NCBI GenBank assembly: GCA_030272155.1
Contig: CP126201.1
Location: 930,001 to 994,000, forward strand
Direction: 5' to 3'
DNA from: Tetradesmus obliquus
Lineage: Eukaryota > Chlorophyta > Chlorophyceae > Sphaeropleales > Scenedesmaceae
Length of the DNA: 64,000 nt
Of this stretch, positions 1 to 64,000 are shown one piece after another. Each line of letters opens with the position of its first letter. The first letter of the stretch is position 1. Position numbers and translations under genes: made by a program. The notes below the pieces were generated by a model. It was not told the DNA's origin, did not search any database, and worked only from the letters and a program-made list of their open reading frames with translations.

Positions 1-616
1 TGTCCTTTCAATCATCAACCATATCCTTTAGTCCACCCAAGGTTGTTCCTTGGCTGCTAAGAGACTGTTGAGGCGCCCAGAGTGGTAAGAGGGCTTGGCC
101 TGATGAGGCTCGCTTCAAAGCTCCCCGAGCCGCTATGGTGCGCGAACGTTGTTTGTGCGTTAAATCCAAACAGTGTCAGACCCCGTCGGTTGATGATGAA
201 GCAAACTGCAAGTCCAGCGTCCGCCCACGCACAGAAGTGCCCTTTCACACAGTGATCTCCAAGGAGCAAGAAGGGCAGAATTTCCAGAAAGTAAATTCGA
301 AGCATGCTTCAGTGCACGCCGCAACGATGTCGCTGTCAGTCGCGAATGCCTGCTAGTGAGTGAGGGCTTGTTCTACCTTTGGTCCTACCTCCGGTCCGAG
401 CTTCATCTCACCCAAGGAGGCAAATGGACGCCCAACACAGATTCTAATAGTCTGAAAAAGCGCTTTCAACTCGCTTGCTCAAGTGCGAAGAAGCACTGCT
501 CACACCAGGAACACACTCAGCATCTTGAAGCCTTCCGTGTTGCAGTGCATGTGTTCCGATCGCATCTAATGCGCGCATCGTTACAATCAAAGTCGAACTT
601 GAACAGCGATCGTGCC
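1..616. other. 5' flank of the peroxidase fusion gene
   Basis: This stretch lies before the first ATG of the peroxidase-DOMON-b561 gene. It has short open frames on both strands but none shows a recognisable domain, signal peptide or codon pattern like the neighbouring exons. It probably holds the promoter and 5' untranslated region. I see no clear TATA box. Confidence 0.5.
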
Positions 617-3600
617 ATGGGACGCCGCTCACGTCCAAGGTGGGCGGTGCTACTGCTGCTTGCAGCAGCTGCTGCTGTGACAGCCCAGGGCGCTAGTTAC
701 CCGCCGTTGGATGGCACCAGCAACAACAAAGCCAACCCAACATGGGGGTGAGTTCATTCGGCTTTCAGCATGCGCAGTAGGACAACCACAGCCAGAACTA
801 GCTGCCCTAGCTGTTACTTGGTGCTTTGCTGCAGCAGTGCTGGCCTTGCCAAACACCAGCTGTCTGCATACGCACACACTACACAGCATCAGGACATTGC
901 TAACAGCTCATCAAAAGATCTCAACATTTGGACACTGCACAGCAGCAAGGTCCTGCCCATCTCTGTGCTCTGCAGCCAACCCAGCCACGCCTGTCCATGC
1001 ATGACCAGCTGCAGATCCACACCTCCCACTGCCATTGTCTGCAGCATGGTCCATGAACACCCAATCAGATATGACTCACGTAACATGTTATTTGTGTTAT
1101 TTTGTCCTGCAGGGCTGCACGCACGCCGTACCTCAGGCAGCAGGTTCCGCAGGAGGCTTTCGGCCCCACAGGCAGCGCCATGGCGGTGAGTGGGCATGAA
1201 TAGTTCTTAAGGTTCATTGGTTTTATACGATCCAGAAGCTATTATGCTGTGGGCTGCCCCACAGGCAGCGCCATGGCGGTGAGTGGGCTGCACAACCTGT
1301 GAACTATCTTGAAAGAAATATATCACATGATTAGAGGGATTCAAAAGTTTCATAAGATCCCTAAGCTGTCATGCTGTGCGCTGCCCCACAGGCAGTGCCA
1401 TGGCGGTGAGTAGCATGTATGAATCATCACACATGATTCAAAAGTGATAGCCACAAAGTGTGCTGGAGATGCCTGCAGCTGCCGGCATACAGCCTTGCAG
1501 GCACTGCTGCAGCTGTCGCCAGCGCTGCAGCAGCTATTGCAGCAACTACTGCAGCCAGCGCTGCAGCAGCTGTCGGCAGCTCTGCAGCAGCAGCTGCAGC
1601 CAGCGCTGCGCCATGCACAGCAGAGCGGCAAGAGAGCGGCTGTCCTGCATGCTGTGCGCTGCACACTGTTTGCATGCCGTGCCCCAGCACTTGTCACATG
1701 CTGCACCTTGCACAGCCTGCCTTGCGATTTGCACCTGATCTATGCGACTCAAGAGGCTTCACTGAGGTTGCATGTGTATATTTGGGACGTTTTCTCTCCT
1801 TGCAGAATGCCAACCGCCCCTCTACGCGGGCAGTGAGCCTGGCACTGACCAACAGTCCTTACTTCAAGGCGGCAAGCAGCACACACCCAAACCTGACACT
1901 GCACCTGCTGTGCATGCTTTGTTTGTGTGCGTCAGGCGCCCACCGGCCGTCTGCGCGGGCAGTGAGCCTAGCGCTCACCAACAGTCCTTACTTCAAGGCG
2001 GCAAGCAGCACACACCCAAACCTGACACTGCACTTGCTGTGCATGCTTTGTTTGTGTGCGTCAGGCGCCCACCGGCCGTCTGCGCGGGCAGTGAGCCTAG
2101 CGCTCACCAACAGCCCTAGCTGTGACTCACACCTCACGCAGCCTGTTGTGCGTGTGCACTTGTCCTTGCTTGCTGCAGGGTGCCAACCGCCCCTCTGCGC
2201 GGGCAGTGAGCCTGGCGCTGACCAACAGCCCTTACTTCAAGGCAGCCAGCAGATACAACACCAGCTACCTGCTGTCAGCCCTGGGCCAGCTCATCTGTGA
2301 GTGACATTGCAGCCCTACCTGTGACCGCTAGTGCATTGTGGCAGTTGAGTCAAAGGGAAACATGCTGCTTCTTGGCTTAAAAGAGCCTTGTGGCAAGCAT
2401 AACACTGTTGCTGTTCCTGCTACCAGCAGATACAACACCAGCTACCTGCTGTCGGCCCTGGGCCAGCTCATCTGTAAGCATTGAGTATTGACTGTTGCAA
2501 ATGCTATCCGCCTTTAGATAAACTGTCTTTGTGTTGCGGCGCATGGCAGCGATGCCATACACTAGTAACAAATCAGAGAGAGGCATGCTGCAGTATTATG
2601 TGATGTGCATGCAGCACCTGTGGTGTTGGTGCTGTTTGGCTGGCTGCTGCCTTTGCCATGCCATTATACCAGCTACCTGCTCATGGCACTGGGCCAGCTC
2701 GTATGTGAATGACACAAGTTCATATGGCGTGCACTGCATGGCAGTGATGCCACATATCAGTGATGAACCAGAGAAGCATGCTGCTTCTGGAAGCTTGTGT
2801 GCTGTGCAGCCGTGATAACCAACCGCCTCACTTCATATCCAGCTTGGCATCACAGCCTGCTGCGTGCATGCCCCTGCTGACACACCTCCTGCCTGCCTGC
2901 TTGCTGCTGTTTACTCCGTTTTGCTGTGCAGCAATTGACGTCACCCGCATCAACGCACAGGCCACCTCGAATGGTGGCGCTGCCCCCATCCCCGTCCCCC
3001 CTGGTGACTCATCCCCTGCTCACATGCCTGAGTGCCTGCCTGCTTGCTGCTGTTTACACTTCTTTGCTGTGCAGCAATTGACGTGACCTGCATCAACGCA
3101 CAGGCAAGCTCCAATGGTGGTGATGCCCCCGTCCCTTATCCCCCCTGGTGACTCATCCCCTGCTCACATGCCTGACTGCCTGCCTGCTTGCTGCTGTTTA
3201 CACATTTTGCTGTGCAGCAATTGACGTCACCCGCATCAACGCCCAGGCCACCAGCAATGGTGGTGCTGCCCCCATCCCCATTCCCCCTGGAGACCCGCTC
3301 TTTGCAGCTTTCACAAACGGCATGCCGCAGGGCGGCCGGGCCGCGCTCAACTTCACACGCAGCGAATACGTCATGTGAGTGTTATCATCAGGTGTTTTGT
3401 GTGTTAGTCGGTGTGACCTTCTGATTGCAGCTTTCAAAGATGGCCAGCCGCAAGGCGGCTGCGCTGCACTCAACTTCACACGCAGCGAATACGTATTGTG
3501 AGTGGTATGATGGGGGACGCTTTTGGTGTTGTTTGGTGTGCCTTCTTTTTGCGGCCTTTAAGGATGGCAAGTTGCAGGGCCGCGCATAACTGCACCCGCA

Positions 3601-6245
3601 GCGCACACGTCATGTGCATGTTATTTCGGGTGTTTTTGGGTTCTGAATCAGTGTGGCCGCTTTTTGCGGCAATCAAACACGGCGAGCCGCAGGACGATAG
3701 TAACGCGCACCATCTCACCCGCAATGCATACGTCATGTGAGCGTTGGGTTTTACTTTACTTTGGTTGTTAGTTGGTAAGACCCGCTGCTGGAGGCCTCAG
3801 TCAGCGCAGCCCAGCTGTCATGTCACTTTGTCATTATCTGATAACAAAGTCAGCGCAGCCCAGCTGTCCTGTTACTTTGCCATTATCATATGATGACAAA
3901 GTCACAGGACAGCTGGGCTGCGCTCACCTTTCACACGCAGCGCATACGGCATGGGAGTGTTATTTTTGCATGTCTCGGGGCCATCCACCATCAAGCCAGC
4001 CATTCATGGTGTCATTTGGGGCTGTTCACCACTCACTACGCGACGCTGAAACTGCATTACAATCGTCACTGTTGCAGTGGCTGGGGGTCGAATGCCAGCA
4101 GGCAGGCCGTTCATGGCTGAGCACTCATTGTGCGCGCCGCTGACACCGCATCGCAACCACTGTTACAGAGGGCCTGGCCCGAATGCCAGCAGGCAGGCTA
4201 TCAACAAAGCACTCCCACATCTGGTACTGCGCTGCTGTATCAGCTGTTCACTGTGCTGCTGTGCTGCTGGTGGCTGCAGGGGCCCCGGTCCTAATGCAAG
4301 CAGGCAGGCCATGAATGTTGCCATCTGAAACTGCTGACACTGCATTACATTGCCACTGCTGCAGGGGTGCTGGTCCCAACGCAAGCAGGCAGGCCATCAA
4401 CCAGACCACCTGACACTGCTGACACTGCATTAGATTGGTCACTGCTGCAGGGGCCCTGGGCCAAATGCCAGCAGACACGCCATATATGAGGCCACCTGAC
4501 ACTGCTGACTCCGACTTACACTGGTCACTGCTGCATGGTCACTGCTGCAGGGCCCGGGGCCCAACGCAAGCAGGCAGGCCATCAACGAAGCCATGTTCAC
4601 ACCAGATACTGCGCTGCAGTAAAACTTCAACTGTTTCTATATATATCTGTTCACTGTGCTGCTGTGCTGCAGGGGCCCTGGCCCAAATGCCAGCAGGCAG
4701 GCCATCAAGGAAGCCACCTGGCATTGCTGACACCGCTGACACTGCATCACAATCGTCACTGCTGCAGGGGCGCTGGTCCCAACGCAAGCAGGCAGGCCAT
4801 CAACGACGCCACCTCATTCCTGGATGCATCCTGCCTGTACGGCGAAGACGAAAACGTGACTCAGGCCATCCGCGCAGGTATGCAGCGGCGTTTTTGCCCG
4901 GGCATTGCCCTGCTGATAATCAACCTCTGTATGGGCAGCTGTAAAGTACTGTATAACAGCTGCATGCATGCCTGCTGCAGCTGTTGAGCTGCACCTGCAT
5001 TTCAACTAACTGTTGTGCTGGGCATAGCTGCATCTTTTGCCCTGCCTGTTGCCCAGCATGCCTCAAACTCCATGCAAGCTGCACTGCACGTGTTACATAT
5101 GTAATGTAACACAAATAACATGTTACATCGTTGCAGGCACGGCTGGGCTGCTGCTGGATGATGGCCAGCGTCTGCTGCCCTTTAACAGAGAGAAAGCCAC
5201 GGGTGCACCAATCCTGCGGCTGAAAAACTTGGCGGGGCGGGTGCCAGACACACAGCTCAGGTGGGTGCGGCTCTGCACAGCAGCACAGCAGCACAGCAGC
5301 ACAGCAGCACAGCGGCACAGCACCAACCCCGCAGCACGTGCGATGCGATAGAGTGTTTGCCAGTGCAGCTCAGTTGGTGGCAGTCCTGCATGCACCTGAT
5401 TGCATAGGATCTGTGATTGGCAGCTGCAACCTGTTATGTTCTAATGTGTGTGAAAATGTAGCCCAACATGATGATGACACTGTTTGCATGTGTTTGAAAT
5501 GGCGGACAGCCGCTTGTCAATACATTACAACTGTCGCTCGCGCTCACCACGCTGCTGCTGCCGCTGCATGTCTTACCCTACAGGCTGTCTGGCAACGAGA
5601 ACGTCAACCAGAACCCTTTCCCGCTCACAATGACCACGCTGCTGCTGCGTGAGCACAACCGGCGCGCGCTGGCGCTGGCACAAGAAAACTCTACTTTGGG
5701 AGATGAGGAAATCTTCCAGGCGGCACGCAAGTGAGTATAAACTGGCAGCCTGTCAAGTCGGACTTGATGTAAATGCGTTAGCATATGATGTTGGAGAACT
5801 GGCACAAGAAAACTCTACCTTGGGAGATGAGGAAATCTTCCAGGCCGCGCGCAAGTGAGTATAAACTGGCAGCCTGTCAAACAGACTTGTTGCAACTGCG
5901 TTAGCATATAATGTTGGAGAACTGGCACGGGAAACCCTGCCGTGGATGATGAAGAAATCTTCCAGGCGGCCCGCAAGTGAGCGCGGCGCAGCATTGCCGT
6001 TTTGCGTATGTCGTGCAATCCGACTGCCACTGGCATGAATATTACAATTGCTGAATTGGCACAGGAGCACCCTGCGTGGGGACCCACATGCAGCGCATTG
6101 TACTTATGAAGTAGCTTGCTGCGTCTGTCGGCCAGGTGGGTAATGCCACACACACGCAGCGCAGTGCAATGGAGTACTTCACAGGCCTGTGCTCTGTGGT
6201 CTTCTGCACGATGCCCATGACAATATTAATGCGTGCAACCAAACT

Positions 6246-6280
<35 letters not shown>

Positions 6281-7989
6281 CAGGTGTGTGGTTGCCCACC
6301 TGCAGCGCATCGCCCTGGTGGACTACCTCACTGGGCTGGGCCTTGTTATATTGCAACTAGTGATTAAACGCCAACTGCATGCACCAACCTTCCCCTGCTG
6401 CTGCTGCCGCCGCCTTTGCTGCTGCTGATGTTGCTGCTGTTGCGCCTGCTGCTGCTTCCCAGGTGGGTGGTTGCCCACCTGCAGCGCATTGCCCTGGTGG
6501 ACTACCTCACTGGGCTGGGCATCCCCCTAGAGCCCTACCCAGGGTACAACGCCTCCCTAAACCCCGCCACAGACACCTTTTTCGCCACGGTGGCCTACAG
6601 ATACGGTGCGTGATGACATGTTGGGATTCTGTGTTTTGGTTTAGCCCTACTCAGGGTACAACGCCTCACTAAACCCCGCTACAGACACCTTCTTTGCTAC
6701 AGTGGCCGACAGATACGGTGCATGATCGGCGTTTACGGGTTTGGGGTTTGCTTTTTTCTGGTGCAGCCCTACCCAGGGCACAGCGCATCCCCGAGTCCCG
6801 CCATTGACATTTTTTTTTGCCGCGGTGGCCTACAGATATGGTGCGTGATCGGCATTCGAGGGTTTGAGGGGTCGGTGTATGGGTGCTTGTTGGTGCAGCC
6901 CTATCCAGGGTACAACGCCTCACCAAACCTCGCCATCGACACCTTTTTTGCCACGGTGGCCTCCAGGCACGGTGCGTGATCAGGGGTTTAGTTGTGGTTT
7001 TACAGTACTATCCTACCCAGGGTACAACTCCTCGCTAAACCCCGCCACAGACACCTTCTTCGCCACAGTGGCCTACAGATACGGTGCGTGATGAAAGGTT
7101 TGAATTTGTGTTATGGTGCAGCCCTACCCAGGGTATAACGCCTCGCTGAACCCCGCCACCGACTTCATTTCGCCTTGGTGGCCTACAAATATGGTGCGTG
7201 ATATGGCAGACACAGAAGATCATGCACGTTCATTGGGACACATGTATAATCAGACTGGCAAGAGCACGCAGGTGCATTTCACTTGCTGATCTGCTGCTGC
7301 CGCTGCTGCCACTGCTGCTGCTGCTGCAGGCCACTCCACCATCGCTGACGTCATCCCAAGGCTTGGCCCAGACTGGCGTGAGCACCCCAAGGGCCACCTG
7401 GCAAAGACTGACACAGTGCTGCTGCTGCTGCTGCTGCTGGTGCTGCTGCAGGTCACTCAACAAGTGCTGACGTCACCCCAAGGCTTGGCCCAGACTGGCG
7501 CGAGCACCCCAAGGGTCACCTGGCAAAGACTGACACAGTGCTGCTGCTGCTGCTGGTGCTGCTGCAGGTCATTCAACAAGTGCTGACGTCATCCCAAGGC
7601 TTGCCCAGACTGGCGCGAGCACCCCAAGGGTCACCTGGCAAAGACTGACACAGTGCTGCTTCTGCTGCTGCTGGTGCTGCCACAGGTCACTCCACAATTG
7701 CTGACGTCATCTTGCGCCTAGGTGCAGACTGGCGTGAACACCCCAAAGGCCACCTGGCCATGGCAGCTGGCTACTACAACCCCAATGTGGTGCTGGCTGC
7801 TGGTCTGGAGCCACTGCTGAGAGGCCTTATGGCAATGCCTCAAGGCGAGATCGAGTCACGGTGAGTGCTGCTGCTGCTGCTGCTGCCGCTGGCTACTACA
7901 ACCCTAATGTGGTGCTCGCGGCTGGGCTGGACCCACTGCTGAGAGGGCTGATGGCCATGCCTCAAGGGGAGATCGAGTCACGGTGAGTG

Positions 7990-8021
<32 letters not shown>

Positions 8022-8491
8022 TATTACAACCCCGATGTGGTGCTGGCAGCTGGGCTGGAGCCACTGCTGTGCGGCTTGATGGCGATGCCTCAAGGAGGGA
8101 TCGAGTCACGGTGAGTGCTGCTGCTGGTGGTGGTGGTAGTGGCTACTACAGTTGTATTGTAGTGCTGGCAGCTGGGCTGGAGGCGCTGCTGAGAGGGCTT
8201 ATGGCCATGCCTCAAGGGGAGATCGAGTCACGGTGAGTGCTGCTGCTGCTGCTGCTGCTGGCTACTACAACCCCAATGTAATGCTGGCTTCTGGGTATGG
8301 AGCCGCAGCTGCGGGGGCTGATGGCCATGTGTTTGCTTGTCTGTTTGCAGGTGGGCTGCCTCTGTTGCTGGCAACCTGTTTGGGTCCAGCACCATCAACG
8401 GCACCGACCTGGCTGCAATCAACATCCAGCGCGGAAGGGACCACGGCATACCAGACTACAACACCTGCAGGTGGGTTGTATGATGGTAGCA

Positions 8492-8528
<37 letters not shown>

Positions 8529-8692
8529 TCAGCATCCAGCGAGGCAGGGACCACGGCATTCCTGACTACAACACCTGCAGGTGAGACACCTGCAACTTGT
8601 TGCCTAGAGTGCATGACTTGAAGACGCTGTTGCTGCAACCGCAAAAGGCAGATTCAGCTGTCAACCCTGGGTTGCGGCAGGTGAGTGCGGGT

Positions 8693-8739
<47 letters not shown>

Positions 8740-11632
8740 GGCTCCGACCTGGCGGCATTCGGAGAATCAGAGGACAATGGCATCCCTGACTAGCATACCC
8801 ACTGGTGAGCACCTCAAACATCTTGCTCGCTACCAGGTGCATTGCACTTCAGTTTGCTGCACTACACTGCATGTAAGCGCACTGCTATTTGCTTCACTTC
8901 ATTGCGCAGCATTGTCACTGCTCTGCACTTTGATGCTGCGCTGCGCTGCCTGCAGGCGTCTAATGGGCCTGTCGCCAGCCAAAACATTCACCGACATCAC
9001 GCCAGACCCTGATCTGGCAGCCACACTGCAGCAGCTCCACACTTTGCTGAATCCCTATTTCACTAGCAGCAAACACGAACTGAAGTTTGCATCACTGTAC
9101 TGGCACTGCGACTGCCTGCAGGCGTCTGATGGTCTTGCCACTTGCCAAAACCTTTCCTGACATCACGCCAGACCCCAATCTGGCAGCCACGCTGCAGCAG
9201 TTTACCTCAAAGCTGAACTAGTACACAATCTGTAGTCACTAGCAGCACACACCACTGAAGTGTCCGTCACTGCGCTGACTGGGCATGCATGCAGGCGTCT
9301 AATGGGCCTGTCGCCAGCCAAAACTTTCACACACATCACGCCAGACCCTGATCTGGCAGCGACGCTGCAGCAGCTCTACACTTTTGCTGAACCCTTATTC
9401 ACTAGCAGCAAACACGAACTGAAGTGTGCATCACTGCACTTGCACTGCAACTGCCTGCAGGCGACTCATGGGGCTGCCGCCCGCAAAGACTTTTTCTGAC
9501 ATCACGCCCGACCCTGATCTGGCAGCCACGCTGCAGCAGCTCTACAAAAGTGTTAACAATGTGGATGCTTACGTGGGGGGCCTGGCAGAGCCGCACTACC
9601 AGCAGGCACACGTGGGGCAGCTGTTTTACCTGAGCATCAAAGACCAGTTTATGCGGCTGCGGGATGGGGACTTCTGGCATTACGAAAATGCGGCGGCCAA
9701 TGGGCTGTTCAGTGCGGCTGAGGTGGACGAGATCCGTCGCACAAGTGAGTACATTCATGCTTGGGGTTATGTTGTTTGTTGACTGAGCTGGGGTTTTGCA
9801 CGTGCTGGGTTGCTGGATTATGATTGGTGTCTGGCTTGCTAGGGTGTTGCCTGGGCAGCTGTTCTACCTGAGCATCAAGGATCAAGGACCAGTTCATGCG
9901 GCTGAGGGACGGGGATTGCTGGCACTACGAGAACGGGGCGGCCAATGGGCTGTTCACTGCGGCAGAGGTGGACGAGATACGGCGCACAAGAGAGTCAAAG
10001 TTTCCTTGCGCTTCTGATGATGTTTGTGCTGGGTTGCTGGCATCACTTGGTGGCTGGTTTGTTAGGGCTTTGGCTGGGCAGCTGTTTTACCTGAGCATCA
10101 AGGACCAGTTCGTGCGGCTGAGGGATGGGGACTATTGGCTCTATGAGAACGCGGCTGCTAATGTGCTGTTCACTGCGGCAGAGGTGGACGAGATCCGGCG
10201 CACAAGTGGGTCAAATTGACTTTTTTGAGAGGTTTTGATTCTTGAGATGTACTATGTTTTTTGTGTGGGGATGCTTATGTGGGGGGCCTGGCAGAGCCAC
10301 ACTACCAGCAGGCGCATGTGGGGCAGCTGTTCTACCTGAGCATCAAGGATCAGTTCATGCGGCTGAGGGATGGTGATTTCTGGCACTACGAGAACGCGGC
10401 GGCGAATGGGCTGTTCACTGCGGCAGAGGTGGACGAGATACGGCGCACAAGTGAGTGTTATTATATTGTGGCTGAGCTGGGGTCTTGTGCGTGCTGACAG
10501 GCCTTGTCACCCTGAGGGTGGTATCATGTTATGGTTGGCTTGCTAGGGTTTTGCCTGGGCAGCTCTTCTACCTGAGCATCAAGGATCAAGGATGACTTCA
10601 TGCGGCTGAGGGATGGTGATTTCTGGCACTACGAGAACGCGGCGGCCAATGGGCTGTTCAGTGCGGCTGAGGTGGACGAGATCCGGCGCACAAGTAAGTC
10701 ACGCCTTTGGCTTTGTGGGTTGATGGAGCTTGGGAAAATTGTGTGTGCTAATTTGCTGGAATTTGTGGTGACTGGCGTTTTAGGGTTCCACGTAGGGTGG
10801 TGTGCCGAGGTTATGCGTGCGGCTGGGGGATACGGAAATCTGGCACTATCAGAACGCGGCGGCCAATGGGCTTTTCAGTGCGGCAGAGGTGGACGAGATC
10901 CGCAGGACAAGTGCGTTGAGTTCTAATAGTGGTGCCTTTGGCTTGCTATGGTTGATCAAGCTGTGTGTTGTGCGGCTGAGAGATCGCAACTTTTCAGGCT
11001 TGCTGGCCATGCCAGCTGTTGAGTATGGATAACACTACTGGCAGCAATTAGTGGCGGTTGCATGTGCTGACACTGCAACATCGCCTGCACTACCCTGCAG
11101 GCCTGCGGGACCTCATCCTGCGTAACACAAACATAACAAATGACGAGCTGCCGCAAGACATCTGGACGGCTGTGGGGGCAGGCGGGGCCTGCGCCAACCC
11201 TGCTGGCAGCAGTAGTGGTGGGGCAGGCTCGCAGCAGCGGCTGGCGACAGCAGTGCTCAATGGGCAGGGCAACTTGGAGGTGAGCTTGGTGTTGTCTGCG
11301 GCAGCGATTCTGCTGTTTGCTGTTTTTCACAATCACCTGGTGAGCACTGTACAACTGAGCAACTAGGGTTGCAGCAGAATGCTGTGGTCTGAAGGACAGC
11401 CTGGATGCTTGACAACCGCTACACTACTGCTGCTGCCGCTGCTGCTGCTGCTGCTGCTGCTGCCAACAATGTTATGCGGGTTACTCTGCAGGCTTTGAGG
11501 GTGGTTGTCACGGCTGTGATGCGTGAGCTGCTGCTCTTGCTGCTGCACAGTGCTGCACTGTGCTGCATTGCGATGCAGGTGTCACGCAGCTTTGAGGATG
11601 GCTGGGTGGGAATGAACCTGATGCATGTCCTG

Positions 11633-11675
<43 letters not shown>

Positions 11676-12807
11676 AATGTTTTCCCAACCCTTTTGTGCA
11701 GGTCACGCCTGGTTCTGAAGATGGCTGGGTGAAGGTGAAGCTGATGCATGTCCTGCTGCTGCTGCTGCTGCAATGTTCTCCAACCCTTATTTGCAGGTGA
11801 CACCTGGCTCTGAAGATGGCTGGGTGAAGGTGAAGCTGACAGCTGCTGGCACTGGGTGGCTGGGCTTTGGCGTGGCACAGCAAGGTGAGTGCGTGCAGGC
11901 ATTGTCTTCGCATCAATTGCCTTTGCAGCAGGTCTCGGTGCATGATGTGTCTTGGGTGTGTGCCTGTGTCTGCGCGTGTGTCTTTGGGGGCTGCACACGC
12001 AGGCACGTGATCATGCAGATGCTGCCAAGAACAGATCAGCCTGTTGTTTGGCAAGCTCTGTCATTCACGAGTGCAGCTGCTCCCAGTGCAGCGAAACTTG
12101 ACATGCTTTAACCCAATCATTGCTGCATGCAGGCACTGAGACCCCGATGATTGGGGCTGACATGGTGGTGGGCCGGGTGGCCAATGGCGTCCCACAGGTG
12201 CGGCAGCGCACAGCACCAGCCTGCATCTGCATATTTGAATGACATTTGAATTGGTTTGGTTGGTTAAGCATCAATTGTCTGTGTGCAGGTCTTCTGCTCA
12301 TCTCATGAATCCTCTTTATGCTGCACAGCGCCTGACATGCTGCTGACAGTGCACGCTTGGTAGCGCTCGGCGCAACATTGCATGAGGTTTAATGGATAAA
12401 CTATGTTTCTGGTTGCGTTAATGCAGGTGAAGCGCTACCATGCTGTTGACCACATCCCTCCCAAGGAAGCGAGCGACGCCTCCACCAGCGAACGCATCCG
12501 CGGCGCCAGGTGAGGACACAAATGTGCAGCAGCCACTGCAGCAGCTGGGCGGCATGTCATGCTTAGAGTGGCACTGCTGCTTGTCGCCCTGACAGTCAGG
12601 TGCCACGCAAACCTGGTGCTTGTTGCTGGCCTGATCAATGCTTCATTGACGATGCTGCTGTCGCTGCCGCTGTGGCTGCTTCAAACATACACCCTTTCAC
12701 ACTTCCCTCAACACCAAGCAGTCTGGTGGCACATCTATCTGGTATCATAGCGGTTGCTTGCTGCATCGCCACTGCTGTCGCTGCTGCTGCTGCTGCTGCT
12801 ACTGCTG

Positions 12808-12849
<42 letters not shown>

Positions 12850-12967
12850 ACTAACACCTTGCAGGTTGGCATAGTCTAGCGGCGCATTCACCCTTAACTT
12901 GAGCGGCTGGCAGCTGCCTTTGGTGACGCAGCACGGTCACATTGTTTGGTGCTTCATTGACACCACC

Positions 12968-12998
<31 letters not shown>

Positions 12999-13121
12999 CC
13001 TTGTCCACATTTGTTCTGCAGCTTCACCCAGTCTGGTGGCACAGTTACCTTGGAATTTGAACGGCCAATGGACGCCTGCGGTGACGCTGCACTGTCATCT
13101 GGATCGGTGCTTCACTGACAC

Positions 13122-13185
<64 letters not shown>

Positions 13186-13328
13186 TTACCCGCGTTCGTT
13201 CCACAGCTTCTCACAGTCTGGCGGCACAGTTACCTTGGAATCTAAACGGCCAATCGCCGCCTCCGGTGACGCTGTACTTCAACTTGATAAGTGCTGTACT
13301 TACAGCTTGGTGCTGCATTGACACCACC

Positions 13329-13361
<33 letters not shown>

Positions 13362-15477
13362 TCACACCCTGCAGCTTCACCCAGTCTGGCGGCACAGTCA
13401 CCTTGGAATTTGAACGGCCAATGGCTGCCTCCGGTGACGCTGCGAATGACGGCACTCAGGCCATCCCTGCTGATGGGCCGGTGACATTCATTATGGCAAG
13501 GGGGCCGGGCAACGGCTTTTCAGACCTAAGCACCGACTACCACGGGTGAGCGGGTTTATGGGTGTTATAAGCAGGGTTTTGGATAGGGTGGACTTCGTTC
13601 CAGCTACCTTGTGACGCCGATTATGGCTTGTGGGCCTGGCAATGTCGCTGCCGCCCGAGCACAGACTACCACGGGCGAGTGGGTGTCAGGGTTGGAGCAG
13701 AGTTCAGAGTGGGGGTGAGCTGCCTCTAGGCTGAGGTGGCGGCTCTGATCCTTTCTGCCCCACGTGTATAACACGCTCACATGTGCTGTCTCTCACTCCT
13801 TGTGCACCACGCAGATTCACAAACCGCGAGATCCTGCGTGCCACGAGCCTCTTTGAACCATCCTCCTCACCCTCCTCTTCTTCCCGCAGCCTAGCCAACA
13901 GGGTATCCAGGGGCTGGCGTTACATATCCTGCAGGAACACATGATGTGGTACTGCATTTCTGCATAACACGCGCTTGCCTGCTGCTTTCCTTGCACTGCT
14001 ATGTGCTTTCTGCAGCTTCACCACCCGCGAGATCCTGCGCGGCACGAGCCTCTTCGGCCCTTCCTCTTCCTCCTCCTGTTTCACGGCTTGCAGCTTGTCT
14101 CAGGCCCATGAACACTGCAACGCTGGTACTGCCACGATGCCAATGCTGCGCTTGTCTGCCAGTGCGCACACACCACAGGTTGACCTGTTCACATGCTCAA
14201 CACACACCAATGTATGCTGCCCCTTGCAGATTCACAAACCGCGAGATTCTGCGCGCCACGAGCCTCTTCGGCCCCTCCTCAAGCATTGGCGGCGTTGCTG
14301 CAACGCCTTCGGCAATCGCAAAGCGCCGAGCACACGGAGTGCTGATGGCTACCAACTTCATGGTTGTGATGCCGCTGGGGGCACTAGCAGCGAGGCAGCT
14401 GCGCTGCCACTGGCTGAAAAACCCGGCGCTGCGCGCAAGCCTGTTCTACGTGCACATCGCCACACAGGTGTGTGCTTTGGTTGCAAAAGACAGTTGCTGT
14501 TTATGCCGTCAAACCATTTGATAAAAAGGGCGCGAAGCTGCTTCTAGCACACCAGTGTTGGGGTTTGTGTGGTGTGCTGATGGCTACCAACTTCATGGTC
14601 GTGATGCCGCTGGGGGCCCTGGCGGCTCGCCAGCTGCGCTGCCACTGGCTGAAGAATCCGGCGCTGCGTGCGAGCCTGTTCTATGTCCACATTGCCACAC
14701 AGGTGAGTGTTCTTTTGAAACAGCTGCTGCTTTTTTATCTGCGCATCTGAAAAGGGTGAGGGTGAGAAGCTGCTTTGAACACACCAGTTTTTGGGGTGTT
14801 GTGAGGTGTGTTGATGGCCACCAACTTCATGGTTGTGATGCCGCTGGGGGGGCTGGCAGCGAGGCAGCTGCGCTGCCACTGGCTCAAAAACCCAGCGCTG
14901 CGTGCAAGCCTCTTCTACGTCCACATTGCCACACAGGTATGTGTTGTAGCAAAACACCTGCTGGTTTTGAGGTAGAAATCAGTCCCGAATAGGGTTGACA
15001 GGCTGTTCTGCAGCAGTTTTGAGGTTTGTGCCGTGTGTTGATGGCCACCAACTTCATGGTTGTGATGCCGCTGGGGGCGCTTGCAGCACGCCAGCTGCGC
15101 TGCCACTGGCTGAAAAACCCGGCTTCGGGCATCGCTGTTCTACGTGCACATTGCAACGCAGGTGCGTGGATCTGCAGCACTCTGCCTTTCATTTTGTTGT
15201 TTTGACCTTTAGAGCCAGGTGAGACACTTGTCTTGTAGCAGTGTAGGACCGCATGTCAGCCACCAACTTCATGGTTGTTATCCCACTGGGGGCGCTTGCG
15301 GCTCGTTAGCTGCGCTGCCACTGGCTGAAGAAGCCAGCGCTGCGGGCGAGCCTGCTCTACGTGCACATCGCAACACAGGTATGACGCGCTGGCGCAGATT
15401 GCGACAGCACTACTCTGTCCCGCGTTGCATTTAACTGACGCTCAGCAGCCGCTGCCTCAACTTCATATGACATATCT

Positions 15478-15574
<97 letters not shown>

Positions 15575-15650
15575 TGCTGCTGCCAGGTTGCTGGGCTGAT
15601 CATGACCACTGTTGGCTTTGTCATCACCATGCGCCTGTTTGTAATCTGTC

Positions 15651-15695
<45 letters not shown>

Positions 15696-15758
15696 TCACT
15701 GGGCTGATCATGACCACTGTTGGCTTTCTCATCGCCATGCACCTGTTTTTAACCTGTC

Positions 15759-15790
<32 letters not shown>

Positions 15791-16663
15791 CGCTGCAGAT
15801 CACCGGGCTGATCATGACCACTGTTGGCTTCATCATCGCCACGCGCCTGTTTGGCATCAAGTACGACATGGTCGCATTCAGCCACGGGAAAATTGGCGTG
15901 GGCATCTTGGTGCTCATCTACTCCCAGGTGAGGGTGTGTATGGTCTTACTGGGTTGCTTGGTGTCTGGCAGATGCATTTTAGCCGCATTCAGCTGCATTT
16001 CTGTATGCGTCAAGCTGCACTTTGCTACAATTGGCTGCATTTCTAGATGCATTAACTGCACATCAAGCATGACATGGTGGCATTCAGCCACGGGAGAATT
16101 AGGGTGGCTACTCTGGTGCTCGTCTACTCACAGGTGAGGTTGTGTGAATGGTTACCAAGGTTGGGTGGCGCCTTGCGGGTGCGTTCAGTGCATTGAGCTG
16201 TGTTAGCTGCATCGAGCTGCATGGCCGTTTAGGTGCATTCAGGTGCACTTCATGGTACCACTGTGAGCATCAAGTATGAAACGGGTGGCATTCGGCCATG
16301 GCCGCATAGGGGTGGCTATCCTCGTTCATATCTAGTTACAGATGAAGATGCACATGTTTGGGTTCTGCTGATTTGGGTTGGGTCGTATAGGCAGCTCTTA
16401 GGTGCATGCCTGTCTTTCTTTCAGCTGCATAAAGTTTACCGTGGTTGCTATCAGCCACGGCCGCATTGGGGTGGCAATCCTGATGCTCATCTACTCACTG
16501 GTGCGGCAATGCATGCATTGCAGGGTTGTTTGGCGTCTGGCGTGTGCGTTGAGCTGCACGGCGCTGCTTTGTAAGGAGCATCCAGCGGCACATCAAGCCT
16601 GCATGACAGCCGCATGCAACTGCATTCAGCCATGGGGGCGGCTGTACTGTCACTCACCTACTC

Positions 16664-16698
<35 letters not shown>

Positions 16699-19142
16699 TG
16701 CAGCTGCTGATGGGCCTGATCCGTCCCTCTGCATCCGCCCCGACCATGCGGCGTCACGCCTGGGACGTGGGCCACACCGTGCTTGGCCGGTCTGCGATGA
16801 TGCTGGGGGTGCTGAATGCCATACTCGGAATTTTCATCTTTGTCAGCGGCTACGGAGGTGAGCTGAGATGGGGGTGTATGCATATGTACATGTAAGTGCG
16901 CATCGCGTGTGTTGGGCTTTATGCTGCTGTCTGTGGCTGTGCTGTTGCCTGGTAAAGACTTGGATGCACACCCACGTTGTGTGATGGGCTAGAGGTTTGG
17001 TATGACGTTGGACGTGGGCCACACCGTGCTGGGCCGCTCTGCACTGATGCTGGGGGTGCTCAACGCCATACTTGGCATCTTCATCTTTGTCAGCGGTTAT
17101 GGAGGTGGGTTCCTTGCAGTGATCCTGTCACTAAACATTGGAATGTGAACGGTGAGCGGTGTGATAATGCTCGGGGTGCTGAATGCACTGGTGTACTCGG
17201 CATCTCCATCTTTGAAGGTAGTAGGTATAGGACTTACATGCATATGTACTTGTGTATGTGCACAGCGTGTGCTAGGCTGTGTGTGGCCGTAGGTGGCTGT
17301 GCCACTGCCTTGCGGCGCATCTGGATGTGTATACGCGCTGTGAGATAGGGGCCGCGTTGCATTGGACGTGGGACACACCATGCTGGGCCGGTCCGCGATG
17401 ATGCTAGGGGCGATGATGCTAGGGGCGCTGAATGCCATTCAGCACACCTTCATCTGCTGCTGCTGCTGCTCCTGCTGCTGTTTGTTCTGTTGCAACTTGC
17501 AGCACACCTCACCACTTGGGGCGGCCTCTGCGCAGCCCTGGCAGCAACAACTATCATCCCTTCACCTCCTGCTGCTGCTGCTGCTGTTGTGGTGTTTGCT
17601 GTAACTTGCAGGACACCTCACCACCTGGGGCGGCCTTTGTGCAGCAGCCCTGGCAGCAACAACTATCATCCCTTCACCTCCTGCTGCTGCTGCTGATGTG
17701 GTGCTTGCTGTAACTTGCAGGCCACCTCACCACTTGGGGCGCCCTCTGTGCAGCAGCACTGGCAGCAACAACTATCATTCCTTCACCTCCTGCTGCTGCT
17801 GCTGCTGCTGCTGTTGTGGTGTTTGCTTTAACTTGCAGCACACCTCACCACTTGGGGCGGCCTCTGTGCAGCAGCCCTGGCAGCAACAACTATCATCCCT
17901 TCACCTCCTGCTGCTGCTGCTGCTGTTGTGGTGTCTGTTGCAACTCGCAGGACACCTCACCACTTGGGGCGGCCTTTGTGCAGCAGCTCTGGCAGCAACT
18001 ACTATCATCCCTTCACCTCCTGCTGCTGCTGCTGCTGTGGTGTTTGCTGTAACTTGCAGGACACCTCACCACCTGGGGCGGCCTTTGTGCAGCAGCCCTG
18101 GCAGCAACAACTATCATCCCTTCACCTCCTGCTGCTGCTGCTGCTGTTGTGGTGTTTGCTGTAACTCGCAGGACACCTCACCACCTGGGGCGGCCTTTGT
18201 GCAGCAGCTCTGGCAGCCATCAACCTGCTGCAGTCCCCTTTCTGCTGCTGCTGCTGCTGCTGCTGCCACTTCCAAACTGCAGGCGGCCTGACCCACTGGA
18301 GCGGCCTCTACGCAGCAGCCGTGACAGCCACTAACACCATCGACACACTATCACTCCACCTCCTGACGACGCTGCTGCTGCTCCTGTTGCAACTTGCAGG
18401 ACACCTCACCACTTGGGGCGGCCTCTGTGCAGCAGCCCTAGCAGCCATCAATCTGCTTCAATACATCTGCGACAGGCAGGAGAAGTTTGCAGTGCTCAAG
18501 CGGGACCGGGAGCTGGCGGCGGCTGTTACTAATTCTGTTACTGCCAAGGATGTAACAGATGACGGCGTTGATGCAGACGACGGCTCGCCACATAAAAAGC
18601 ACGCCGGCAGCTGGGTTGCTCGGAAGCTGACTGCTTCGAATTTGAAGAAGCATCAGGCGGCGGCTGCTGCAGCAGCGGCAGCAGCAGCAGCAGCAGCGCA
18701 GCCGCCGAGTGGGCAAGGCGGCACCAGTGACGGCGCTGCAGGGCTGAGTCATGCTGATGTGCATGATGTGCATAATGCACATGATGATGCGGCAGGGTTT
18801 GGTGCCCGAGGTTTTGGAGAGCCGTCAGGTGGCAATGCATATGCATACGATGGCCCAGACCATGCCATGTTTAGCCAGCCGCCGCCACACCCACAGCAGC
18901 AGCAGCAGCACTACCAGCCGCCACAGCAGCAGCAGCAGCAGTACCAGCCAGGTGAGCCAGATCAGCAGTTCAGCTTTGGCCAGGGGCCGTTTGCTGCTGC
19001 TTTGAACAGTCAGCCGCAGGGCTTTGGGCAGCCGCCGCTGCCGCCACTGGCACAGCAGCAGCAGCAGCAGCAGGTGGGCCATGGCTTTGGTCAGCAGGAT
19101 GGGCTGCTACCACCTCCACAGCCGCCCTTTGGGAGGTACTAG
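617..19142 (+). CDS. Animal-type haem peroxidase - DOMON - cytochrome b561 fusion protein
   Basis: Twenty exons with consistent phases give 1,143 aa: 617-747, 1113-1185, 2179-2296, 3218-3374, 4768-4877, 5137-5260, 5584-5730, 6463-6605, 7686-7860, 8351-8470, 9461-9744, 11101-11279, 11797-11884, 12133-12197, 12427-12509, 13375-13545, 14230-14467, 15799-15927, 16704-16857, 18400-19142. A signal peptide (about residues 1-24) leads into an animal haem peroxidase domain (about 35-560) with SFLDAS (calcium loop), LLLREHNR, YRYGHS (proximal His336) and GRDHGIPDYN. A DOMON domain follows (about 588-725; WLGFG, MIGADMVVG), then cytochrome b561 (about 755-910) with haem-ligand candidates His758, His798, His831 and His869. 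The C-terminal tail is rich in Gln and Pro. Inferred topology: peroxidase and DOMON outside the cytoplasm, b561 passing electrons across the membrane. Distal peroxidase residues look lost (see findings). The many extra exon copies in the introns are listed separately. Confidence 0.88.
1254..1405 (+). repeat. 3' echoes of peroxidase exon 2 (2 copies)
   Basis: Two copies (1254-1278 and 1381-1405) repeat the last ~25 bases of exon 2, through GCCATGGCG and the GTGAGT donor, inside the following intron. Confidence 0.75.
1440..1620 (+). repeat. Imperfect GCTGCAG/CAGCAG low-complexity tract in intron 2
   Basis: The stretch is built of imperfect GCTGCAGC and GCAGCA units. It reads as poly-Ala, poly-Gln or poly-Ser in different frames, with no codon preference. 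It is intronic between exons 2 and 3 of the peroxidase gene. Confidence 0.6.
1806..2704 (+). repeat. Echo array around peroxidase exon 3
   Basis: Three 5' echoes start right after acceptors at 1806, 1936 and 2065 (unit about 130 bp) and repeat the first ~70 bases of exon 3 (NRPSARAVSLALTNS). The intact exon is 2179-2296. Two 3' echoes (about 2425-2473 and 2668-2704) repeat its end (TSYLLSALGQL) and its donor. Confidence 0.85.
2932..3952 (+). repeat. Echo array around peroxidase exon 4
   Basis: 5' echoes begin after acceptors at 2932 and 3075 (unit ~143 bp, encoding IDVTRINAQ or a close variant). The intact exon is 3218-3374. Four increasingly decayed 3' echoes end at donor-like sites at about 3497, 3613, 3736 and 3952; each repeats the end of the exon (LNFTRSEYV). 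Confidence 0.83.
3802..3924. repeat. Long near-perfect palindrome inside the exon 4 echo array
   Basis: Positions 3852-3889 and 3890-3924 form an inverted repeat of about 35 bp per arm with almost no spacer; only a few mismatches are seen. A second direct copy of the left arm lies at 3802-3841 and carries its own small hairpin. The right arm runs into the last 3' echo of exon 4, so the arms contain exon-derived sequence. Confidence 0.8.
4078..4877 (+). repeat. Seven 5' echoes before peroxidase exon 5
   Basis: Echoes start after acceptors at about 4078, 4169, 4280, 4365, 4451, 4551 and 4673, roughly 85-120 bp apart. Each repeats the first ~45 bases of exon 5 (PNASRQAI) and then drifts into intron sequence rich in CACTGCTGACACTGCAT. 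The intact exon is 4768-4877. Confidence 0.87.
5275..5331 (+). repeat. CAGCA / CACAG short tandem repeat in intron 6
   Basis: A run of CAGCACAG-type units just after the exon 6 donor of the peroxidase gene. It is intronic. Confidence 0.7.
5584..6090 (+). repeat. 3' echoes of peroxidase exon 7
   Basis: The intact exon is 5584-5730. Its last ~55 bases (ALAQENSTLGDEEIFQAARK) recur at about 5800-5854 and 5922-5976, each with a GTGAG donor, at a ~122-bp period. A fourth trace is near 6052-6080. Confidence 0.85.
6137..7193 (+). repeat. Echo array around peroxidase exon 8 (2 upstream, 5 downstream)
   Basis: 5' echoes at about 6137-6196 (decayed) and 6284-6340 repeat the start of the exon (VVAHLQRIALVDYL). 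The intact exon is 6463-6605. Five 3' echoes, ending at donors near 6717, 6840, 6971, 7083 and 7193, repeat its second half (PYPGYNASLNPATDTFFATV) followed by GTGCGTG or GTGCATG. These copies start in mid-exon, so splicing exon 7 onto them would shift the frame. Confidence 0.88.
7330..8331 (+). repeat. Echo array around peroxidase exon 9 (3 upstream, 4 downstream)
   Basis: 5' echoes start after CTG-rich acceptors at 7330, 7452 and 7568 and repeat the proximal-histidine end of the exon. The intact exon is 7686-7860. Four 3' echoes (about 7886-7982, 8018-8110, 8140-8232 and 8257-8331) repeat GYYNPNVVLAAGL... to the donor and are separated by short CTG runs. Confidence 0.88.
8500..8800 (+). repeat. 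3' echoes of peroxidase exon 10 with CAG microsatellites
   Basis: A close 3' copy of exon 10 (INIQRGRDHG... through its GTGAGA donor) lies at about 8526-8580, preceded by (CAG)n. A decayed third copy is near 8735-8798, preceded by about 14 CAG/AGC units at 8693-8737. Confidence 0.8.
8956..10910 (+). repeat. Echo array around peroxidase exon 11 (3 upstream, 5 downstream)
   Basis: 5' echoes start after acceptors at 8956, 9122 and 9295 and repeat the first ~95 bases of the exon (MGLSPAKTFTDITPDPDLA). The intact exon is 9461-9744. Five 3' echoes ending near 9989, 10204, 10450, 10693 and 10910 repeat QLFYLSIKDQF...EVDEIRRT plus a donor-like site. The copy at 10264-10450 carries the most exon sequence. 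Some copies have small internal duplications (GGATCAAGGA). Confidence 0.88.
11579..11884 (+). repeat. 5' echoes of peroxidase exon 13 with CTG tracts
   Basis: Two echoes start after acceptors at 11579 and 11702 and repeat the start of the DOMON exon (EDGWVKVKL) before running into CTG tracts (11634-11675 and 11754-11770). The intact exon is 11797-11884. Confidence 0.82.
12703..13674 (+). repeat. Echo array around peroxidase exon 16 with long CTG tracts
   Basis: 5' echoes are near 12703 (decayed) and after acceptors at 12865, 13022 and 13207; they repeat FTQSGGTVTLEFERPMAASGD. CTG tracts lie between them, notably about 12779-12848 and 13116-13182. The intact exon is 13375-13545. One 3' echo at about 13600-13674 repeats FIMARGPGN... 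to the exon end. Confidence 0.83.
13815..15378 (+). repeat. Echo array around peroxidase exon 17 (2 upstream, 4 downstream)
   Basis: 5' echoes start after acceptors at 13815 and 14016 (FTNREILRATSLFG). The intact exon is 14230-14467. Four 3' echoes, ending at donors near 14702, 14936, 15161 and 15378, repeat about 130 bases covering the first two b561 helices (LMATNFMVVMPLG to VHIATQ) with high identity. Confidence 0.88.
15478..15584 (+). repeat. Longest CTG microsatellite in the window
   Basis: About 30 uninterrupted CTG units (15481-15570) followed by CTCCTGCTGCTGCCAG, which forms an acceptor for an echo of exon 18. A second run of about 12 units is at 15652-15690. Confidence 0.9.
15587..16665 (+). 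repeat. Echo array around peroxidase exon 18 (2 upstream, 4 downstream)
   Basis: 5' echoes after acceptors at 15587 and 15695 repeat TGLIMTTVGF. The intact exon is 15799-15927. 3' echoes at about 16053-16131, 16267-16338, 16427-16499 and 16588-16665 repeat the helix with FSHGKIG (third haem-ligand His) and end in donor-like sites; the last is strongly decayed. Confidence 0.83.
17009..17449 (+). repeat. 3' echoes of peroxidase exon 19
   Basis: Copies of the exon end (DVGHTVLGRSAMMLGVLNAI) lie at 17009-17105, about 17130-17217 (decayed) and 17365-17449. The last has an internal duplication of ATGATGCTAGGGGC. Confidence 0.8.
17503..18399 (+). repeat. ~110-bp tandem array: eight 5' echoes of the last peroxidase exon
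   Basis: Echoes start directly after acceptors at 17503, 17612, 17721, 17839, 17951, 18060, 18172 and 18283, a period of 109-118 bp. Each holds CAC CTC ACC ACC/ACT TGG GGC GGC (HLTTWGG), then a short CTG run, then GTAACTTGCAG or close. The real exon starts at 18400. Neighbouring units are nearly identical and the unit nearest the exon is the most diverged. Confidence 0.92.
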
Positions 19143-19263
19143 GTTCTAGGGTTTGGGTGTCAGGGTGTGTGAGGCCGTCAGACGTGCGTGCGTGTGTTAG
19201 GCTTGGCTGGACCGCTGCATGCCAGCACAGCTGGAGCTAAAGGCAGCAGCGCAGCTGAGGCAT

Positions 19264-19303
19264 GTGCAGGGCTTTGGGCAGCCGCCGCTGGCGCCACTGG
19301 CAT

Positions 19304-19339
<36 letters not shown>

Positions 19340-19404
19340 GCCATGGCTTTGGTCAGCAGGATGGACTGCCGCCTCCACCTCAGCCGCCCTTTGGAGGGTA
19401 TTAG
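19264..19404 (+). repeat. Post-stop duplicate of the peroxidase C-terminal end
   Basis: This repeats 19014-19142 (GFGQPPLPPLA, poly-Gln, GHGFGQQDGL, PPFGGY and a stop) about 120 bp after the real stop. Its first glutamine codon is TAG, so it is not an alternative coding end. Confidence 0.85.
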
Positions 19405-20036
19405 GTTTATAGAGTTGCAGGGTTTTGGTGTGAGGGTGTGTGTGACAGGCTTGCTGGTCTGCACAAACAGCACAGGCAGATCTGCGGACAGCAGGAGCAG
19501 ATGCACTTGCAGCAGGGATCACAGCCTGTAGTTGGTGCGTGTTTCACAAGTAATGATGCTGACATTGCAGTGTTGGTTGATGTTATGCCTGGCAGGTCTG
19601 TTTAATGCCGAGCATTTGTGTCAAAGGCGGTGGTTTAAGATGATGGTGGTTGCAGAGGTTGACCTGGTGTTGGCCATATCCCATGTGGTGGCTGTTAAAT
19701 TGCGGCATTGGAAGCGCACAGCTGTGCAACACAGTGTCTGCAATGATGGTGGTTGCGGATAATCTGATGTTTGGTGTTGGCACATCTCATGTGGTAGCTG
19801 TGCATTTGTGGCACTAGAAGTGCACAGCTGTGTACAGTTGCTGCCGTGGTTTTGGGTTTATACAGTGTTATACAGCAAGGCGGGGTTTGGTATTTGCGTG
19901 TGCTTTGAGTCTGTGTGGGTGAAGCTATTTTGTGCGGCCTAGGCTGGTGTTGGGCAAAATGCACTCTGACAAAGCATGCACAGTTCATCATGTTCTCACC
20001 GGCAGCTGCGGGTCGTGTACAGTGGGAGGTCAGCGC

Positions 20037-20070
<34 letters not shown>

Positions 20071-20730
20071 GGTGGTGTGGCTGCTGTTGTTGTGGCTGCT
20101 GCTGCGGCGGCGGCGGAGGCGAGTGATGCAGCTGTCACTACATCCTCGCACTTGCGTGCGCATCAGGTGTGTGTGCACACCAGCAATACACCGTTTCCTA
20201 CCTGCTTGACCACACCATGTCTCCCATGCTGCATCTGCGCACGCGTGAGCTGCAAGTGCAGTCACAGTACAATGTACGCAGTTTACTCGACTTTCGTCCT
20301 TCAGGCTGTGGGTGATGTAGCTCGGTAGACAGAGGTTAAGGTTTTGGGTGGACTGCAAGGTTTTTGCAGCCTTATGTGTATCGAGCATCGTACAGCTTCG
20401 CGTGGTTTTACACTCTGGCAGCATCCAGGAGCAGATTGTTGTGTGCTTGTGTGGCTGGTACAACAGGAAGTTCTCAAGCCTGTAGTGTGTGGCACTTTTG
20501 GGAGATGCCCTCGCTTGTCAAGCGCTGGCTGCAATCTGTTTGTGCTGATGGGAGCAAGGCGGTCTGCAGAAAGGAAGCATTTGCAGTAGTGCAGTATCCT
20601 GTCGCACCTTCGCGTGCATAGGCATGCGCCGCAGCTTCCATGGCAGTGAGTTGATGCAAAAAAACATTGGTGTGCGGCGTCCAATGAGTGGCTATGCTTT
20701 GGCGGTCTGCTGTCACGCAGAGCTCTGGCA

Positions 20731-20789
20731 GTTGTGCGTACTGCCAGCGCATGTCTGCAGTTGTGCGTACTGCCAGCGCATGTCTGCAG
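20731..20789 (+). repeat. 29-bp tandem pair
   Basis: Two adjacent copies of a unit containing CTGCCAGCGCATGTCTGCAG followed by TTGTGCGTA. Confidence 0.75.
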
Positions 20790-21200
20790 TTGTGCTTCAT
20801 GTGTGCAGTGTACAGCAGGCGCAGCACACACACAGGCTTGGCGAGTTCAAATAGATTTGCTGGCTCAGCAGCAGCTTGCAGCAAGGCTGCTGAGGTGTGT
20901 GTGTGACCCGACAGCAGAATGACAGCAGGCAGACAGGGAGGGCATATTGTGAGAGCCTTACATATCATGGCCCAGCAGCTTATTGATGGTGGGATAGTGT
21001 CTGGCTGCAGACCTCATACCGGCTGTGCTTTCTTGGGATGCATGTGCTAAGGGCTAAATGCAGCCACAGTGTCGAGTCTGTTTTCCGCAATACCACAGCT
21101 CACTTTGCGTTTTAGGTTGTTGGTTTGGACTGGTTAAACGAGGCTGCGTGGGCAGTAGAAGTGATCATGCGCCGCAGGCGGTATGCTCTTACTGCTGCTG

Positions 21201-21209
21201 TATAAAAGG
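21201..21209 (+). promoter_or_regulatory. TATA-box-like site TATAAAAGG
   Basis: A consensus TATA element about 1.2 kb before the BTB-like start codon. The distance would need a long 5' untranslated region or an upstream untranslated exon, so the link to that gene is weak. Confidence 0.3.
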
Positions 21210-22380
21210 TGCGCTCAGCGCATGTTTGGTGATTGGCTGCCACTGGCATATGTATGTGCGGCACAGCTGTGTGCCGCGTATTTTATATCCTGCGCCCTGA
21301 TGCGTGGAAACGTCATTAGCTGTGAACCCTGTTCAGGGCTAGTTGATGCTGCTGATGTCTGGCCATCCGGCATGCTTGCCAGGCTGGTTCGCTATGCGTA
21401 TAACATGATCCTTATTATCAGAATGTCTGTAGGTATACTGCACGCTGCGGCTGTTGTTGTCCCTGCTTGCCAGGTGTCAAGTTGGTCACATTTGGACACG
21501 TTGAGGATGTCAGCAGTAGTAGTGCTGTGACCCTTGCAACACAAACGATGTTATTGGTTGTTTGTGCAAGGTGCTCTTGCCAGCTTGTGCTGCCATGCAC
21601 TTGTGTTGGAACAGCACGTGTGCATGTGATCACGGTGCAGAGCACTTCATGGCTTTGGCTGCAACAGCTGCCTCTGTTTTTACTGTCGCAGCCAAGTCAT
21701 AACTGTTCGTCAGTCCCAGTTGTGGGCCCTGCATTTGGTTGCACACCTGCATGGCTCGTTGATGCCCGTGCTTCCACAGCTGAAGCATCGCGGGGGCAGG
21801 TTTCCACTACTAGCAATTTGTTGCTACCTGAAGTGCATGGCTTTTTGGATGGTAGGAGGTGTGAAGGCGCATGGGGTATCCTCATCGTCACACACACACC
21901 CTACGCGGGTGGCAAGTTTCAACACACCACACGTAGCTCATTCATTCATTCATGGACGTTTGGTGCCACCAGTTCCTGCCGCTTTGCGCACTGGTGTACA
22001 TGTGCCGCGGTCCAGGCAGGGCTGTTGGCATTAGTCATCCTTGGCACAGACTTCACATTTATTAAGGCGTTTCTTGCACTGCTGCTTGGGTCGCTGGCAA
22101 CAACTTGCTTGTTCACACTGGCGTTTCAGTTGCTGTGTTGTATGTGTTGTCTGGTGCGCCATCTACATGCTGCTGTGAAGGGCAGACTCTTTATCTTCTC
22201 ACCAGTGTGTAGGTATCCATGTGCAGAAGCGTGTCACATGACAGTCACATGACGGCATTTTTTGCAGATGCCATGCCCCTGCTAAAGGGCACACGTTGGT
22301 TCCACACAGGCTGCCTGGCCAGCTTCAAGTTGGTCATACACTATCCAGGAAGCTCCCATTGTGTCTCGCCAGCGTCGCAA

Positions 22381-23605
22381 ATGTCCGCAAGCAGGAGAAA
22401 GCGGTCGGTCAAGGAGTACCTAGATGACAAGCCGAGACTTAAAATCATGCTAGCAGCAGACGATCAGCAGCAGCATGGCGAGCCCCTGGCGCCCTACTGT
22501 CACATCGTGCAGCTGTTCTCGCTGTGTGCAGCAGGCCTGCCAGCACAAGCCGAAAACGACACAGTTTGGGACCTCAGCAACATCCTCATAGACGGCCAGC
22601 CGGTGCAGCGTGCCACAGTAGTGGCATGGCTGAACTCATGCTACCAGTAAGTGTTGCAGACAGATGCTGCCTGTACTCATGAGTACTGCTATGCCAACGC
22701 CTGTGCCGTGAGGCAAAGCACATCACTGCCAACACTACTGCAGCGCGCCATATCATGCGGTGTGTGTCTGTGTGTAAATGCTCTGCATACCCGTCTCCCT
22801 TTCTTTGCTGCTTGCAGGATCGTGTACACAGCTGACTACGAGGCACAGGAGGCTGCAGACAACCCCGCCCTTACCTTTGAGGGCCTGTACCGCCTGCTGG
22901 CCTTTGCAGATGCAGTGGACTCCACAGATGGCGTGCTGCAGAAATTGATGGCTGACTTGTCTGGACTGAAGCTGCATGCGCAGCTTGGAGAGCAGCAGCT
23001 GGTGCTGTGCCCGGGCGAGGGCGACTATGTGATTGACGACTTGCAGGTAGAGCGTTACCCCTATGGAGGCTACAGCTATACGTACATAGGCCAGAAGGCT
23101 GCCAACAGCGAGCAGCAGGACGCTTTCATAGAGCAGGTGGCAGCGCAAACGGAGCAGCTGCTGTGGCTGGCCTACAGGCTGCAGCTGGAGCCACTGATGC
23201 AGCGGCTGCATAGCTTTGTGCGGTCGTCGTGTTTGTATGCTAACTCTATATTGCGCGGCCGGGTGGATGACGTATTCACGCCGCGTGTGCTGGAGGCAGC
23301 TGGCACGTCTGGCATGGCGGCAAGCAAGCAGGCTGTGGTTGACGGCGTGCTCTTGCAGGAATTTGTGTTTGGAGAGGATGCTGAGGCTGCGGTTAATGGC
23401 CGAACAGCAGTGCTAGAGCCGCTTGATCTTTCGGAAGAGCAGCAGGAGCCGCTTGTGTTGGAGGGCCAAAGTTGTGCACGGAAGTCTCATCAGCATACCC
23501 AGCGGCTCAAAAGTGCGCCTGGAGCTAGACCTGTTTGGCAAATCAACGATGCAGGTCAATGAAGACATGCACCATTTGCATCTGTGCATATGCCGTCGCA
23601 AGTGA
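22381..23605 (+). CDS. BTB-like domain protein (one frame break near the 3' end)
   Basis: Exon 1 is 22381-22646 and exon 2 starts at 22818; the splice restores NSCYQIVYTADYEA. The start MSASRRKRSVKEYL is chosen because homology-like sequence begins soon after. The middle (NILIDGQPVQRATV ... LTFEGLYRLLAFADAV) has the spacing and character of the BTB/POZ fold seen in many green-algal proteins; this match is by eye and only moderately secure. A helical region follows (QLLWLAYRLQLEPLMQRL). From about 23455 the meaningful frame changes: the first frame stops at 23562, whereas the frame ending at 23605 (SGSKVRLELDLFGKS ... CICRRK) reads as a sensible C-terminus. One extra G near 23456-23465, or a sequencing error, would explain it. 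Alternatively the protein simply ends at 23562. Function is not known. No exon echoes are seen. Confidence 0.65.
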
Positions 23606-25053
23606 GCAGCAGTGACTGGCACTGCTGCGGGCTGTTCCAGTGCCTTTGGGTCCAGGCAGTGGTCCAGGCTGACGATGTTGTTGCTACTGGGCACACGACA
23701 AAAGCATCAGGTGCTGTGTACTTTTCCCTGCAATCCAGTGGGGTGCAGGGCCAGAGGCAGCGGTGCTGTGGCATGAGTGGTTGTATGCTGGTGATGGTGA
23801 TATTGATGGTGATGGTGATGGTGATGGTCAGCTGTCCGGTACTGCTGTTTATGCGAGCGCCTCCCAGCTTGCTACGCCATAAATTGGCTGCTCCAGTCCC
23901 CACATGTGTGTCAACCAGGTGTGCAGGATTATTGTGACAAACGCAGTACTGTGCCAGCTGCTGCAGCAGCAGCAGCAGCAGCAGCAGTTGATGAGGTTGA
24001 GCATAGCCTGGCTCAGGGCTGTAGTGTGCGTATATAGCGTCGTTGTGACTGCCTCGGGCCTCCGTGCGTACCATTTTGCCTGCAGGACTCGCAGGGTGTG
24101 GCAGGGTCATGTCTGGTGCAGCAGGCGATAATTGCATGATGCTGCCGGTTGGCAGCAGCATTATGGCTGCAGTGCTGTACCTATTGTATTTAGACCAATT
24201 TGTCATGCTGCAACATGACCAGCGCAGCAACATTCCTATGCTGAACGGCCTGTGCATATACTGTGTGTGATGTGGAGTTCTGAGTAATGCATAGTATGCT
24301 TGACCCTTGAAGTTTTGGAACGACCTGCACATGCACAAGCACTGTGAGTGCCTCTGTCAGGGCCTTTGTCACCATGTCAAAAGCTTTTCAAAAGCTTCAG
24401 TGAAGCTTGAAATGTATGTCAGCAGAAACTGTGGTGGCTGGTGACGGAAGGTAGTCGAATGTGCAGTTGTGGTGCTGTGACTGCACTGGGAACGAACAAG
24501 CAAATGTGCAAATTACGACGTCCAGTGCTGCCTCTTCGCCAGGGTCAATGGCTTCTGGTGTTTTGGGTGGTGGGTTTTGACTTTGCCAAAGTTTGCAGGC
24601 AGGTGTTTGCCCATAGCACGTCACGAACACATACTCTCCAATGTAATTAAAGGTAATGAAGTGCCTCGTAGGGGCTGGGAGGGGTGGGTGGGTGGCCGGA
24701 TGGCTTCATACCAGGCAACAACTGTGACACTCAGCACTTGCACCCATGCGTGCATGCGAAATGGCGCGTGCCTCGCACACAAGCAAGGAAACGATCGTCC
24801 GGGATACGGAGTTGAGACTCCCCAATTTATATGGGAGTTAGATGGGTGCGAGGCAGCACGTCACCTGACAAATGTCACTGACAAACCAACTCAAAGCTCC
24901 ACCGTGTACACCACAAAGTCTTCAGGTGAGCTGCCAAGAGTGACCTGTGCTGCAATGTTTTGATTGTTCAGAGGTGCTTGCACCAACCTTCATCACTTGT
25001 TTGTGGATTCGGTGACAGCAGCAGTGGTTGACCCGTTGCAAGCAGTTGTCAGC
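23606..25053. other. Intergenic region after the BTB-like gene
   Basis: No supported gene. It holds a GATGGT-type minisatellite (about 23787-23829), a short CAG run (23961-23988) and a TGTAA motif at 24642-24646 that could be the polyadenylation signal of the BTB-like gene, about 1 kb after its stop. Confidence 0.5.
23787..23829 (+). repeat. GGTGAT minisatellite
   Basis: About six imperfect GGTGAT/GATGGT units in the flank downstream of the BTB-like gene. Confidence 0.75.
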
Positions 25054-28000
25054 ATGCAGGCGATGGGGCTGCTGCAGCACCCTGACTATTTGAATGTCAG
25101 GGTGGGAGCAGCAAGTCCATCTGGACTCGTGGCTGGTGGCGTGATGGTCGTGCGCAGACGCAGACAGCGTATCCTTTTGCAGGCGACCCGAGGTACGTCT
25201 GCACATTTGGGTAGCTTGCATCGCCCTTTTTAGTACCATCTGAATCGCAGCTGAGCACCCGATTGTGCCCGTGCAGATGCATCCAGCTCTAATGGCAAAG
25301 GCATGGACGAGGACACGATTTGGAGTCAGCTGGCCTTCCCATCTTACCTCCAGAGCAGGGAATCACACAAAAAGGGTGTTTGCCGTGACTTTGATAAGGC
25401 CATAGCAGCTGCAGAGCGTAAGCAGGGAGCAGATGCTAGTTTAGAGGAAGACCTAGAAGAGGAAGACCCAGCAGAGGCAGTCTGGCTGGCTATCAGGTAC
25501 AGCAAGGCCATAAACTTGTCCTGCAAGCAGCAGCATGCATGTAAGGCACTTTGTTGTTGTTCTGCACCTAGCGGCGTTACCAGCAGTGTCCCATGTGCAT
25601 CCGTGGGGACCAGGATGAAAGCAGCATGGCATACTGCTGAATATGCATGCATGTGTCTGCCGTGAGGCTGCCTTTGCATCACAGCAGCGCACACCACAAC
25701 CGTCTTCAGGTTCCTTGGCATGTACCTGCATGCACAGCAGCGTCGCTGACCCCGTATGCGTGCCTGTGCTCCTGCCTTGTGCCCTCCCGCCTTCTTCTCC
25801 TGCAAGGCGCGAGGCAGAGCGGGATGCAGCAACAGAGCCGCTGCTCAGCAGCTTCCTGTACGCCACCATCCTGGCCCACGATTCGTTTGAACGGGCTCTC
25901 GCATTCGTGCTGTCCAACCGCCTGGCCAACACAGTCATGCTGCCCACGCAGCTGTTTGAGACGTTCTATGAAGTGCTCATCAGTGATGCAGATGTGCGGC
26001 AGGGAGCGCTTGCAGACGTGGAGGCCTGCAGGGAGAGGGTGAGATAAATGGGCTATGGCAGGACTGATTGACCAGCAGTGGCTTAGCATCAGGCATGTTC
26101 CCGCAGCTGCAGCGGCGGCGCTCGCGGAAGTCAAAATGGCTGCACAGTGGGCGTTCGCAGGTTGCAGGAACGACAGCCTGAAGGGAATGGACATCTCCTG
26201 CAGCAGCTGCAGCAGCGCTGCCAGCAGCTTTACCAGCACAGCATGGCTGACAGCAGGCTTCATGCAGTGTCAGCAACAGGCTGCAGAGATGGTGCACCAC
26301 AGAGATAGCAGCAGCTGCGTTGGCACCGGCAGATTAAGGGGGTGGAAGCGGCACTGGCAGCAGCAGTTGCATCCAGCAGCTTGCTTCCTTCAGACTGCAC
26401 CTTGTTGATCGCTGGATGATGTTGTTGGGCCTTGCTCTGTCCTGCAGCACCCCGCGTGCACCAGCTACAGCCAGGCGCTGCTGTACTACAAGCGTCGCAT
26501 CCCGCATGCTACTGTGTGGGGCACCCCACTACCCCTGCTGTTGAGGCGTGGTGCTGTGTGCTGACTTTGCTGTGCAGGACCCCGCGTGCACCAGCTACAG
26601 CCAGGCGCTGCTGTACTACAAGGGCTACCACGCCATCCAGACGCACCGCATCGCGCACGCGCTGTGGACGCGCGGCCAGAAGGTGATGGCGGTGGCGCTG
26701 CAGAGCCGCGTGAGCGAGGTAAGCCAAGGGTACAGCTGGCAGCTGGTGGAGTTGATGCCTGTGTGGGGCAGAAGTATAGGGGCTGTGTGGGGGCAGAAGG
26801 TGATGGCGGTGGCGCTGCAGAGCCGCGTGAGCGAGGTGAGCGAGGAATAGGGGTTGCGGGTGGTTTTGTGTTTGGGTGGGTGGGTGGTGGGAGGGGGGTG
26901 CATGGGGGCAGAAGGTGATGGCGGTGGCGCTGCAGAGCCGCGTGAGCGAGGTGAGCTGGCAGTTGGGCGTGCAGCGCGTCACATGCAGGCACCCTGCTAC
27001 CCTGTGTTGCTTTATCTGCCGCATTGCTGATAATGGTAATTAGCCCTATCCCAAGTGCTTGTTGTGGACTTGCACCCTGCAGCGCGCCTTAGGCAAGCAT
27101 CACCAGCTACCTCTGTGAACCTGCTGCATCCCTTGGGACACTGTGTACACTGCGTATGCAGGCTCTGACTGTGGGGCTGCTCCCTGCAGCGCGCCTGTGG
27201 CATGCAATACACCGCCGCCTTATGTATCTATGGCTGGATCTTACGTGTGTATCAACCGCGCGTATGCAGGTGCTGGCTGTCGACCTGCATCCTGCGGCGC
27301 GCCTGGGTCACGGCATCCTGCTGGATCATGGCACGGGTGTTGTCATTGGAGAGACGGCAGTCATCGGCAACAACGTGTCGCTGCTGCAGGTGAGCACTTT
27401 AGTGTGTCATTTTGTCATGGCATATAACACCAGCATGGTGGGACGATGTGAAGCAAGGACACACATGCAGGCAGCAACTGGGCGCACTGACTGCTTTCAT
27501 GGCAAACAGGAGTACAGGCAACTGATGCTGGACCTGCTTCGCCAGCCTTGCTGTGGCTGTTCTCCCAGCATAGGGACACATGATGTCCCGCTAAAAGCCT
27601 ACAACTATATCATACCCTTACGGGTATCTCATAGTGTAAAACCACATGTGCACAACATTGCACCGCAGAACGTCACGCTGGGCGGCACCGGCAAGGACAA
27701 CACACGACACTCATCATTACAACCTGTCCAATACCTCAACCATTACACATGTTGACGTTGATCTTTGCAGAATGTCACGCTGGGCGGCACCGGCAAGGAC
27801 CACGGCGACCGCCACCCCAAAATCAGCGACAACGTGCTCATTGGCGCCTCAGCAACTGTGCTGGGCAACATCCGGATTGGCGAAGGGGCCCAGATCGCTG
27901 CCGGCAGCCTGGTGCTGAAGCCTGTGGCTCCTCACACAATGGTGGCTGGTTCACCTGCTAAACCTGTGGGCACGGTTACAGGTGGGTTGCAGCAGTATGA

Positions 28001-28931
28001 AAGCGTGCAGGAGTTGCTGAAAGCTGTGCATATGATACTCGTGATGATGCCGGCAGCCTGGTGCTGAAGCCTGTGGCTCCACACACACCATGGTGGCTGG
28101 GTCACCTGCCAAGCCAGTAGGCACTGTCACAGGTGCGTGGGTGTGGGACAATGCAAATCTTGCAGGCTTGGTGTTCAGGCCTCTGGAAGCGGACACCCAT
28201 GTATCTGAACTGCCGTCTGAACCTGCTGGCACAGCCACAGTGCTGTGGTGGGTCTCTTGCGTTGTTGCAGCCAAGCTGGGGAGGGGTATACACGCAGTGC
28301 ATTAATCGACTGGTGAGCTGGCGCTTACGTCTGCTTGTGCTGTGCTGCTGCTGCTGCAGGCAATCCTGCGGAGAAGATGCAGCAGTGGAGCAAGAAACTG
28401 AACTATGATCCATTTGCAGATGAGGGCTGCGTGACAGAGGCAGACTCGAGACCTGAGTCGCCACTAGCAGAGCAGCCAGCAGCAGCAGCAGCAGCAGCGG
28501 CACCAAGCAGCAGCAGCAAGTCGCGGCGCAGGCCAGGGAAACTGGATGTGGCTGCTTCGGAAGCAGCATGGGATGCAGTAGCAGCCAGGACAATGGATGG
28601 CACCGACGGCAGCAGCAGCAGCATTCCTGCAAGCATCAAGCAGGTGTCAGGCATGCATGTGCATGTGAATGGCAAGCACCATCCAGCAGCTGCAAACGGC
28701 AACGGCAGCAGCAGCAAACCTCCAGCAGCAGATGCTGCTGCACCACTAGGGAGGATAGAGCAGCAGCAGCAGCCCAAGCAGCAGCAGCAGGCAGCAGCAG
28801 CAGCAGCTGCAGGCAGCAGTGCAGACGTACAGCAACAGCAGCAGCATTGGAACCCTGAGGATGCTAAGCAGTACATGTTTGAGCAGGTGACTGGCCACCA
28901 GCACTTGCAGCCACCCCTAGAGCATAGCCAT

Positions 28932-28963
<32 letters not shown>

Positions 28964-29421
28964 AGCTGCCCCAACAGCAGCAGCAGCAGATACCAAGTTG
29001 GCAACGGCTGCTGAACGGCTACGAAGTGCAGCTGCACTTGGGGGCGTTCATGGGGTGAGTGTGGCCCGCGTGTGCTGTGCTGCTGTGGCTCTGGCAGCAA
29101 ACTAGTTGCAGCGGAAGCAGGCAGCTTCTACCAGCTGCTAGCAGCTGGTTGCTGCACAACACCGCTGTGCTCTGCTGCAGCCTGCATGCTCGAGTTGCGT
29201 GTAGGCATATGCATGGGGCTTGTGAAGTTCCCCTTGCTTGTACTGCACACTGTTGAGCTGTCTCTCTAGCGTCTGCGCTGTTCAGCTTGTGACAATAACA
29301 ATCCATGCTGCTGCTGCTGCTGCTGCTGCTGCAGGGTGAGGTGGATGCCACCATTGATGAGGTGGTGGCAGCTGAGAAGTGGGCAGAGGTGGCAGCAGAG
29401 GACCCTGAGTATGTCATTTGA
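25054..29421 (+). CDS. Serine O-acetyltransferase with long low-complexity C-terminal tail
   Basis: Makes O-acetylserine from serine and acetyl-CoA, the entry step to cysteine. Eight exons close in phase and give 614 aa: 25054-25192, 25277-25496, 25807-26038, 26578-26718, 27270-27389, 27771-27981, 28360-29054, 29335-29421. The Arg-rich leader (residues 1-46) may be an organelle transit peptide. The helical N-terminal domain (IRREAE, SFLYATILAHDS, SYSQALLYYKGYHAIQTHR) is followed by the left-handed beta-helix hexapeptide domain: VDLHPAA, LLDHGTGVVIGETAV, NVTLGGTGKDHGDRHPKI. The catalytic pair corresponds to Asp249 and His264. Residues ~355-614 form a Gln/Ala/Ser-rich extension absent from typical enzymes of about 270-400 aa; the last exon ends EDPEYVI. 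Start chosen as the first ATG after an in-frame stop. A TGTAA at 29455-29459 may be the polyadenylation signal. Introns hold exon echoes. Confidence 0.9.
26445..26957 (+). repeat. Echoes around serine acetyltransferase exon 4
   Basis: A 5' echo at 26445-26500 repeats PACTSYSQALLYY before the intact exon (26578-26718). Two 3' echoes, about 26786-26838 and 26904-26952, repeat GQKVMAVALQSRVSE and the donor. Confidence 0.88.
27050..27389 (+). repeat. 5' echoes of serine acetyltransferase exon 5
   Basis: Decayed copies of the exon start (VLAVDLHPAARL) lie at about 27055-27100 and 27162-27210. The intact exon begins at 27270. Confidence 0.8.
27666..28132 (+). repeat. Echoes around serine acetyltransferase exon 6
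   Basis: One 5' echo (about 27666-27705, NVTLGGTGKD) precedes the intact exon (27771-27981). One 3' echo (about 28048-28132, AGSLVLKPVAP ... GTVT) follows and ends in a GTGCGT donor. Confidence 0.85.
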
Positions 29422-29926
29422 CCGCCATCTGCAATGACTGGCTGGCGAGGCCAGTGTAACACTGTAGCCTTAGCTGTGCTGGTTGTGTGGTAACAAACCA
29501 TTGTTCAATTATCCTGGTATATCTTTGGGGGATTCTGCCATGCACATACTTGATTATGGACTGTCACATGTGGTGCCAGTGACGGTCATGACACACCCGG
29601 TGCGGTGTGGTATGCGATGTTCAAGTATGCATCTGTGGCACCACATGCAGGCTTCACATGAAATGCTTGCGTTGCAACGGAGTCATACATGCACTTAAAT
29701 CTGTGAAGCCGTTGAAGAGGGGCATCTGCTGCAACTGGAAGAGACAACCAGGTCCTGCAACTGCTTTGTGCTTGAGCACAAGCCCAATTATCCAAGCAAG
29801 GATCGGGCGTTACAACTGTATCTGCTTGTTACTGGACCTACGACACACCCTCTGTGAAGCGTACAGTGCAACGGGCCTTTCGTCCGAGCGCGCTGTTCAT
29901 GCCGATCGAGCTCTAGAGGAACAGCC
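29422..29926. other. Short intergenic gap after serine acetyltransferase
   Basis: Contains a TGTAA motif at 29455. No further gene is recognisable; it should include the start region of the next gene. Confidence 0.5.
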
Positions 29927-31055
29927 ATGCCTATCGGCGGGAAGCTTGTTCTCAAAGGTGCGACTTTGCACTGCCACAGAACAGGAAGCTGACGAGCAGG
30001 GTTAGCTTCAACTGTATGAGCAGCAGCAGCGGCGGCACATGCATAGCCTTAGCAAAGTAGCTGTCAGCCTGCCCAGCATAGCTTGCATGGCGTGCACAGG
30101 ATTAATATATTGTTTGCATATCTTTGAGGGAAATGTTTTGCTGTTACAGCATGCATATACCCACGAGCATGCACTGCACAGCAGTAACACCCACAGCTGC
30201 TCCTTTGGTTGCGGTGTACGCGTGTACCGTCACAGCTGGCGCAGCTTCTCCTGTTTCTTCCCTTTTATACGTATGCTGTCACAGCTGGCTCAAACTCACC
30301 TATACATCGTAAAGGTACCCAAGTACTTTGCTTGTGGTTTGTTTGCGGTGCAGGTGGCGTGCCGCTGAAGGGCAAGGTGCAGAAGAAGCAGAAGAAGCCA
30401 AAGCAGCCGCAGGAGGCAGCAGAGGACGAGGCAGGCGCAGCAGCAGCAGGAGACGACAGCAGCAAGCAAGGTGTGTGACTGCTGCTGCTGCTGCTGCTAT
30501 TGTTTCTTGCAAGCTAGCAGTAGAGCTGCAGAAGCAGCAAGCACGTTACACACAGCTGAGTAGCAGGCTCACTTGTGTGCCTCCTGGTCACAAGCATGCC
30601 ATGCAGCGCTCAGCACACCACACTAGCTATGCGGCGTAACAAGAGAGGCCTGTAGAAGCATGTAGCCTTACAGGGTAGGCCGTTTCCAGTCCACATTGAC
30701 CTGTTTTAAGCAAAACTCCACCTGCCAGCTGCAGTGCTACCAACTGCATGATAACCAGATCTTGACGGAGGCGTGTGCACTGCTTCTGCTGCCGCTTCTG
30801 CTGCTGCTGCCGCACCGCCGCTGCTGCTGCTGCAGTGGCCAAGGTGGCGGCCACGGCCATCAACGTGCAGAGTGGCAAGTCGTATGAGCAGGAGTTTGAG
30901 CTGGAGGTGTCGCGCATGGCGGTGAGTGCAGGCGCCCCGGTTTTGTTATGCAGTATGAGCTGCACAAGTAGCAGCAGCAACAGCAGCAGCAACAGACAGC
31001 AGAGTATGAGCAGGACTTTGAGCTGGAGGGGTTGCGCATGGCGGTGAGCAATGAG

Positions 31056-31089
<34 letters not shown>

Positions 31090-31137
31090 GTAGGAGTAGG
31101 AGTTTGCTGGAGGTGTCGCGCATGGCGGTGAGTGATG

Positions 31138-31168
<31 letters not shown>

Positions 31169-31234
31169 GCAGCACTGCATGGCGGTGAGTCGAACGCTTG
31201 GATGTGCGTCTGAACAGCAGCATAGAGGGGAAAA

Positions 31235-31265
<31 letters not shown>

Positions 31266-31332
31266 CAAGCAATACACTGCTGGGTTTCCCTCGCATTTAC
31301 CCCTGCCTGCTCGTGCCACATGCACTAGCTGA

Positions 31333-31389
<57 letters not shown>

Positions 31390-31543
31390 GCAGAAGCCCA
31401 AGGTGAAGACCACCCCTTGGGGCAGCAGCTACCGGGAGGCGCCCGAGATCCTGCATGGTTATAACAAGAAAGTGACTGGTATCAATGCCAGCGAGCGGCT
31501 GGACATGCGCGCAGCAACAAAAGCAGACAAGTTCTGCAAGTGA
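29927..31543 (+). CDS. Small conserved-looking lysine-rich protein, function unknown
   Basis: Four exons, 29927-29957, 30354-30470, 30836-30921 and 31394-31543, close in phase and give 127 aa. It starts MPIGGKLVLKGGVPLKGKV, continues with a Lys-rich stretch and an acidic/Ala linker, then has SGKSYEQEFELEVSRM and a well-ordered C-terminus (TTPWGSSYREAPEILHGY, then NASERLDMR and KADKFCK). The beginning recalls FAM32A-like nuclear proteins (GKLKLKG followed by lysines), but the C-terminus does not match what I remember of them, so I leave it unnamed. Its structured, non-repetitive C-terminus and clean splicing argue that it is a real gene. Basic and acidic runs suggest a nuclear or nucleolar protein; this is inference. 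Exon 3 has three downstream 3' echoes and the stop region has a degenerate copy at about 31854-31920. Confidence 0.72.
31001..31195 (+). repeat. 3' echoes of exon 3 of the small lysine-rich protein gene
   Basis: Three shrinking copies of the exon end (YEQ-FELE ... RMA and GTGAG) end near 31043, 31130 and 31185. CAG runs lie between them. Confidence 0.82.
31331..31391 (+). repeat. CTG tract forming the acceptor of the last exon
   Basis: About 19 CTG units run directly into GCCGCAG, the acceptor of exon 4 (31394) of the small lysine-rich protein gene. Confidence 0.85.
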
Positions 31544-32942
31544 TGCGGCTTTTGTCGCAGGCTTCATTGCACAGAAGCAGAAGCAGACGGCTGTGTTGGC
31601 AGCTTGCTGAGTCTTCTCCGTACTGCAGCTGTTGCCAGGTTTCACAAGTTGCAGGCCAGCAACCACAGCTACAGCTACAGCTGCCGGCAGGCGCCGGGGA
31701 GGCCTGATGGCTTTAATATTATGACTTGCTAGATGTTACTGCTAAATGTTACTGCTACGGCTTGCTGGATGATTTCACGGTGATGATGAGCTGTAGCGGC
31801 AGTTGCTGGCAGGCGTCGGGGATGTTGTGCACGGCTGCAGCAGCAGGGCGGCGGGTGTCATCGCCAGCGAGCGCCTGAACATGCGTGCCATGTAAAGGCA
31901 CACAAGTTCTGCAAGTGAGGTTGTTGAATTGTTTGCAGCTGCGGTCGATTTGAGGTTTGTGTGTTGAAGGGTCAGATGTATGAGAGCCACTGCACGTCAC
32001 AGCTTGCAGGCAGGCAATCAACCAGCCAATGACAGGGTTTGTTGCAGCTGGAGTTGCCAAAGGGCAGTCGCTGCAGAAGCGAGGGCCGGGTGCTTCAGCA
32101 GCTGCCAAGTTTGACCCGACAAGTTGAGATCTGACTGTTGAGCTGATGGGCGAAGCTGCCCATATAAGGCAGTTTGTTGTCAGAGTGTCATGCCAAGGGC
32201 ACTGGCCACTGGTGCCGCCTTTAAGGTGCCGCACCTTGAAGGTAGCACCTTGCCTGAAAGCTGATGCTTGAAGCTCTGGTGGATCTGCGTTGTCATCTCA
32301 ACATGTTTTCATTAGTCAGTAGAAGTGCATCAGCAGGCTAGCAGCATGCATGTTGTGGCATTCAGCCAGCTCTGCGTCATGGCAGGTGGCAGTATACGGT
32401 TTACTCGACTACTGGACAGCAAGGTTCAAGTTGTTATCGATTGTGTGGTCTTGGACAACCCACCCGTTGCGTGCTATGCATTCTACTTTCTGTAATCAAG
32501 GTGGCCAAGCAAAGGTCGGTTGCACGTGCCCGTGATGGCACTTTGTGGGCAGCCCATGCCATGAGCAGTAGGCCTGGGCAGCTGCACACCAGCAGGTGCC
32601 CTAGTGACCTGTCAAGCAGGGTTGTAAAGCTGGCTTCTGCGCTCCTGCGATCGTATAATCCTTGTTTGTGTTGAAAATGGTGTTTAATGGGTTGCGCGCT
32701 GCCAGTCACTTGCTCGTGGTACTTACAGAAGGCGAAGCAGCAGTCGGTAGGTGACAAAATCATGTTCGCAGCTTCTTCCCTGTCCCCATGGCACATCATC
32801 ATGTACATTTTACGGAACCGTTTTTCTTGCGCAACGAAACATCCTGCCGTCCGTCCTTCGCCTGCTTCCGGAGATTGCAAGCAACAAGCACCTTTGGTCA
32901 AGGATCGCTCTTGCGGCGCGTGCCCAAGACACTTTCTTCCCA
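31544..32942. other. Intergenic region with post-stop echo
   Basis: About 31854-31920 repeats the last coding bases of the preceding gene (NASERLDMR ... KFCK) in broken form. TGTAA motifs occur at 31891 and 32491. No other gene is supported. Confidence 0.5.
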
Positions 32943-35853
32943 ATGAATCGCTTAACCACATTTGTTATTTTACTGGCATGCTTACAAAGCTGCTGGGCTG
33001 GCTGCCCGTCTGCTCTGGGCATCTACAATTGCAATGGCCCAAGGAACCCATGCAGTGCCACCACCTGCCCTAGCGGCCAGGTCTGCCACGTAAACAACTG
33101 TGGAGGATGTAAAGCAAACTGCGAGGCCCCTGGCATGGTACACATCATGTCTGTGGGGCCCATGCCAAGCAACCAGGAGGGGCTAGTGGAGCTGATTACA
33201 GGTGAGACAGCAGCAGCAGCAGCAGCAGCAGCAGTAGCAGCAGATGAAGCTGCAGGTTGCTTTGCTGGCACTGTCAAATGCCTGCCGAGGAGTTCAACCA
33301 TCTTGGATAGCTGTGAGCTGTTGTTCAGAAGCATGCCATGCAGCTGCTGCGTCCAGGAATGTGCATGTGCACCTCACAGCCTCAGGAGCACGTGTCCCAT
33401 GCGCTGCTTCACATGCATTGCATCATCCTCGCTGATCACGAGTTGCTGCAGAGCTGCTTTGTCTATCAGTATTGCGTTGTATGCTAGCTTGCATCAAGCA
33501 AACACAGCCAACAGCAACAGTCTTCAAGCAGGCAAGCATCAGCACTCCTTTCAGCAACGTAAACACATGCAGGCGCAACCCAACACACCCCTGTCACACT
33601 GCACGTACATAATCAATACGTTTGATGGTGTTTGCACATCTGCTCCATGCAGATGGGCCTCCTGTCATTACACCCCAGCTGCTGCCAGCATCAAGCCTGC
33701 TGCAGTGACGCTGGAGAGCACACCTCTGGCATATTGCATTCATCATATGTAAACATAACTGTTGGTAAACGTATCTTCTGCATGCAGATGGGCCTCCTGG
33801 CATCACCACCCCTGCTGCTGCCAGCAGCAAGCCTGCTGCAGTAACCCTGGAGAGCACACGTCTGGCCTATTGCATTCATCATATGTAAACATAACTTGTG
33901 GTTGATGTGTTTGCTGCATGCAGATAGACCCCCAGCTGCTGCCAGCAGCAAGCCTGCTGCAGTGACCCTGGAGAGCACACCAAAGCCCACCGGTAGCAGC
34001 AGCAGCAGCAGTACTTCTGCGCAACACTTACCTCCAAAGCTGCCTGTGCATGGCAACGTTGCTGGAGCCGCAGCAGCAGGCGCAGCAGCACGGCCAGCCG
34101 CAGCAACTTCAGCAGTGCCTATTGCACCTAGCAGCTGTCCTCCTGGGGTTGCTGTCACAAGGTGTATGGCTGATCCATGCTCAAGCAAGAAGTGTGCGGT
34201 CGGCCAAGTCTGTGAGAGCAACTATTGCGGCGGCTGCAATGCAGTCTGCAAGCCTAAGCCTGTATCTACAAGCAGCAGCAGCAGCAGTGCTTGCCCGCCT
34301 GGAAAACCTCAAGCAATGTGTCTTGTAGACCCCTGCCGCACTGCGAACTGTGCGGCTGGGCAAGTATGTCACAGCAACTACTGCGGCGGCTGCAACGCTG
34401 TGTGCAAGCCTAGGGCAGCACCGGCAAGCAGCAGCAGCAGCAGCAGCAGCGGTGTGCCAAGGGGCTTGGCAACAGCGGGTCAGCTTCCTCCAATCAAGCT
34501 GGTACCTGTACCATTGTCACCAGGAGTGCCTCTTTCTGCAGGCAAACCCTCAGGCACAGCAAGCAGCAGCAGCAGCAGCAGCGCGTGTCCACTTGGCAAG
34601 CCACAGGTCAACTGCTTTGTGGACCCCTGCCAACATAAGAAGTGTGGTCCTGGGGAGACATGCCTGTCGAGCTACTGCGGCGGCTGCAATGCAGTGTGCT
34701 TGCCGGCAGTGAGGGCTGCAGGTGAGTGGCAGCCGGCCTTTGAATGATTGTGTTGGCTGATTATTTTGGCTGTGGCACACAGCCTTACTTTTGGCTTGTT
34801 TTGTAACAACCAGCCTGCCGGCAGTGAGGGCTACAGGTGCGCGCGGCAGCTGGGCTTGAATAGTGCTGTTTGATGCAGTGTGAAGCTTGAAAATCTCAAC
34901 CTGATTTGTAATCTGCTCGCCATGTTTGCATGACTTCCCGCATTTCAATGCACTGCTCGCAGTGCATGCTTCATTCAACCCACCTTATCTCACCTTATCT
35001 TCCTACTGTGGTACTCAAATCCTCTGCTTGCTGTCTGTGCCATTGCAGCTGGCCCTCCTTCAGCAGTATCCTGCCACCCACGGGGGATGTGCTGTACTGT
35101 GTTGCATGCAGATCATGTCTCGACACACACCCTTCACCCATTTGATGACCATATAGTTGACACTATGTGCCTGCTGCCTGACTGTTGCCACTGCAGCTGG
35201 CCCTCCTGCAGCAGCAGCAGCAGCAGCAGCAGCAGCCAACCCCCTGCCCATCTTGCCACGCACCGGGGCCCCAAACTGCCCCTACTCCCCCTGCAGTGCC
35301 ATGCGCTGTGCTGCCGCTTATCGCTCCACCTAACTCATCTGCAGCTGATGTGCTGTACTGTGTTACATGCAGATCATGTCTCGACACACACCCTTCACCC
35401 ATGTAATGACCATGTAGTTGACACTATGTGCCTGCTGCCTGACTGTTTGTCTCTGCAGCTGGCCCTACAGCAGCAGCAGCAGCAGCAGCCAACCCCCTGC
35501 CCATCCTGCCACCCACCGGGGCCCCAAACTGCCCCTACTCCCCCTGCAGTGCCATCCGCTGTGCAGCAGCTCAGTCAGCAATCAAAGTGGAATGCATTGA
35601 CGACCTATCAGCATGCACCGGCAAATGCGTTTCCACACTCGCGCCGAAATGCAGATCTGGTCAAGCGTTCGACCCTGCTGTTATGGCCTGTGTGTCTTGC
35701 AAAGCTGGTACAACTGTGGATGTGAAAGCGAATCGATGCGTTGAGTGTCCGGAGAATACGTATCATGTAACGGGTGTCGGCAGCTCGCAGTGTGTCAAGT
35801 GTGCGGCTGGGAAGAGCACACGTGGCAAGAAAGGTCAGACGGAATGTGCATAG
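32943..35853 (+). CDS. Secreted cysteine-rich repeat protein
   Basis: Exons 32943-33201, 33924-34721 and 35459-35853 close in phase and give 483 aa. A signal peptide (MNRLTTFVILLACL..., about residues 1-20) marks it for secretion. Four cysteine-rich modules of ~35 aa follow the pattern C-DPC-x4-C-x2-G-x2-C-x2-(Y/N)-CGGC-x-A-x-C, one in exon 1 and three in exon 2, joined by Pro/Ala/Ser linkers. The C-terminal part (CVSCKAGTTVDVKANRC, CVKCAAGKSTRGKKGQTEC) resembles the ephrin-receptor-like GCC2/GCC3 cysteine motif. Such architecture suggests an extracellular-matrix or cell-wall protein; the ligand is unknown. Introns contain copies of the exon 2 and exon 3 beginnings. A TGTAA at 36646 could end the transcript. 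Confidence 0.82.
33653..33990 (+). repeat. 5' echoes of exon 2 of the cysteine-rich protein gene
   Basis: Two copies start after ATGCAG at 33653 and 33788 and repeat the exon start (PAAASSKPAAVTLEST). The intact exon starts at 33924. Each unit is ~135 bp and carries the same downstream intron text (CATTCATCATATGTAAACAT). Confidence 0.88.
35049..35560 (+). repeat. 5' echoes of exon 3 of the cysteine-rich protein gene
   Basis: Copies start after CTGCAG/TTGCAG at 35049 (short) and 35197 (long). The intact exon starts at 35459. The long copy shares over 100 bases with the exon, and both are followed by the same GTGCTGTACTGTGTT...CTCGACACACACCC intron text. Confidence 0.88.
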
Positions 35854-37180
35854 GCGTGTGGTGTGTGATAGTGGGCAGCGTGCGGCTTAGATGAACCAAC
35901 CTGGTTGGATGGGAACTTATTCTTTACTGCAGACGCTGGCGTTACTAGTGGCGCAGCAGGGTGGTGTCTGTTAAACGGCATGCTGTGTCAGTCCATCATC
36001 TGTCCAAATTGCAATTGTGTTCGCGTACTGCACTGCGTCCCCCGTGGACGTGTCAGCGCAGCTGAGCGCACACCTGCGCTGCACGTCAGGGTTGTGACAG
36101 CTGGCGGCACGTGCTAAAACTGTCATATTTCATGCTCCCTGCTAGGCCTGAGCGTCCTGATGCTGCATGCCGTGTGTTGCTCTGCTGAGCATGCGGCTGC
36201 GGCGCCTGTTCTTCGAGCGCTGCGTGCACTACAGGCTGCCTGTGTATACGTGCCTGGCGGCTGTGGAGCTTGCATGGGCTTTCCTTTCAGTGCTGCGTGT
36301 GTAGCAAGTGCTGCAATGCACATGCTTGCATGGAAAATGGGTGCTGTCAGGATGAGCACTGCTCATGCGTGTACGCAGCGTATGGTTGATGTTGTGCTTG
36401 GCAGACCATGGTTTGGGTTGTTGTGGGTCCTTGTCTTTTCTACTGCGTGCCCCAGTTGCCCGCAATCTTTGCCGCTTGTCTTTTGCATGTTCCAAGAGGC
36501 CGTTGGCTCAACACACATATGTTCCTGCTTCAATTCAAATGAAGTTCACCATGTGGGCCACAGCATATCCTGCGGCATGATTGAGTTGCACAATGTACAG
36601 GCATACGTGACAAACACATTCACAGTGGTCTTGATCATCTCATATTGTAAACCTTCGACTTTCCCGCTTTGTTTTTTTCGGGGAGGGACATGTTGCCTTC
36701 AGAGCGTGGTGTCGCCAGCTTGGTCTCAGACAATGTCAACCTTTTACCTGTGTGACAGAATCCTACTGTGCACGGTGCGCATCGACCGATGATGGCATGC
36801 TGCATTCCCATTTTGTGCAACATGAACCGTACTTCATGTCTCCATGCGGCGCAACATGACCACGACAGCAACACACTCGACCGGTCTCTAACAGGCTTTA
36901 CACAGAGTACGAATCGCCAAAACACCCGCATTTCCTGGCTTGGGATTACATCCAAAAGGCTATAACGTATCGTTAAAGCGCATAGAAAGCACAGCAAGCT
37001 CAATCTCGAAGGTGTCGCTGCTTTTGCAGCTGTCAACCGTCTGGGCGGTGCTCAGCTGTTTCTGATGCGACACTGATCAGTCCTTTGGCTCAGCGTACCT
37101 GGCAGTTCAAATCGTAATGCCCTGTCATAGTGCGTCGTGTCTGTGATTTGATAGAGCAGACAGGAACACAGCAACAACAG

Positions 37181-37215
<35 letters not shown>

Positions 37216-37252
37216 GCAAGCGGTCCAGGGAAGCAGCAGCAGCAGCAGCATC
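35854..37252. other. Intergenic region before the glycosyltransferase gene
   Basis: No supported gene. TGTAA at 36646-36650 may belong to the upstream gene. A CAG-rich run at about 37167-37218 probably lies in the 5' untranslated region of the glycosyltransferase. Confidence 0.5.
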
Positions 37253-40200
37253 ATGAGGGCCAGCCTGAGCACTAAGAAGGCAGGGAAGCAGCACCTCAAT
37301 GGGTGAGTGCAAAAGCAACCACCATTGTTGCAATGGCATGTAATCATAATCATCAGCAGCAGAAGCACTGACGTGGCAAGTTGTGCAGTGCAGCGGCAAA
37401 TGGCAGCAGGTGTTGCAGTGTGATGGTAGGTGCATGCTGTTAGTAGTGACAGCTGTGTGATAAAATACAGCAAATGTTGTCAGGATTGCAGGATGCACGC
37501 AGCAAATGCTGCCATGTCTAGGCTGCTGCCTGACTGCAATTCAAAAGCCCTCCCCGCGGGGTTCCCGCCATGACATGCCTGCATTTACTTCATTTACAGC
37601 CAACGTTGCTGCAGCCGTATTCCCTTCGTGCCTGACATGCACCTGCTTTGCGCCCAGCAATGCGTGTGCAAATGCTGCTGCCGCCGTACCCCAGTTCCTC
37701 CCTCTGCTGTGCAAGCATACCACCCAGCAAACGGCCACCTGCAGTAAATGGCACTGTAGCCCTGGATATGCTGAGCCTGCCTGCCCCTGCTGCTCCCTCG
37801 CTGACCACTCTTTTGGTCCCTGCCTTTTGCCCTTTGCCAAGCTGTCAACTTCACTCCCATCCTGCTACTATGCCGCATGCATGCCACAACAACAATTGAG
37901 TTCCTTTGGCAGCTGGCTGCCGCAGCAGCGGCCAGGCCACCCGCCCTCCACAGCTCACATCCTGCTACTCCCCACTGACCACCCTTGCTGCCCCTGCCCT
38001 TTGCCCTTGCAAATGACTCATGCCTTTGCAGCTGGCTTCCGCAGCAGCGGCCTGGCCACCCTCCCTCCCCAGCACACATAGCAGCAGCAGCAGTTGCATT
38101 CCTTGCAGTCCTCTGTTGCTGTATCTACGGCGTCAGGACCTTCCGGCTACACCTGTTAGTCCAAAACGTCTTGGACTCGCCAATCACCGAGCCGCAGGGC
38201 CATCTGGTGCTGCACGCGCAGCAGCATGCAGCAAACGAGATGCTGCTGCGGCAGTTGGTGGAGGAGTGTGCCAAGCAGCAGCAGAGCGTCATACATTTGG
38301 ATAGCCAGCGGCGCATGGTGACCAGCAGCAGCATTAACCCCCAGTGAGTTCTAGGTTATAGTTCAGGTTGAGTTTGATATCAGGGTTTGAGGGTAGTGTG
38401 ACTGGGGTTGGGTTGGCTGGCAGTGGGGACAGCAGCGGAGTTGGGTGCAGGGTTTGATATCAGTGGCTTAGGCAGGGGCGGCTTGGGGGTGAGGGTGATG
38501 CTTGACCTTGTGCAGCAGCAGCAGCAGCAGAGGTGGCAGCTGGTGGAGGAGTGCGCGAAGCAGCAGCAGAGCGTCATACATTTGGACAGCCAGCGGCGCA
38601 TGGTGACCAGCAGCAGCATCAACCCACAGTGAGTCGGGAGTTGGGTCCGTTGTTGGGGTACGGGGAATAGGAAAGGGAGGGCAGGTGGAGAGGTGGTGGT
38701 TGTAAGGTTGGGGCTGGGCCGGCTGGTAGTAGCAGCAGCAGCAGCATGGGTGCAGGGTTGATATGTAGTGCAGTGTGCTGGGGCAAATGAGATGCTGCTG
38801 TGGCAGCTGGTGGAGGAATGTGCCAAGCAGCAGCAGAGCGTCATACATTTGGATAGCCAGCAGCGCATGGTCACAAGCAGCAGCATCAATCCCCAGTGCG
38901 GGGGATGCTAGGTTGATGTGGGGGCTTTGGGGATAGGTCTTGCAATAGGCAAGGAAGGGCAGGCGGAGGGGTGAGGGGGTGTGGCTAGTGCTGCGTCTGC
39001 TGGCAGTAGGGGCAGCAGAAGAGTTGATGCATTGATGCATTGCAGTGCAGTGGGCAGGGGCAGCTTGGGGGTTACTTGACCATGAACAGCAGCCCGCCAC
39101 AACTGTTGCCGTGTATACTGTAGGTAACAGTAGTGCTTCCTGCCAACAAACACGTGTTAAGCACAAGGCAGCAGCACACATACAACTCGCACCCTGTGTT
39201 CTTGCAGCAAAACTGCCACCCCTGCTGCTCTGCTTCTGCTCCGCTGGTGCTGGTCTGCTGTGTAGGCACTGCCCAGCGCTGGAGGTAGTGCTGCCTGCCA
39301 AGCCAGCATACCGTCCACCTCTACACCCTCAACTGTAGCAAAGCCTCACCAAAGCGATGCCGTGTATGTCACATGCTGCAGGCACTGCCCAGCGTTGGAC
39401 GTGGTGCTGCCTGCAAACGAGCGCGTGTTTGGAGCATCACGCTTACAACTCAACCATCAAAAAACCTGCAGCATAATCACCACCCCTGCTCCTTTGCTGC
39501 TCTGCTGCTGCTGTGCAGGCACTGCCCCGCACTGGACGCAGTGCTGCCTGCCAACGAGCGCGTGTTTGGCATATGGCAGCAGCATGCATACTACTCAAGC
39601 ACAAGTGTAACCTGCAACACTTTTACCACCTATGCTGCTCTGCTGCTGCTCCGCATGCTGCACTGCTGTAGGCACTGCCCAGCGCTGGTCATAGTGCTGC
39701 CAGCCAGCCAGCATACAATCAAACCCTCTTACAACCTTGCAGCTGTCCTGCAGCAGCTTTGCTTAACACGTGCACCACCGCTGCTGCTACCTATGGCCTT
39801 GCAGGCACTGCCCCGCACTGGACGCAGTGCTGCCTGCCAACGAGCGCGTGTTTGGCATATGGCAGCAGCACGCATAGTACTCAAGCACCAAATTAGCCTG
39901 CAGCACAGCCACCACCCCTGCTGCTCTGCTGCTGCTCTGCATGCTGCACTGCTGCAGGCACTGCCCAGCACTGGACGCGGTGCTTCCTGCCAGCGAGCGC
40001 ACGTTTGGCACAAGAGAGCATCACGCACATAACTTCAGCTGTCAAACAATCTGCAGCATTACGGTCAACCCTGCTACTCTGCATGCTGCTGCGCTGCTGC
40101 TGTGTAGGCACTGCCCCGCACTGGATGTCGTGCTTCCTGCCAGCGAGCGCGTGTTTGGCACCTGCACGGATGCTGCGTTGTACATAATCCATGTGGGCGG

Positions 40201-42412
40201 GCGGCTCATCCCGCTGCCGCCAGATGTGGAAGCGTATGACAACTATTGCGGTGCGCAGACAGCAAGGTGAGAGGCTGGAATTGTTTTGAATTCATAAACA
40301 GCTTGATTGAGCACCTTTGAAATGGCGTACGTTCGTATAAAACCGGTGAGGAGCCATTCACAACCTATGACTATGCACTGTGATCCATGTGGGTGGGCGG
40401 CTCATCCCGCTGCCGCCAGATGTGGAAGCGTATGACAACTACTGCGGCGCGCAGACAGCCAGGTTAGCGGCCTCGTTGCGTGTGTCGTATTTGAATCTGA
40501 ACGTATCTGTTTGTGTAGCGACGGGCTCATCCCGCTGCCGCCTGATGTGGGAGCTTATGACGGCCACTGCGGCGCGCAGACTGCTAGGTGAGGCTCATTA
40601 TCATTCCGACTTTCCAAGCAGGTGACTTGCTATACAATGAATACAAAATGATAGCTTGCGCGCCAGTGTGAGGCAAACAACAGCTACTGCAGCGCACAAG
40701 CATCCAGATGAGGCAAGATGTGCACAGCACAAGATATAGATGTACGTCATTTATCAAATGATGTGGGTAGGCTGCTCAAGCCCAGCGCGCTGCAGCCGCA
40801 GCATGTGCCGCTGCACGGACACCGCCATTGCACCCACCCATCCTCGCCGCTGCCGCCCTGTTCACAACAACCGCCAAAAAGCAAGCAGTGTATCTCTTGC
40901 TGCTGCTGCTGCTGCTGCTGCTGCTGTACCTTGCAACCCACTTGCAGGCTGTTCCTGGACACCATCCACCCCCAGATGATCTCAAAGCACAAGCGCGTGC
41001 TGCACATGCAGCTAGTCAAACCCAGCACCTTACAGCACATTGTTCCGCATCTTGCTGCTGCTGCTGCTGCTGCACAATGCTGCCTGGCTGCAGGCTGTTC
41101 CTGGACACCATCCACCCCCAGATGATCTCCAAGCACAAGCGCGTGCTGCACATGCAGCTAGTCAAACCCAGCTCCTTACAACCTCAAGATGCCCCCTGCA
41201 CATCCACCCCACTGTCACATCACATCTGCCAGCGCACCACAAACTGGTATCACCTGGTGTGTTTGCTGCTGCTGCCGCTGCTGCATGTTGCCGCCTGGCT
41301 GCAGGCTGTTCCTGGACACCATCCACCCTCAAATGATCTCCAAGCACAAGCGCGTACTGCACATGCAGCTCGTAAAACCCAGCTCCCTACAACCTCAAAA
41401 TGCCCCTCTGCATGCACGCATGCAAGCCTTTCTCTGCAAGACCCGCCACTGCACCTCATTAATGCAGCAGCACGTGGTCAAACACGGCTACTGGGCTTCA
41501 GTATGGCACATGGGCCTAGGCTCCTCAGATGCTACAGTGGGCACGTCAGGTGACGTCATTTCCGCGGTTCAGGCGTCGCTGAGCCCCGGCAACCCCCAGG
41601 GTTTTGCGCTGCACGTGCGGAGCCTAAAACCTAAGCAGACGAAGGCAGTGCTAGACTGCTGGGCGAAGCATCTGGAGCTGCTGCCGTTAGTTGTTGTGGG
41701 TCAGCCGCCAGCAGAGGAGCTGACAGCTGCTTCCAGATCAGCAGCAAACATCATATACCAGCCGCCACTAGCAGCAGCAGCAGCAGCGCCTGCTGCAGCT
41801 GCAGTAGATTCTGCTACGCTCAAAAGCTTGCAGGCTGCTGCTGCACTGCATGTTATTCCGGCCTTGAATGAGGGTTCGCTGCATGCCATAAATGAGGCTC
41901 GGGCAGTGGGAGCACTCATTGTCACAACTGGCCGGCCGCCTATGAGTGAGCTAGTGACAGCTGATCAGGGAGTGCTGGTGCCAGCAGTGCAAGCAGAAGG
42001 ATCTGGACTAGCAAGCGCACTCAGCAGCAGCAGTAATGCGGCAAGTACTGCGGCAAGTAATGCGGCAAGTAGCTCAAGCCTTGATGCGTATGTGTCACCT
42101 GGCGCGCTGTGTAGCGCTGTGCAGCAAGCGCTTGCACTGCCGCCGGCAGCGGCAGCAGCAAAGCGAGCGGCAGCAGCAGCAGCTTATAAGGCAGATCAGG
42201 CGGCGTTTGTGCGGCGGGCTGCGCAGCTGAGGGCGCACCTGCAGGCACGCAGCGCAGAGGCGACAGGCACGGCAGCAGCATCGCCAGCAGCGGAGGCAGC
42301 AGCAGCGTCGCTTGCGCGTGCAGCCGGCGGCGGCGCTGCTGCTGCTGCTGGTGGTGCGGACAGCAGCAGGGCGCAGGCTGCACTTCGGAGGAAGGTTGGA
42401 CCTGTGCAGTAG
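37253..42412 (+). CDS. Membrane-anchored glycosyltransferase (GT4-like, EX7E motif)
   Basis: Exons 37253-37302, 38032-38343, 40108-40266 and 41305-42412 close in phase and give 542 aa. A short basic N-terminus is followed by one hydrophobic helix (about residues 33-51, VAFLAVLCCCIYGV) and a stem region, so it looks like a type II Golgi-style enzyme. The donor-binding half shows LKPKQTKAVLDCW, PLVVVGQPP and the EX7E retaining-transferase signature, Glu363 and Glu371, in ALNEGSLHAINEARA, followed by TTGRPPMSELV and GVLVP. These are classic GT4/GT-B features. Sugar donor and acceptor cannot be told. Insertions of Ala/Ser-rich sequence occur at about residues 325-345 and 420-520. Introns carry large echo arrays for exons 2, 3 and 4. 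A TGTAA at 42760-42764 is a candidate polyadenylation signal. Confidence 0.8.
37912..38897 (+). repeat. Echo array around glycosyltransferase exon 2
   Basis: A 5' echo at about 37914-37960 repeats WLPQQRPGHPPS. The intact exon is 38032-38343. 3' echoes at about 38513-38629 and 38785-38893 repeat QLVEECAKQQQSVIHLDSQ to the donor. Confidence 0.85.
39266..40710 (+). repeat. Echo array around glycosyltransferase exon 3 (6 upstream, 3 downstream)
   Basis: 5' echoes start after acceptors at 39266, 39382, 39529, 39672, 39805 and 39958 and repeat HCPALDVVLPASERVFG. The intact exon is 40108-40266. 3' echoes ending near 40462, 40588 and 40709 repeat GRLIPLPPDVEAYDN, with the last badly decayed. The copies at 39529 and 39805 share extra sequence (GGCATATGGCAGCAGCA), so some units were copied as pairs. 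Confidence 0.9.
40765..41400 (+). repeat. 5' echoes of glycosyltransferase exon 4
   Basis: Copies starting after acceptors at 40948 and 41094 repeat FLDTIHPQMISKHKRVLHMQ with near identity. An older trace (LLKPSALQPQ) is at 40770-40820. The intact exon starts at 41305. Confidence 0.9.
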
Positions 42413-42437
42413 GCTGCACTGGGTGTCGCAAGCGGCA

Positions 42438-42655
42438 GGATAAGAGCTTGCATGCTGCTGCTGCGCTGCATGCCATCGTGCCCTGAATGAGGCTCGCTGC
42501 ATGCCATTAGCGGGCAGCGAGCGACGGCGCTGCTGCTGTTGCTGCCGATACAAACAGCACCAGGGCGCAGGCTGCACTTGCAAAGAAATTTGGGCCTGTG
42601 CAGTAGGCTGCACTGGGTGTTGCAAGCGGCAAGATGAGGATTTGCATGCTTGTGT
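42438..42655 (+). repeat. Post-stop copies of the glycosyltransferase 3' end
   Basis: Sequence such as AGCTTGCATGCTGCTGCTGC and GGGCGCAGGCTGCACTT... CTGTGCAGTAGGCTGCACTG repeats the last exon, including its stop, downstream of the real stop. Confidence 0.8.
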
Positions 42656-42808
42656 ACAGATTGATACACAAGTAACACAAGCACTCAAAGTTATCCCTTG
42701 TGACCTGCTACGCTGGCAGAGATATGAGACAGCTGTTCAAAGAGATTTTGCATATGGCATGTAATGGCTGTGTGTAGCTAGTGCGCTTCGTGCTGGTCAT
42801 GTCATGAT

Positions 42809-42858
42809 GTGGATGCAGTTGGTGTAGAGGCGGGACGAACGTGGGTTCAACCCGCTTC
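42809..42858 (+). other. tRNA-like A-box/B-box motif pair
   Basis: GGATGCAGTTGGTGTAGAGG (A-box-like) is followed at short distance by GTGGGTTCAACCCGC (B-box-like). The spacing is too short for an anticodon arm, so this is not a tRNA gene; a tRNA-derived SINE head or chance are possible. A similar pair lies on the minus strand near 48190-48235. Confidence 0.25.
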
Positions 42859-43365
42859 TTCAGCAACTGTGTTCCAAATTATGACATGCAGCACGAGGCG
42901 CACTAGCTACACACAGTTGTCCCATCTCAATGCTTGTGATGAACAAGTCGAGTAGTCCTGTGCCTCGAAAAATGTAAGATTGAGCAGCCTGTTGACATAC
43001 TGAGCAGTTGTGGGAGTTGCTGATACACAAATTGCTGTGCTGTTGCTCAGCAGCAGCGCTGCAGCAGCAACAACAGTGCTGCGGGTGTGCTTGAAGACTT
43101 GTCGGAAGCCGCCTTGCAACCCCCTACTACACCCCTAGTGCCATCAGCGACACCGTGTGAGGCAGCTTACTCAGCAGATGTGCCTGTGGCCGCGCCGCTG
43201 TCAACTAGTTGCAAGGTGCGTCACCATTTTATGTTGAGCTGGCTTGCACATGTCCACTCGGAGCGCATTGCTTGAAGGTGCGCAGTTATGCATTCACCTT
43301 CAAAGTGAAGCGGCTTCTCGCAGCCAAGGAGCTGTGTACAATCATCCTTATTACATGTTGCAGCA

Positions 43366-43583
43366 CACTGTGCACCTCCGGGTGATACCAGCAGACTCCG
43401 CTGAAGGCTTGGTGGTCCCCTGAAAGGCCACCATGGCTGCTGAACCTCAGATTAGCATGTGCAGCTCCTGCTTCTGCTCCTATGTCGTCTAGTATTACCT
43501 GCAATCATAACAACACCTGGTCAGCGCCGTCCCGAAGAGCCACGATGCCCACACTGTGCACCTCCGGGTGATACCAACAGACT
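43366..43583 (+). repeat. 32-bp direct repeat
   Basis: CACTGTGCACCTCCGGGTGA plus following bases occurs at 43366-43397 and again at 43552-43583 with one or two changes. Confidence 0.75.
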
Positions 43584-44781
43584 CTGCAGTCACTGTTGTT
43601 GACACTTGAAGGAAGCTTGCAGTATTCAATTGGTACAACGTGCAAGCAGGTCGATCATTGCAGTTCCAGAGGGATCAGCCACCGCCGGCGTAGGCTGCAA
43701 CTTGCCAAGTCAGTACGGTACTGAGTTCAACTCAGTAGTTCCTGGCAGGAAGCACACAACTAAAAGTTGCAGGTATACGTGCGAAACAGGAAGCAAGACT
43801 TGCAAAACTTCCAGGCGTCTTTTATTTTCTAAAGTTTTCATGACACGGATCAGCTGCAGCTCTTCTGTCATACAGGAACGCTGACCTGTCAAGCACACAT
43901 TTGCTGCAGTGTGCATCAAGCCACCAGCTGCCTGGCCTGAGAGGGATGCCGAGAGACCAGTCAAGAGACGTCTAAAACAGGGAAGACCATAGACCATGTT
44001 CTCTTTCCTTTTTACATGAGGGCGATACGGAGACGGCCGGCAGCACCAACACCAAAACATCGGATCCTGCAGAACACGTAGCAAGCGATCAATCGGACAC
44101 CACACTGCCGGTCAAAGCAACAACGCAACAAGGCCTGCCGGTAGAGCACAGTTTGACCTGCCATGCACAATGAGACACTTGCAACGCCCCAGACCTGAAG
44201 ACAAGGTAAAACAATGTGATGCCTGACAGCCGTCCATCAACACATACAGGAAAGAAAGTTTCTTCTTGCGAGCGGAGCCGCCCCCTCGAGAGTTCTAACC
44301 CTTTTCCGTTGCCGAGCGTACACGAAAGTCCAACAAGCAGCCAACCTTGACACAGGCTCGCCCATTCTTCAGGGCGACATACGGCACCATTCAGAACTCC
44401 TTGTATTGGTACACCTGCAGCCGAGCGGCTGCTTGCATGCAACCTCACACCGGGTCAGAACTGCAAAAACGCAGCTCACACTGTACAAGTGATAGTATCG
44501 TACGATGCCTGCACCACAGTACGCGGCAAAACAACGGCCACTGGCCATACAACAAGCACACAACGCAGTGTGCACACACACACACAAGCATGCTGGCGCG
44601 TGCAAAAGCAGGTCTGGCAACCTGACTGTGGGTCGTCAGATCAACTTTGATCAATCAAGGGCAGCACTAACCAGGCAAGAGGTGCCCGGGGGACGAACAA
44701 GCCTCAAACACGGTAGTAACAACACGCCTGAACCCCGGCACCCTAACCCTTCACTTGTGGGTGCCTTGGAGCTTGAGGGGC

Positions 44782-46700
44782 TTAGTAACCGCCGCCACCG
44801 TAGCCTGCGACAGCAGCAGCAAAACAGAGCACAAACACATCAGAAAACAGATGTATGACCATAACAGAGCTGCAGAAACAAACACATAAATGCGCAGGCA
44901 CCTGTAACGCTGTCTGGTTGCCAGAGCTGCCTATGCTGGCCAACCTCTTTCTGTCTGCCTGACTATCATGGCTGCCACTGCATGCTGCTGTAACTGTTAT
45001 GTGACAACCAGCAAGCATGTCACATAAAGAAGCTGCTCGGAACTCACCGCCACCACCCTGGTAGCCACCACCGCCACCGTAGCCTGCAGAACCAACCACC
45101 AACCCTCGTGAGTCATTCTTGTCGGTTCAGAACTGCTGTCAGCTGAATTTTTTGGCCGCTGCCTGACTGTACCCTGGCCTAGATGTGGCAGACAACGCTG
45201 TGTAGCAAGCTGTGATGCTCCCCAGGCAGCTCTCATCCTACATCAAATGCTGCAGGCAAGTATAAACCATATCCAAGGCTTGCATGCAACAGAGCCTGCA
45301 TGTTTATGATGCCTTTGAAGGTACTGACAAGTTAAGAGTCGCGGTTGGATCAGAATGCACTCACCGCCGCCGCCGCGGCCACCACCGTAGCCACCGCCGC
45401 CGTAGCCGCCGCCACCACCACGGCCGCCAAAGCCGCCGCCGCCACGGCCACCGCCGCCCTGGCCCTGAGGAGCAGCCTGCAGGAATACAACAGCAGTTGC
45501 AGACAGCAAGGTGTCAGATACAACAGTAGTTGCAAATTGTTGCAGACAGCAAGTTGAGGTGTCAGACGTTGCCATAAGAGAGGGGAAGCAGTCAGGTACA
45601 GCTGAGTGTGTGGGGCCATTGTTGCTGTTCGGGTCACTTTGCGCATTATAAGGAAAAATGCACAAGGAAACATGTTGTATGTTTGAGCGCTTGCGGATGC
45701 TGTGAATGCCCCTAGTGTTGTTGTCAGTGCATTCACACATCTGCAAGCGCTAATACACATTCGCAGTGCAGCAGTAACGCCTGGACCCATCCTGTACAAC
45801 AGACTAAGCATCTTGCTGGGCAGCAAGACTGCTGTAGCAGCAGTCGTCGTGTCCAGACAGCAGCAGCCAGGAGGCAGATCAGCAGCAGCCAGACGGCTAA
45901 ACAGCAGCAGCAGCGCACCTCGTTGACCCTGATGGTGCGGCCCATGAACTCCTGCTCGTTAAGGTTGGCCATGGCCTGCTCAGCGCCAGACTCAAGGGTC
46001 ACAAAGGCAAAGCCGCGGGCCCTGCAGAAACATAGATCAGGGGCAACAGCAGCAGCATCTTAGCAGAAAGTTGACATGGCTGTGTGGCGATCGCACATAG
46101 AGTACCTAAGGCGGCCTGGCTGTGCAAAGCGGATGATAATATATGTGCATGCCGCGCTAAGGAGAGTGAACAAGCGATGCAAGACAGCAAGGCAGGTGCT
46201 GGTCACCTGGTTGAAAGACGGGCTCGACGCTGCTGCGCGCATGCAAGCTTAAACAATACAAAAATGATCCCAATGCTCACCTGCCGGTCTCGCGGTCCTT
46301 GGGGATGAAAGCATCCACAACGGCGCCATACCTGCGACAGGAACAACAGGTCGGGCGTCAGCACCCAGGTCGAAGCAGCCGCAAACGCTAACTATTCATT
46401 CGGATAAAATGTACTTACTGGCCGAAGAGCTGACCGAGATCATCCTCGGTGGTGCTGCAAGAGCAAGAAGAAGAGGTCAGGTCTGTGATCCAGCGCCGGT
46501 CAGCCACCGGAGCAGGCACAGGCGCCAGCTGCCGTGCACAGCCCTTGCTTCAACTTAATCATGCGCATAAGAAGCGCAGCACAGAGCCGTCGCGGAGCAA
46601 ACTGCTGCGGAAAAAGGCTGCCCGTCAAGCTGAGTCACAGCCAAGCACCAGACGAAGCCCACCTCCAGCTCAGGTTGCCGACATACAGCTTGGTACCCAT
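44782..46700 (-). CDS. Glycine-rich RNA-binding protein (single RRM)
   Basis: Seven minus-strand exons close in phase: 46700-46663, 46454-46419, 46331-46281, 46021-45919, 45476-45365, 45083-45048 and 44804-44782, giving 132 aa. The start MGTKLYVGNLSW begins directly with RNP2. The RRM continues through DLGQLFGQYGAVVDAF, RNP1 (RARGFAFVTLES) and FMGRTIRVNEA. The C-terminal ~50 aa is Gly-rich with GYGGGGY repeats. This is the architecture of plant and algal GRP7-type proteins, which bind RNA and act as RNA chaperones in stress and circadian responses. A TATA-like CTATATC lies on the coding strand about 58-64 bases before the ATG. The last small exons repeat GYGGGG, perhaps by exon duplication, but I see no decoy junction arrays here. 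Confidence 0.93.
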
Positions 46701-46757
46701 ATTATCACGATCTGTGGTGTCTCGCGACGCCGAAGAAAAAGGCTGCTGGTGGGCGCT

Positions 46758-46764
46758 GATATAG
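46758..46764 (-). promoter_or_regulatory. TATA-like site before the RNA-binding protein gene
   Basis: CTATATC on the minus strand, about 60 bases before the start codon. It would fit a short 5' untranslated region, but the match is weak. Confidence 0.25.
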
Positions 46765-47519
46765 CAACCCAAAGACGAAACGGAACCGAAACCTGGAACA
46801 ACAAACTCAACTCTGCTCAAACTGCGCGTGTGACGGGCAAAGCAGCCGAGCAAGGCCTATATTGAGGCACACCGGAAGTCGGGCCGTTGTCAATGACATA
46901 TGACTACTCCTTGTGCCCTCGGCGTGGTGGAGGTGCTGATCCTGTTGTAAGATTACCGAATGCATTGGTTGGAGCAACGGCATAGCCTCACGTTGCCGTG
47001 CTGTCACCTGTCGGCTTGCCGCGTCACCAACTTACGTTGGCTGTCGCTGTTTGATGCCCAAATAATGCACTTTTGTCATAAGGCCTGCTATGAAGATGGA
47101 ACTGGGGCTGTGACGTGCTTTGCTGTGCGAGATTCGTCTCGATGCCTGTCTCGAGTCAATCTGAAATATCTCGACGATATTCAACAGCAACATCAGTGCG
47201 CGCTGGAGGGGCAATGTGCATTGGACGACAGCTTCTTCTTGAAGTCCTTCTAGAAACAGAGAACACCACGAGCCAGCAGCTTGTGAGACTCGTGCAGTGC
47301 ACTGCAGGGGCACATGGTCAAGCAGCACAACCACCCTCCAACAGCAACAGAGGCGCACAGCTGACATTGATTAAAGAGAGCAAATCCGTCATAGCTCAAG
47401 ACAGCTTTTCCCGCAGCGCCAGCCATAGCTCACATGTATCTCTTCCCACCACCAGATCATTCAGCAGTTGCAGTTGCTGCAAATTTCAGGTGTGACAGGC
47501 TGCAACAGAAAGTTTTGAA

Positions 47520-47770
47520 AGTTTACGGCTCCAGGATCCCAAAGGACCGTGGTGAATGTATAGCTGCGCACTTTCAGGCAATGCTGGACCACAAGACCCC
47601 CGCTCAGGTCTGCTGGTGCTGTTACAGGAGTCCAGTTGATCATAAACTTTGCAGTGCAAAAGGACGGATCCTGGACAAAGCCAGGATCCCAAAGGACGCT
47701 GGTGATGCAAACCAGGCATGGCAGAAATGCCGAGGAGCTCCAGCAGCCGTTACCCTACACTTTCCTGTAA
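47520..47770. repeat. Two-copy repeat related to sequence at 61.3 kb
   Basis: The core (GACAAAGCCAGGATCCC then AAGGACGCTGGT) at 47672-47709 matches the reverse complement of 61350-61385 closely. An adjoining motif GTGCGCAGCT...GCATT recurs near 61326, 60877 and 43279. This suggests a dispersed, probably non-autonomous element; ends were not found. Confidence 0.5.
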
Positions 47771-48267
47771 TGCTTTGCATGTGCACAGCACGTGCGTGGA
47801 ATCTGGGCCGTGCAAGTGAGCTCTCAGGTCTTGCAACTTGCAAGCCTGCTTAAAGCAGGAGAACAGCCGCTTTTCTGAAGACCACACACATGTGGTCCTA
47901 CATGAGGACGCCGTGCATGTGACAGCATCACCCAGCATCATCAGATGCGCATGTCAGCCGTTGCAAGCATGAGTTGTGCCTTACACGCCGGGAACACAGC
48001 CCGTGTCTAGCCAATGACAGGCACATTACTTGTTATTTTTTGTTACCAAGGGGAGCGAAACCCTACTGGCTGGCCATACACAGCAATCAAGCGAACCTGA
48101 ATGCCGGAGGCCTACGGCACTGCCGTCACCAGCAAGACACGCAAACTTCCCTATACAGGAGGTGCCTAGCGCCCGGACCAAAAAATAAGCAGGGAGTTGA
48201 ACCCCCACACCCGCTTGGTGTGCTACAACTCAATCACATTACCTGTGACTTCTTCAAAACCCAACTC

Positions 48268-48880
48268 GAACAGCAGCGCGTGCGACAGCCGCACAAACGC
48301 AGCCAGCCCCACCACCACCGCCACCTCGGCTGAGCCCTCAACCCTAAACAGCAAGAGGCCGCATCCCGATTTGTTTGTTACACAACGGAAACACAGCCCA
48401 TTTCACTCAAAACAGCACCCATAAGTAATACGGCTATTCAAACAGCAGCGCGTGCGACAGCCGCACAAACGCAGCCAGCCCCACCACCACCGCCACCTCG
48501 GCAGAACCCTCAACCCTGAACAGCCAGGCCAGGCCCACAGGGGGCCAGGCAGTGGGATCGTAGCCGGAGGGGCCCCAGGGGTTGCAGCGCAGCAGCCGCC
48601 ACGCCGTCAGCACTGTGCCTTTCGCGACGCCATACGCCCTGCACACGCACGCGCACAAGCAGCAGCACAGGGCGGTCAAGATGTTTGTGGGAGGGACCAC
48701 AACAGCAGCAGTCAGCACTGCGCCTTTTCCAACGCCGTACGCCCTGTGCACACAAGCCGCAGCAAATGCAGCACAGAAGTAACGTCGAGAGGAAACAGCT
48801 GCAAGGGGACCCCAGGGTTGCAGCGCAGCAGCTGCCACGCCGTCAGAACTGTGCCTTTCGCGACTCCATAGGCCCTGCAC
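48268..48880 (-). repeat. Echoes of the last YidD-like exon
   Basis: On the minus strand, 5' echoes start near 48879 and 48752 (AYGV-KG-VLTA, the first also with LLRCNPG) before the intact exon at 48638. After the stop, 48350-48268 repeats the end of the exon ([18 protein letters not shown]). Confidence 0.85.
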
Positions 48881-50009
48881 ACACAACAGCATTGCTTGAG
48901 AGTGGGTAACAGCGCCGCTTAATCGTGGGTAGCTATGCATTGACTGTGTACATTTGTTCTCTTGTACCAGCCGCTGAAGCAGCAGATGCACGACAGGACG
49001 GCCGAGGCATTTGCTGGACGGAACGACAGCAGCGGAATAGCCTGAGGTGCTTCTGGTCCAACAGTGCATTGGATGTGAGGTGCACTGCTTGCACGCGCCT
49101 GCTTTTACTGTTGCTCGGAATGCATTGGAGCGCTTGCTGGCTCGAGTCACGGGGCGCAAGCACAGACTGAACCAACAATGCACGAGCTATTGACAGAGAG
49201 TTTGCATATAGCTTGTGAGCATGGAAGTAGCCTGAACACATTTGGTAAGCGGTGAGAGTCACCCACAGCATCTGCGCGTCAAACCAGGCTCTGCCAAATC
49301 CACTGCGGCTTTGCGACAACAGACAAGCTAAACACCACCCTTAACAACAAGGGCTGCAACGCATCTGTAGCTATCCATAATGAATTGGCTACAGGTTTGC
49401 AAGATTTGACAGCTGCTTGACACATGCAATACACCTGTAGCTATCCATGCAACACAACATTTCTGTCAAACATGCTGCAGCCCACCTGTAGCTATCCATG
49501 CTGTATTGGCTGCAGGTTGGCAGGAAGCGGCAGGTGGAAGCCATCATGGGGCTCAGTGCACTCTTGTACCAGCGCAGCATGGCCAGAGCAGCAGCAACAC
49601 CAGGGCTCTCCTGGCCTGTGTGATCCTGCTGCTGCTGCTGCTGCTGCTGCTGACTGTCGTTGTTTTCTAGAATGCTGCTGCTGCTGCTGGGGGCAGTGGA
49701 TGGGTCGACCTCTGTTGCGGCCCCCAGTAAGCTGGCTAGTGGCGGCATGTCGGGTATGGCTGGCATGCCTTCTGAAAAGCTGCCGGTGCTGCTGCTGCTG
49801 CTGCTGCTGCTGCCTGTTGACACAGGGGACTGGCCATCAAGCTGAATACTGAACATGCTACCAGGTTGTATACTGCTTGTTGCCTGCCTGCTGCTGCTGC
49901 TGCTTGCTACTGCCCATGCTGGCTGCCATAGGTTGGCCGCTGCTGCAGGTTGCTGCTGCTGCTGCAACGCTGCCAGTGCTTCAACTGAGCACTGTTGTTG
50001 CAGCTGCTG
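48434..50009 (-). CDS. YidD-family (DUF37) protein, 5' end unresolved
   Basis: Two minus-strand exons join in phase: 50009-49486 and 48638-48434, giving the last 242 aa. The family core is unmistakable: [34 protein letters not shown], then across the intron [18 protein letters not shown] and [10 protein letters not shown]. Bacterial YidD is a ~80-aa factor that helps YidC insert membrane proteins; plant and algal members are taken to be plastid proteins. Here the core is preceded by ~150 aa rich in Gln and Ser and followed by a hydrophobic C-terminus. The first coding exon is not identified: the exon at 50009 follows an acceptor-like TTGCAG and no upstream ATG in frame is convincing (the first internal Met is at 49859). 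Introns and flank hold echoes of both exons. Confidence 0.82.
49363..49510 (-). repeat. 3' echoes of the YidD-like exon carrying [11 protein letters not shown]
   Basis: Downstream of the real donor at 49486/49485 on the minus strand, ATGGATAGCTACAG recurs at about 49451-49433 and 49378-49363. Confidence 0.8.
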
Positions 50010-51085
50010 CTGCAAGTAACAAAGGCAGGAAGCAGCACACAGTATGCTCAAGCAGCTTGTTGGCCATTGCCACAGCTAACAAGTGCTGCTGTGACCTGGC
50101 ATCACACAGGCTTCCGCAGCACCTTGAACAACTTGCAGACAAATGCTGTCTGTACATAACGTGCATTTGCTCATTAACATGTCCAGCTGGGATGTTACCA
50201 CAAGAGTGGGCTAGCTGCATGCATGCATGGCCTGCGTGCATGGCCTATGGGAGGAGCACACCAGAACATATGAAGTAAAAGCAGCCATGGTGGCTCCGGG
50301 GGGCCCTGATAGCAATGTGAGTGAGCATTATGTTGCATGCAGCTATTGCAGAATGTACTGCCTTTCCTGCAACTTGTTATACGGTGCATGCTTCTGTAAG
50401 GCTGTAAGGCTGTACATGTACTGTGCCGCATGTGGCCTGACACACCGCATGGCCTGCAAGCCGCACCTGCAGGCTGCCAGGTTGAAGCTTGGGCAGCATG
50501 AACAGCTGTTGGGCTGCACACTTGAGGCAATGGGTGGTGACACGTGCGTCCCGCACGCCTCTGGCACTGGGATGAGACAGCAGCAAGTGCCTGACAGGGA
50601 TTATGGCATTGCTGCCTGCATGACGGTGGTGAGCGCCGTGGTTTGCGGTCGCCGTGGAATGCTTGGGACCCATCGACGACGCCATGCGTATTGCTCGCAA
50701 AAGTACACAAGCAAGTGAACAGTGACAGAGCAGCAGCAGCAGCAGCACCACAAGGCAGCAGACGGTAGTGGGATCGGGAAACGTCAAAGCTCACATCTAA
50801 TACACATCCTAGTTTGGAAACACTCGCTGTAGATGCGGTTCGCCGTTGTGAACTTTGCATCCGCGAACAACCCTCATGACAGTGTGACTGGCACACCGAT
50901 CGCACGCGCCATGCGCGCTCAACAGCCATGCATGTCGATCAACATGGCATTCCTGCAAGCATCGTGTGTAGTAATGAGCCTGCATGCCACGGGTAAATTG
51001 CCACGTATGCAGCAGTATGGGTTGAGGACGCCAGCAGGCAAAAAGCACCTGTCTTGAAGCATCACTTACTGCGTTCTTCCTGCTT
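50010..51085. other. Divergent region between YidD-like and RSH1 genes
   Basis: Should hold the missing 5' exon(s) of the YidD-like gene and the promoter of RSH1. A long open frame on the minus strand (50929-50195) has no recognisable domain. A short CAG run lies at 50730-50749. Confidence 0.45.
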
Positions 51086-54000
51086 ATGAGGCTGGTCAGT
51101 CCAGCTGGGCGATCTGCTCGCCCTAGCCTCAGCACTGCAATAACGCTTCCCAACTCTGCCAGGAGACGCGTCAGGACTCGGCTATCGCATTACAGTGCCT
51201 TTTACTACGATGTACAACAGCTTGACTTCCGCAGCACGCCTCTCACGCCTGCAGAGGCCACGCAACACCTGGACCACCTCGTGCGAGGTGAGCAAGGCAC
51301 CTGGGGTCCTGGCAGCAGTTGGCATGCCCGCACTCCACGTGTGGGGCGTCTATAACATAAGTCTCATCGTGGTGTGTGCGTGCAGGAGCTACTGGTGCCT
51401 TTGGCCCTCTGTATTTTGCCACATTCTGTGCACTGTCTGTGACGCTTGGCGCCCTGCTGTACAACCTGACTGGAGTGCTCAATGAATACTTTGAGATTCA
51501 GCAGCGCCTCACCAACAAGCCAGAGGTATGTGCTTTATTGTTTCAGGGAGCAGCGCCGTATGTCTAGCTCCCATTGCAGCAGCATTGGCTTGCAACTGCA
51601 GCAGCCTGCGCAGCAGTGGTTGCAGGAGAGCGCCCTGCCCTGCTGCAGCAGCTGTGCCAGCCCTCATTATGCAGAGCACGCCAAGCACACTGGCTGTGGT
51701 CTGCACGGCATTCTCCATAGATTTTCATGCACGTTGTGGCATGTGCACGGCAACATGTTACGTCAGAAAGCTTGCTGTTGCTGGTATACTTGCAGGAGTA
51801 CTTGCCACTGCTGTTTACTCTGTCAGCGTCAACCGCAGCTTGATGTGCATGCATGCTGCTTCATTTTTTTTCCATCTTTCATCCTTTTCATCCTTTTTTG
51901 CTTGCAGGAGCGGGCGCTGCTATATGGCGTGGATGTCAGCCGCAGCAGCATGTTCAAGCAGCCCCGCGTGCGTGCAGCAGTGGAGTTTGCAGCAGCAGCA
52001 CACGCGGGACAGACGCGCAAGACAGGAGAGCCCTACGTCAGCCACTGCATAGAGACAGCGCTGATTGTGGAGGCCAACCTGCCACACTGGCGGCATGACA
52101 GCAGGTGCTTGCAGGAAGCTTGCACAAAGTGGAGCAGCGGTTTTGTGGCGGTTTTGTGTGATTTTGCAGTTGCGTCGGGTGATGCCCATAGAAGTTTTGC
52201 ATTGAGCCGTCGCTCTTTTTTGCAACATCACCCAGCAGCATTTCCCAGCAACAACGGAACAGGCACATGCCCAAGAACAGGCGGTCCGATGTGCTAGAAC
52301 AGGAGCCACAACACGCCTTGCTGGTTGACAATCGCTGGCGCCACGTCTGCATTTTGCTGCAGGCATGAGACTGCAGTCATCGCAGCGCTGCTGCATGACG
52401 TGCTTGATGACACAGCCACCACGCCAGAGCAGATCACGGGGGCCTTTGGCCCCGCTGTGTCAGCCATGGTGGTGAAGATCTCCAAGCTGTCACAGGTCAA
52501 CCAGATGCTGCGGCGAGACAAGCGCAAGGTAAGCTACAGCTGCTTGAATGCTGGGGCTGCAAGCGCCTGTCAGCGCAGCACCGGTGTGATGTAGCCAGTT
52601 CATCTGCTTGGGTTTCTGTTGCGGTGTGTGCGTGTTCTGTGGCTCAGCGGCAGCGGTGGCCGTGATGGTCAAAATCTGCCAGCTGTCGCAGGTCAACCAG
52701 ATGCCGCGCAGAGACAAGCGCAAGGTTAGCACTGTGTTGTGGTCGCGTCTGACACCCTGATCTACTACTAGTAAACCAATAGCCATGAAGCAAGCAAGCA
52801 GCACCTATGTGTGAACACTAGTGTACAGATGGATCCGCACCATCAGGGCTCTACTTGCATTGAGCACATGCCACTTCCTGCTATGTCCTGCACTGCCGCA
52901 GGGCGTGGTCAGCGGCGATGCCAGCTACTGGCAGTTGCAGTGGCAGCTCTCACTCTGTTTGCACTGCTGCCTGCCATGTTCTGCACTGTCACAGGGCGTG
53001 ATCAGTGGTGATGCCAGCCACTGGCAATTGCAGTGGCAGCGGCTCACCTCAGCTTGTGCTGCGCTGCTCACTGCACCCCGCCTGTTGTGACTGCCTGCCG
53101 TTCTGTTCAGGGCGTGGTCAGTGGCGATGCCAGCTACTGGCAGTCGCAGTGGCAGCGGCTGAAGCGCATAATGTTTGAGGCGGTTGTGGAGGAGCCACTC
53201 GTCATCCTGGTCAAAGTAGTCTTGTACAGCTGCTCACTCTGTTTGTGCTGCTTCACTGCCTGCGCTCTCGCACACCTCTGCTACCCCCCGATTTGCCGCA
53301 GGGCGTGGTCAGTGGCGATGCCAGCTACTGGCAGTCGCAGTGGCAGCGGCTGAGCGCATGATGTTTGAGGCGGTCGTGGAGGAGCCTCTCGTCATCCTGG
53401 TCAAAGTAGTCTTGTAGAGTTGCTCACTCTGTTCCGTGCTGCTTCACTGCCTGCGCTGTCGCACACCTGTGCTACTCCTTAATTTGCCGCAGGGCGTGGT
53501 CAGTGGCGATGCCAGCTACTGGCAGTCGCAGTGGCAGCGGCTGAAGCGCATGATGTTTGAGGCGGTTGTGGAAGAGCCACTTGTCATCCTGGTGAAGCTG
53601 GCAGATCGGCTGCACAACATGCGCACCGTGTACGCGCTGGCGCCGGCAAAGCAGCAAGCGGTGGCAGAGGAGACGCTGGCGGTGTGGTGCAGCATGGCTG
53701 GCTCACTGGGCTGGCACGGCCTCAAGGTAAACAGGCCGCACCTATGCTTGCTTGTGTCCTTCGTTGACACAAATGTGTGTAGTTGGTGGCAGCAGCTGCT
53801 AGCAGCTGTGTATCCGGTTGAATGCAGCAGTGTAGATCGTGTTGTTTGCGCTCTCTTGTCAGCAGCGCTTTTGACGTAGTAGTGGTGGCTGAGGAGACGC
53901 TGGCGGTGTGGTGCAGCATGGCGGGGTCCCTGGGCTGGCACGGCCTCAAGGTGTGAGTGCGGGAATGACTTTGTTTTTACATATATGGGTATCTGCGTGT

Positions 54001-57000
54001 GTTTGTGAGGCAGTAGCGGTGGCTGAGGAGGCGCTGGCAGCATTGTGGTGCAGCATGGCTGGCTCGCTGGGCTGGCGCAGCCTCAAGGTGGGCTATTGGC
54101 ATGTATTCAATGCATAAGAGTTTGGCGCCACTTTCTGGCTGTTCCAAAGCTGCCTCTCGGGCACACACATGTAACCACTGTATTCCTGCGCTGCAGGCAG
54201 CCGCAACCTGCAACCCGTACTGCGGCTTGTGCATTCCAAGCACGTGCGACTGTAGCGGCAGTAGTCTCGACACTTCCATTTTCAATGTGTTTTTTGTGTG
54301 CCGCAGAGTGAGATGGAGGACCTGTGCTTCGCAGTCACAGACACCGCCACCTTCTGCTCTCTGCGGCAGCAGCTGGACAAGCTAAGTAATGCATGTCACT
54401 GCCATGTGTGTCTGCTTCCTCTGCAGAGTGAGATGGAGGACCTGTGCTTTGCTGTCACAGACACCGCCACCTTCTGCTCTCTGCGGCAGCAGTTGGACAA
54501 GCTGTGGAGCAGCCCGCCGCCGCCACGCAGCCGCCGCAGGGTGCGCAGCAGCCCGCGGCAGCAGCAGCTGCGCGCGCTTGCGCAGCAGCAGCAGGAGCTG
54601 GCCGCAGCACGTGCTTGGGCGTGGGAGGAGAACGTTGGCCAGGGCCTAAGGGATCTGCGGAGCTTGCTGGGTTTTGTGCGGCTGCCGATGCGGCTGCTGA
54701 AAGGGATGAGGCAGCCGGTGCCTGCTGCTGCTGCTGCTGCTGAGGATAGTGAGCAGCAGCAGCAGAGTGATGTGTCGGCCAATGCACAACCCAACAGCAG
54801 CAGCAGCAGCAGCAGCAGCAACTTGCATGCTGCCGCGCTGCAGCAGCAGCAGCAGCAGCGCAATGCAGGCCTTGACCTGCTGTCGCGTGTGTGGCAGCAG
54901 AGCGATGCCGCTGCTGCCACGCCGCTGCTGCCTGCGCCGCCTGAGGGTGATTCTGAGGAGCCCCAGAGAGCTTCAGGGGGTGACTGGGGTGTCACTGATG
55001 CAGCATTGAGCTTGAGGACACTGCTTGGCAGCAGCAGGTGGGCAGCAGGCCTGCAGCCGGCCCCACCACAGCAGCAGCAGCAGCCGAAGCAGCGGGCGCC
55101 GCAGCCGCTCACCGCGCAGCAGCAGCAGCTGCTGAGTGTGCTGTCGACGGTGGTGGCGTTTGATGCTGTGAGCTTGAAGGGCAACCGGGGTTTAACCTGG
55201 TCTGCGCAGCAGGGCCTAAGGGTTCTGGAGGAGGCAGCAAGCAGGCTGTATATGGAGCTTGCTGTGGGCAGCTTCAGCTGCGGCCTGCAGGTGAGATGCC
55301 GTGTGGTTATAGGGAGTGAGCAAGCAGTGGCAGCTAGTGTGGTCTGCTTTGCTGCTGCACTGCATGGCTGTACATGGAGCTAGCTGTGGGCAGCTTCAGC
55401 TGCAGGTGAGATGAGGTGTGGTGTGGTTACAGGGGCTGAGCGAGCGTGCTCTGCATCGCTGCTGCACTGCAATGCTGTATATGAAGCTGCCTGTGGGCAG
55501 GCTTCAGCGGCGGCCTGCAGGTGAATGGATGCCTGTGATGCAGAGGCAGCGAGCATGCACTGCATGAGTGGTGTTCAAACAGAGCGCTGTGGACTGGCTA
55601 TGCATTGTTAGTGCACTGCACCGATGTTGCGCTGCCAGGCATCGTAATGCTGACTCGCGTTCCCTGCTAAGGAGCGCTGAACGGTGCACGATGGCGCACA
55701 AATAAAACTCTCTGCTCTTGTCTGACCATATTGCTGCAGAAGTGTGACTGGGGTTTGAGCAAGGCCTCACTGCTTCATGTGTGTGTGTTCCAACTGCAGG
55801 TGGAGGTGCAGGGCCGCTTGAAGAGCCTGCGCAGCGTGCACAGCAAGATGCAGCGCAAGGCCTGCAGCGTGGAGGTGGGTGCCTGCTGACTGTTTCTTTG
55901 CGTTGCAAGAGGCGCATCCGGTTTTGCCGGGTGGCCGTGATGCTGTGCCTGAGTCTGCAGATGCCTTTTTCAATGTCGCGTTGTTGCTGTGGCCTTCGTC
56001 TCTGCATCCACCCGAGCAGACAGGACCCCACTGCTGCTGCCTGTCGTGTGAGTAATCGACCTACTGTAAGAGGTGTACGATATGTGTGCATCTGTGGGCT
56101 TATGCTTGCTTGTGTGGTGTTGGCTGTGGGAAACCCGCCGCTTTGGCCAGAGCAGATAACAATCAGCTGTTGATATGCGTCACTGCGCCGCCAGGAGGTA
56201 TATGACGCGTGTGCGCTGCGTGTGGTGGTCGACGACGGCATTCAATCCACTAATAAAAGGTTTATGTGCTGCTGCTGCTGTGCTGCACACTGCAGGAGGT
56301 GTATGATGCGCGTGCGCTGCGCGGGGTGGTGGATGATGGCGGCGGCAGCCGCCTCGCACACAAAACATTCTCGTTGCCGCTGCCTTTGGCTGAAACAAAG
56401 CTTACGAAGCACGTGCACCCTGCTGCTGCTGTTGTGCTGCACAATGCAGGGTGTATGACGCGCTTGCTCTGCGCGTGGTGTCACTCCACGCTGCTCATTG
56501 CTTACTTCCCCCGCGCGTGCTGTGACAACACCTGTCTGCAGGAGGTGTATGACGCGCGTGCGCTGCGCGTGGTGGTCGATGACGGCGGCGGCAGCCGCCT
56601 GGCCGACGCCGTGCAGTGCTGCTACCGGCTCATCTCCGCTGTGCACAAGCTGTGGCACCCGATCCACGGCGAGTTTGACGATTACATCGCAAACCCTAAA
56701 CCCAGCGGCTACCAAGCCCTGCACACCGCGGTTTGGGGCCCGGGCGGCGCCGCGCTCGAGGTTCAGATCAAAACCTCGGGCATGCACGAGCATGCAGAGT
56801 ATGGTGGGGCAGCACACTGGGCGTATAAGGAGGTGCTGTGGGGGTCAGCTCCTGCTGCTGCTGCAGCTGTGAATGCGCTGGATACTGCAGCTGGTACTAC
56901 TGCAGTGGATGCGCCTGCGTCTGTGGCAGCAGCGGCAGCAGCAGCAGCGCGGCAGAGCGTGGTGCAGGCGCTGCCGCCGGTGATGTTCACATTTGATGAG

Positions 57001-57416
57001 GACGGTCAGCTGCTGAGCAGCAGCGAGTTTGCAGGATCGGCAGCAGCAAGCAGCGGCAGCAGCAGCAGCGTGGTGCCGTTTGGGCGCGAGCTTGTGTCAG
57101 CTGCAGCAGCACGCGGCAGCAGCAGCAGCAGTAGGGAGCTTGCACGCAGTCTTGCAGCAGCTACGGTAGCAACTGCTGAAGTTAGCAGTACCGCCAGCAG
57201 GGCAGCTGCTGCAGTAGCAACAGCAGCAGGGTCGGCTGTGCAAACAGCAGTGCCAGCAGGGCAGCAGCGCGAGGCTGCTGCTATGCCGCTGCTGGCCAGG
57301 ATTGCGGCGCTGAGCAAGCAGCAGCAGGCACAGGCACCGCTGAAGGCTGCTGCAGCATCAGCACTGCAAACATTAGAGCCTTCTCGCCAGGCCCGCAGCA
57401 GCACCAGCAGTTATGT

Positions 57417-57460
<44 letters not shown>

Positions 57461-59899
57461 TGAAGCCGGCGCCTGAGGTGTATGTGGGCCAGCCTGTACT
57501 CCGTGTGTCTGACCGCCTGCGCTATGGCGCTGTCCTTGCAGTCTTCAATGGCAGCAGCAGCAGCAGCAGCAGCGCATCATTGCTGCCAGTGGCAGGCTTC
57601 GGAGACCTTGTCAGCCCTGCAGCACTAGCAGCAGCTGCGGCACGTGCTGCAGCAGCATCAGCAGGCCCTGCTGCCGACCCCAGCAGCAGCAGCAGCAGCA
57701 GCAGCAGTGCGTGGTCTAATGCTGCTGCCAGCCCCAGGGCAGGCGGCCGGTTGAGCTTGCTGTGTGTTATAATGAGTGGCGGCACAAACCCTGACCACCC
57801 CTGGCGCATGCCTGACTATGCGTTTTACCAGGAGCTGCTGCAGTATGCTGAGTCAGCAGGCTGGGAGCGTCCTGGGCAGGGCGACTGGCACGCGCGGCTG
57901 GAGGAGTTTGAGTGGTGCAGGGACGGCAGGTGGGTGCGGTTCACAGTAAGTAGCTATTGGTCAAACTTTGGTCAAACTTTGGTCAAAGGCTAGTCAAGGT
58001 CTGCTGAGTCAGCAGGCTGGGAGCGTCCTGGGCAGGTCGACTGGCACGCGCGGCTGGAGGAGTTTGAGTGGTGCAGGGACGGCAGGTGGGTGCGGTTTAC
58101 AGTAAGTAGCTATTGCTCAAACTTTGGTCAAACTTTGGTCAAACTTTGGTCAAAGGCTAGTCAAGGTCTGCTGAGTCAGCAGGCTGGGAGCGTCCTGGGC
58201 AGGGTGACTGGCACGCGCAGCTGGAGGAGTTGAGTGGTGCAGGGACGGCAGGTGGGTGCGGTCTAGTATGGGTATTCTTGGTCAAACATTGGTCAAAGGC
58301 TTGTCAAGGTGTGTTGACTCAGCGGCATGCTGGCTGCGGTATGGCGGCAAAGGTTACCTGCAGGGCTGGCTGGACAATGAGGCTGCTGCTGCTGCATTCT
58401 GATGCATGTAACTGCAATGTGTAACAGTGCTGCTGTCTGCCACACTTTGTCATCCTGCCTGCCTACGCCGTAAGTCATCATGCTGGTGCGTTCTCACTGC
58501 TGCTGCTGCTGCTGCAGGTGGCACAGGCGGGACCACATGGGTTACCTGCACCCCCACACCACACTCACGCTGCTGGAAGGCTACGAGCGCGACGCAGCTG
58601 AGGCAGCAGCAGCAGAAGCAGCTTGCACGGCAGCAGTGGCGGCGGCAGCCGCTAAAACTGCTGCTGCAGTGACTGCTGGATCGCTCAGCTCTGTTGGTAT
58701 CAGCACCTCCAGCAGTGACGTCAACAGGGCTGGAACTGCTGACACTCTGGCAGCAGGCGCTGACAGCACCAGCAGCAGCAGCAACAGCGCTGTGTGCCAG
58801 GTCACTGGCTGGCCAACTGGCAGGCAGCGGGCGTCACCCGACCCCACTATGCTGCTGCACAGCTGGGCCACTGGCGGCAGCTGGCTGAAGAGCCAAGCTG
58901 CAGCAAGCAGCAGCAGCAGCAGTGCCAGCACGCAAGCTACCATCCAGCAGCAGCAGCAGCAGCAGGGTGAGGGCCTCATGCCCGCTGCAGAGGCAGCAGC
59001 AGCAGCAGTGGGTGCTGCAGCAGGTGGTGTGGCGGCAGCTGGGAGCGGCCCGGACTGGGCTGCCACTGCTGCAAAAGCTGCGCAGCTGCGCAGTGTGATT
59101 GAGTGGGGCGTGGAGGCGTATGGCGTTGAAGAGGGCAACGGCACTGGCGGTGGTGACGTGTCAGTTGTGATCTGGCCTGGTGAGTGCTGTGTTTTCACGT
59201 TTGAGGAGGCTTAGTTGTAAAGGATGAGGGCGCCATGGAGGCGTATGGTGTTTAGAAGAGCAGCGGCACAACTGTATGTGCGCTGAACTCTTTCGGCTTG
59301 TTTGTGTGCGCTGCAGTCGGAAATCAATGACATGCCTCGCGGCATGACTGCGGGCGAGATCCTGCCAGCTATCTCTCATCTTATGTATGTGTTTGTGTGA
59401 ACCCTCTGCTCGGCTTGTTTGCGTGCGCTGCAATTGACATTATTGAGGATGTGCCTCGCGGCACGACTGTGTGTGAGATCCTGCCAGCTACCGCTTACTG
59501 TATATTCGCTGAACTCTGCGCGGCTTGCGTGTGTGCGCTGCAGGTGGTGTGATTGAGGACGTGCCTCGCGGCACAACCGCCGGTGAGATCCTGCGAGAGA
59601 AAGGAGTGCTCGCAATCCTAGCAGATGACGAGGCATCTTCTTCATCCTCCTCAAGTGACAGTGATGCTGAGCCCGCTGACCTCGCCGCACGCAGCAGCAG
59701 CAGCAGGAAGCAGCAGCAGGCGCAACGCAGCAGCAGCGGCGTGGTGCAGCTGGCGCGGGCGGCTGCTGCAGAGCCGCCAGGCATGCAGCAGCAGCAGCAG
59801 GTGCGGCTGGTGAATGTGAACAACCGGCTGGTGTCCGAGGATACTGTGCTGAGCGATGGAGATCTTGTCATTTTGGCGCGGGAGCGCATCAAGATCTGA
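51086..59899 (+). CDS. RSH1: RelA/SpoT homologue, RSH1 type (plastid (p)ppGpp metabolism)
   Basis: Ten exons close in phase and give 1,427 aa: 51086-51287, 51386-51525, 51908-52104, 52363-52528, 53493-53726, 54427-55290, 55800-55874, 56542-57929, 58518-59179, 59544-59899. The Arg/Ser-rich N-terminus looks like a transit peptide, followed by one hydrophobic segment (about residues 72-92). The HD hydrolase domain keeps AHAGQTRKTGEPYVSHC, LLHDVLDDT (His191-Asp192) and KLADRLHNMRT. EMEDLCFAV is an RSH1 hallmark. The synthetase-like domain has EVYDARALRVVV, EFDDYIANPKPSGYQALHT, EVQIKTSGMHEHAEYGGAAHW. A C-terminal TGS domain (VIEDVPRGTTAGEIL ... NNRLVSEDTVLSDGD) ends the protein; no ACT domain follows. 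Long Gln/Ser/Ala-rich insertions separate the domains. Arabidopsis RSH1 is regarded as a hydrolase lacking synthetase activity; whether this one synthesises is not decided by what I can see. One donor (57929) has a close alternative at 57945. Confidence 0.92.
52634..52724 (+). repeat. 3' echo of RSH1 exon 4
   Basis: Repeats VKISKLSQVNQMLRRDKRK and the donor in altered form, ~200 bp after the real donor at 52528. Confidence 0.85.
52902..54087 (+). repeat. Echo array around RSH1 exon 5 (4 upstream, 2 downstream)
   Basis: 5' echoes start after acceptors at 52902, 52995, 53111 and 53302 and repeat GVVSGDASYWQSQWQ; the last two extend over 100 bases into the exon before diverging at GTCAAAGTAGTC. 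The intact exon is 53493-53726. 3' echoes ending at 53950 and 54087 repeat VAEETLAVWCSMAGSLGWHG and a donor. Confidence 0.9.
54307..55521 (+). repeat. Echoes around RSH1 exon 6
   Basis: A 5' echo at 54307-54383 nearly duplicates the first 77 bases of the exon (SEMEDLCFAV). The intact exon is 54427-55290. 3' echoes near 55372-55407 and 55474-55521 repeat the exon end (LAVGSFSCGLQ). Confidence 0.88.
56195..56600 (+). repeat. 5' echoes of RSH1 exon 8
   Basis: Copies starting after acceptors at 56195, 56296 and 56450 repeat EVYDARALRVVVDDG in varied states of decay. The intact exon starts at 56542. Confidence 0.9.
57415..57461 (+). repeat. In-frame CAG tract (poly-Gln) in RSH1
   Basis: About 14 CAG codons within exon 8 of RSH1, in the low-complexity linker after the synthetase-like domain. 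Confidence 0.9.
57959..58251 (+). repeat. 3' echoes of RSH1 exon 8 with TCAAACTTTGG units
   Basis: Two copies of the exon end (AESAGWERPGQ... DGR) end at donors near 58085 and 58251. Between them are short tandem TCAAACTTTGG repeats (57959-57990 and 58117-58155) made from the intron start. Confidence 0.9.
59317..59600 (+). repeat. 5' echoes of RSH1 exon 10
   Basis: Two decayed copies of the TGS start (I-DMPRGMTAGEIL and IEDVPRGT) begin near 59317 and 59431. The intact exon starts at 59544. Confidence 0.82.
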
Positions 59900-62297
59900 C
59901 GAGGATGGAGATCTGGCGAGCATCAAGATCTGCCAAGCATCAAGATCCAGTTTTGATGGGGTTCAGCATCTGCCGGCGGCCTGGCTGCGTGATGGGAGGG
60001 TTGTGAGTGTGCATGTGCAGAGCTGCTGGCGATGTGTCTGGTGCGCTGTGGTGACATGTGTGGCGGTGTTACATGGCTGCTGTTGGTTTGAAACTGCCGT
60101 GCACTTTTATTCAGCAGCTAGTGCGCTTCAGTTTTTGTGTTGAGCTGCGGCTGTAGCGCACCTGTGCGCTCACTGCATGTTACTTGAACATAATCAGCCC
60201 ATGGTGTGCACGTGGCTGACATCATGGCAAACAAGCTTGTCTATGAAGACACTTGCTTTTGTGCTCACACGAGATTGGCGTGTGCTGCGGCTTGTGTTGT
60301 TGCGTGCTTCTTGCATGCCAACAGCGCCGCCAGCAGTGACTGCTGTGTACTGTGTGTGCTGAGCGACTTGTGTTGTTGCCAGAAGGATTGTGTGCTTTTG
60401 AGAGGGAGTGTGCAGCGGGTGGTGTGCAATGCGCGTGCTTTGCTGCCGCCGCATATGGAGTGTGCTTTGCTGTTATCCTGCTGTGCCACCTGAGTCAGTT
60501 GCTGTGGTGTCCAGCATGCTGTCAGGCGCAGGGTGTTTGTACATAGCTGTGGGGTAGAGTGTGTGTGTACTGTGAGTACAATTTGGTGAAAGGTTGGAGG
60601 GCAAGTGTAAGTGAAGGAGCTGCTTCAGTGGCTTTGGCAGGTTTCAGGTTGTGAGTTTGTTGCATGTGGTGGCTGTTGCCTGTTTGGCGGCACAAGCTGC
60701 AGCCACTGTGGTTCTTTTGTTGGTGTTGCCGATCAGTACAGTCAGTGCTGTCGCGCGCTGCAGCCGACTGGGCATGTGCGTGGCTGCATCGCGCCTCAAC
60801 CTTCCAAAACAACAACCGGCCTGAGTGTCAAAGGATTACACATGCACGGCCTTGTGTTTTTGGCACAGCAATGCTTGAAGGTGCGCAGCTTTGCATTATT
60901 CATGCTAGACTGTCCATCTTTACAGTTGTTGTGGACGAAGTAGACACATGTCGTGTGTTGTGTTGCTGCCGCTGACTGCCCTGCAGTCTGTACTACTTGT
61001 CACATGTACCATCATGACCTGACGGGCGCAGCAGCTTGTGGCTGCTGCTGCCATTTTTACGACTGTATGGTTCTGGAGTGCTGTGTTACTGCAGTTGCAT
61101 GTACCATGCGTGAGAAAGCAGAGGAGTGTGTGTGCGATCATGCATGTACATTGCTGTGCAGGAGAAGAATGTAGTTCTTCTGCATGTTGTGTGTTGCTGC
61201 ATGGCATCCCTGATAGGATGGCCCCGGCCGTGTTGCTGTTACAGCAACACGGTGTTGGCTGCACATGTGCCAGGAGACTTTGGCGGGGTTCTTCTGGTTC
61301 AGCTATGCTTAAACTTTAACTTGAAGGTGCGCAGCTGTGCATTACCAGCGTCCTTCGGGATCCTGGCTTTGTCTAGAATTCGTCTTTTTACTTGTGGTGG
61401 CGACAGTGCAACTGTTACTAGAAGTGTGACGTATGATGGCTGTAACAGAAACATAATGATGAGGGGTTGATGAATATGGTGAGCCTGAGCGATCCGTCAT
61501 GCTTACATTGGGGCGGTATCGATTTTGCGAGTGGCCGCCGCTGCAGTGCAGCCTGCCGCAGGCTGGTGGCTGAGCCTCAACACAGGTGCCGACCGCTTTT
61601 CGCTTTGAACAGGAGACGGCATGCCGTGCTTAGCACTGGTAGCAGCTCGTCACCATCTGCAGATCATGCCCCCTGCCTAGTACTGCCTGTCAGCAGCCCA
61701 GCCGCAGCAGCAGCAGGAGGAGCCTGTGTACTAGTGTGGGCCAGGCTAAGCCTCCGGTGAACGCTGAATACCATCTCTTGCACGCTACATGCATGCTGTT
61801 CTTGATCCAAAGACTATCAACGTCAAAAGAAGCGCAGGCCCTGCACGAACTGTCGGTTTCGGGGCACTGGCGAGTCTCCAGGGGGGAGTAAGTCAACGAT
61901 GCTCAGATGGTTTTGCCCGGTGTGATGATGGTGTGATGATGAACAAGGTATTTGAAGAAGCAAATTATTAGCAAGAATGCAGAGTATTGCGAAAACTAAG
62001 CGACAATGCAGCATGTGAACGGGGACAAACGAGCTCCCCGGTGTTTTTGATGCTCGGAGCCAAAGCATCCTTCATTAAGAGTTCAAAAGGCTAGAAAAGC
62101 TCTTTGATTGATTTGGTCAAGCTTCACCCTTGAAAAGGAAGCTGGCAGGGTTCAACTGTTAAATCTGTGTTACACTAGATCGCGATGGGGAATTGAAGAG
62201 CACGCGAGTGCATTGACTTAGTCGTGCACACCGTGTCGGTACACGCCACAAAGCCACCTCTTTGCACCACTCAGCGGCCAGGCAGGCACCACCAATC
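59900..62297. other. Intergenic region between RSH1 and CP29
   Basis: Just after the RSH1 stop the motif GCATCAAGATC recurs about three times. A TGTAA at 60606 may end the RSH1 transcript. Repeats related to 47.5 kb lie at 60877-60905 and 61320-61390. No supported gene or clear TATA box for CP29. Confidence 0.5.
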
Positions 62298-63690
62298 ATG
62301 TCTTTCCTGAAGAACTTCAACAAGGGCGCTGCTGCCCCAGCAAAGACAGCCACAAAGAAGGTGGCAAAGTCTGCCCCTGTGTCCGTGAAGAAGGCCGGCA
62401 CTGTCTCCACCGGCACCCGCAAGGGTGGCGTTGGCTACAGGTGCGCCTTTTCAGCAATCGGAGTATTATAATAGCAAGATCATAGCCTTAGGATGATCAA
62501 TGGACAGCAACAGCAAGATCATGGGCCTTGCGATCTGTGCGACATAATGCCGAGCAGGAGTCTGTGCCTTGCCTCTGCAGGAAGTACCAGGGTGATGCCC
62601 TGTGGCTCCCCAACACCTCTCGCCCCGGGTGGCTGGATGGCAGCCTGCCAGGCGACCGTGGCTTCGACCCCCTGGGTCTGTCCAGGCCATCTGACTTCGT
62701 GCAGGTCGCTGTCGACGAGAACGACATCAATGCTGCCAAGAACTTCAAGGGCGGTGTTGATGGCACCTTCGCAGCAACCCCAGACCTCGTGAGCGAGACC
62801 CGCCTGGCCCCCTACAGCGAGGTGTTCGGCCTGCAGCGCTTCCGCGAGTGCGAGCTCATCCACGGCCGCTGGGCCATGCTTGCATGCCTGGGAGCCATCG
62901 TGGCTGAGGCCACCACTGGCGTGTCCTGGTGAGCAGCAGCTGCAGCGTAATTGGGCCCCGCATGGCTGCGACATGCTGTCCTAATCAGCAGCAACAGCAG
63001 CAGCTGGGGAGAGCTAGCCATGCAGGCAGCTGGGGCAGCAACAGCAGGCCAGATCTTGGCAGTAGGCAGCAGCAGAAGGCCTCAACAGTAGATCTGCTGA
63101 CTATCTGCTGCAGATCTGGCAGCCTGAGCAGGCATCTGTAATGCTGCTGCACATGCAAGCCCTAGCTATTGCAGATGCGCTGCGCTCTCGCATGCCAGAT
63201 CTGGGCATGCTCCTGCCCCTGAAGGCGCTGCACATGCTTCTGCGCCTGGCTGCTTTATAGCCCAACCCATCTATGCCAGCATGCTGCAACCTGCTGACTG
63301 CTAGGCCACAATGCTGCACGCCTGCAGTATCTTGGAGGCTTGAGCACATGGATCTACATGCACCCTCTGACCCTCTGGTGCCTGCTTTCTGCTGTTTTGT
63401 GTACCCGCTTTTCCACTTTTGCTTTCTTACTTGCTGGGGGACATGCATGTGGATCTGCACCTGCTGACTCTGCTGCACTGCTGCTGCCTGTCCTTTTCCT
63501 GCTGCTGCCTGTCTTTTCCTGCTGCACCCCAGGGCCGAGGCAGGCAAGGTGGAGCTGGACGGCGCCACCTATGCCGGCTTCACCCTGCCCTTCTCCATCA
63601 CCCAGCTGGTGTGGATCGAGGCCATCCTGGTGGGCGGCGCTGAGCTGTACAGGAACAGCGAGCTGGACCCAGAGCGCCGCCTGTACCCAG
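62298..63690 (+). CDS. Lhcb4: Chlorophyll a/b-binding protein CP29 (3' end beyond the window)
   Basis: Minor antenna protein linking trimeric LHCII to the photosystem II core. Exons 62298-62440, 62581-62928 and 63533-63690 close in phase and encode the first ~216 residues; the last exon(s), starting after LYPG, lie past 64000. The sequence is close to Chlamydomonas CP29: RKGGVGYRKYQGDALWLPN, SLPGDRGFDPLGLS, RLAPYSEVFGLQRFRECEL, the helix-B chlorophyll motif ELIHGRWAMLACLGA, TTGVSWAEAGKVELDGA and FSITQLVWIEAILVGG. The N-terminus (MSFLKNFNKGAAAPAK...) is short and basic; in Chlamydomonas this leader is reported to be retained and phosphorylated in the mature protein, and the Thr/Ser-Lys pattern here would fit. 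The ATG is the only one with a sensible leader. Introns are plain, with no exon echoes. Confidence 0.96.
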
Positions 63691-64000
63691 GTGCGGGGTG
63701 CTTGCAGGATCTGGGTTGTGAAGAATGGGTTGCAGGAAACCAGTGCTGCTTGCAGGATGTAGGTTGCAGGCAGCATTGCTGCTGGTGACTAGGAAACAAG
63801 GACGTGGCATGGGTGTTGGTTGCACATCTGCTGTTGTTCACATGCACAGGCTGGTGTTGGTTGAAACAGCGACAGCCAGGCCATGCGCTAAGTGACGGAA
63901 GGACAGCAGGTTCATGGTCATGGCTGTATGCACAACTCGCGTCATTCAGCGCGCCGCACGACAGCGTCAGAGTGTACTGCTGCAGCTGTGTTGGCTGCTG
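63691..64000 (+). other. Incomplete intron of the CP29 gene
   Basis: Starts at the GTGCGG donor of exon 3. No GGVFDPL-type exon is seen before the window ends. It contains a short repeat, GCTTGCAGGAT(C/G)T, at about 63700 and 63748. Confidence 0.75.

Follow-up and report, generated by a model that had tools for sequence, protein, structure and literature searches.

In Tetradesmus obliquus, introns carry repeated, truncated copies of the edges of their own neighbouring exons. These copies, here called echoes, were analysed in a 64,000-nucleotide stretch of nuclear DNA (the window, C11:930001-994000); the whole genome has 17 contigs and 104.66 Mb. They most probably arose by serial short, local, direct duplications at exon-intron junctions, with the maintained exon as master and older copies lying farther out and decaying. 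As tabulated in PMC5966456, strain UTEX393 (108 Mb, 57% GC) has a mean intron length of 462 bp, the longest among the five algae in the table, the others having 230-302 bp.

Exon-edge copies in the genes of the window

The rigorous part of the analysis covers three genes with 35 intact exons: PRX, a heme peroxidase-DOMON-b561-like gene (19 exons), SAT, a serine acetyltransferase gene (7), and RSH1 (9). Exons were set by tblastn with relatives' and NCBI proteins, followed by a splice-site scan, and their order agrees at the protein level with the relatives' proteins. A gene finder is the sole basis for 2 of the 35 (PRX 12133-12197 and 12427-12509), and the set leaves out the last PRX exon or exons and genes without a fetched relative. 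This gene finder, self-trained and home-made, with masking and stronger penalties, was validated in the three genes alone; exons shorter than 30 bp were dropped, as were genes with fewer than 240 coding bases in family counts. Some of its predicted exons in the window are themselves echo copies.

Each intact exon, extended by 60 bp on either side, was searched for in its two adjoining introns at a score of 20 or more, with low-complexity sequence masked or skipped in this and the repeat searches. The search returned 101 exon-like matches, 82 of which hold a splice junction: 38 an acceptor only, 43 a donor only and 1 both. Upstream of exons lie the 38 acceptor-edge matches, the single acceptor-plus-donor match (at PRX exon 3, where two copies may be chained), 8 exonic and 4 purely intronic matches; downstream lie the 43 donor-edge matches and 7 exonic ones. 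Of 32 acceptors, 16 have acceptor-only echoes; of 32 donors, 18 have donor echoes. By gene, PRX accounts for 34 donor echoes, 24 acceptor echoes and the one with both, SAT for 4 of each single-edge type, and RSH1 for 5 donor and 10 acceptor echoes. Copies inside one array are not independent of each other.

Two controls place the echoes locally. Identical probes run against non-adjacent introns of the three genes gave 37 matches in 274,419 bp (6 acceptor, 5 donor), against 101 in the 45,974 bp of adjoining introns, 16-fold more per base. The window was also extended by 10 kb either way and these 84 kb were aligned to themselves, with microsatellites masked; this gave 221 direct and 3 inverted near pairs, and near direct repeats cover 28% of the sequence. 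The junction copies described in an earlier note on this DNA are thus real, and the array counts bear out its claim of repeated duplication across exon-intron borders; its figure of roughly 50 copies for the peroxidase gene may even be an underestimate.

The same note described a strict polarity, which the counts uphold: none of the 81 single-edge matches in the introns adjoining the 35 exons lies on the wrong side, donor-edge matches being absent upstream and acceptor-edge matches downstream. This is no evidence of a polar mechanism. When a segment over one junction is duplicated directly and the outer sites are still used, the truncated copy, by simple reasoning, automatically lies on the intron side. 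For a duplicate that spans an acceptor, the downstream copy alone is continuous with the exon, so the truncated one is left upstream; for a donor the case is reversed. The polarity therefore points to local direct duplication with continued use of the outer sites. It also speaks against dispersed or retro-copied insertions, since these would often land on the wrong side.

PRX occupies 617-18400 on the forward strand (tblastn with P0121, P0122, P0123, P0124 and P0126, plus the splice-site scan). Its intact exons 1-7 lie at 617-747, 1113-1185, 2179-2296, 3218-3374, 4768-4877, 5137-5260 and 5584-5730; exons 8-13 at 6463-6605, 7686-7860, 8351-8470, 9461-9744, 11101-11279 and 11797-11884; and exons 14-19 at 12133-12197, 12427-12509, 13375-13545, 14230-14467, 15799-15927 and 16704-16857. 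A further exon is predicted to start at about 18400. The predicted protein has a DOMON domain (Pfam PF03351). The region 617-19142 is apparently one gene, encoding a heme peroxidase, then a DOMON and then a b561-like region; a Scenedesmus protein (P0123) unites PF03098, PF03351 and PF03188.

All PRX arrays lie on the forward strand. Exon 2 has a donor-edge array at 1163-1420. Exon 3 has an acceptor-edge array of upstream copies and the intact exon start (1801-2252) and a donor-edge array (2246-2714), and the arrays of exon 4 (2871-3963) divide into an acceptor-edge part, 2871-3294, and a donor-edge part, 3295-3963. Within the latter, at 3799-3960, a direct repeat of ~49 bp adjoins what appears by eye to be an inverted copy. 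Seven matches form the acceptor-edge array of exon 5 (4039-4822), and exon 7 has a donor-edge array at 5675-5981. Both edges are again echoed at exon 8 (6281-7202; acceptor 6281-6520, donor 6531-7202), exon 9 (7332-8329; acceptor 7332-7758, donor 7768-8329), exon 11 (8937-10916; acceptor 8937-9546, donor 9560-10916), exon 16 (13010-13692; acceptor 13010-13443, donor 13490-13692) and exon 17 (13803-15383; acceptor 13803-14280, donor 14336-15383). Exon 10 has a donor-edge pair (8419-8583), exon 13 an acceptor-edge array (11677-11839) and exon 19 a donor-edge array (16763-17416). The families of exon 18 (15585-16590) comprise an exon-touching one on the acceptor side, 15585-15853, and a donor-edge one, 15855-16590. 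One further PRX family, at 17483-18217, was scored as intron-internal. By eye, the peptide GHLTTWGGLCAAALAAINLLQ encoded at 18171-18233 matches the predicted start of the next exon (~18400), so this family probably consists of upstream acceptor-edge copies.

The SAT exons span 25415-29418 on the forward strand (P0241 plus the splice-site scan). Echo arrays flank exon 3 (acceptor 26443-26622, donor 26674-26956) and exon 5 (acceptor 27665-27803, donor 27899-28138), and exon 4 has an acceptor array at 27152-27305. The RSH1 exons span 51386-59896, also forward (P0001/P0002 plus the splice-site scan). Donor arrays lie at 52463-52730 (exon 3), 55244-55565 (exon 5) and 57843-58323 (exon 7), and acceptor arrays at 52874-53596 (exon 4), 56192-56603 (exon 7) and 59271-59597 (exon 9); two families touch exons, at 53657-54090 (donor end of exon 4) and 54303-54503 (acceptor start of exon 5). 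At 59886-59947, a 17-bp tandem repeat of 3.6 copies, with the unit GCATCAAGATCTGACGA, holds the final RSH1 codons and the stop; it is a small echo of the coding end that reaches into the 3' untranslated side.

Beyond the three genes, gene-finder exons were used at an echo score of 22 or more. More arrays lie in the FAM32A-like, cysteine-rich and glycosyltransferase-like genes at 29927-42412 (forward strand) and, at 48266-48886, in a YidD-like gene on the reverse strand (48223-49580; PF01809). The Pfam match to PF08555 (FAM32A-like) is slightly above the cut-off and that to PF13692 (glycosyltransferase-like) below it, and the Pfam search matched no family to the cysteine-rich protein. Echoes occur at 4 of 14 predicted edges in the FAM32A-like gene (the 'lysine-rich' gene), 2 of 5 in the cysteine-rich gene, 4 of 4 in the YidD-like gene and 14 of 18 in the glycosyltransferase-like region, where there are two predicted genes. 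A U-box protein gene, absent from the earlier note's list, starts at 1-550 on the reverse strand and extends left beyond the window (Pfam and gene finder); 28 of its 56 predicted edges have echoes. Unlike the genes adjoining them, an RRM-like gene (44782-46700) and an LHC-like gene (62298-64772), both named by eye from the predicted proteins, are free of echoes at all 11 and all 8 predicted edges, respectively. We would expect these two genes to be highly expressed.

Age order and boundaries of the copies

Divergence tends to rise with distance from the exon. Apart from 1 tie, the copy lying farther out is also the more diverged one in 62 of 92 comparisons (nominal p = 0.001, the comparisons being non-independent), and the nearest copy is the one most similar to the exon in 21 of 29 families. 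Of 80 copies, 29 resemble another copy more than they do the exon; for the other 51 no copy is more similar than the exon. Such an age order would result if the working exon were copied again and again and older copies were pushed outward, and it accords with the outward growth from the junction that the earlier note had proposed. Introns with edge echoes have a median length of 697 bp (n = 23), against 308 bp for those without (n = 9; p = 3e-5), and echo matches make up 47% of the 18,597 bases in the 25 introns having any.

The description of the copies as tandem holds in part. Among 52 near pairs of at least 90% identity, 19 are separated by a spacer like one or both flanks, but only 4 are contiguous and 29 have a spacer unlike either flank, so plain tandem duplication is insufficient. 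Compared with the parent's, the intron flank is related in 47 of 75 testable copies, unrelated in 25 and intermediate in 3; flank divergence was taken from the alignable pairs, 33 of 146. Relatedness is independent of the identity of the exon part (7 of 13 copies at 95% or more have unrelated flanks), and there are thus seemingly two kinds of copy, with and without intron flank. Blocks of at least 92% identity reach a median of 5.5 bp into the intron in the window (n = 20) and 5 bp in other stretches of the genome (n = 10). They rest on the 182 of 422 block-edge rows with the expected direction and the exon partly in the block (240 other-direction or whole-exon rows were excluded), and pairs below 85% identity were dropped from the block lists. 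Block ends lie close to the splice site, as though it were respected during copying or in later upkeep. In the listed block ends, spacers and decay blur the breakpoints at which microhomology or a fill-in signature would show.

Such boundaries would be accounted for if the copies came from a diverged second haplotype, by template switching or unequal exchange between homologues alike in exons only; the same origin would explain the unrelated flanks and spacers, the third-position excess described below and the absence of recognisable intron-internal repeats. Two observations speak for such a source: 8 of the 47 N-terminal residues compared are different in the SAT protein of OEZ85, a second T. 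obliquus set, and the relative Scenedesmus sp. NREL 46B-D3 is, in the excerpt of PMC7955037, likely diploid with separated alleles. The top protein match of the RSH1 query is OEZ86_013411 of T. obliquus, and our guess is that OEZ85 and OEZ86 may be two haplotypes. Most testable flanks (47 of 75), however, are related to the parent's own intron, and arrays of 5-7 distinct copies would demand many exchanges. We regard a haplotype origin as unlikely, though it is compatible with serial duplication from a maintained exon, for which it would supply the source of the copies.

Preference for exon edges and spread beyond the window

The 36 repeat families of the three genes comprise 32 with an intact edge, 3 that touch an exon and the 1 scored intron-internal; random placement in the same gene structure would give 31% edge families among edge and intron-internal ones. 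For comparison, 250 kb from C1, C2 and C8, picked blind to content, were analysed with gene-finder exons. The 39 families found there divide into 30 edge, 1 exon-touching, 2 intron-internal and 6 intergenic. Edge families number 30 of 32 when set against intron-internal ones (p = 2e-7 against an expected 51%); counting intergenic families as well gives 30 of 38 (p = 8e-10 against an expected 30%). As 11 of the 30 hold both edge types, the 51% expectation counts multi-edge placements; single-edge families alone give 19 of 21 against an expected 0.39 (p = 2e-6). Unlike the polarity, this edge anchoring is not automatic.

The anchoring bears directly on a simpler account, in which tandem duplication strikes at random and purifying selection removes exon-internal and whole-exon events while edge-spanning and intron-internal ones survive. 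It would explain both the polarity and the complete lack of exon-internal families with no targeting at all, and small tandem duplications are, according to the excerpt of PMC8355091, the commonest short insertions in the human genome. But intron-internal families are too rare for it: 1 of 36 in the window genes, and in the 250 kb 2 against 30 edge families, where 49% intron-internal are expected (p = 2e-7). Exon sequence is conserved and hence easier to recognise, which favours edge families in the counts. The faster loss of recognisable sequence in introns surely contributes, yet flanks are still recognisable in 47 of 75 copies. Random duplication with selection is accordingly an improbable explanation.

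Echoes are found well outside the window. In the 250 kb, 48 of 624 predicted edges (7.7%) have an echo in the expected direction, against 0 of 2664 random targets at equal score. At least one echo occurs in 14 of 36 genes having six or more edges, and the spread among genes is 3.3 times binomial. Near repeats cover 28% in the window against 4.1, 2.1 and 6.8% in the three other stretches; with the echo-bearing edges found outside, this contrast marks the window as a hot stretch of a wider process. The 250 kb also hold 19 matches in the other direction beside the 48, which counts against serial duplication from a maintained edge; part of these perhaps stem from predicted exons that are echoes themselves. 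One comparison stretch, C8:2000001-2050000, stands out with 13 near inverted pairs, the counts in the remaining three being 3, 1 and 1.

Serial duplication from a maintained exon would proceed as follows. Short local direct duplications would recur at exon-intron junctions of T. obliquus genes, the copied piece running from the exon interior across the splice site, typically over tens to more than a hundred bp, and landing nearby inside the intron. Intron sequence would sometimes be co-copied; elsewhere an unrelated spacer would intervene. At the DNA level, the likely route would be break repair with fill-in or replication template switching. Copies that keep the outermost original sites in use would leave the protein unchanged and so survive, and this alone would fix the polarity. 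Selection would maintain the exon edge, so that the functional edge stays the master. New copies would arise beside it, with older ones farther out and decaying as dead DNA, and the intron would lengthen into a layered, decaying archive of past exon-edge sequences.

What causes the edge preference we infer rather than demonstrate directly. A process drawn specifically to junctions, through splicing, transcription, chromatin at exons or exon-limited recombination between diverged haplotypes, may copy the edges one by one into introns, leaving an ordered archive of past or allelic exon sequences as the introns grow outward from the splice sites; we regard this as a tentative possibility, with the odds somewhat against it.

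State of the copies and relation to known systems

The copies look dead, and judging from their sequence they would not be spliced into mRNA. A very unlikely alternative is that they are working alternative exons or exon halves, from tandem exon duplication and alternative splicing. Most splice dinucleotides are indeed present: 73 of the 79 mapped copies have a GT or AG no more than 2 bp out of register. Divergence would predict about 10 losses; of the 6 seen, one resembles a register slip (2 of 81 single-edge matches, with an unmappable junction, were left out). There are also only 3 stops in 2021 codons under a looser alignment, and differences between parent and copy are biased to third codon positions (130/112/442 at positions 1, 2 and 3). 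The truncation, however, is one-sided, and a second splice site is no more frequent where the copy breaks off than in the background (AG in 33 of 61, background 0.54; GT in 23 of 57, background 0.48). Complete mini-exons, as a description of the copies, find no support in this boundary test. Under strict alignment, 17 of 89 copies contain a frameshifting gap (19 frameshifting gaps against 2 in frame; 89 of the 96 acceptor, donor and exonic matches were kept, those with fewer than 20 aligned exon bases being dropped). In the annotated RSH1 protein P0001, each of five tested echo peptides is present once.

The codon-position bias also weakens when changes are assigned to lineages. Changes confined to the parent fall 4/5/39 on the three positions, a sign that the intact copy is the one in use; for shared or complex changes the split is 12/11/69. 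Part of the third-position bias thus reflects synonymous change in the working exon since the copying. At 307 nonsynonymous codon differences a relative could be aligned: only the exon matches a relative at 218 of them, only the copy at 24, both do at 22 and neither at 43. Differences between copies number 192/182/516 (looser alignment). Changes unique to younger copies are distributed 32/40/75; they comprise 81 nonsynonymous and 66 synonymous changes and no stop, against an expectation of 70, 27 and 3%, respectively (p = 3e-6). A neutral archive within a single lineage does not predict this remaining excess, which counts against serial duplication in its simplest form. We suspect copying from, or exchange with, diverged alleles. 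Mismatches cluster inside 6 of 55 copies at p < 0.05 (Stouffer p = 0.07), which neither favours nor disfavours gene conversion.

Two technical readings are weaker still. An assembly artefact from collapsed or interleaved haplotypes might be suggested by a likely diploid relative (excerpt of PMC7955037), but is highly improbable: the copies differ from one another, as the earlier note had observed, are tens to over a hundred bp long with codon and age structure, and occur in all four stretches on four contigs. Slippage or exchange at CTG/CAG microsatellites by the splice sites is hardly credible, in spite of CTG tracts in several arrays, as a tract lies within 120 bp on the intron side at 1 of 48 echo edges against 83 of 576 others (p = 0.013); in the three genes the figures are 5 of 33 echo and 6 of 31 other edges, and the echo search masks tracts, a possible bias.

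In rice, Vaughn and Bennetzen (2014) reportedly described 'partially tandem' duplications with a spacer, ascribed to break repair, and these spacer events resemble the T. obliquus pairs. Small tandem duplications from break repair with Pol alpha-primase fill-in (PMC8355091) are similarly short and direct; unlike for the echoes, no tie to exon-intron junctions is described in the excerpt. Introners and introner-like elements (PMC9860276) have rapid gain of intron sequence in common with the arrays, but echoes match their own neighbouring exon far above other introns, and a 1388-bp query matched other contigs, among the matches listed, only over short segments of 74-84% in its CAG-rich part, not as introner-like sharing across loci. 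Tandem exon duplication, as in the 90-bp LRR exon arrays of Tetrahymena (excerpt of PMC6564038), likewise repeats exon/intron units within a gene. It repeats whole exons, however, whereas T. obliquus echoes repeat one edge inside introns (a single edge in 81 of the 82 edge matches).

Among openly licensed PMC papers, no description of recurrent exon-edge copying was found, and a single potato case is the nearest precedent. In the RdRp gene described in the excerpt of PMC4974935, tandem duplication of an intron-exon structure produced a new intron. There, as here, a local duplication brings splice signals into new sequence; the potato event created an intron and altered exons, whereas in T. obliquus introns lengthen, exons are kept and edge events recur.

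The arrays are an annotation trap, the gene finder used here having called copies exons, and they provide a test case for how the spliceosome chooses the right site among nearby intact-looking ones. As intron sequence decays, the growth of introns is normally difficult to follow. In these T. obliquus genes the exon is a preserved reference against which single steps of growth can be counted and put in order within one genome; the record of intron growth is unusually legible.
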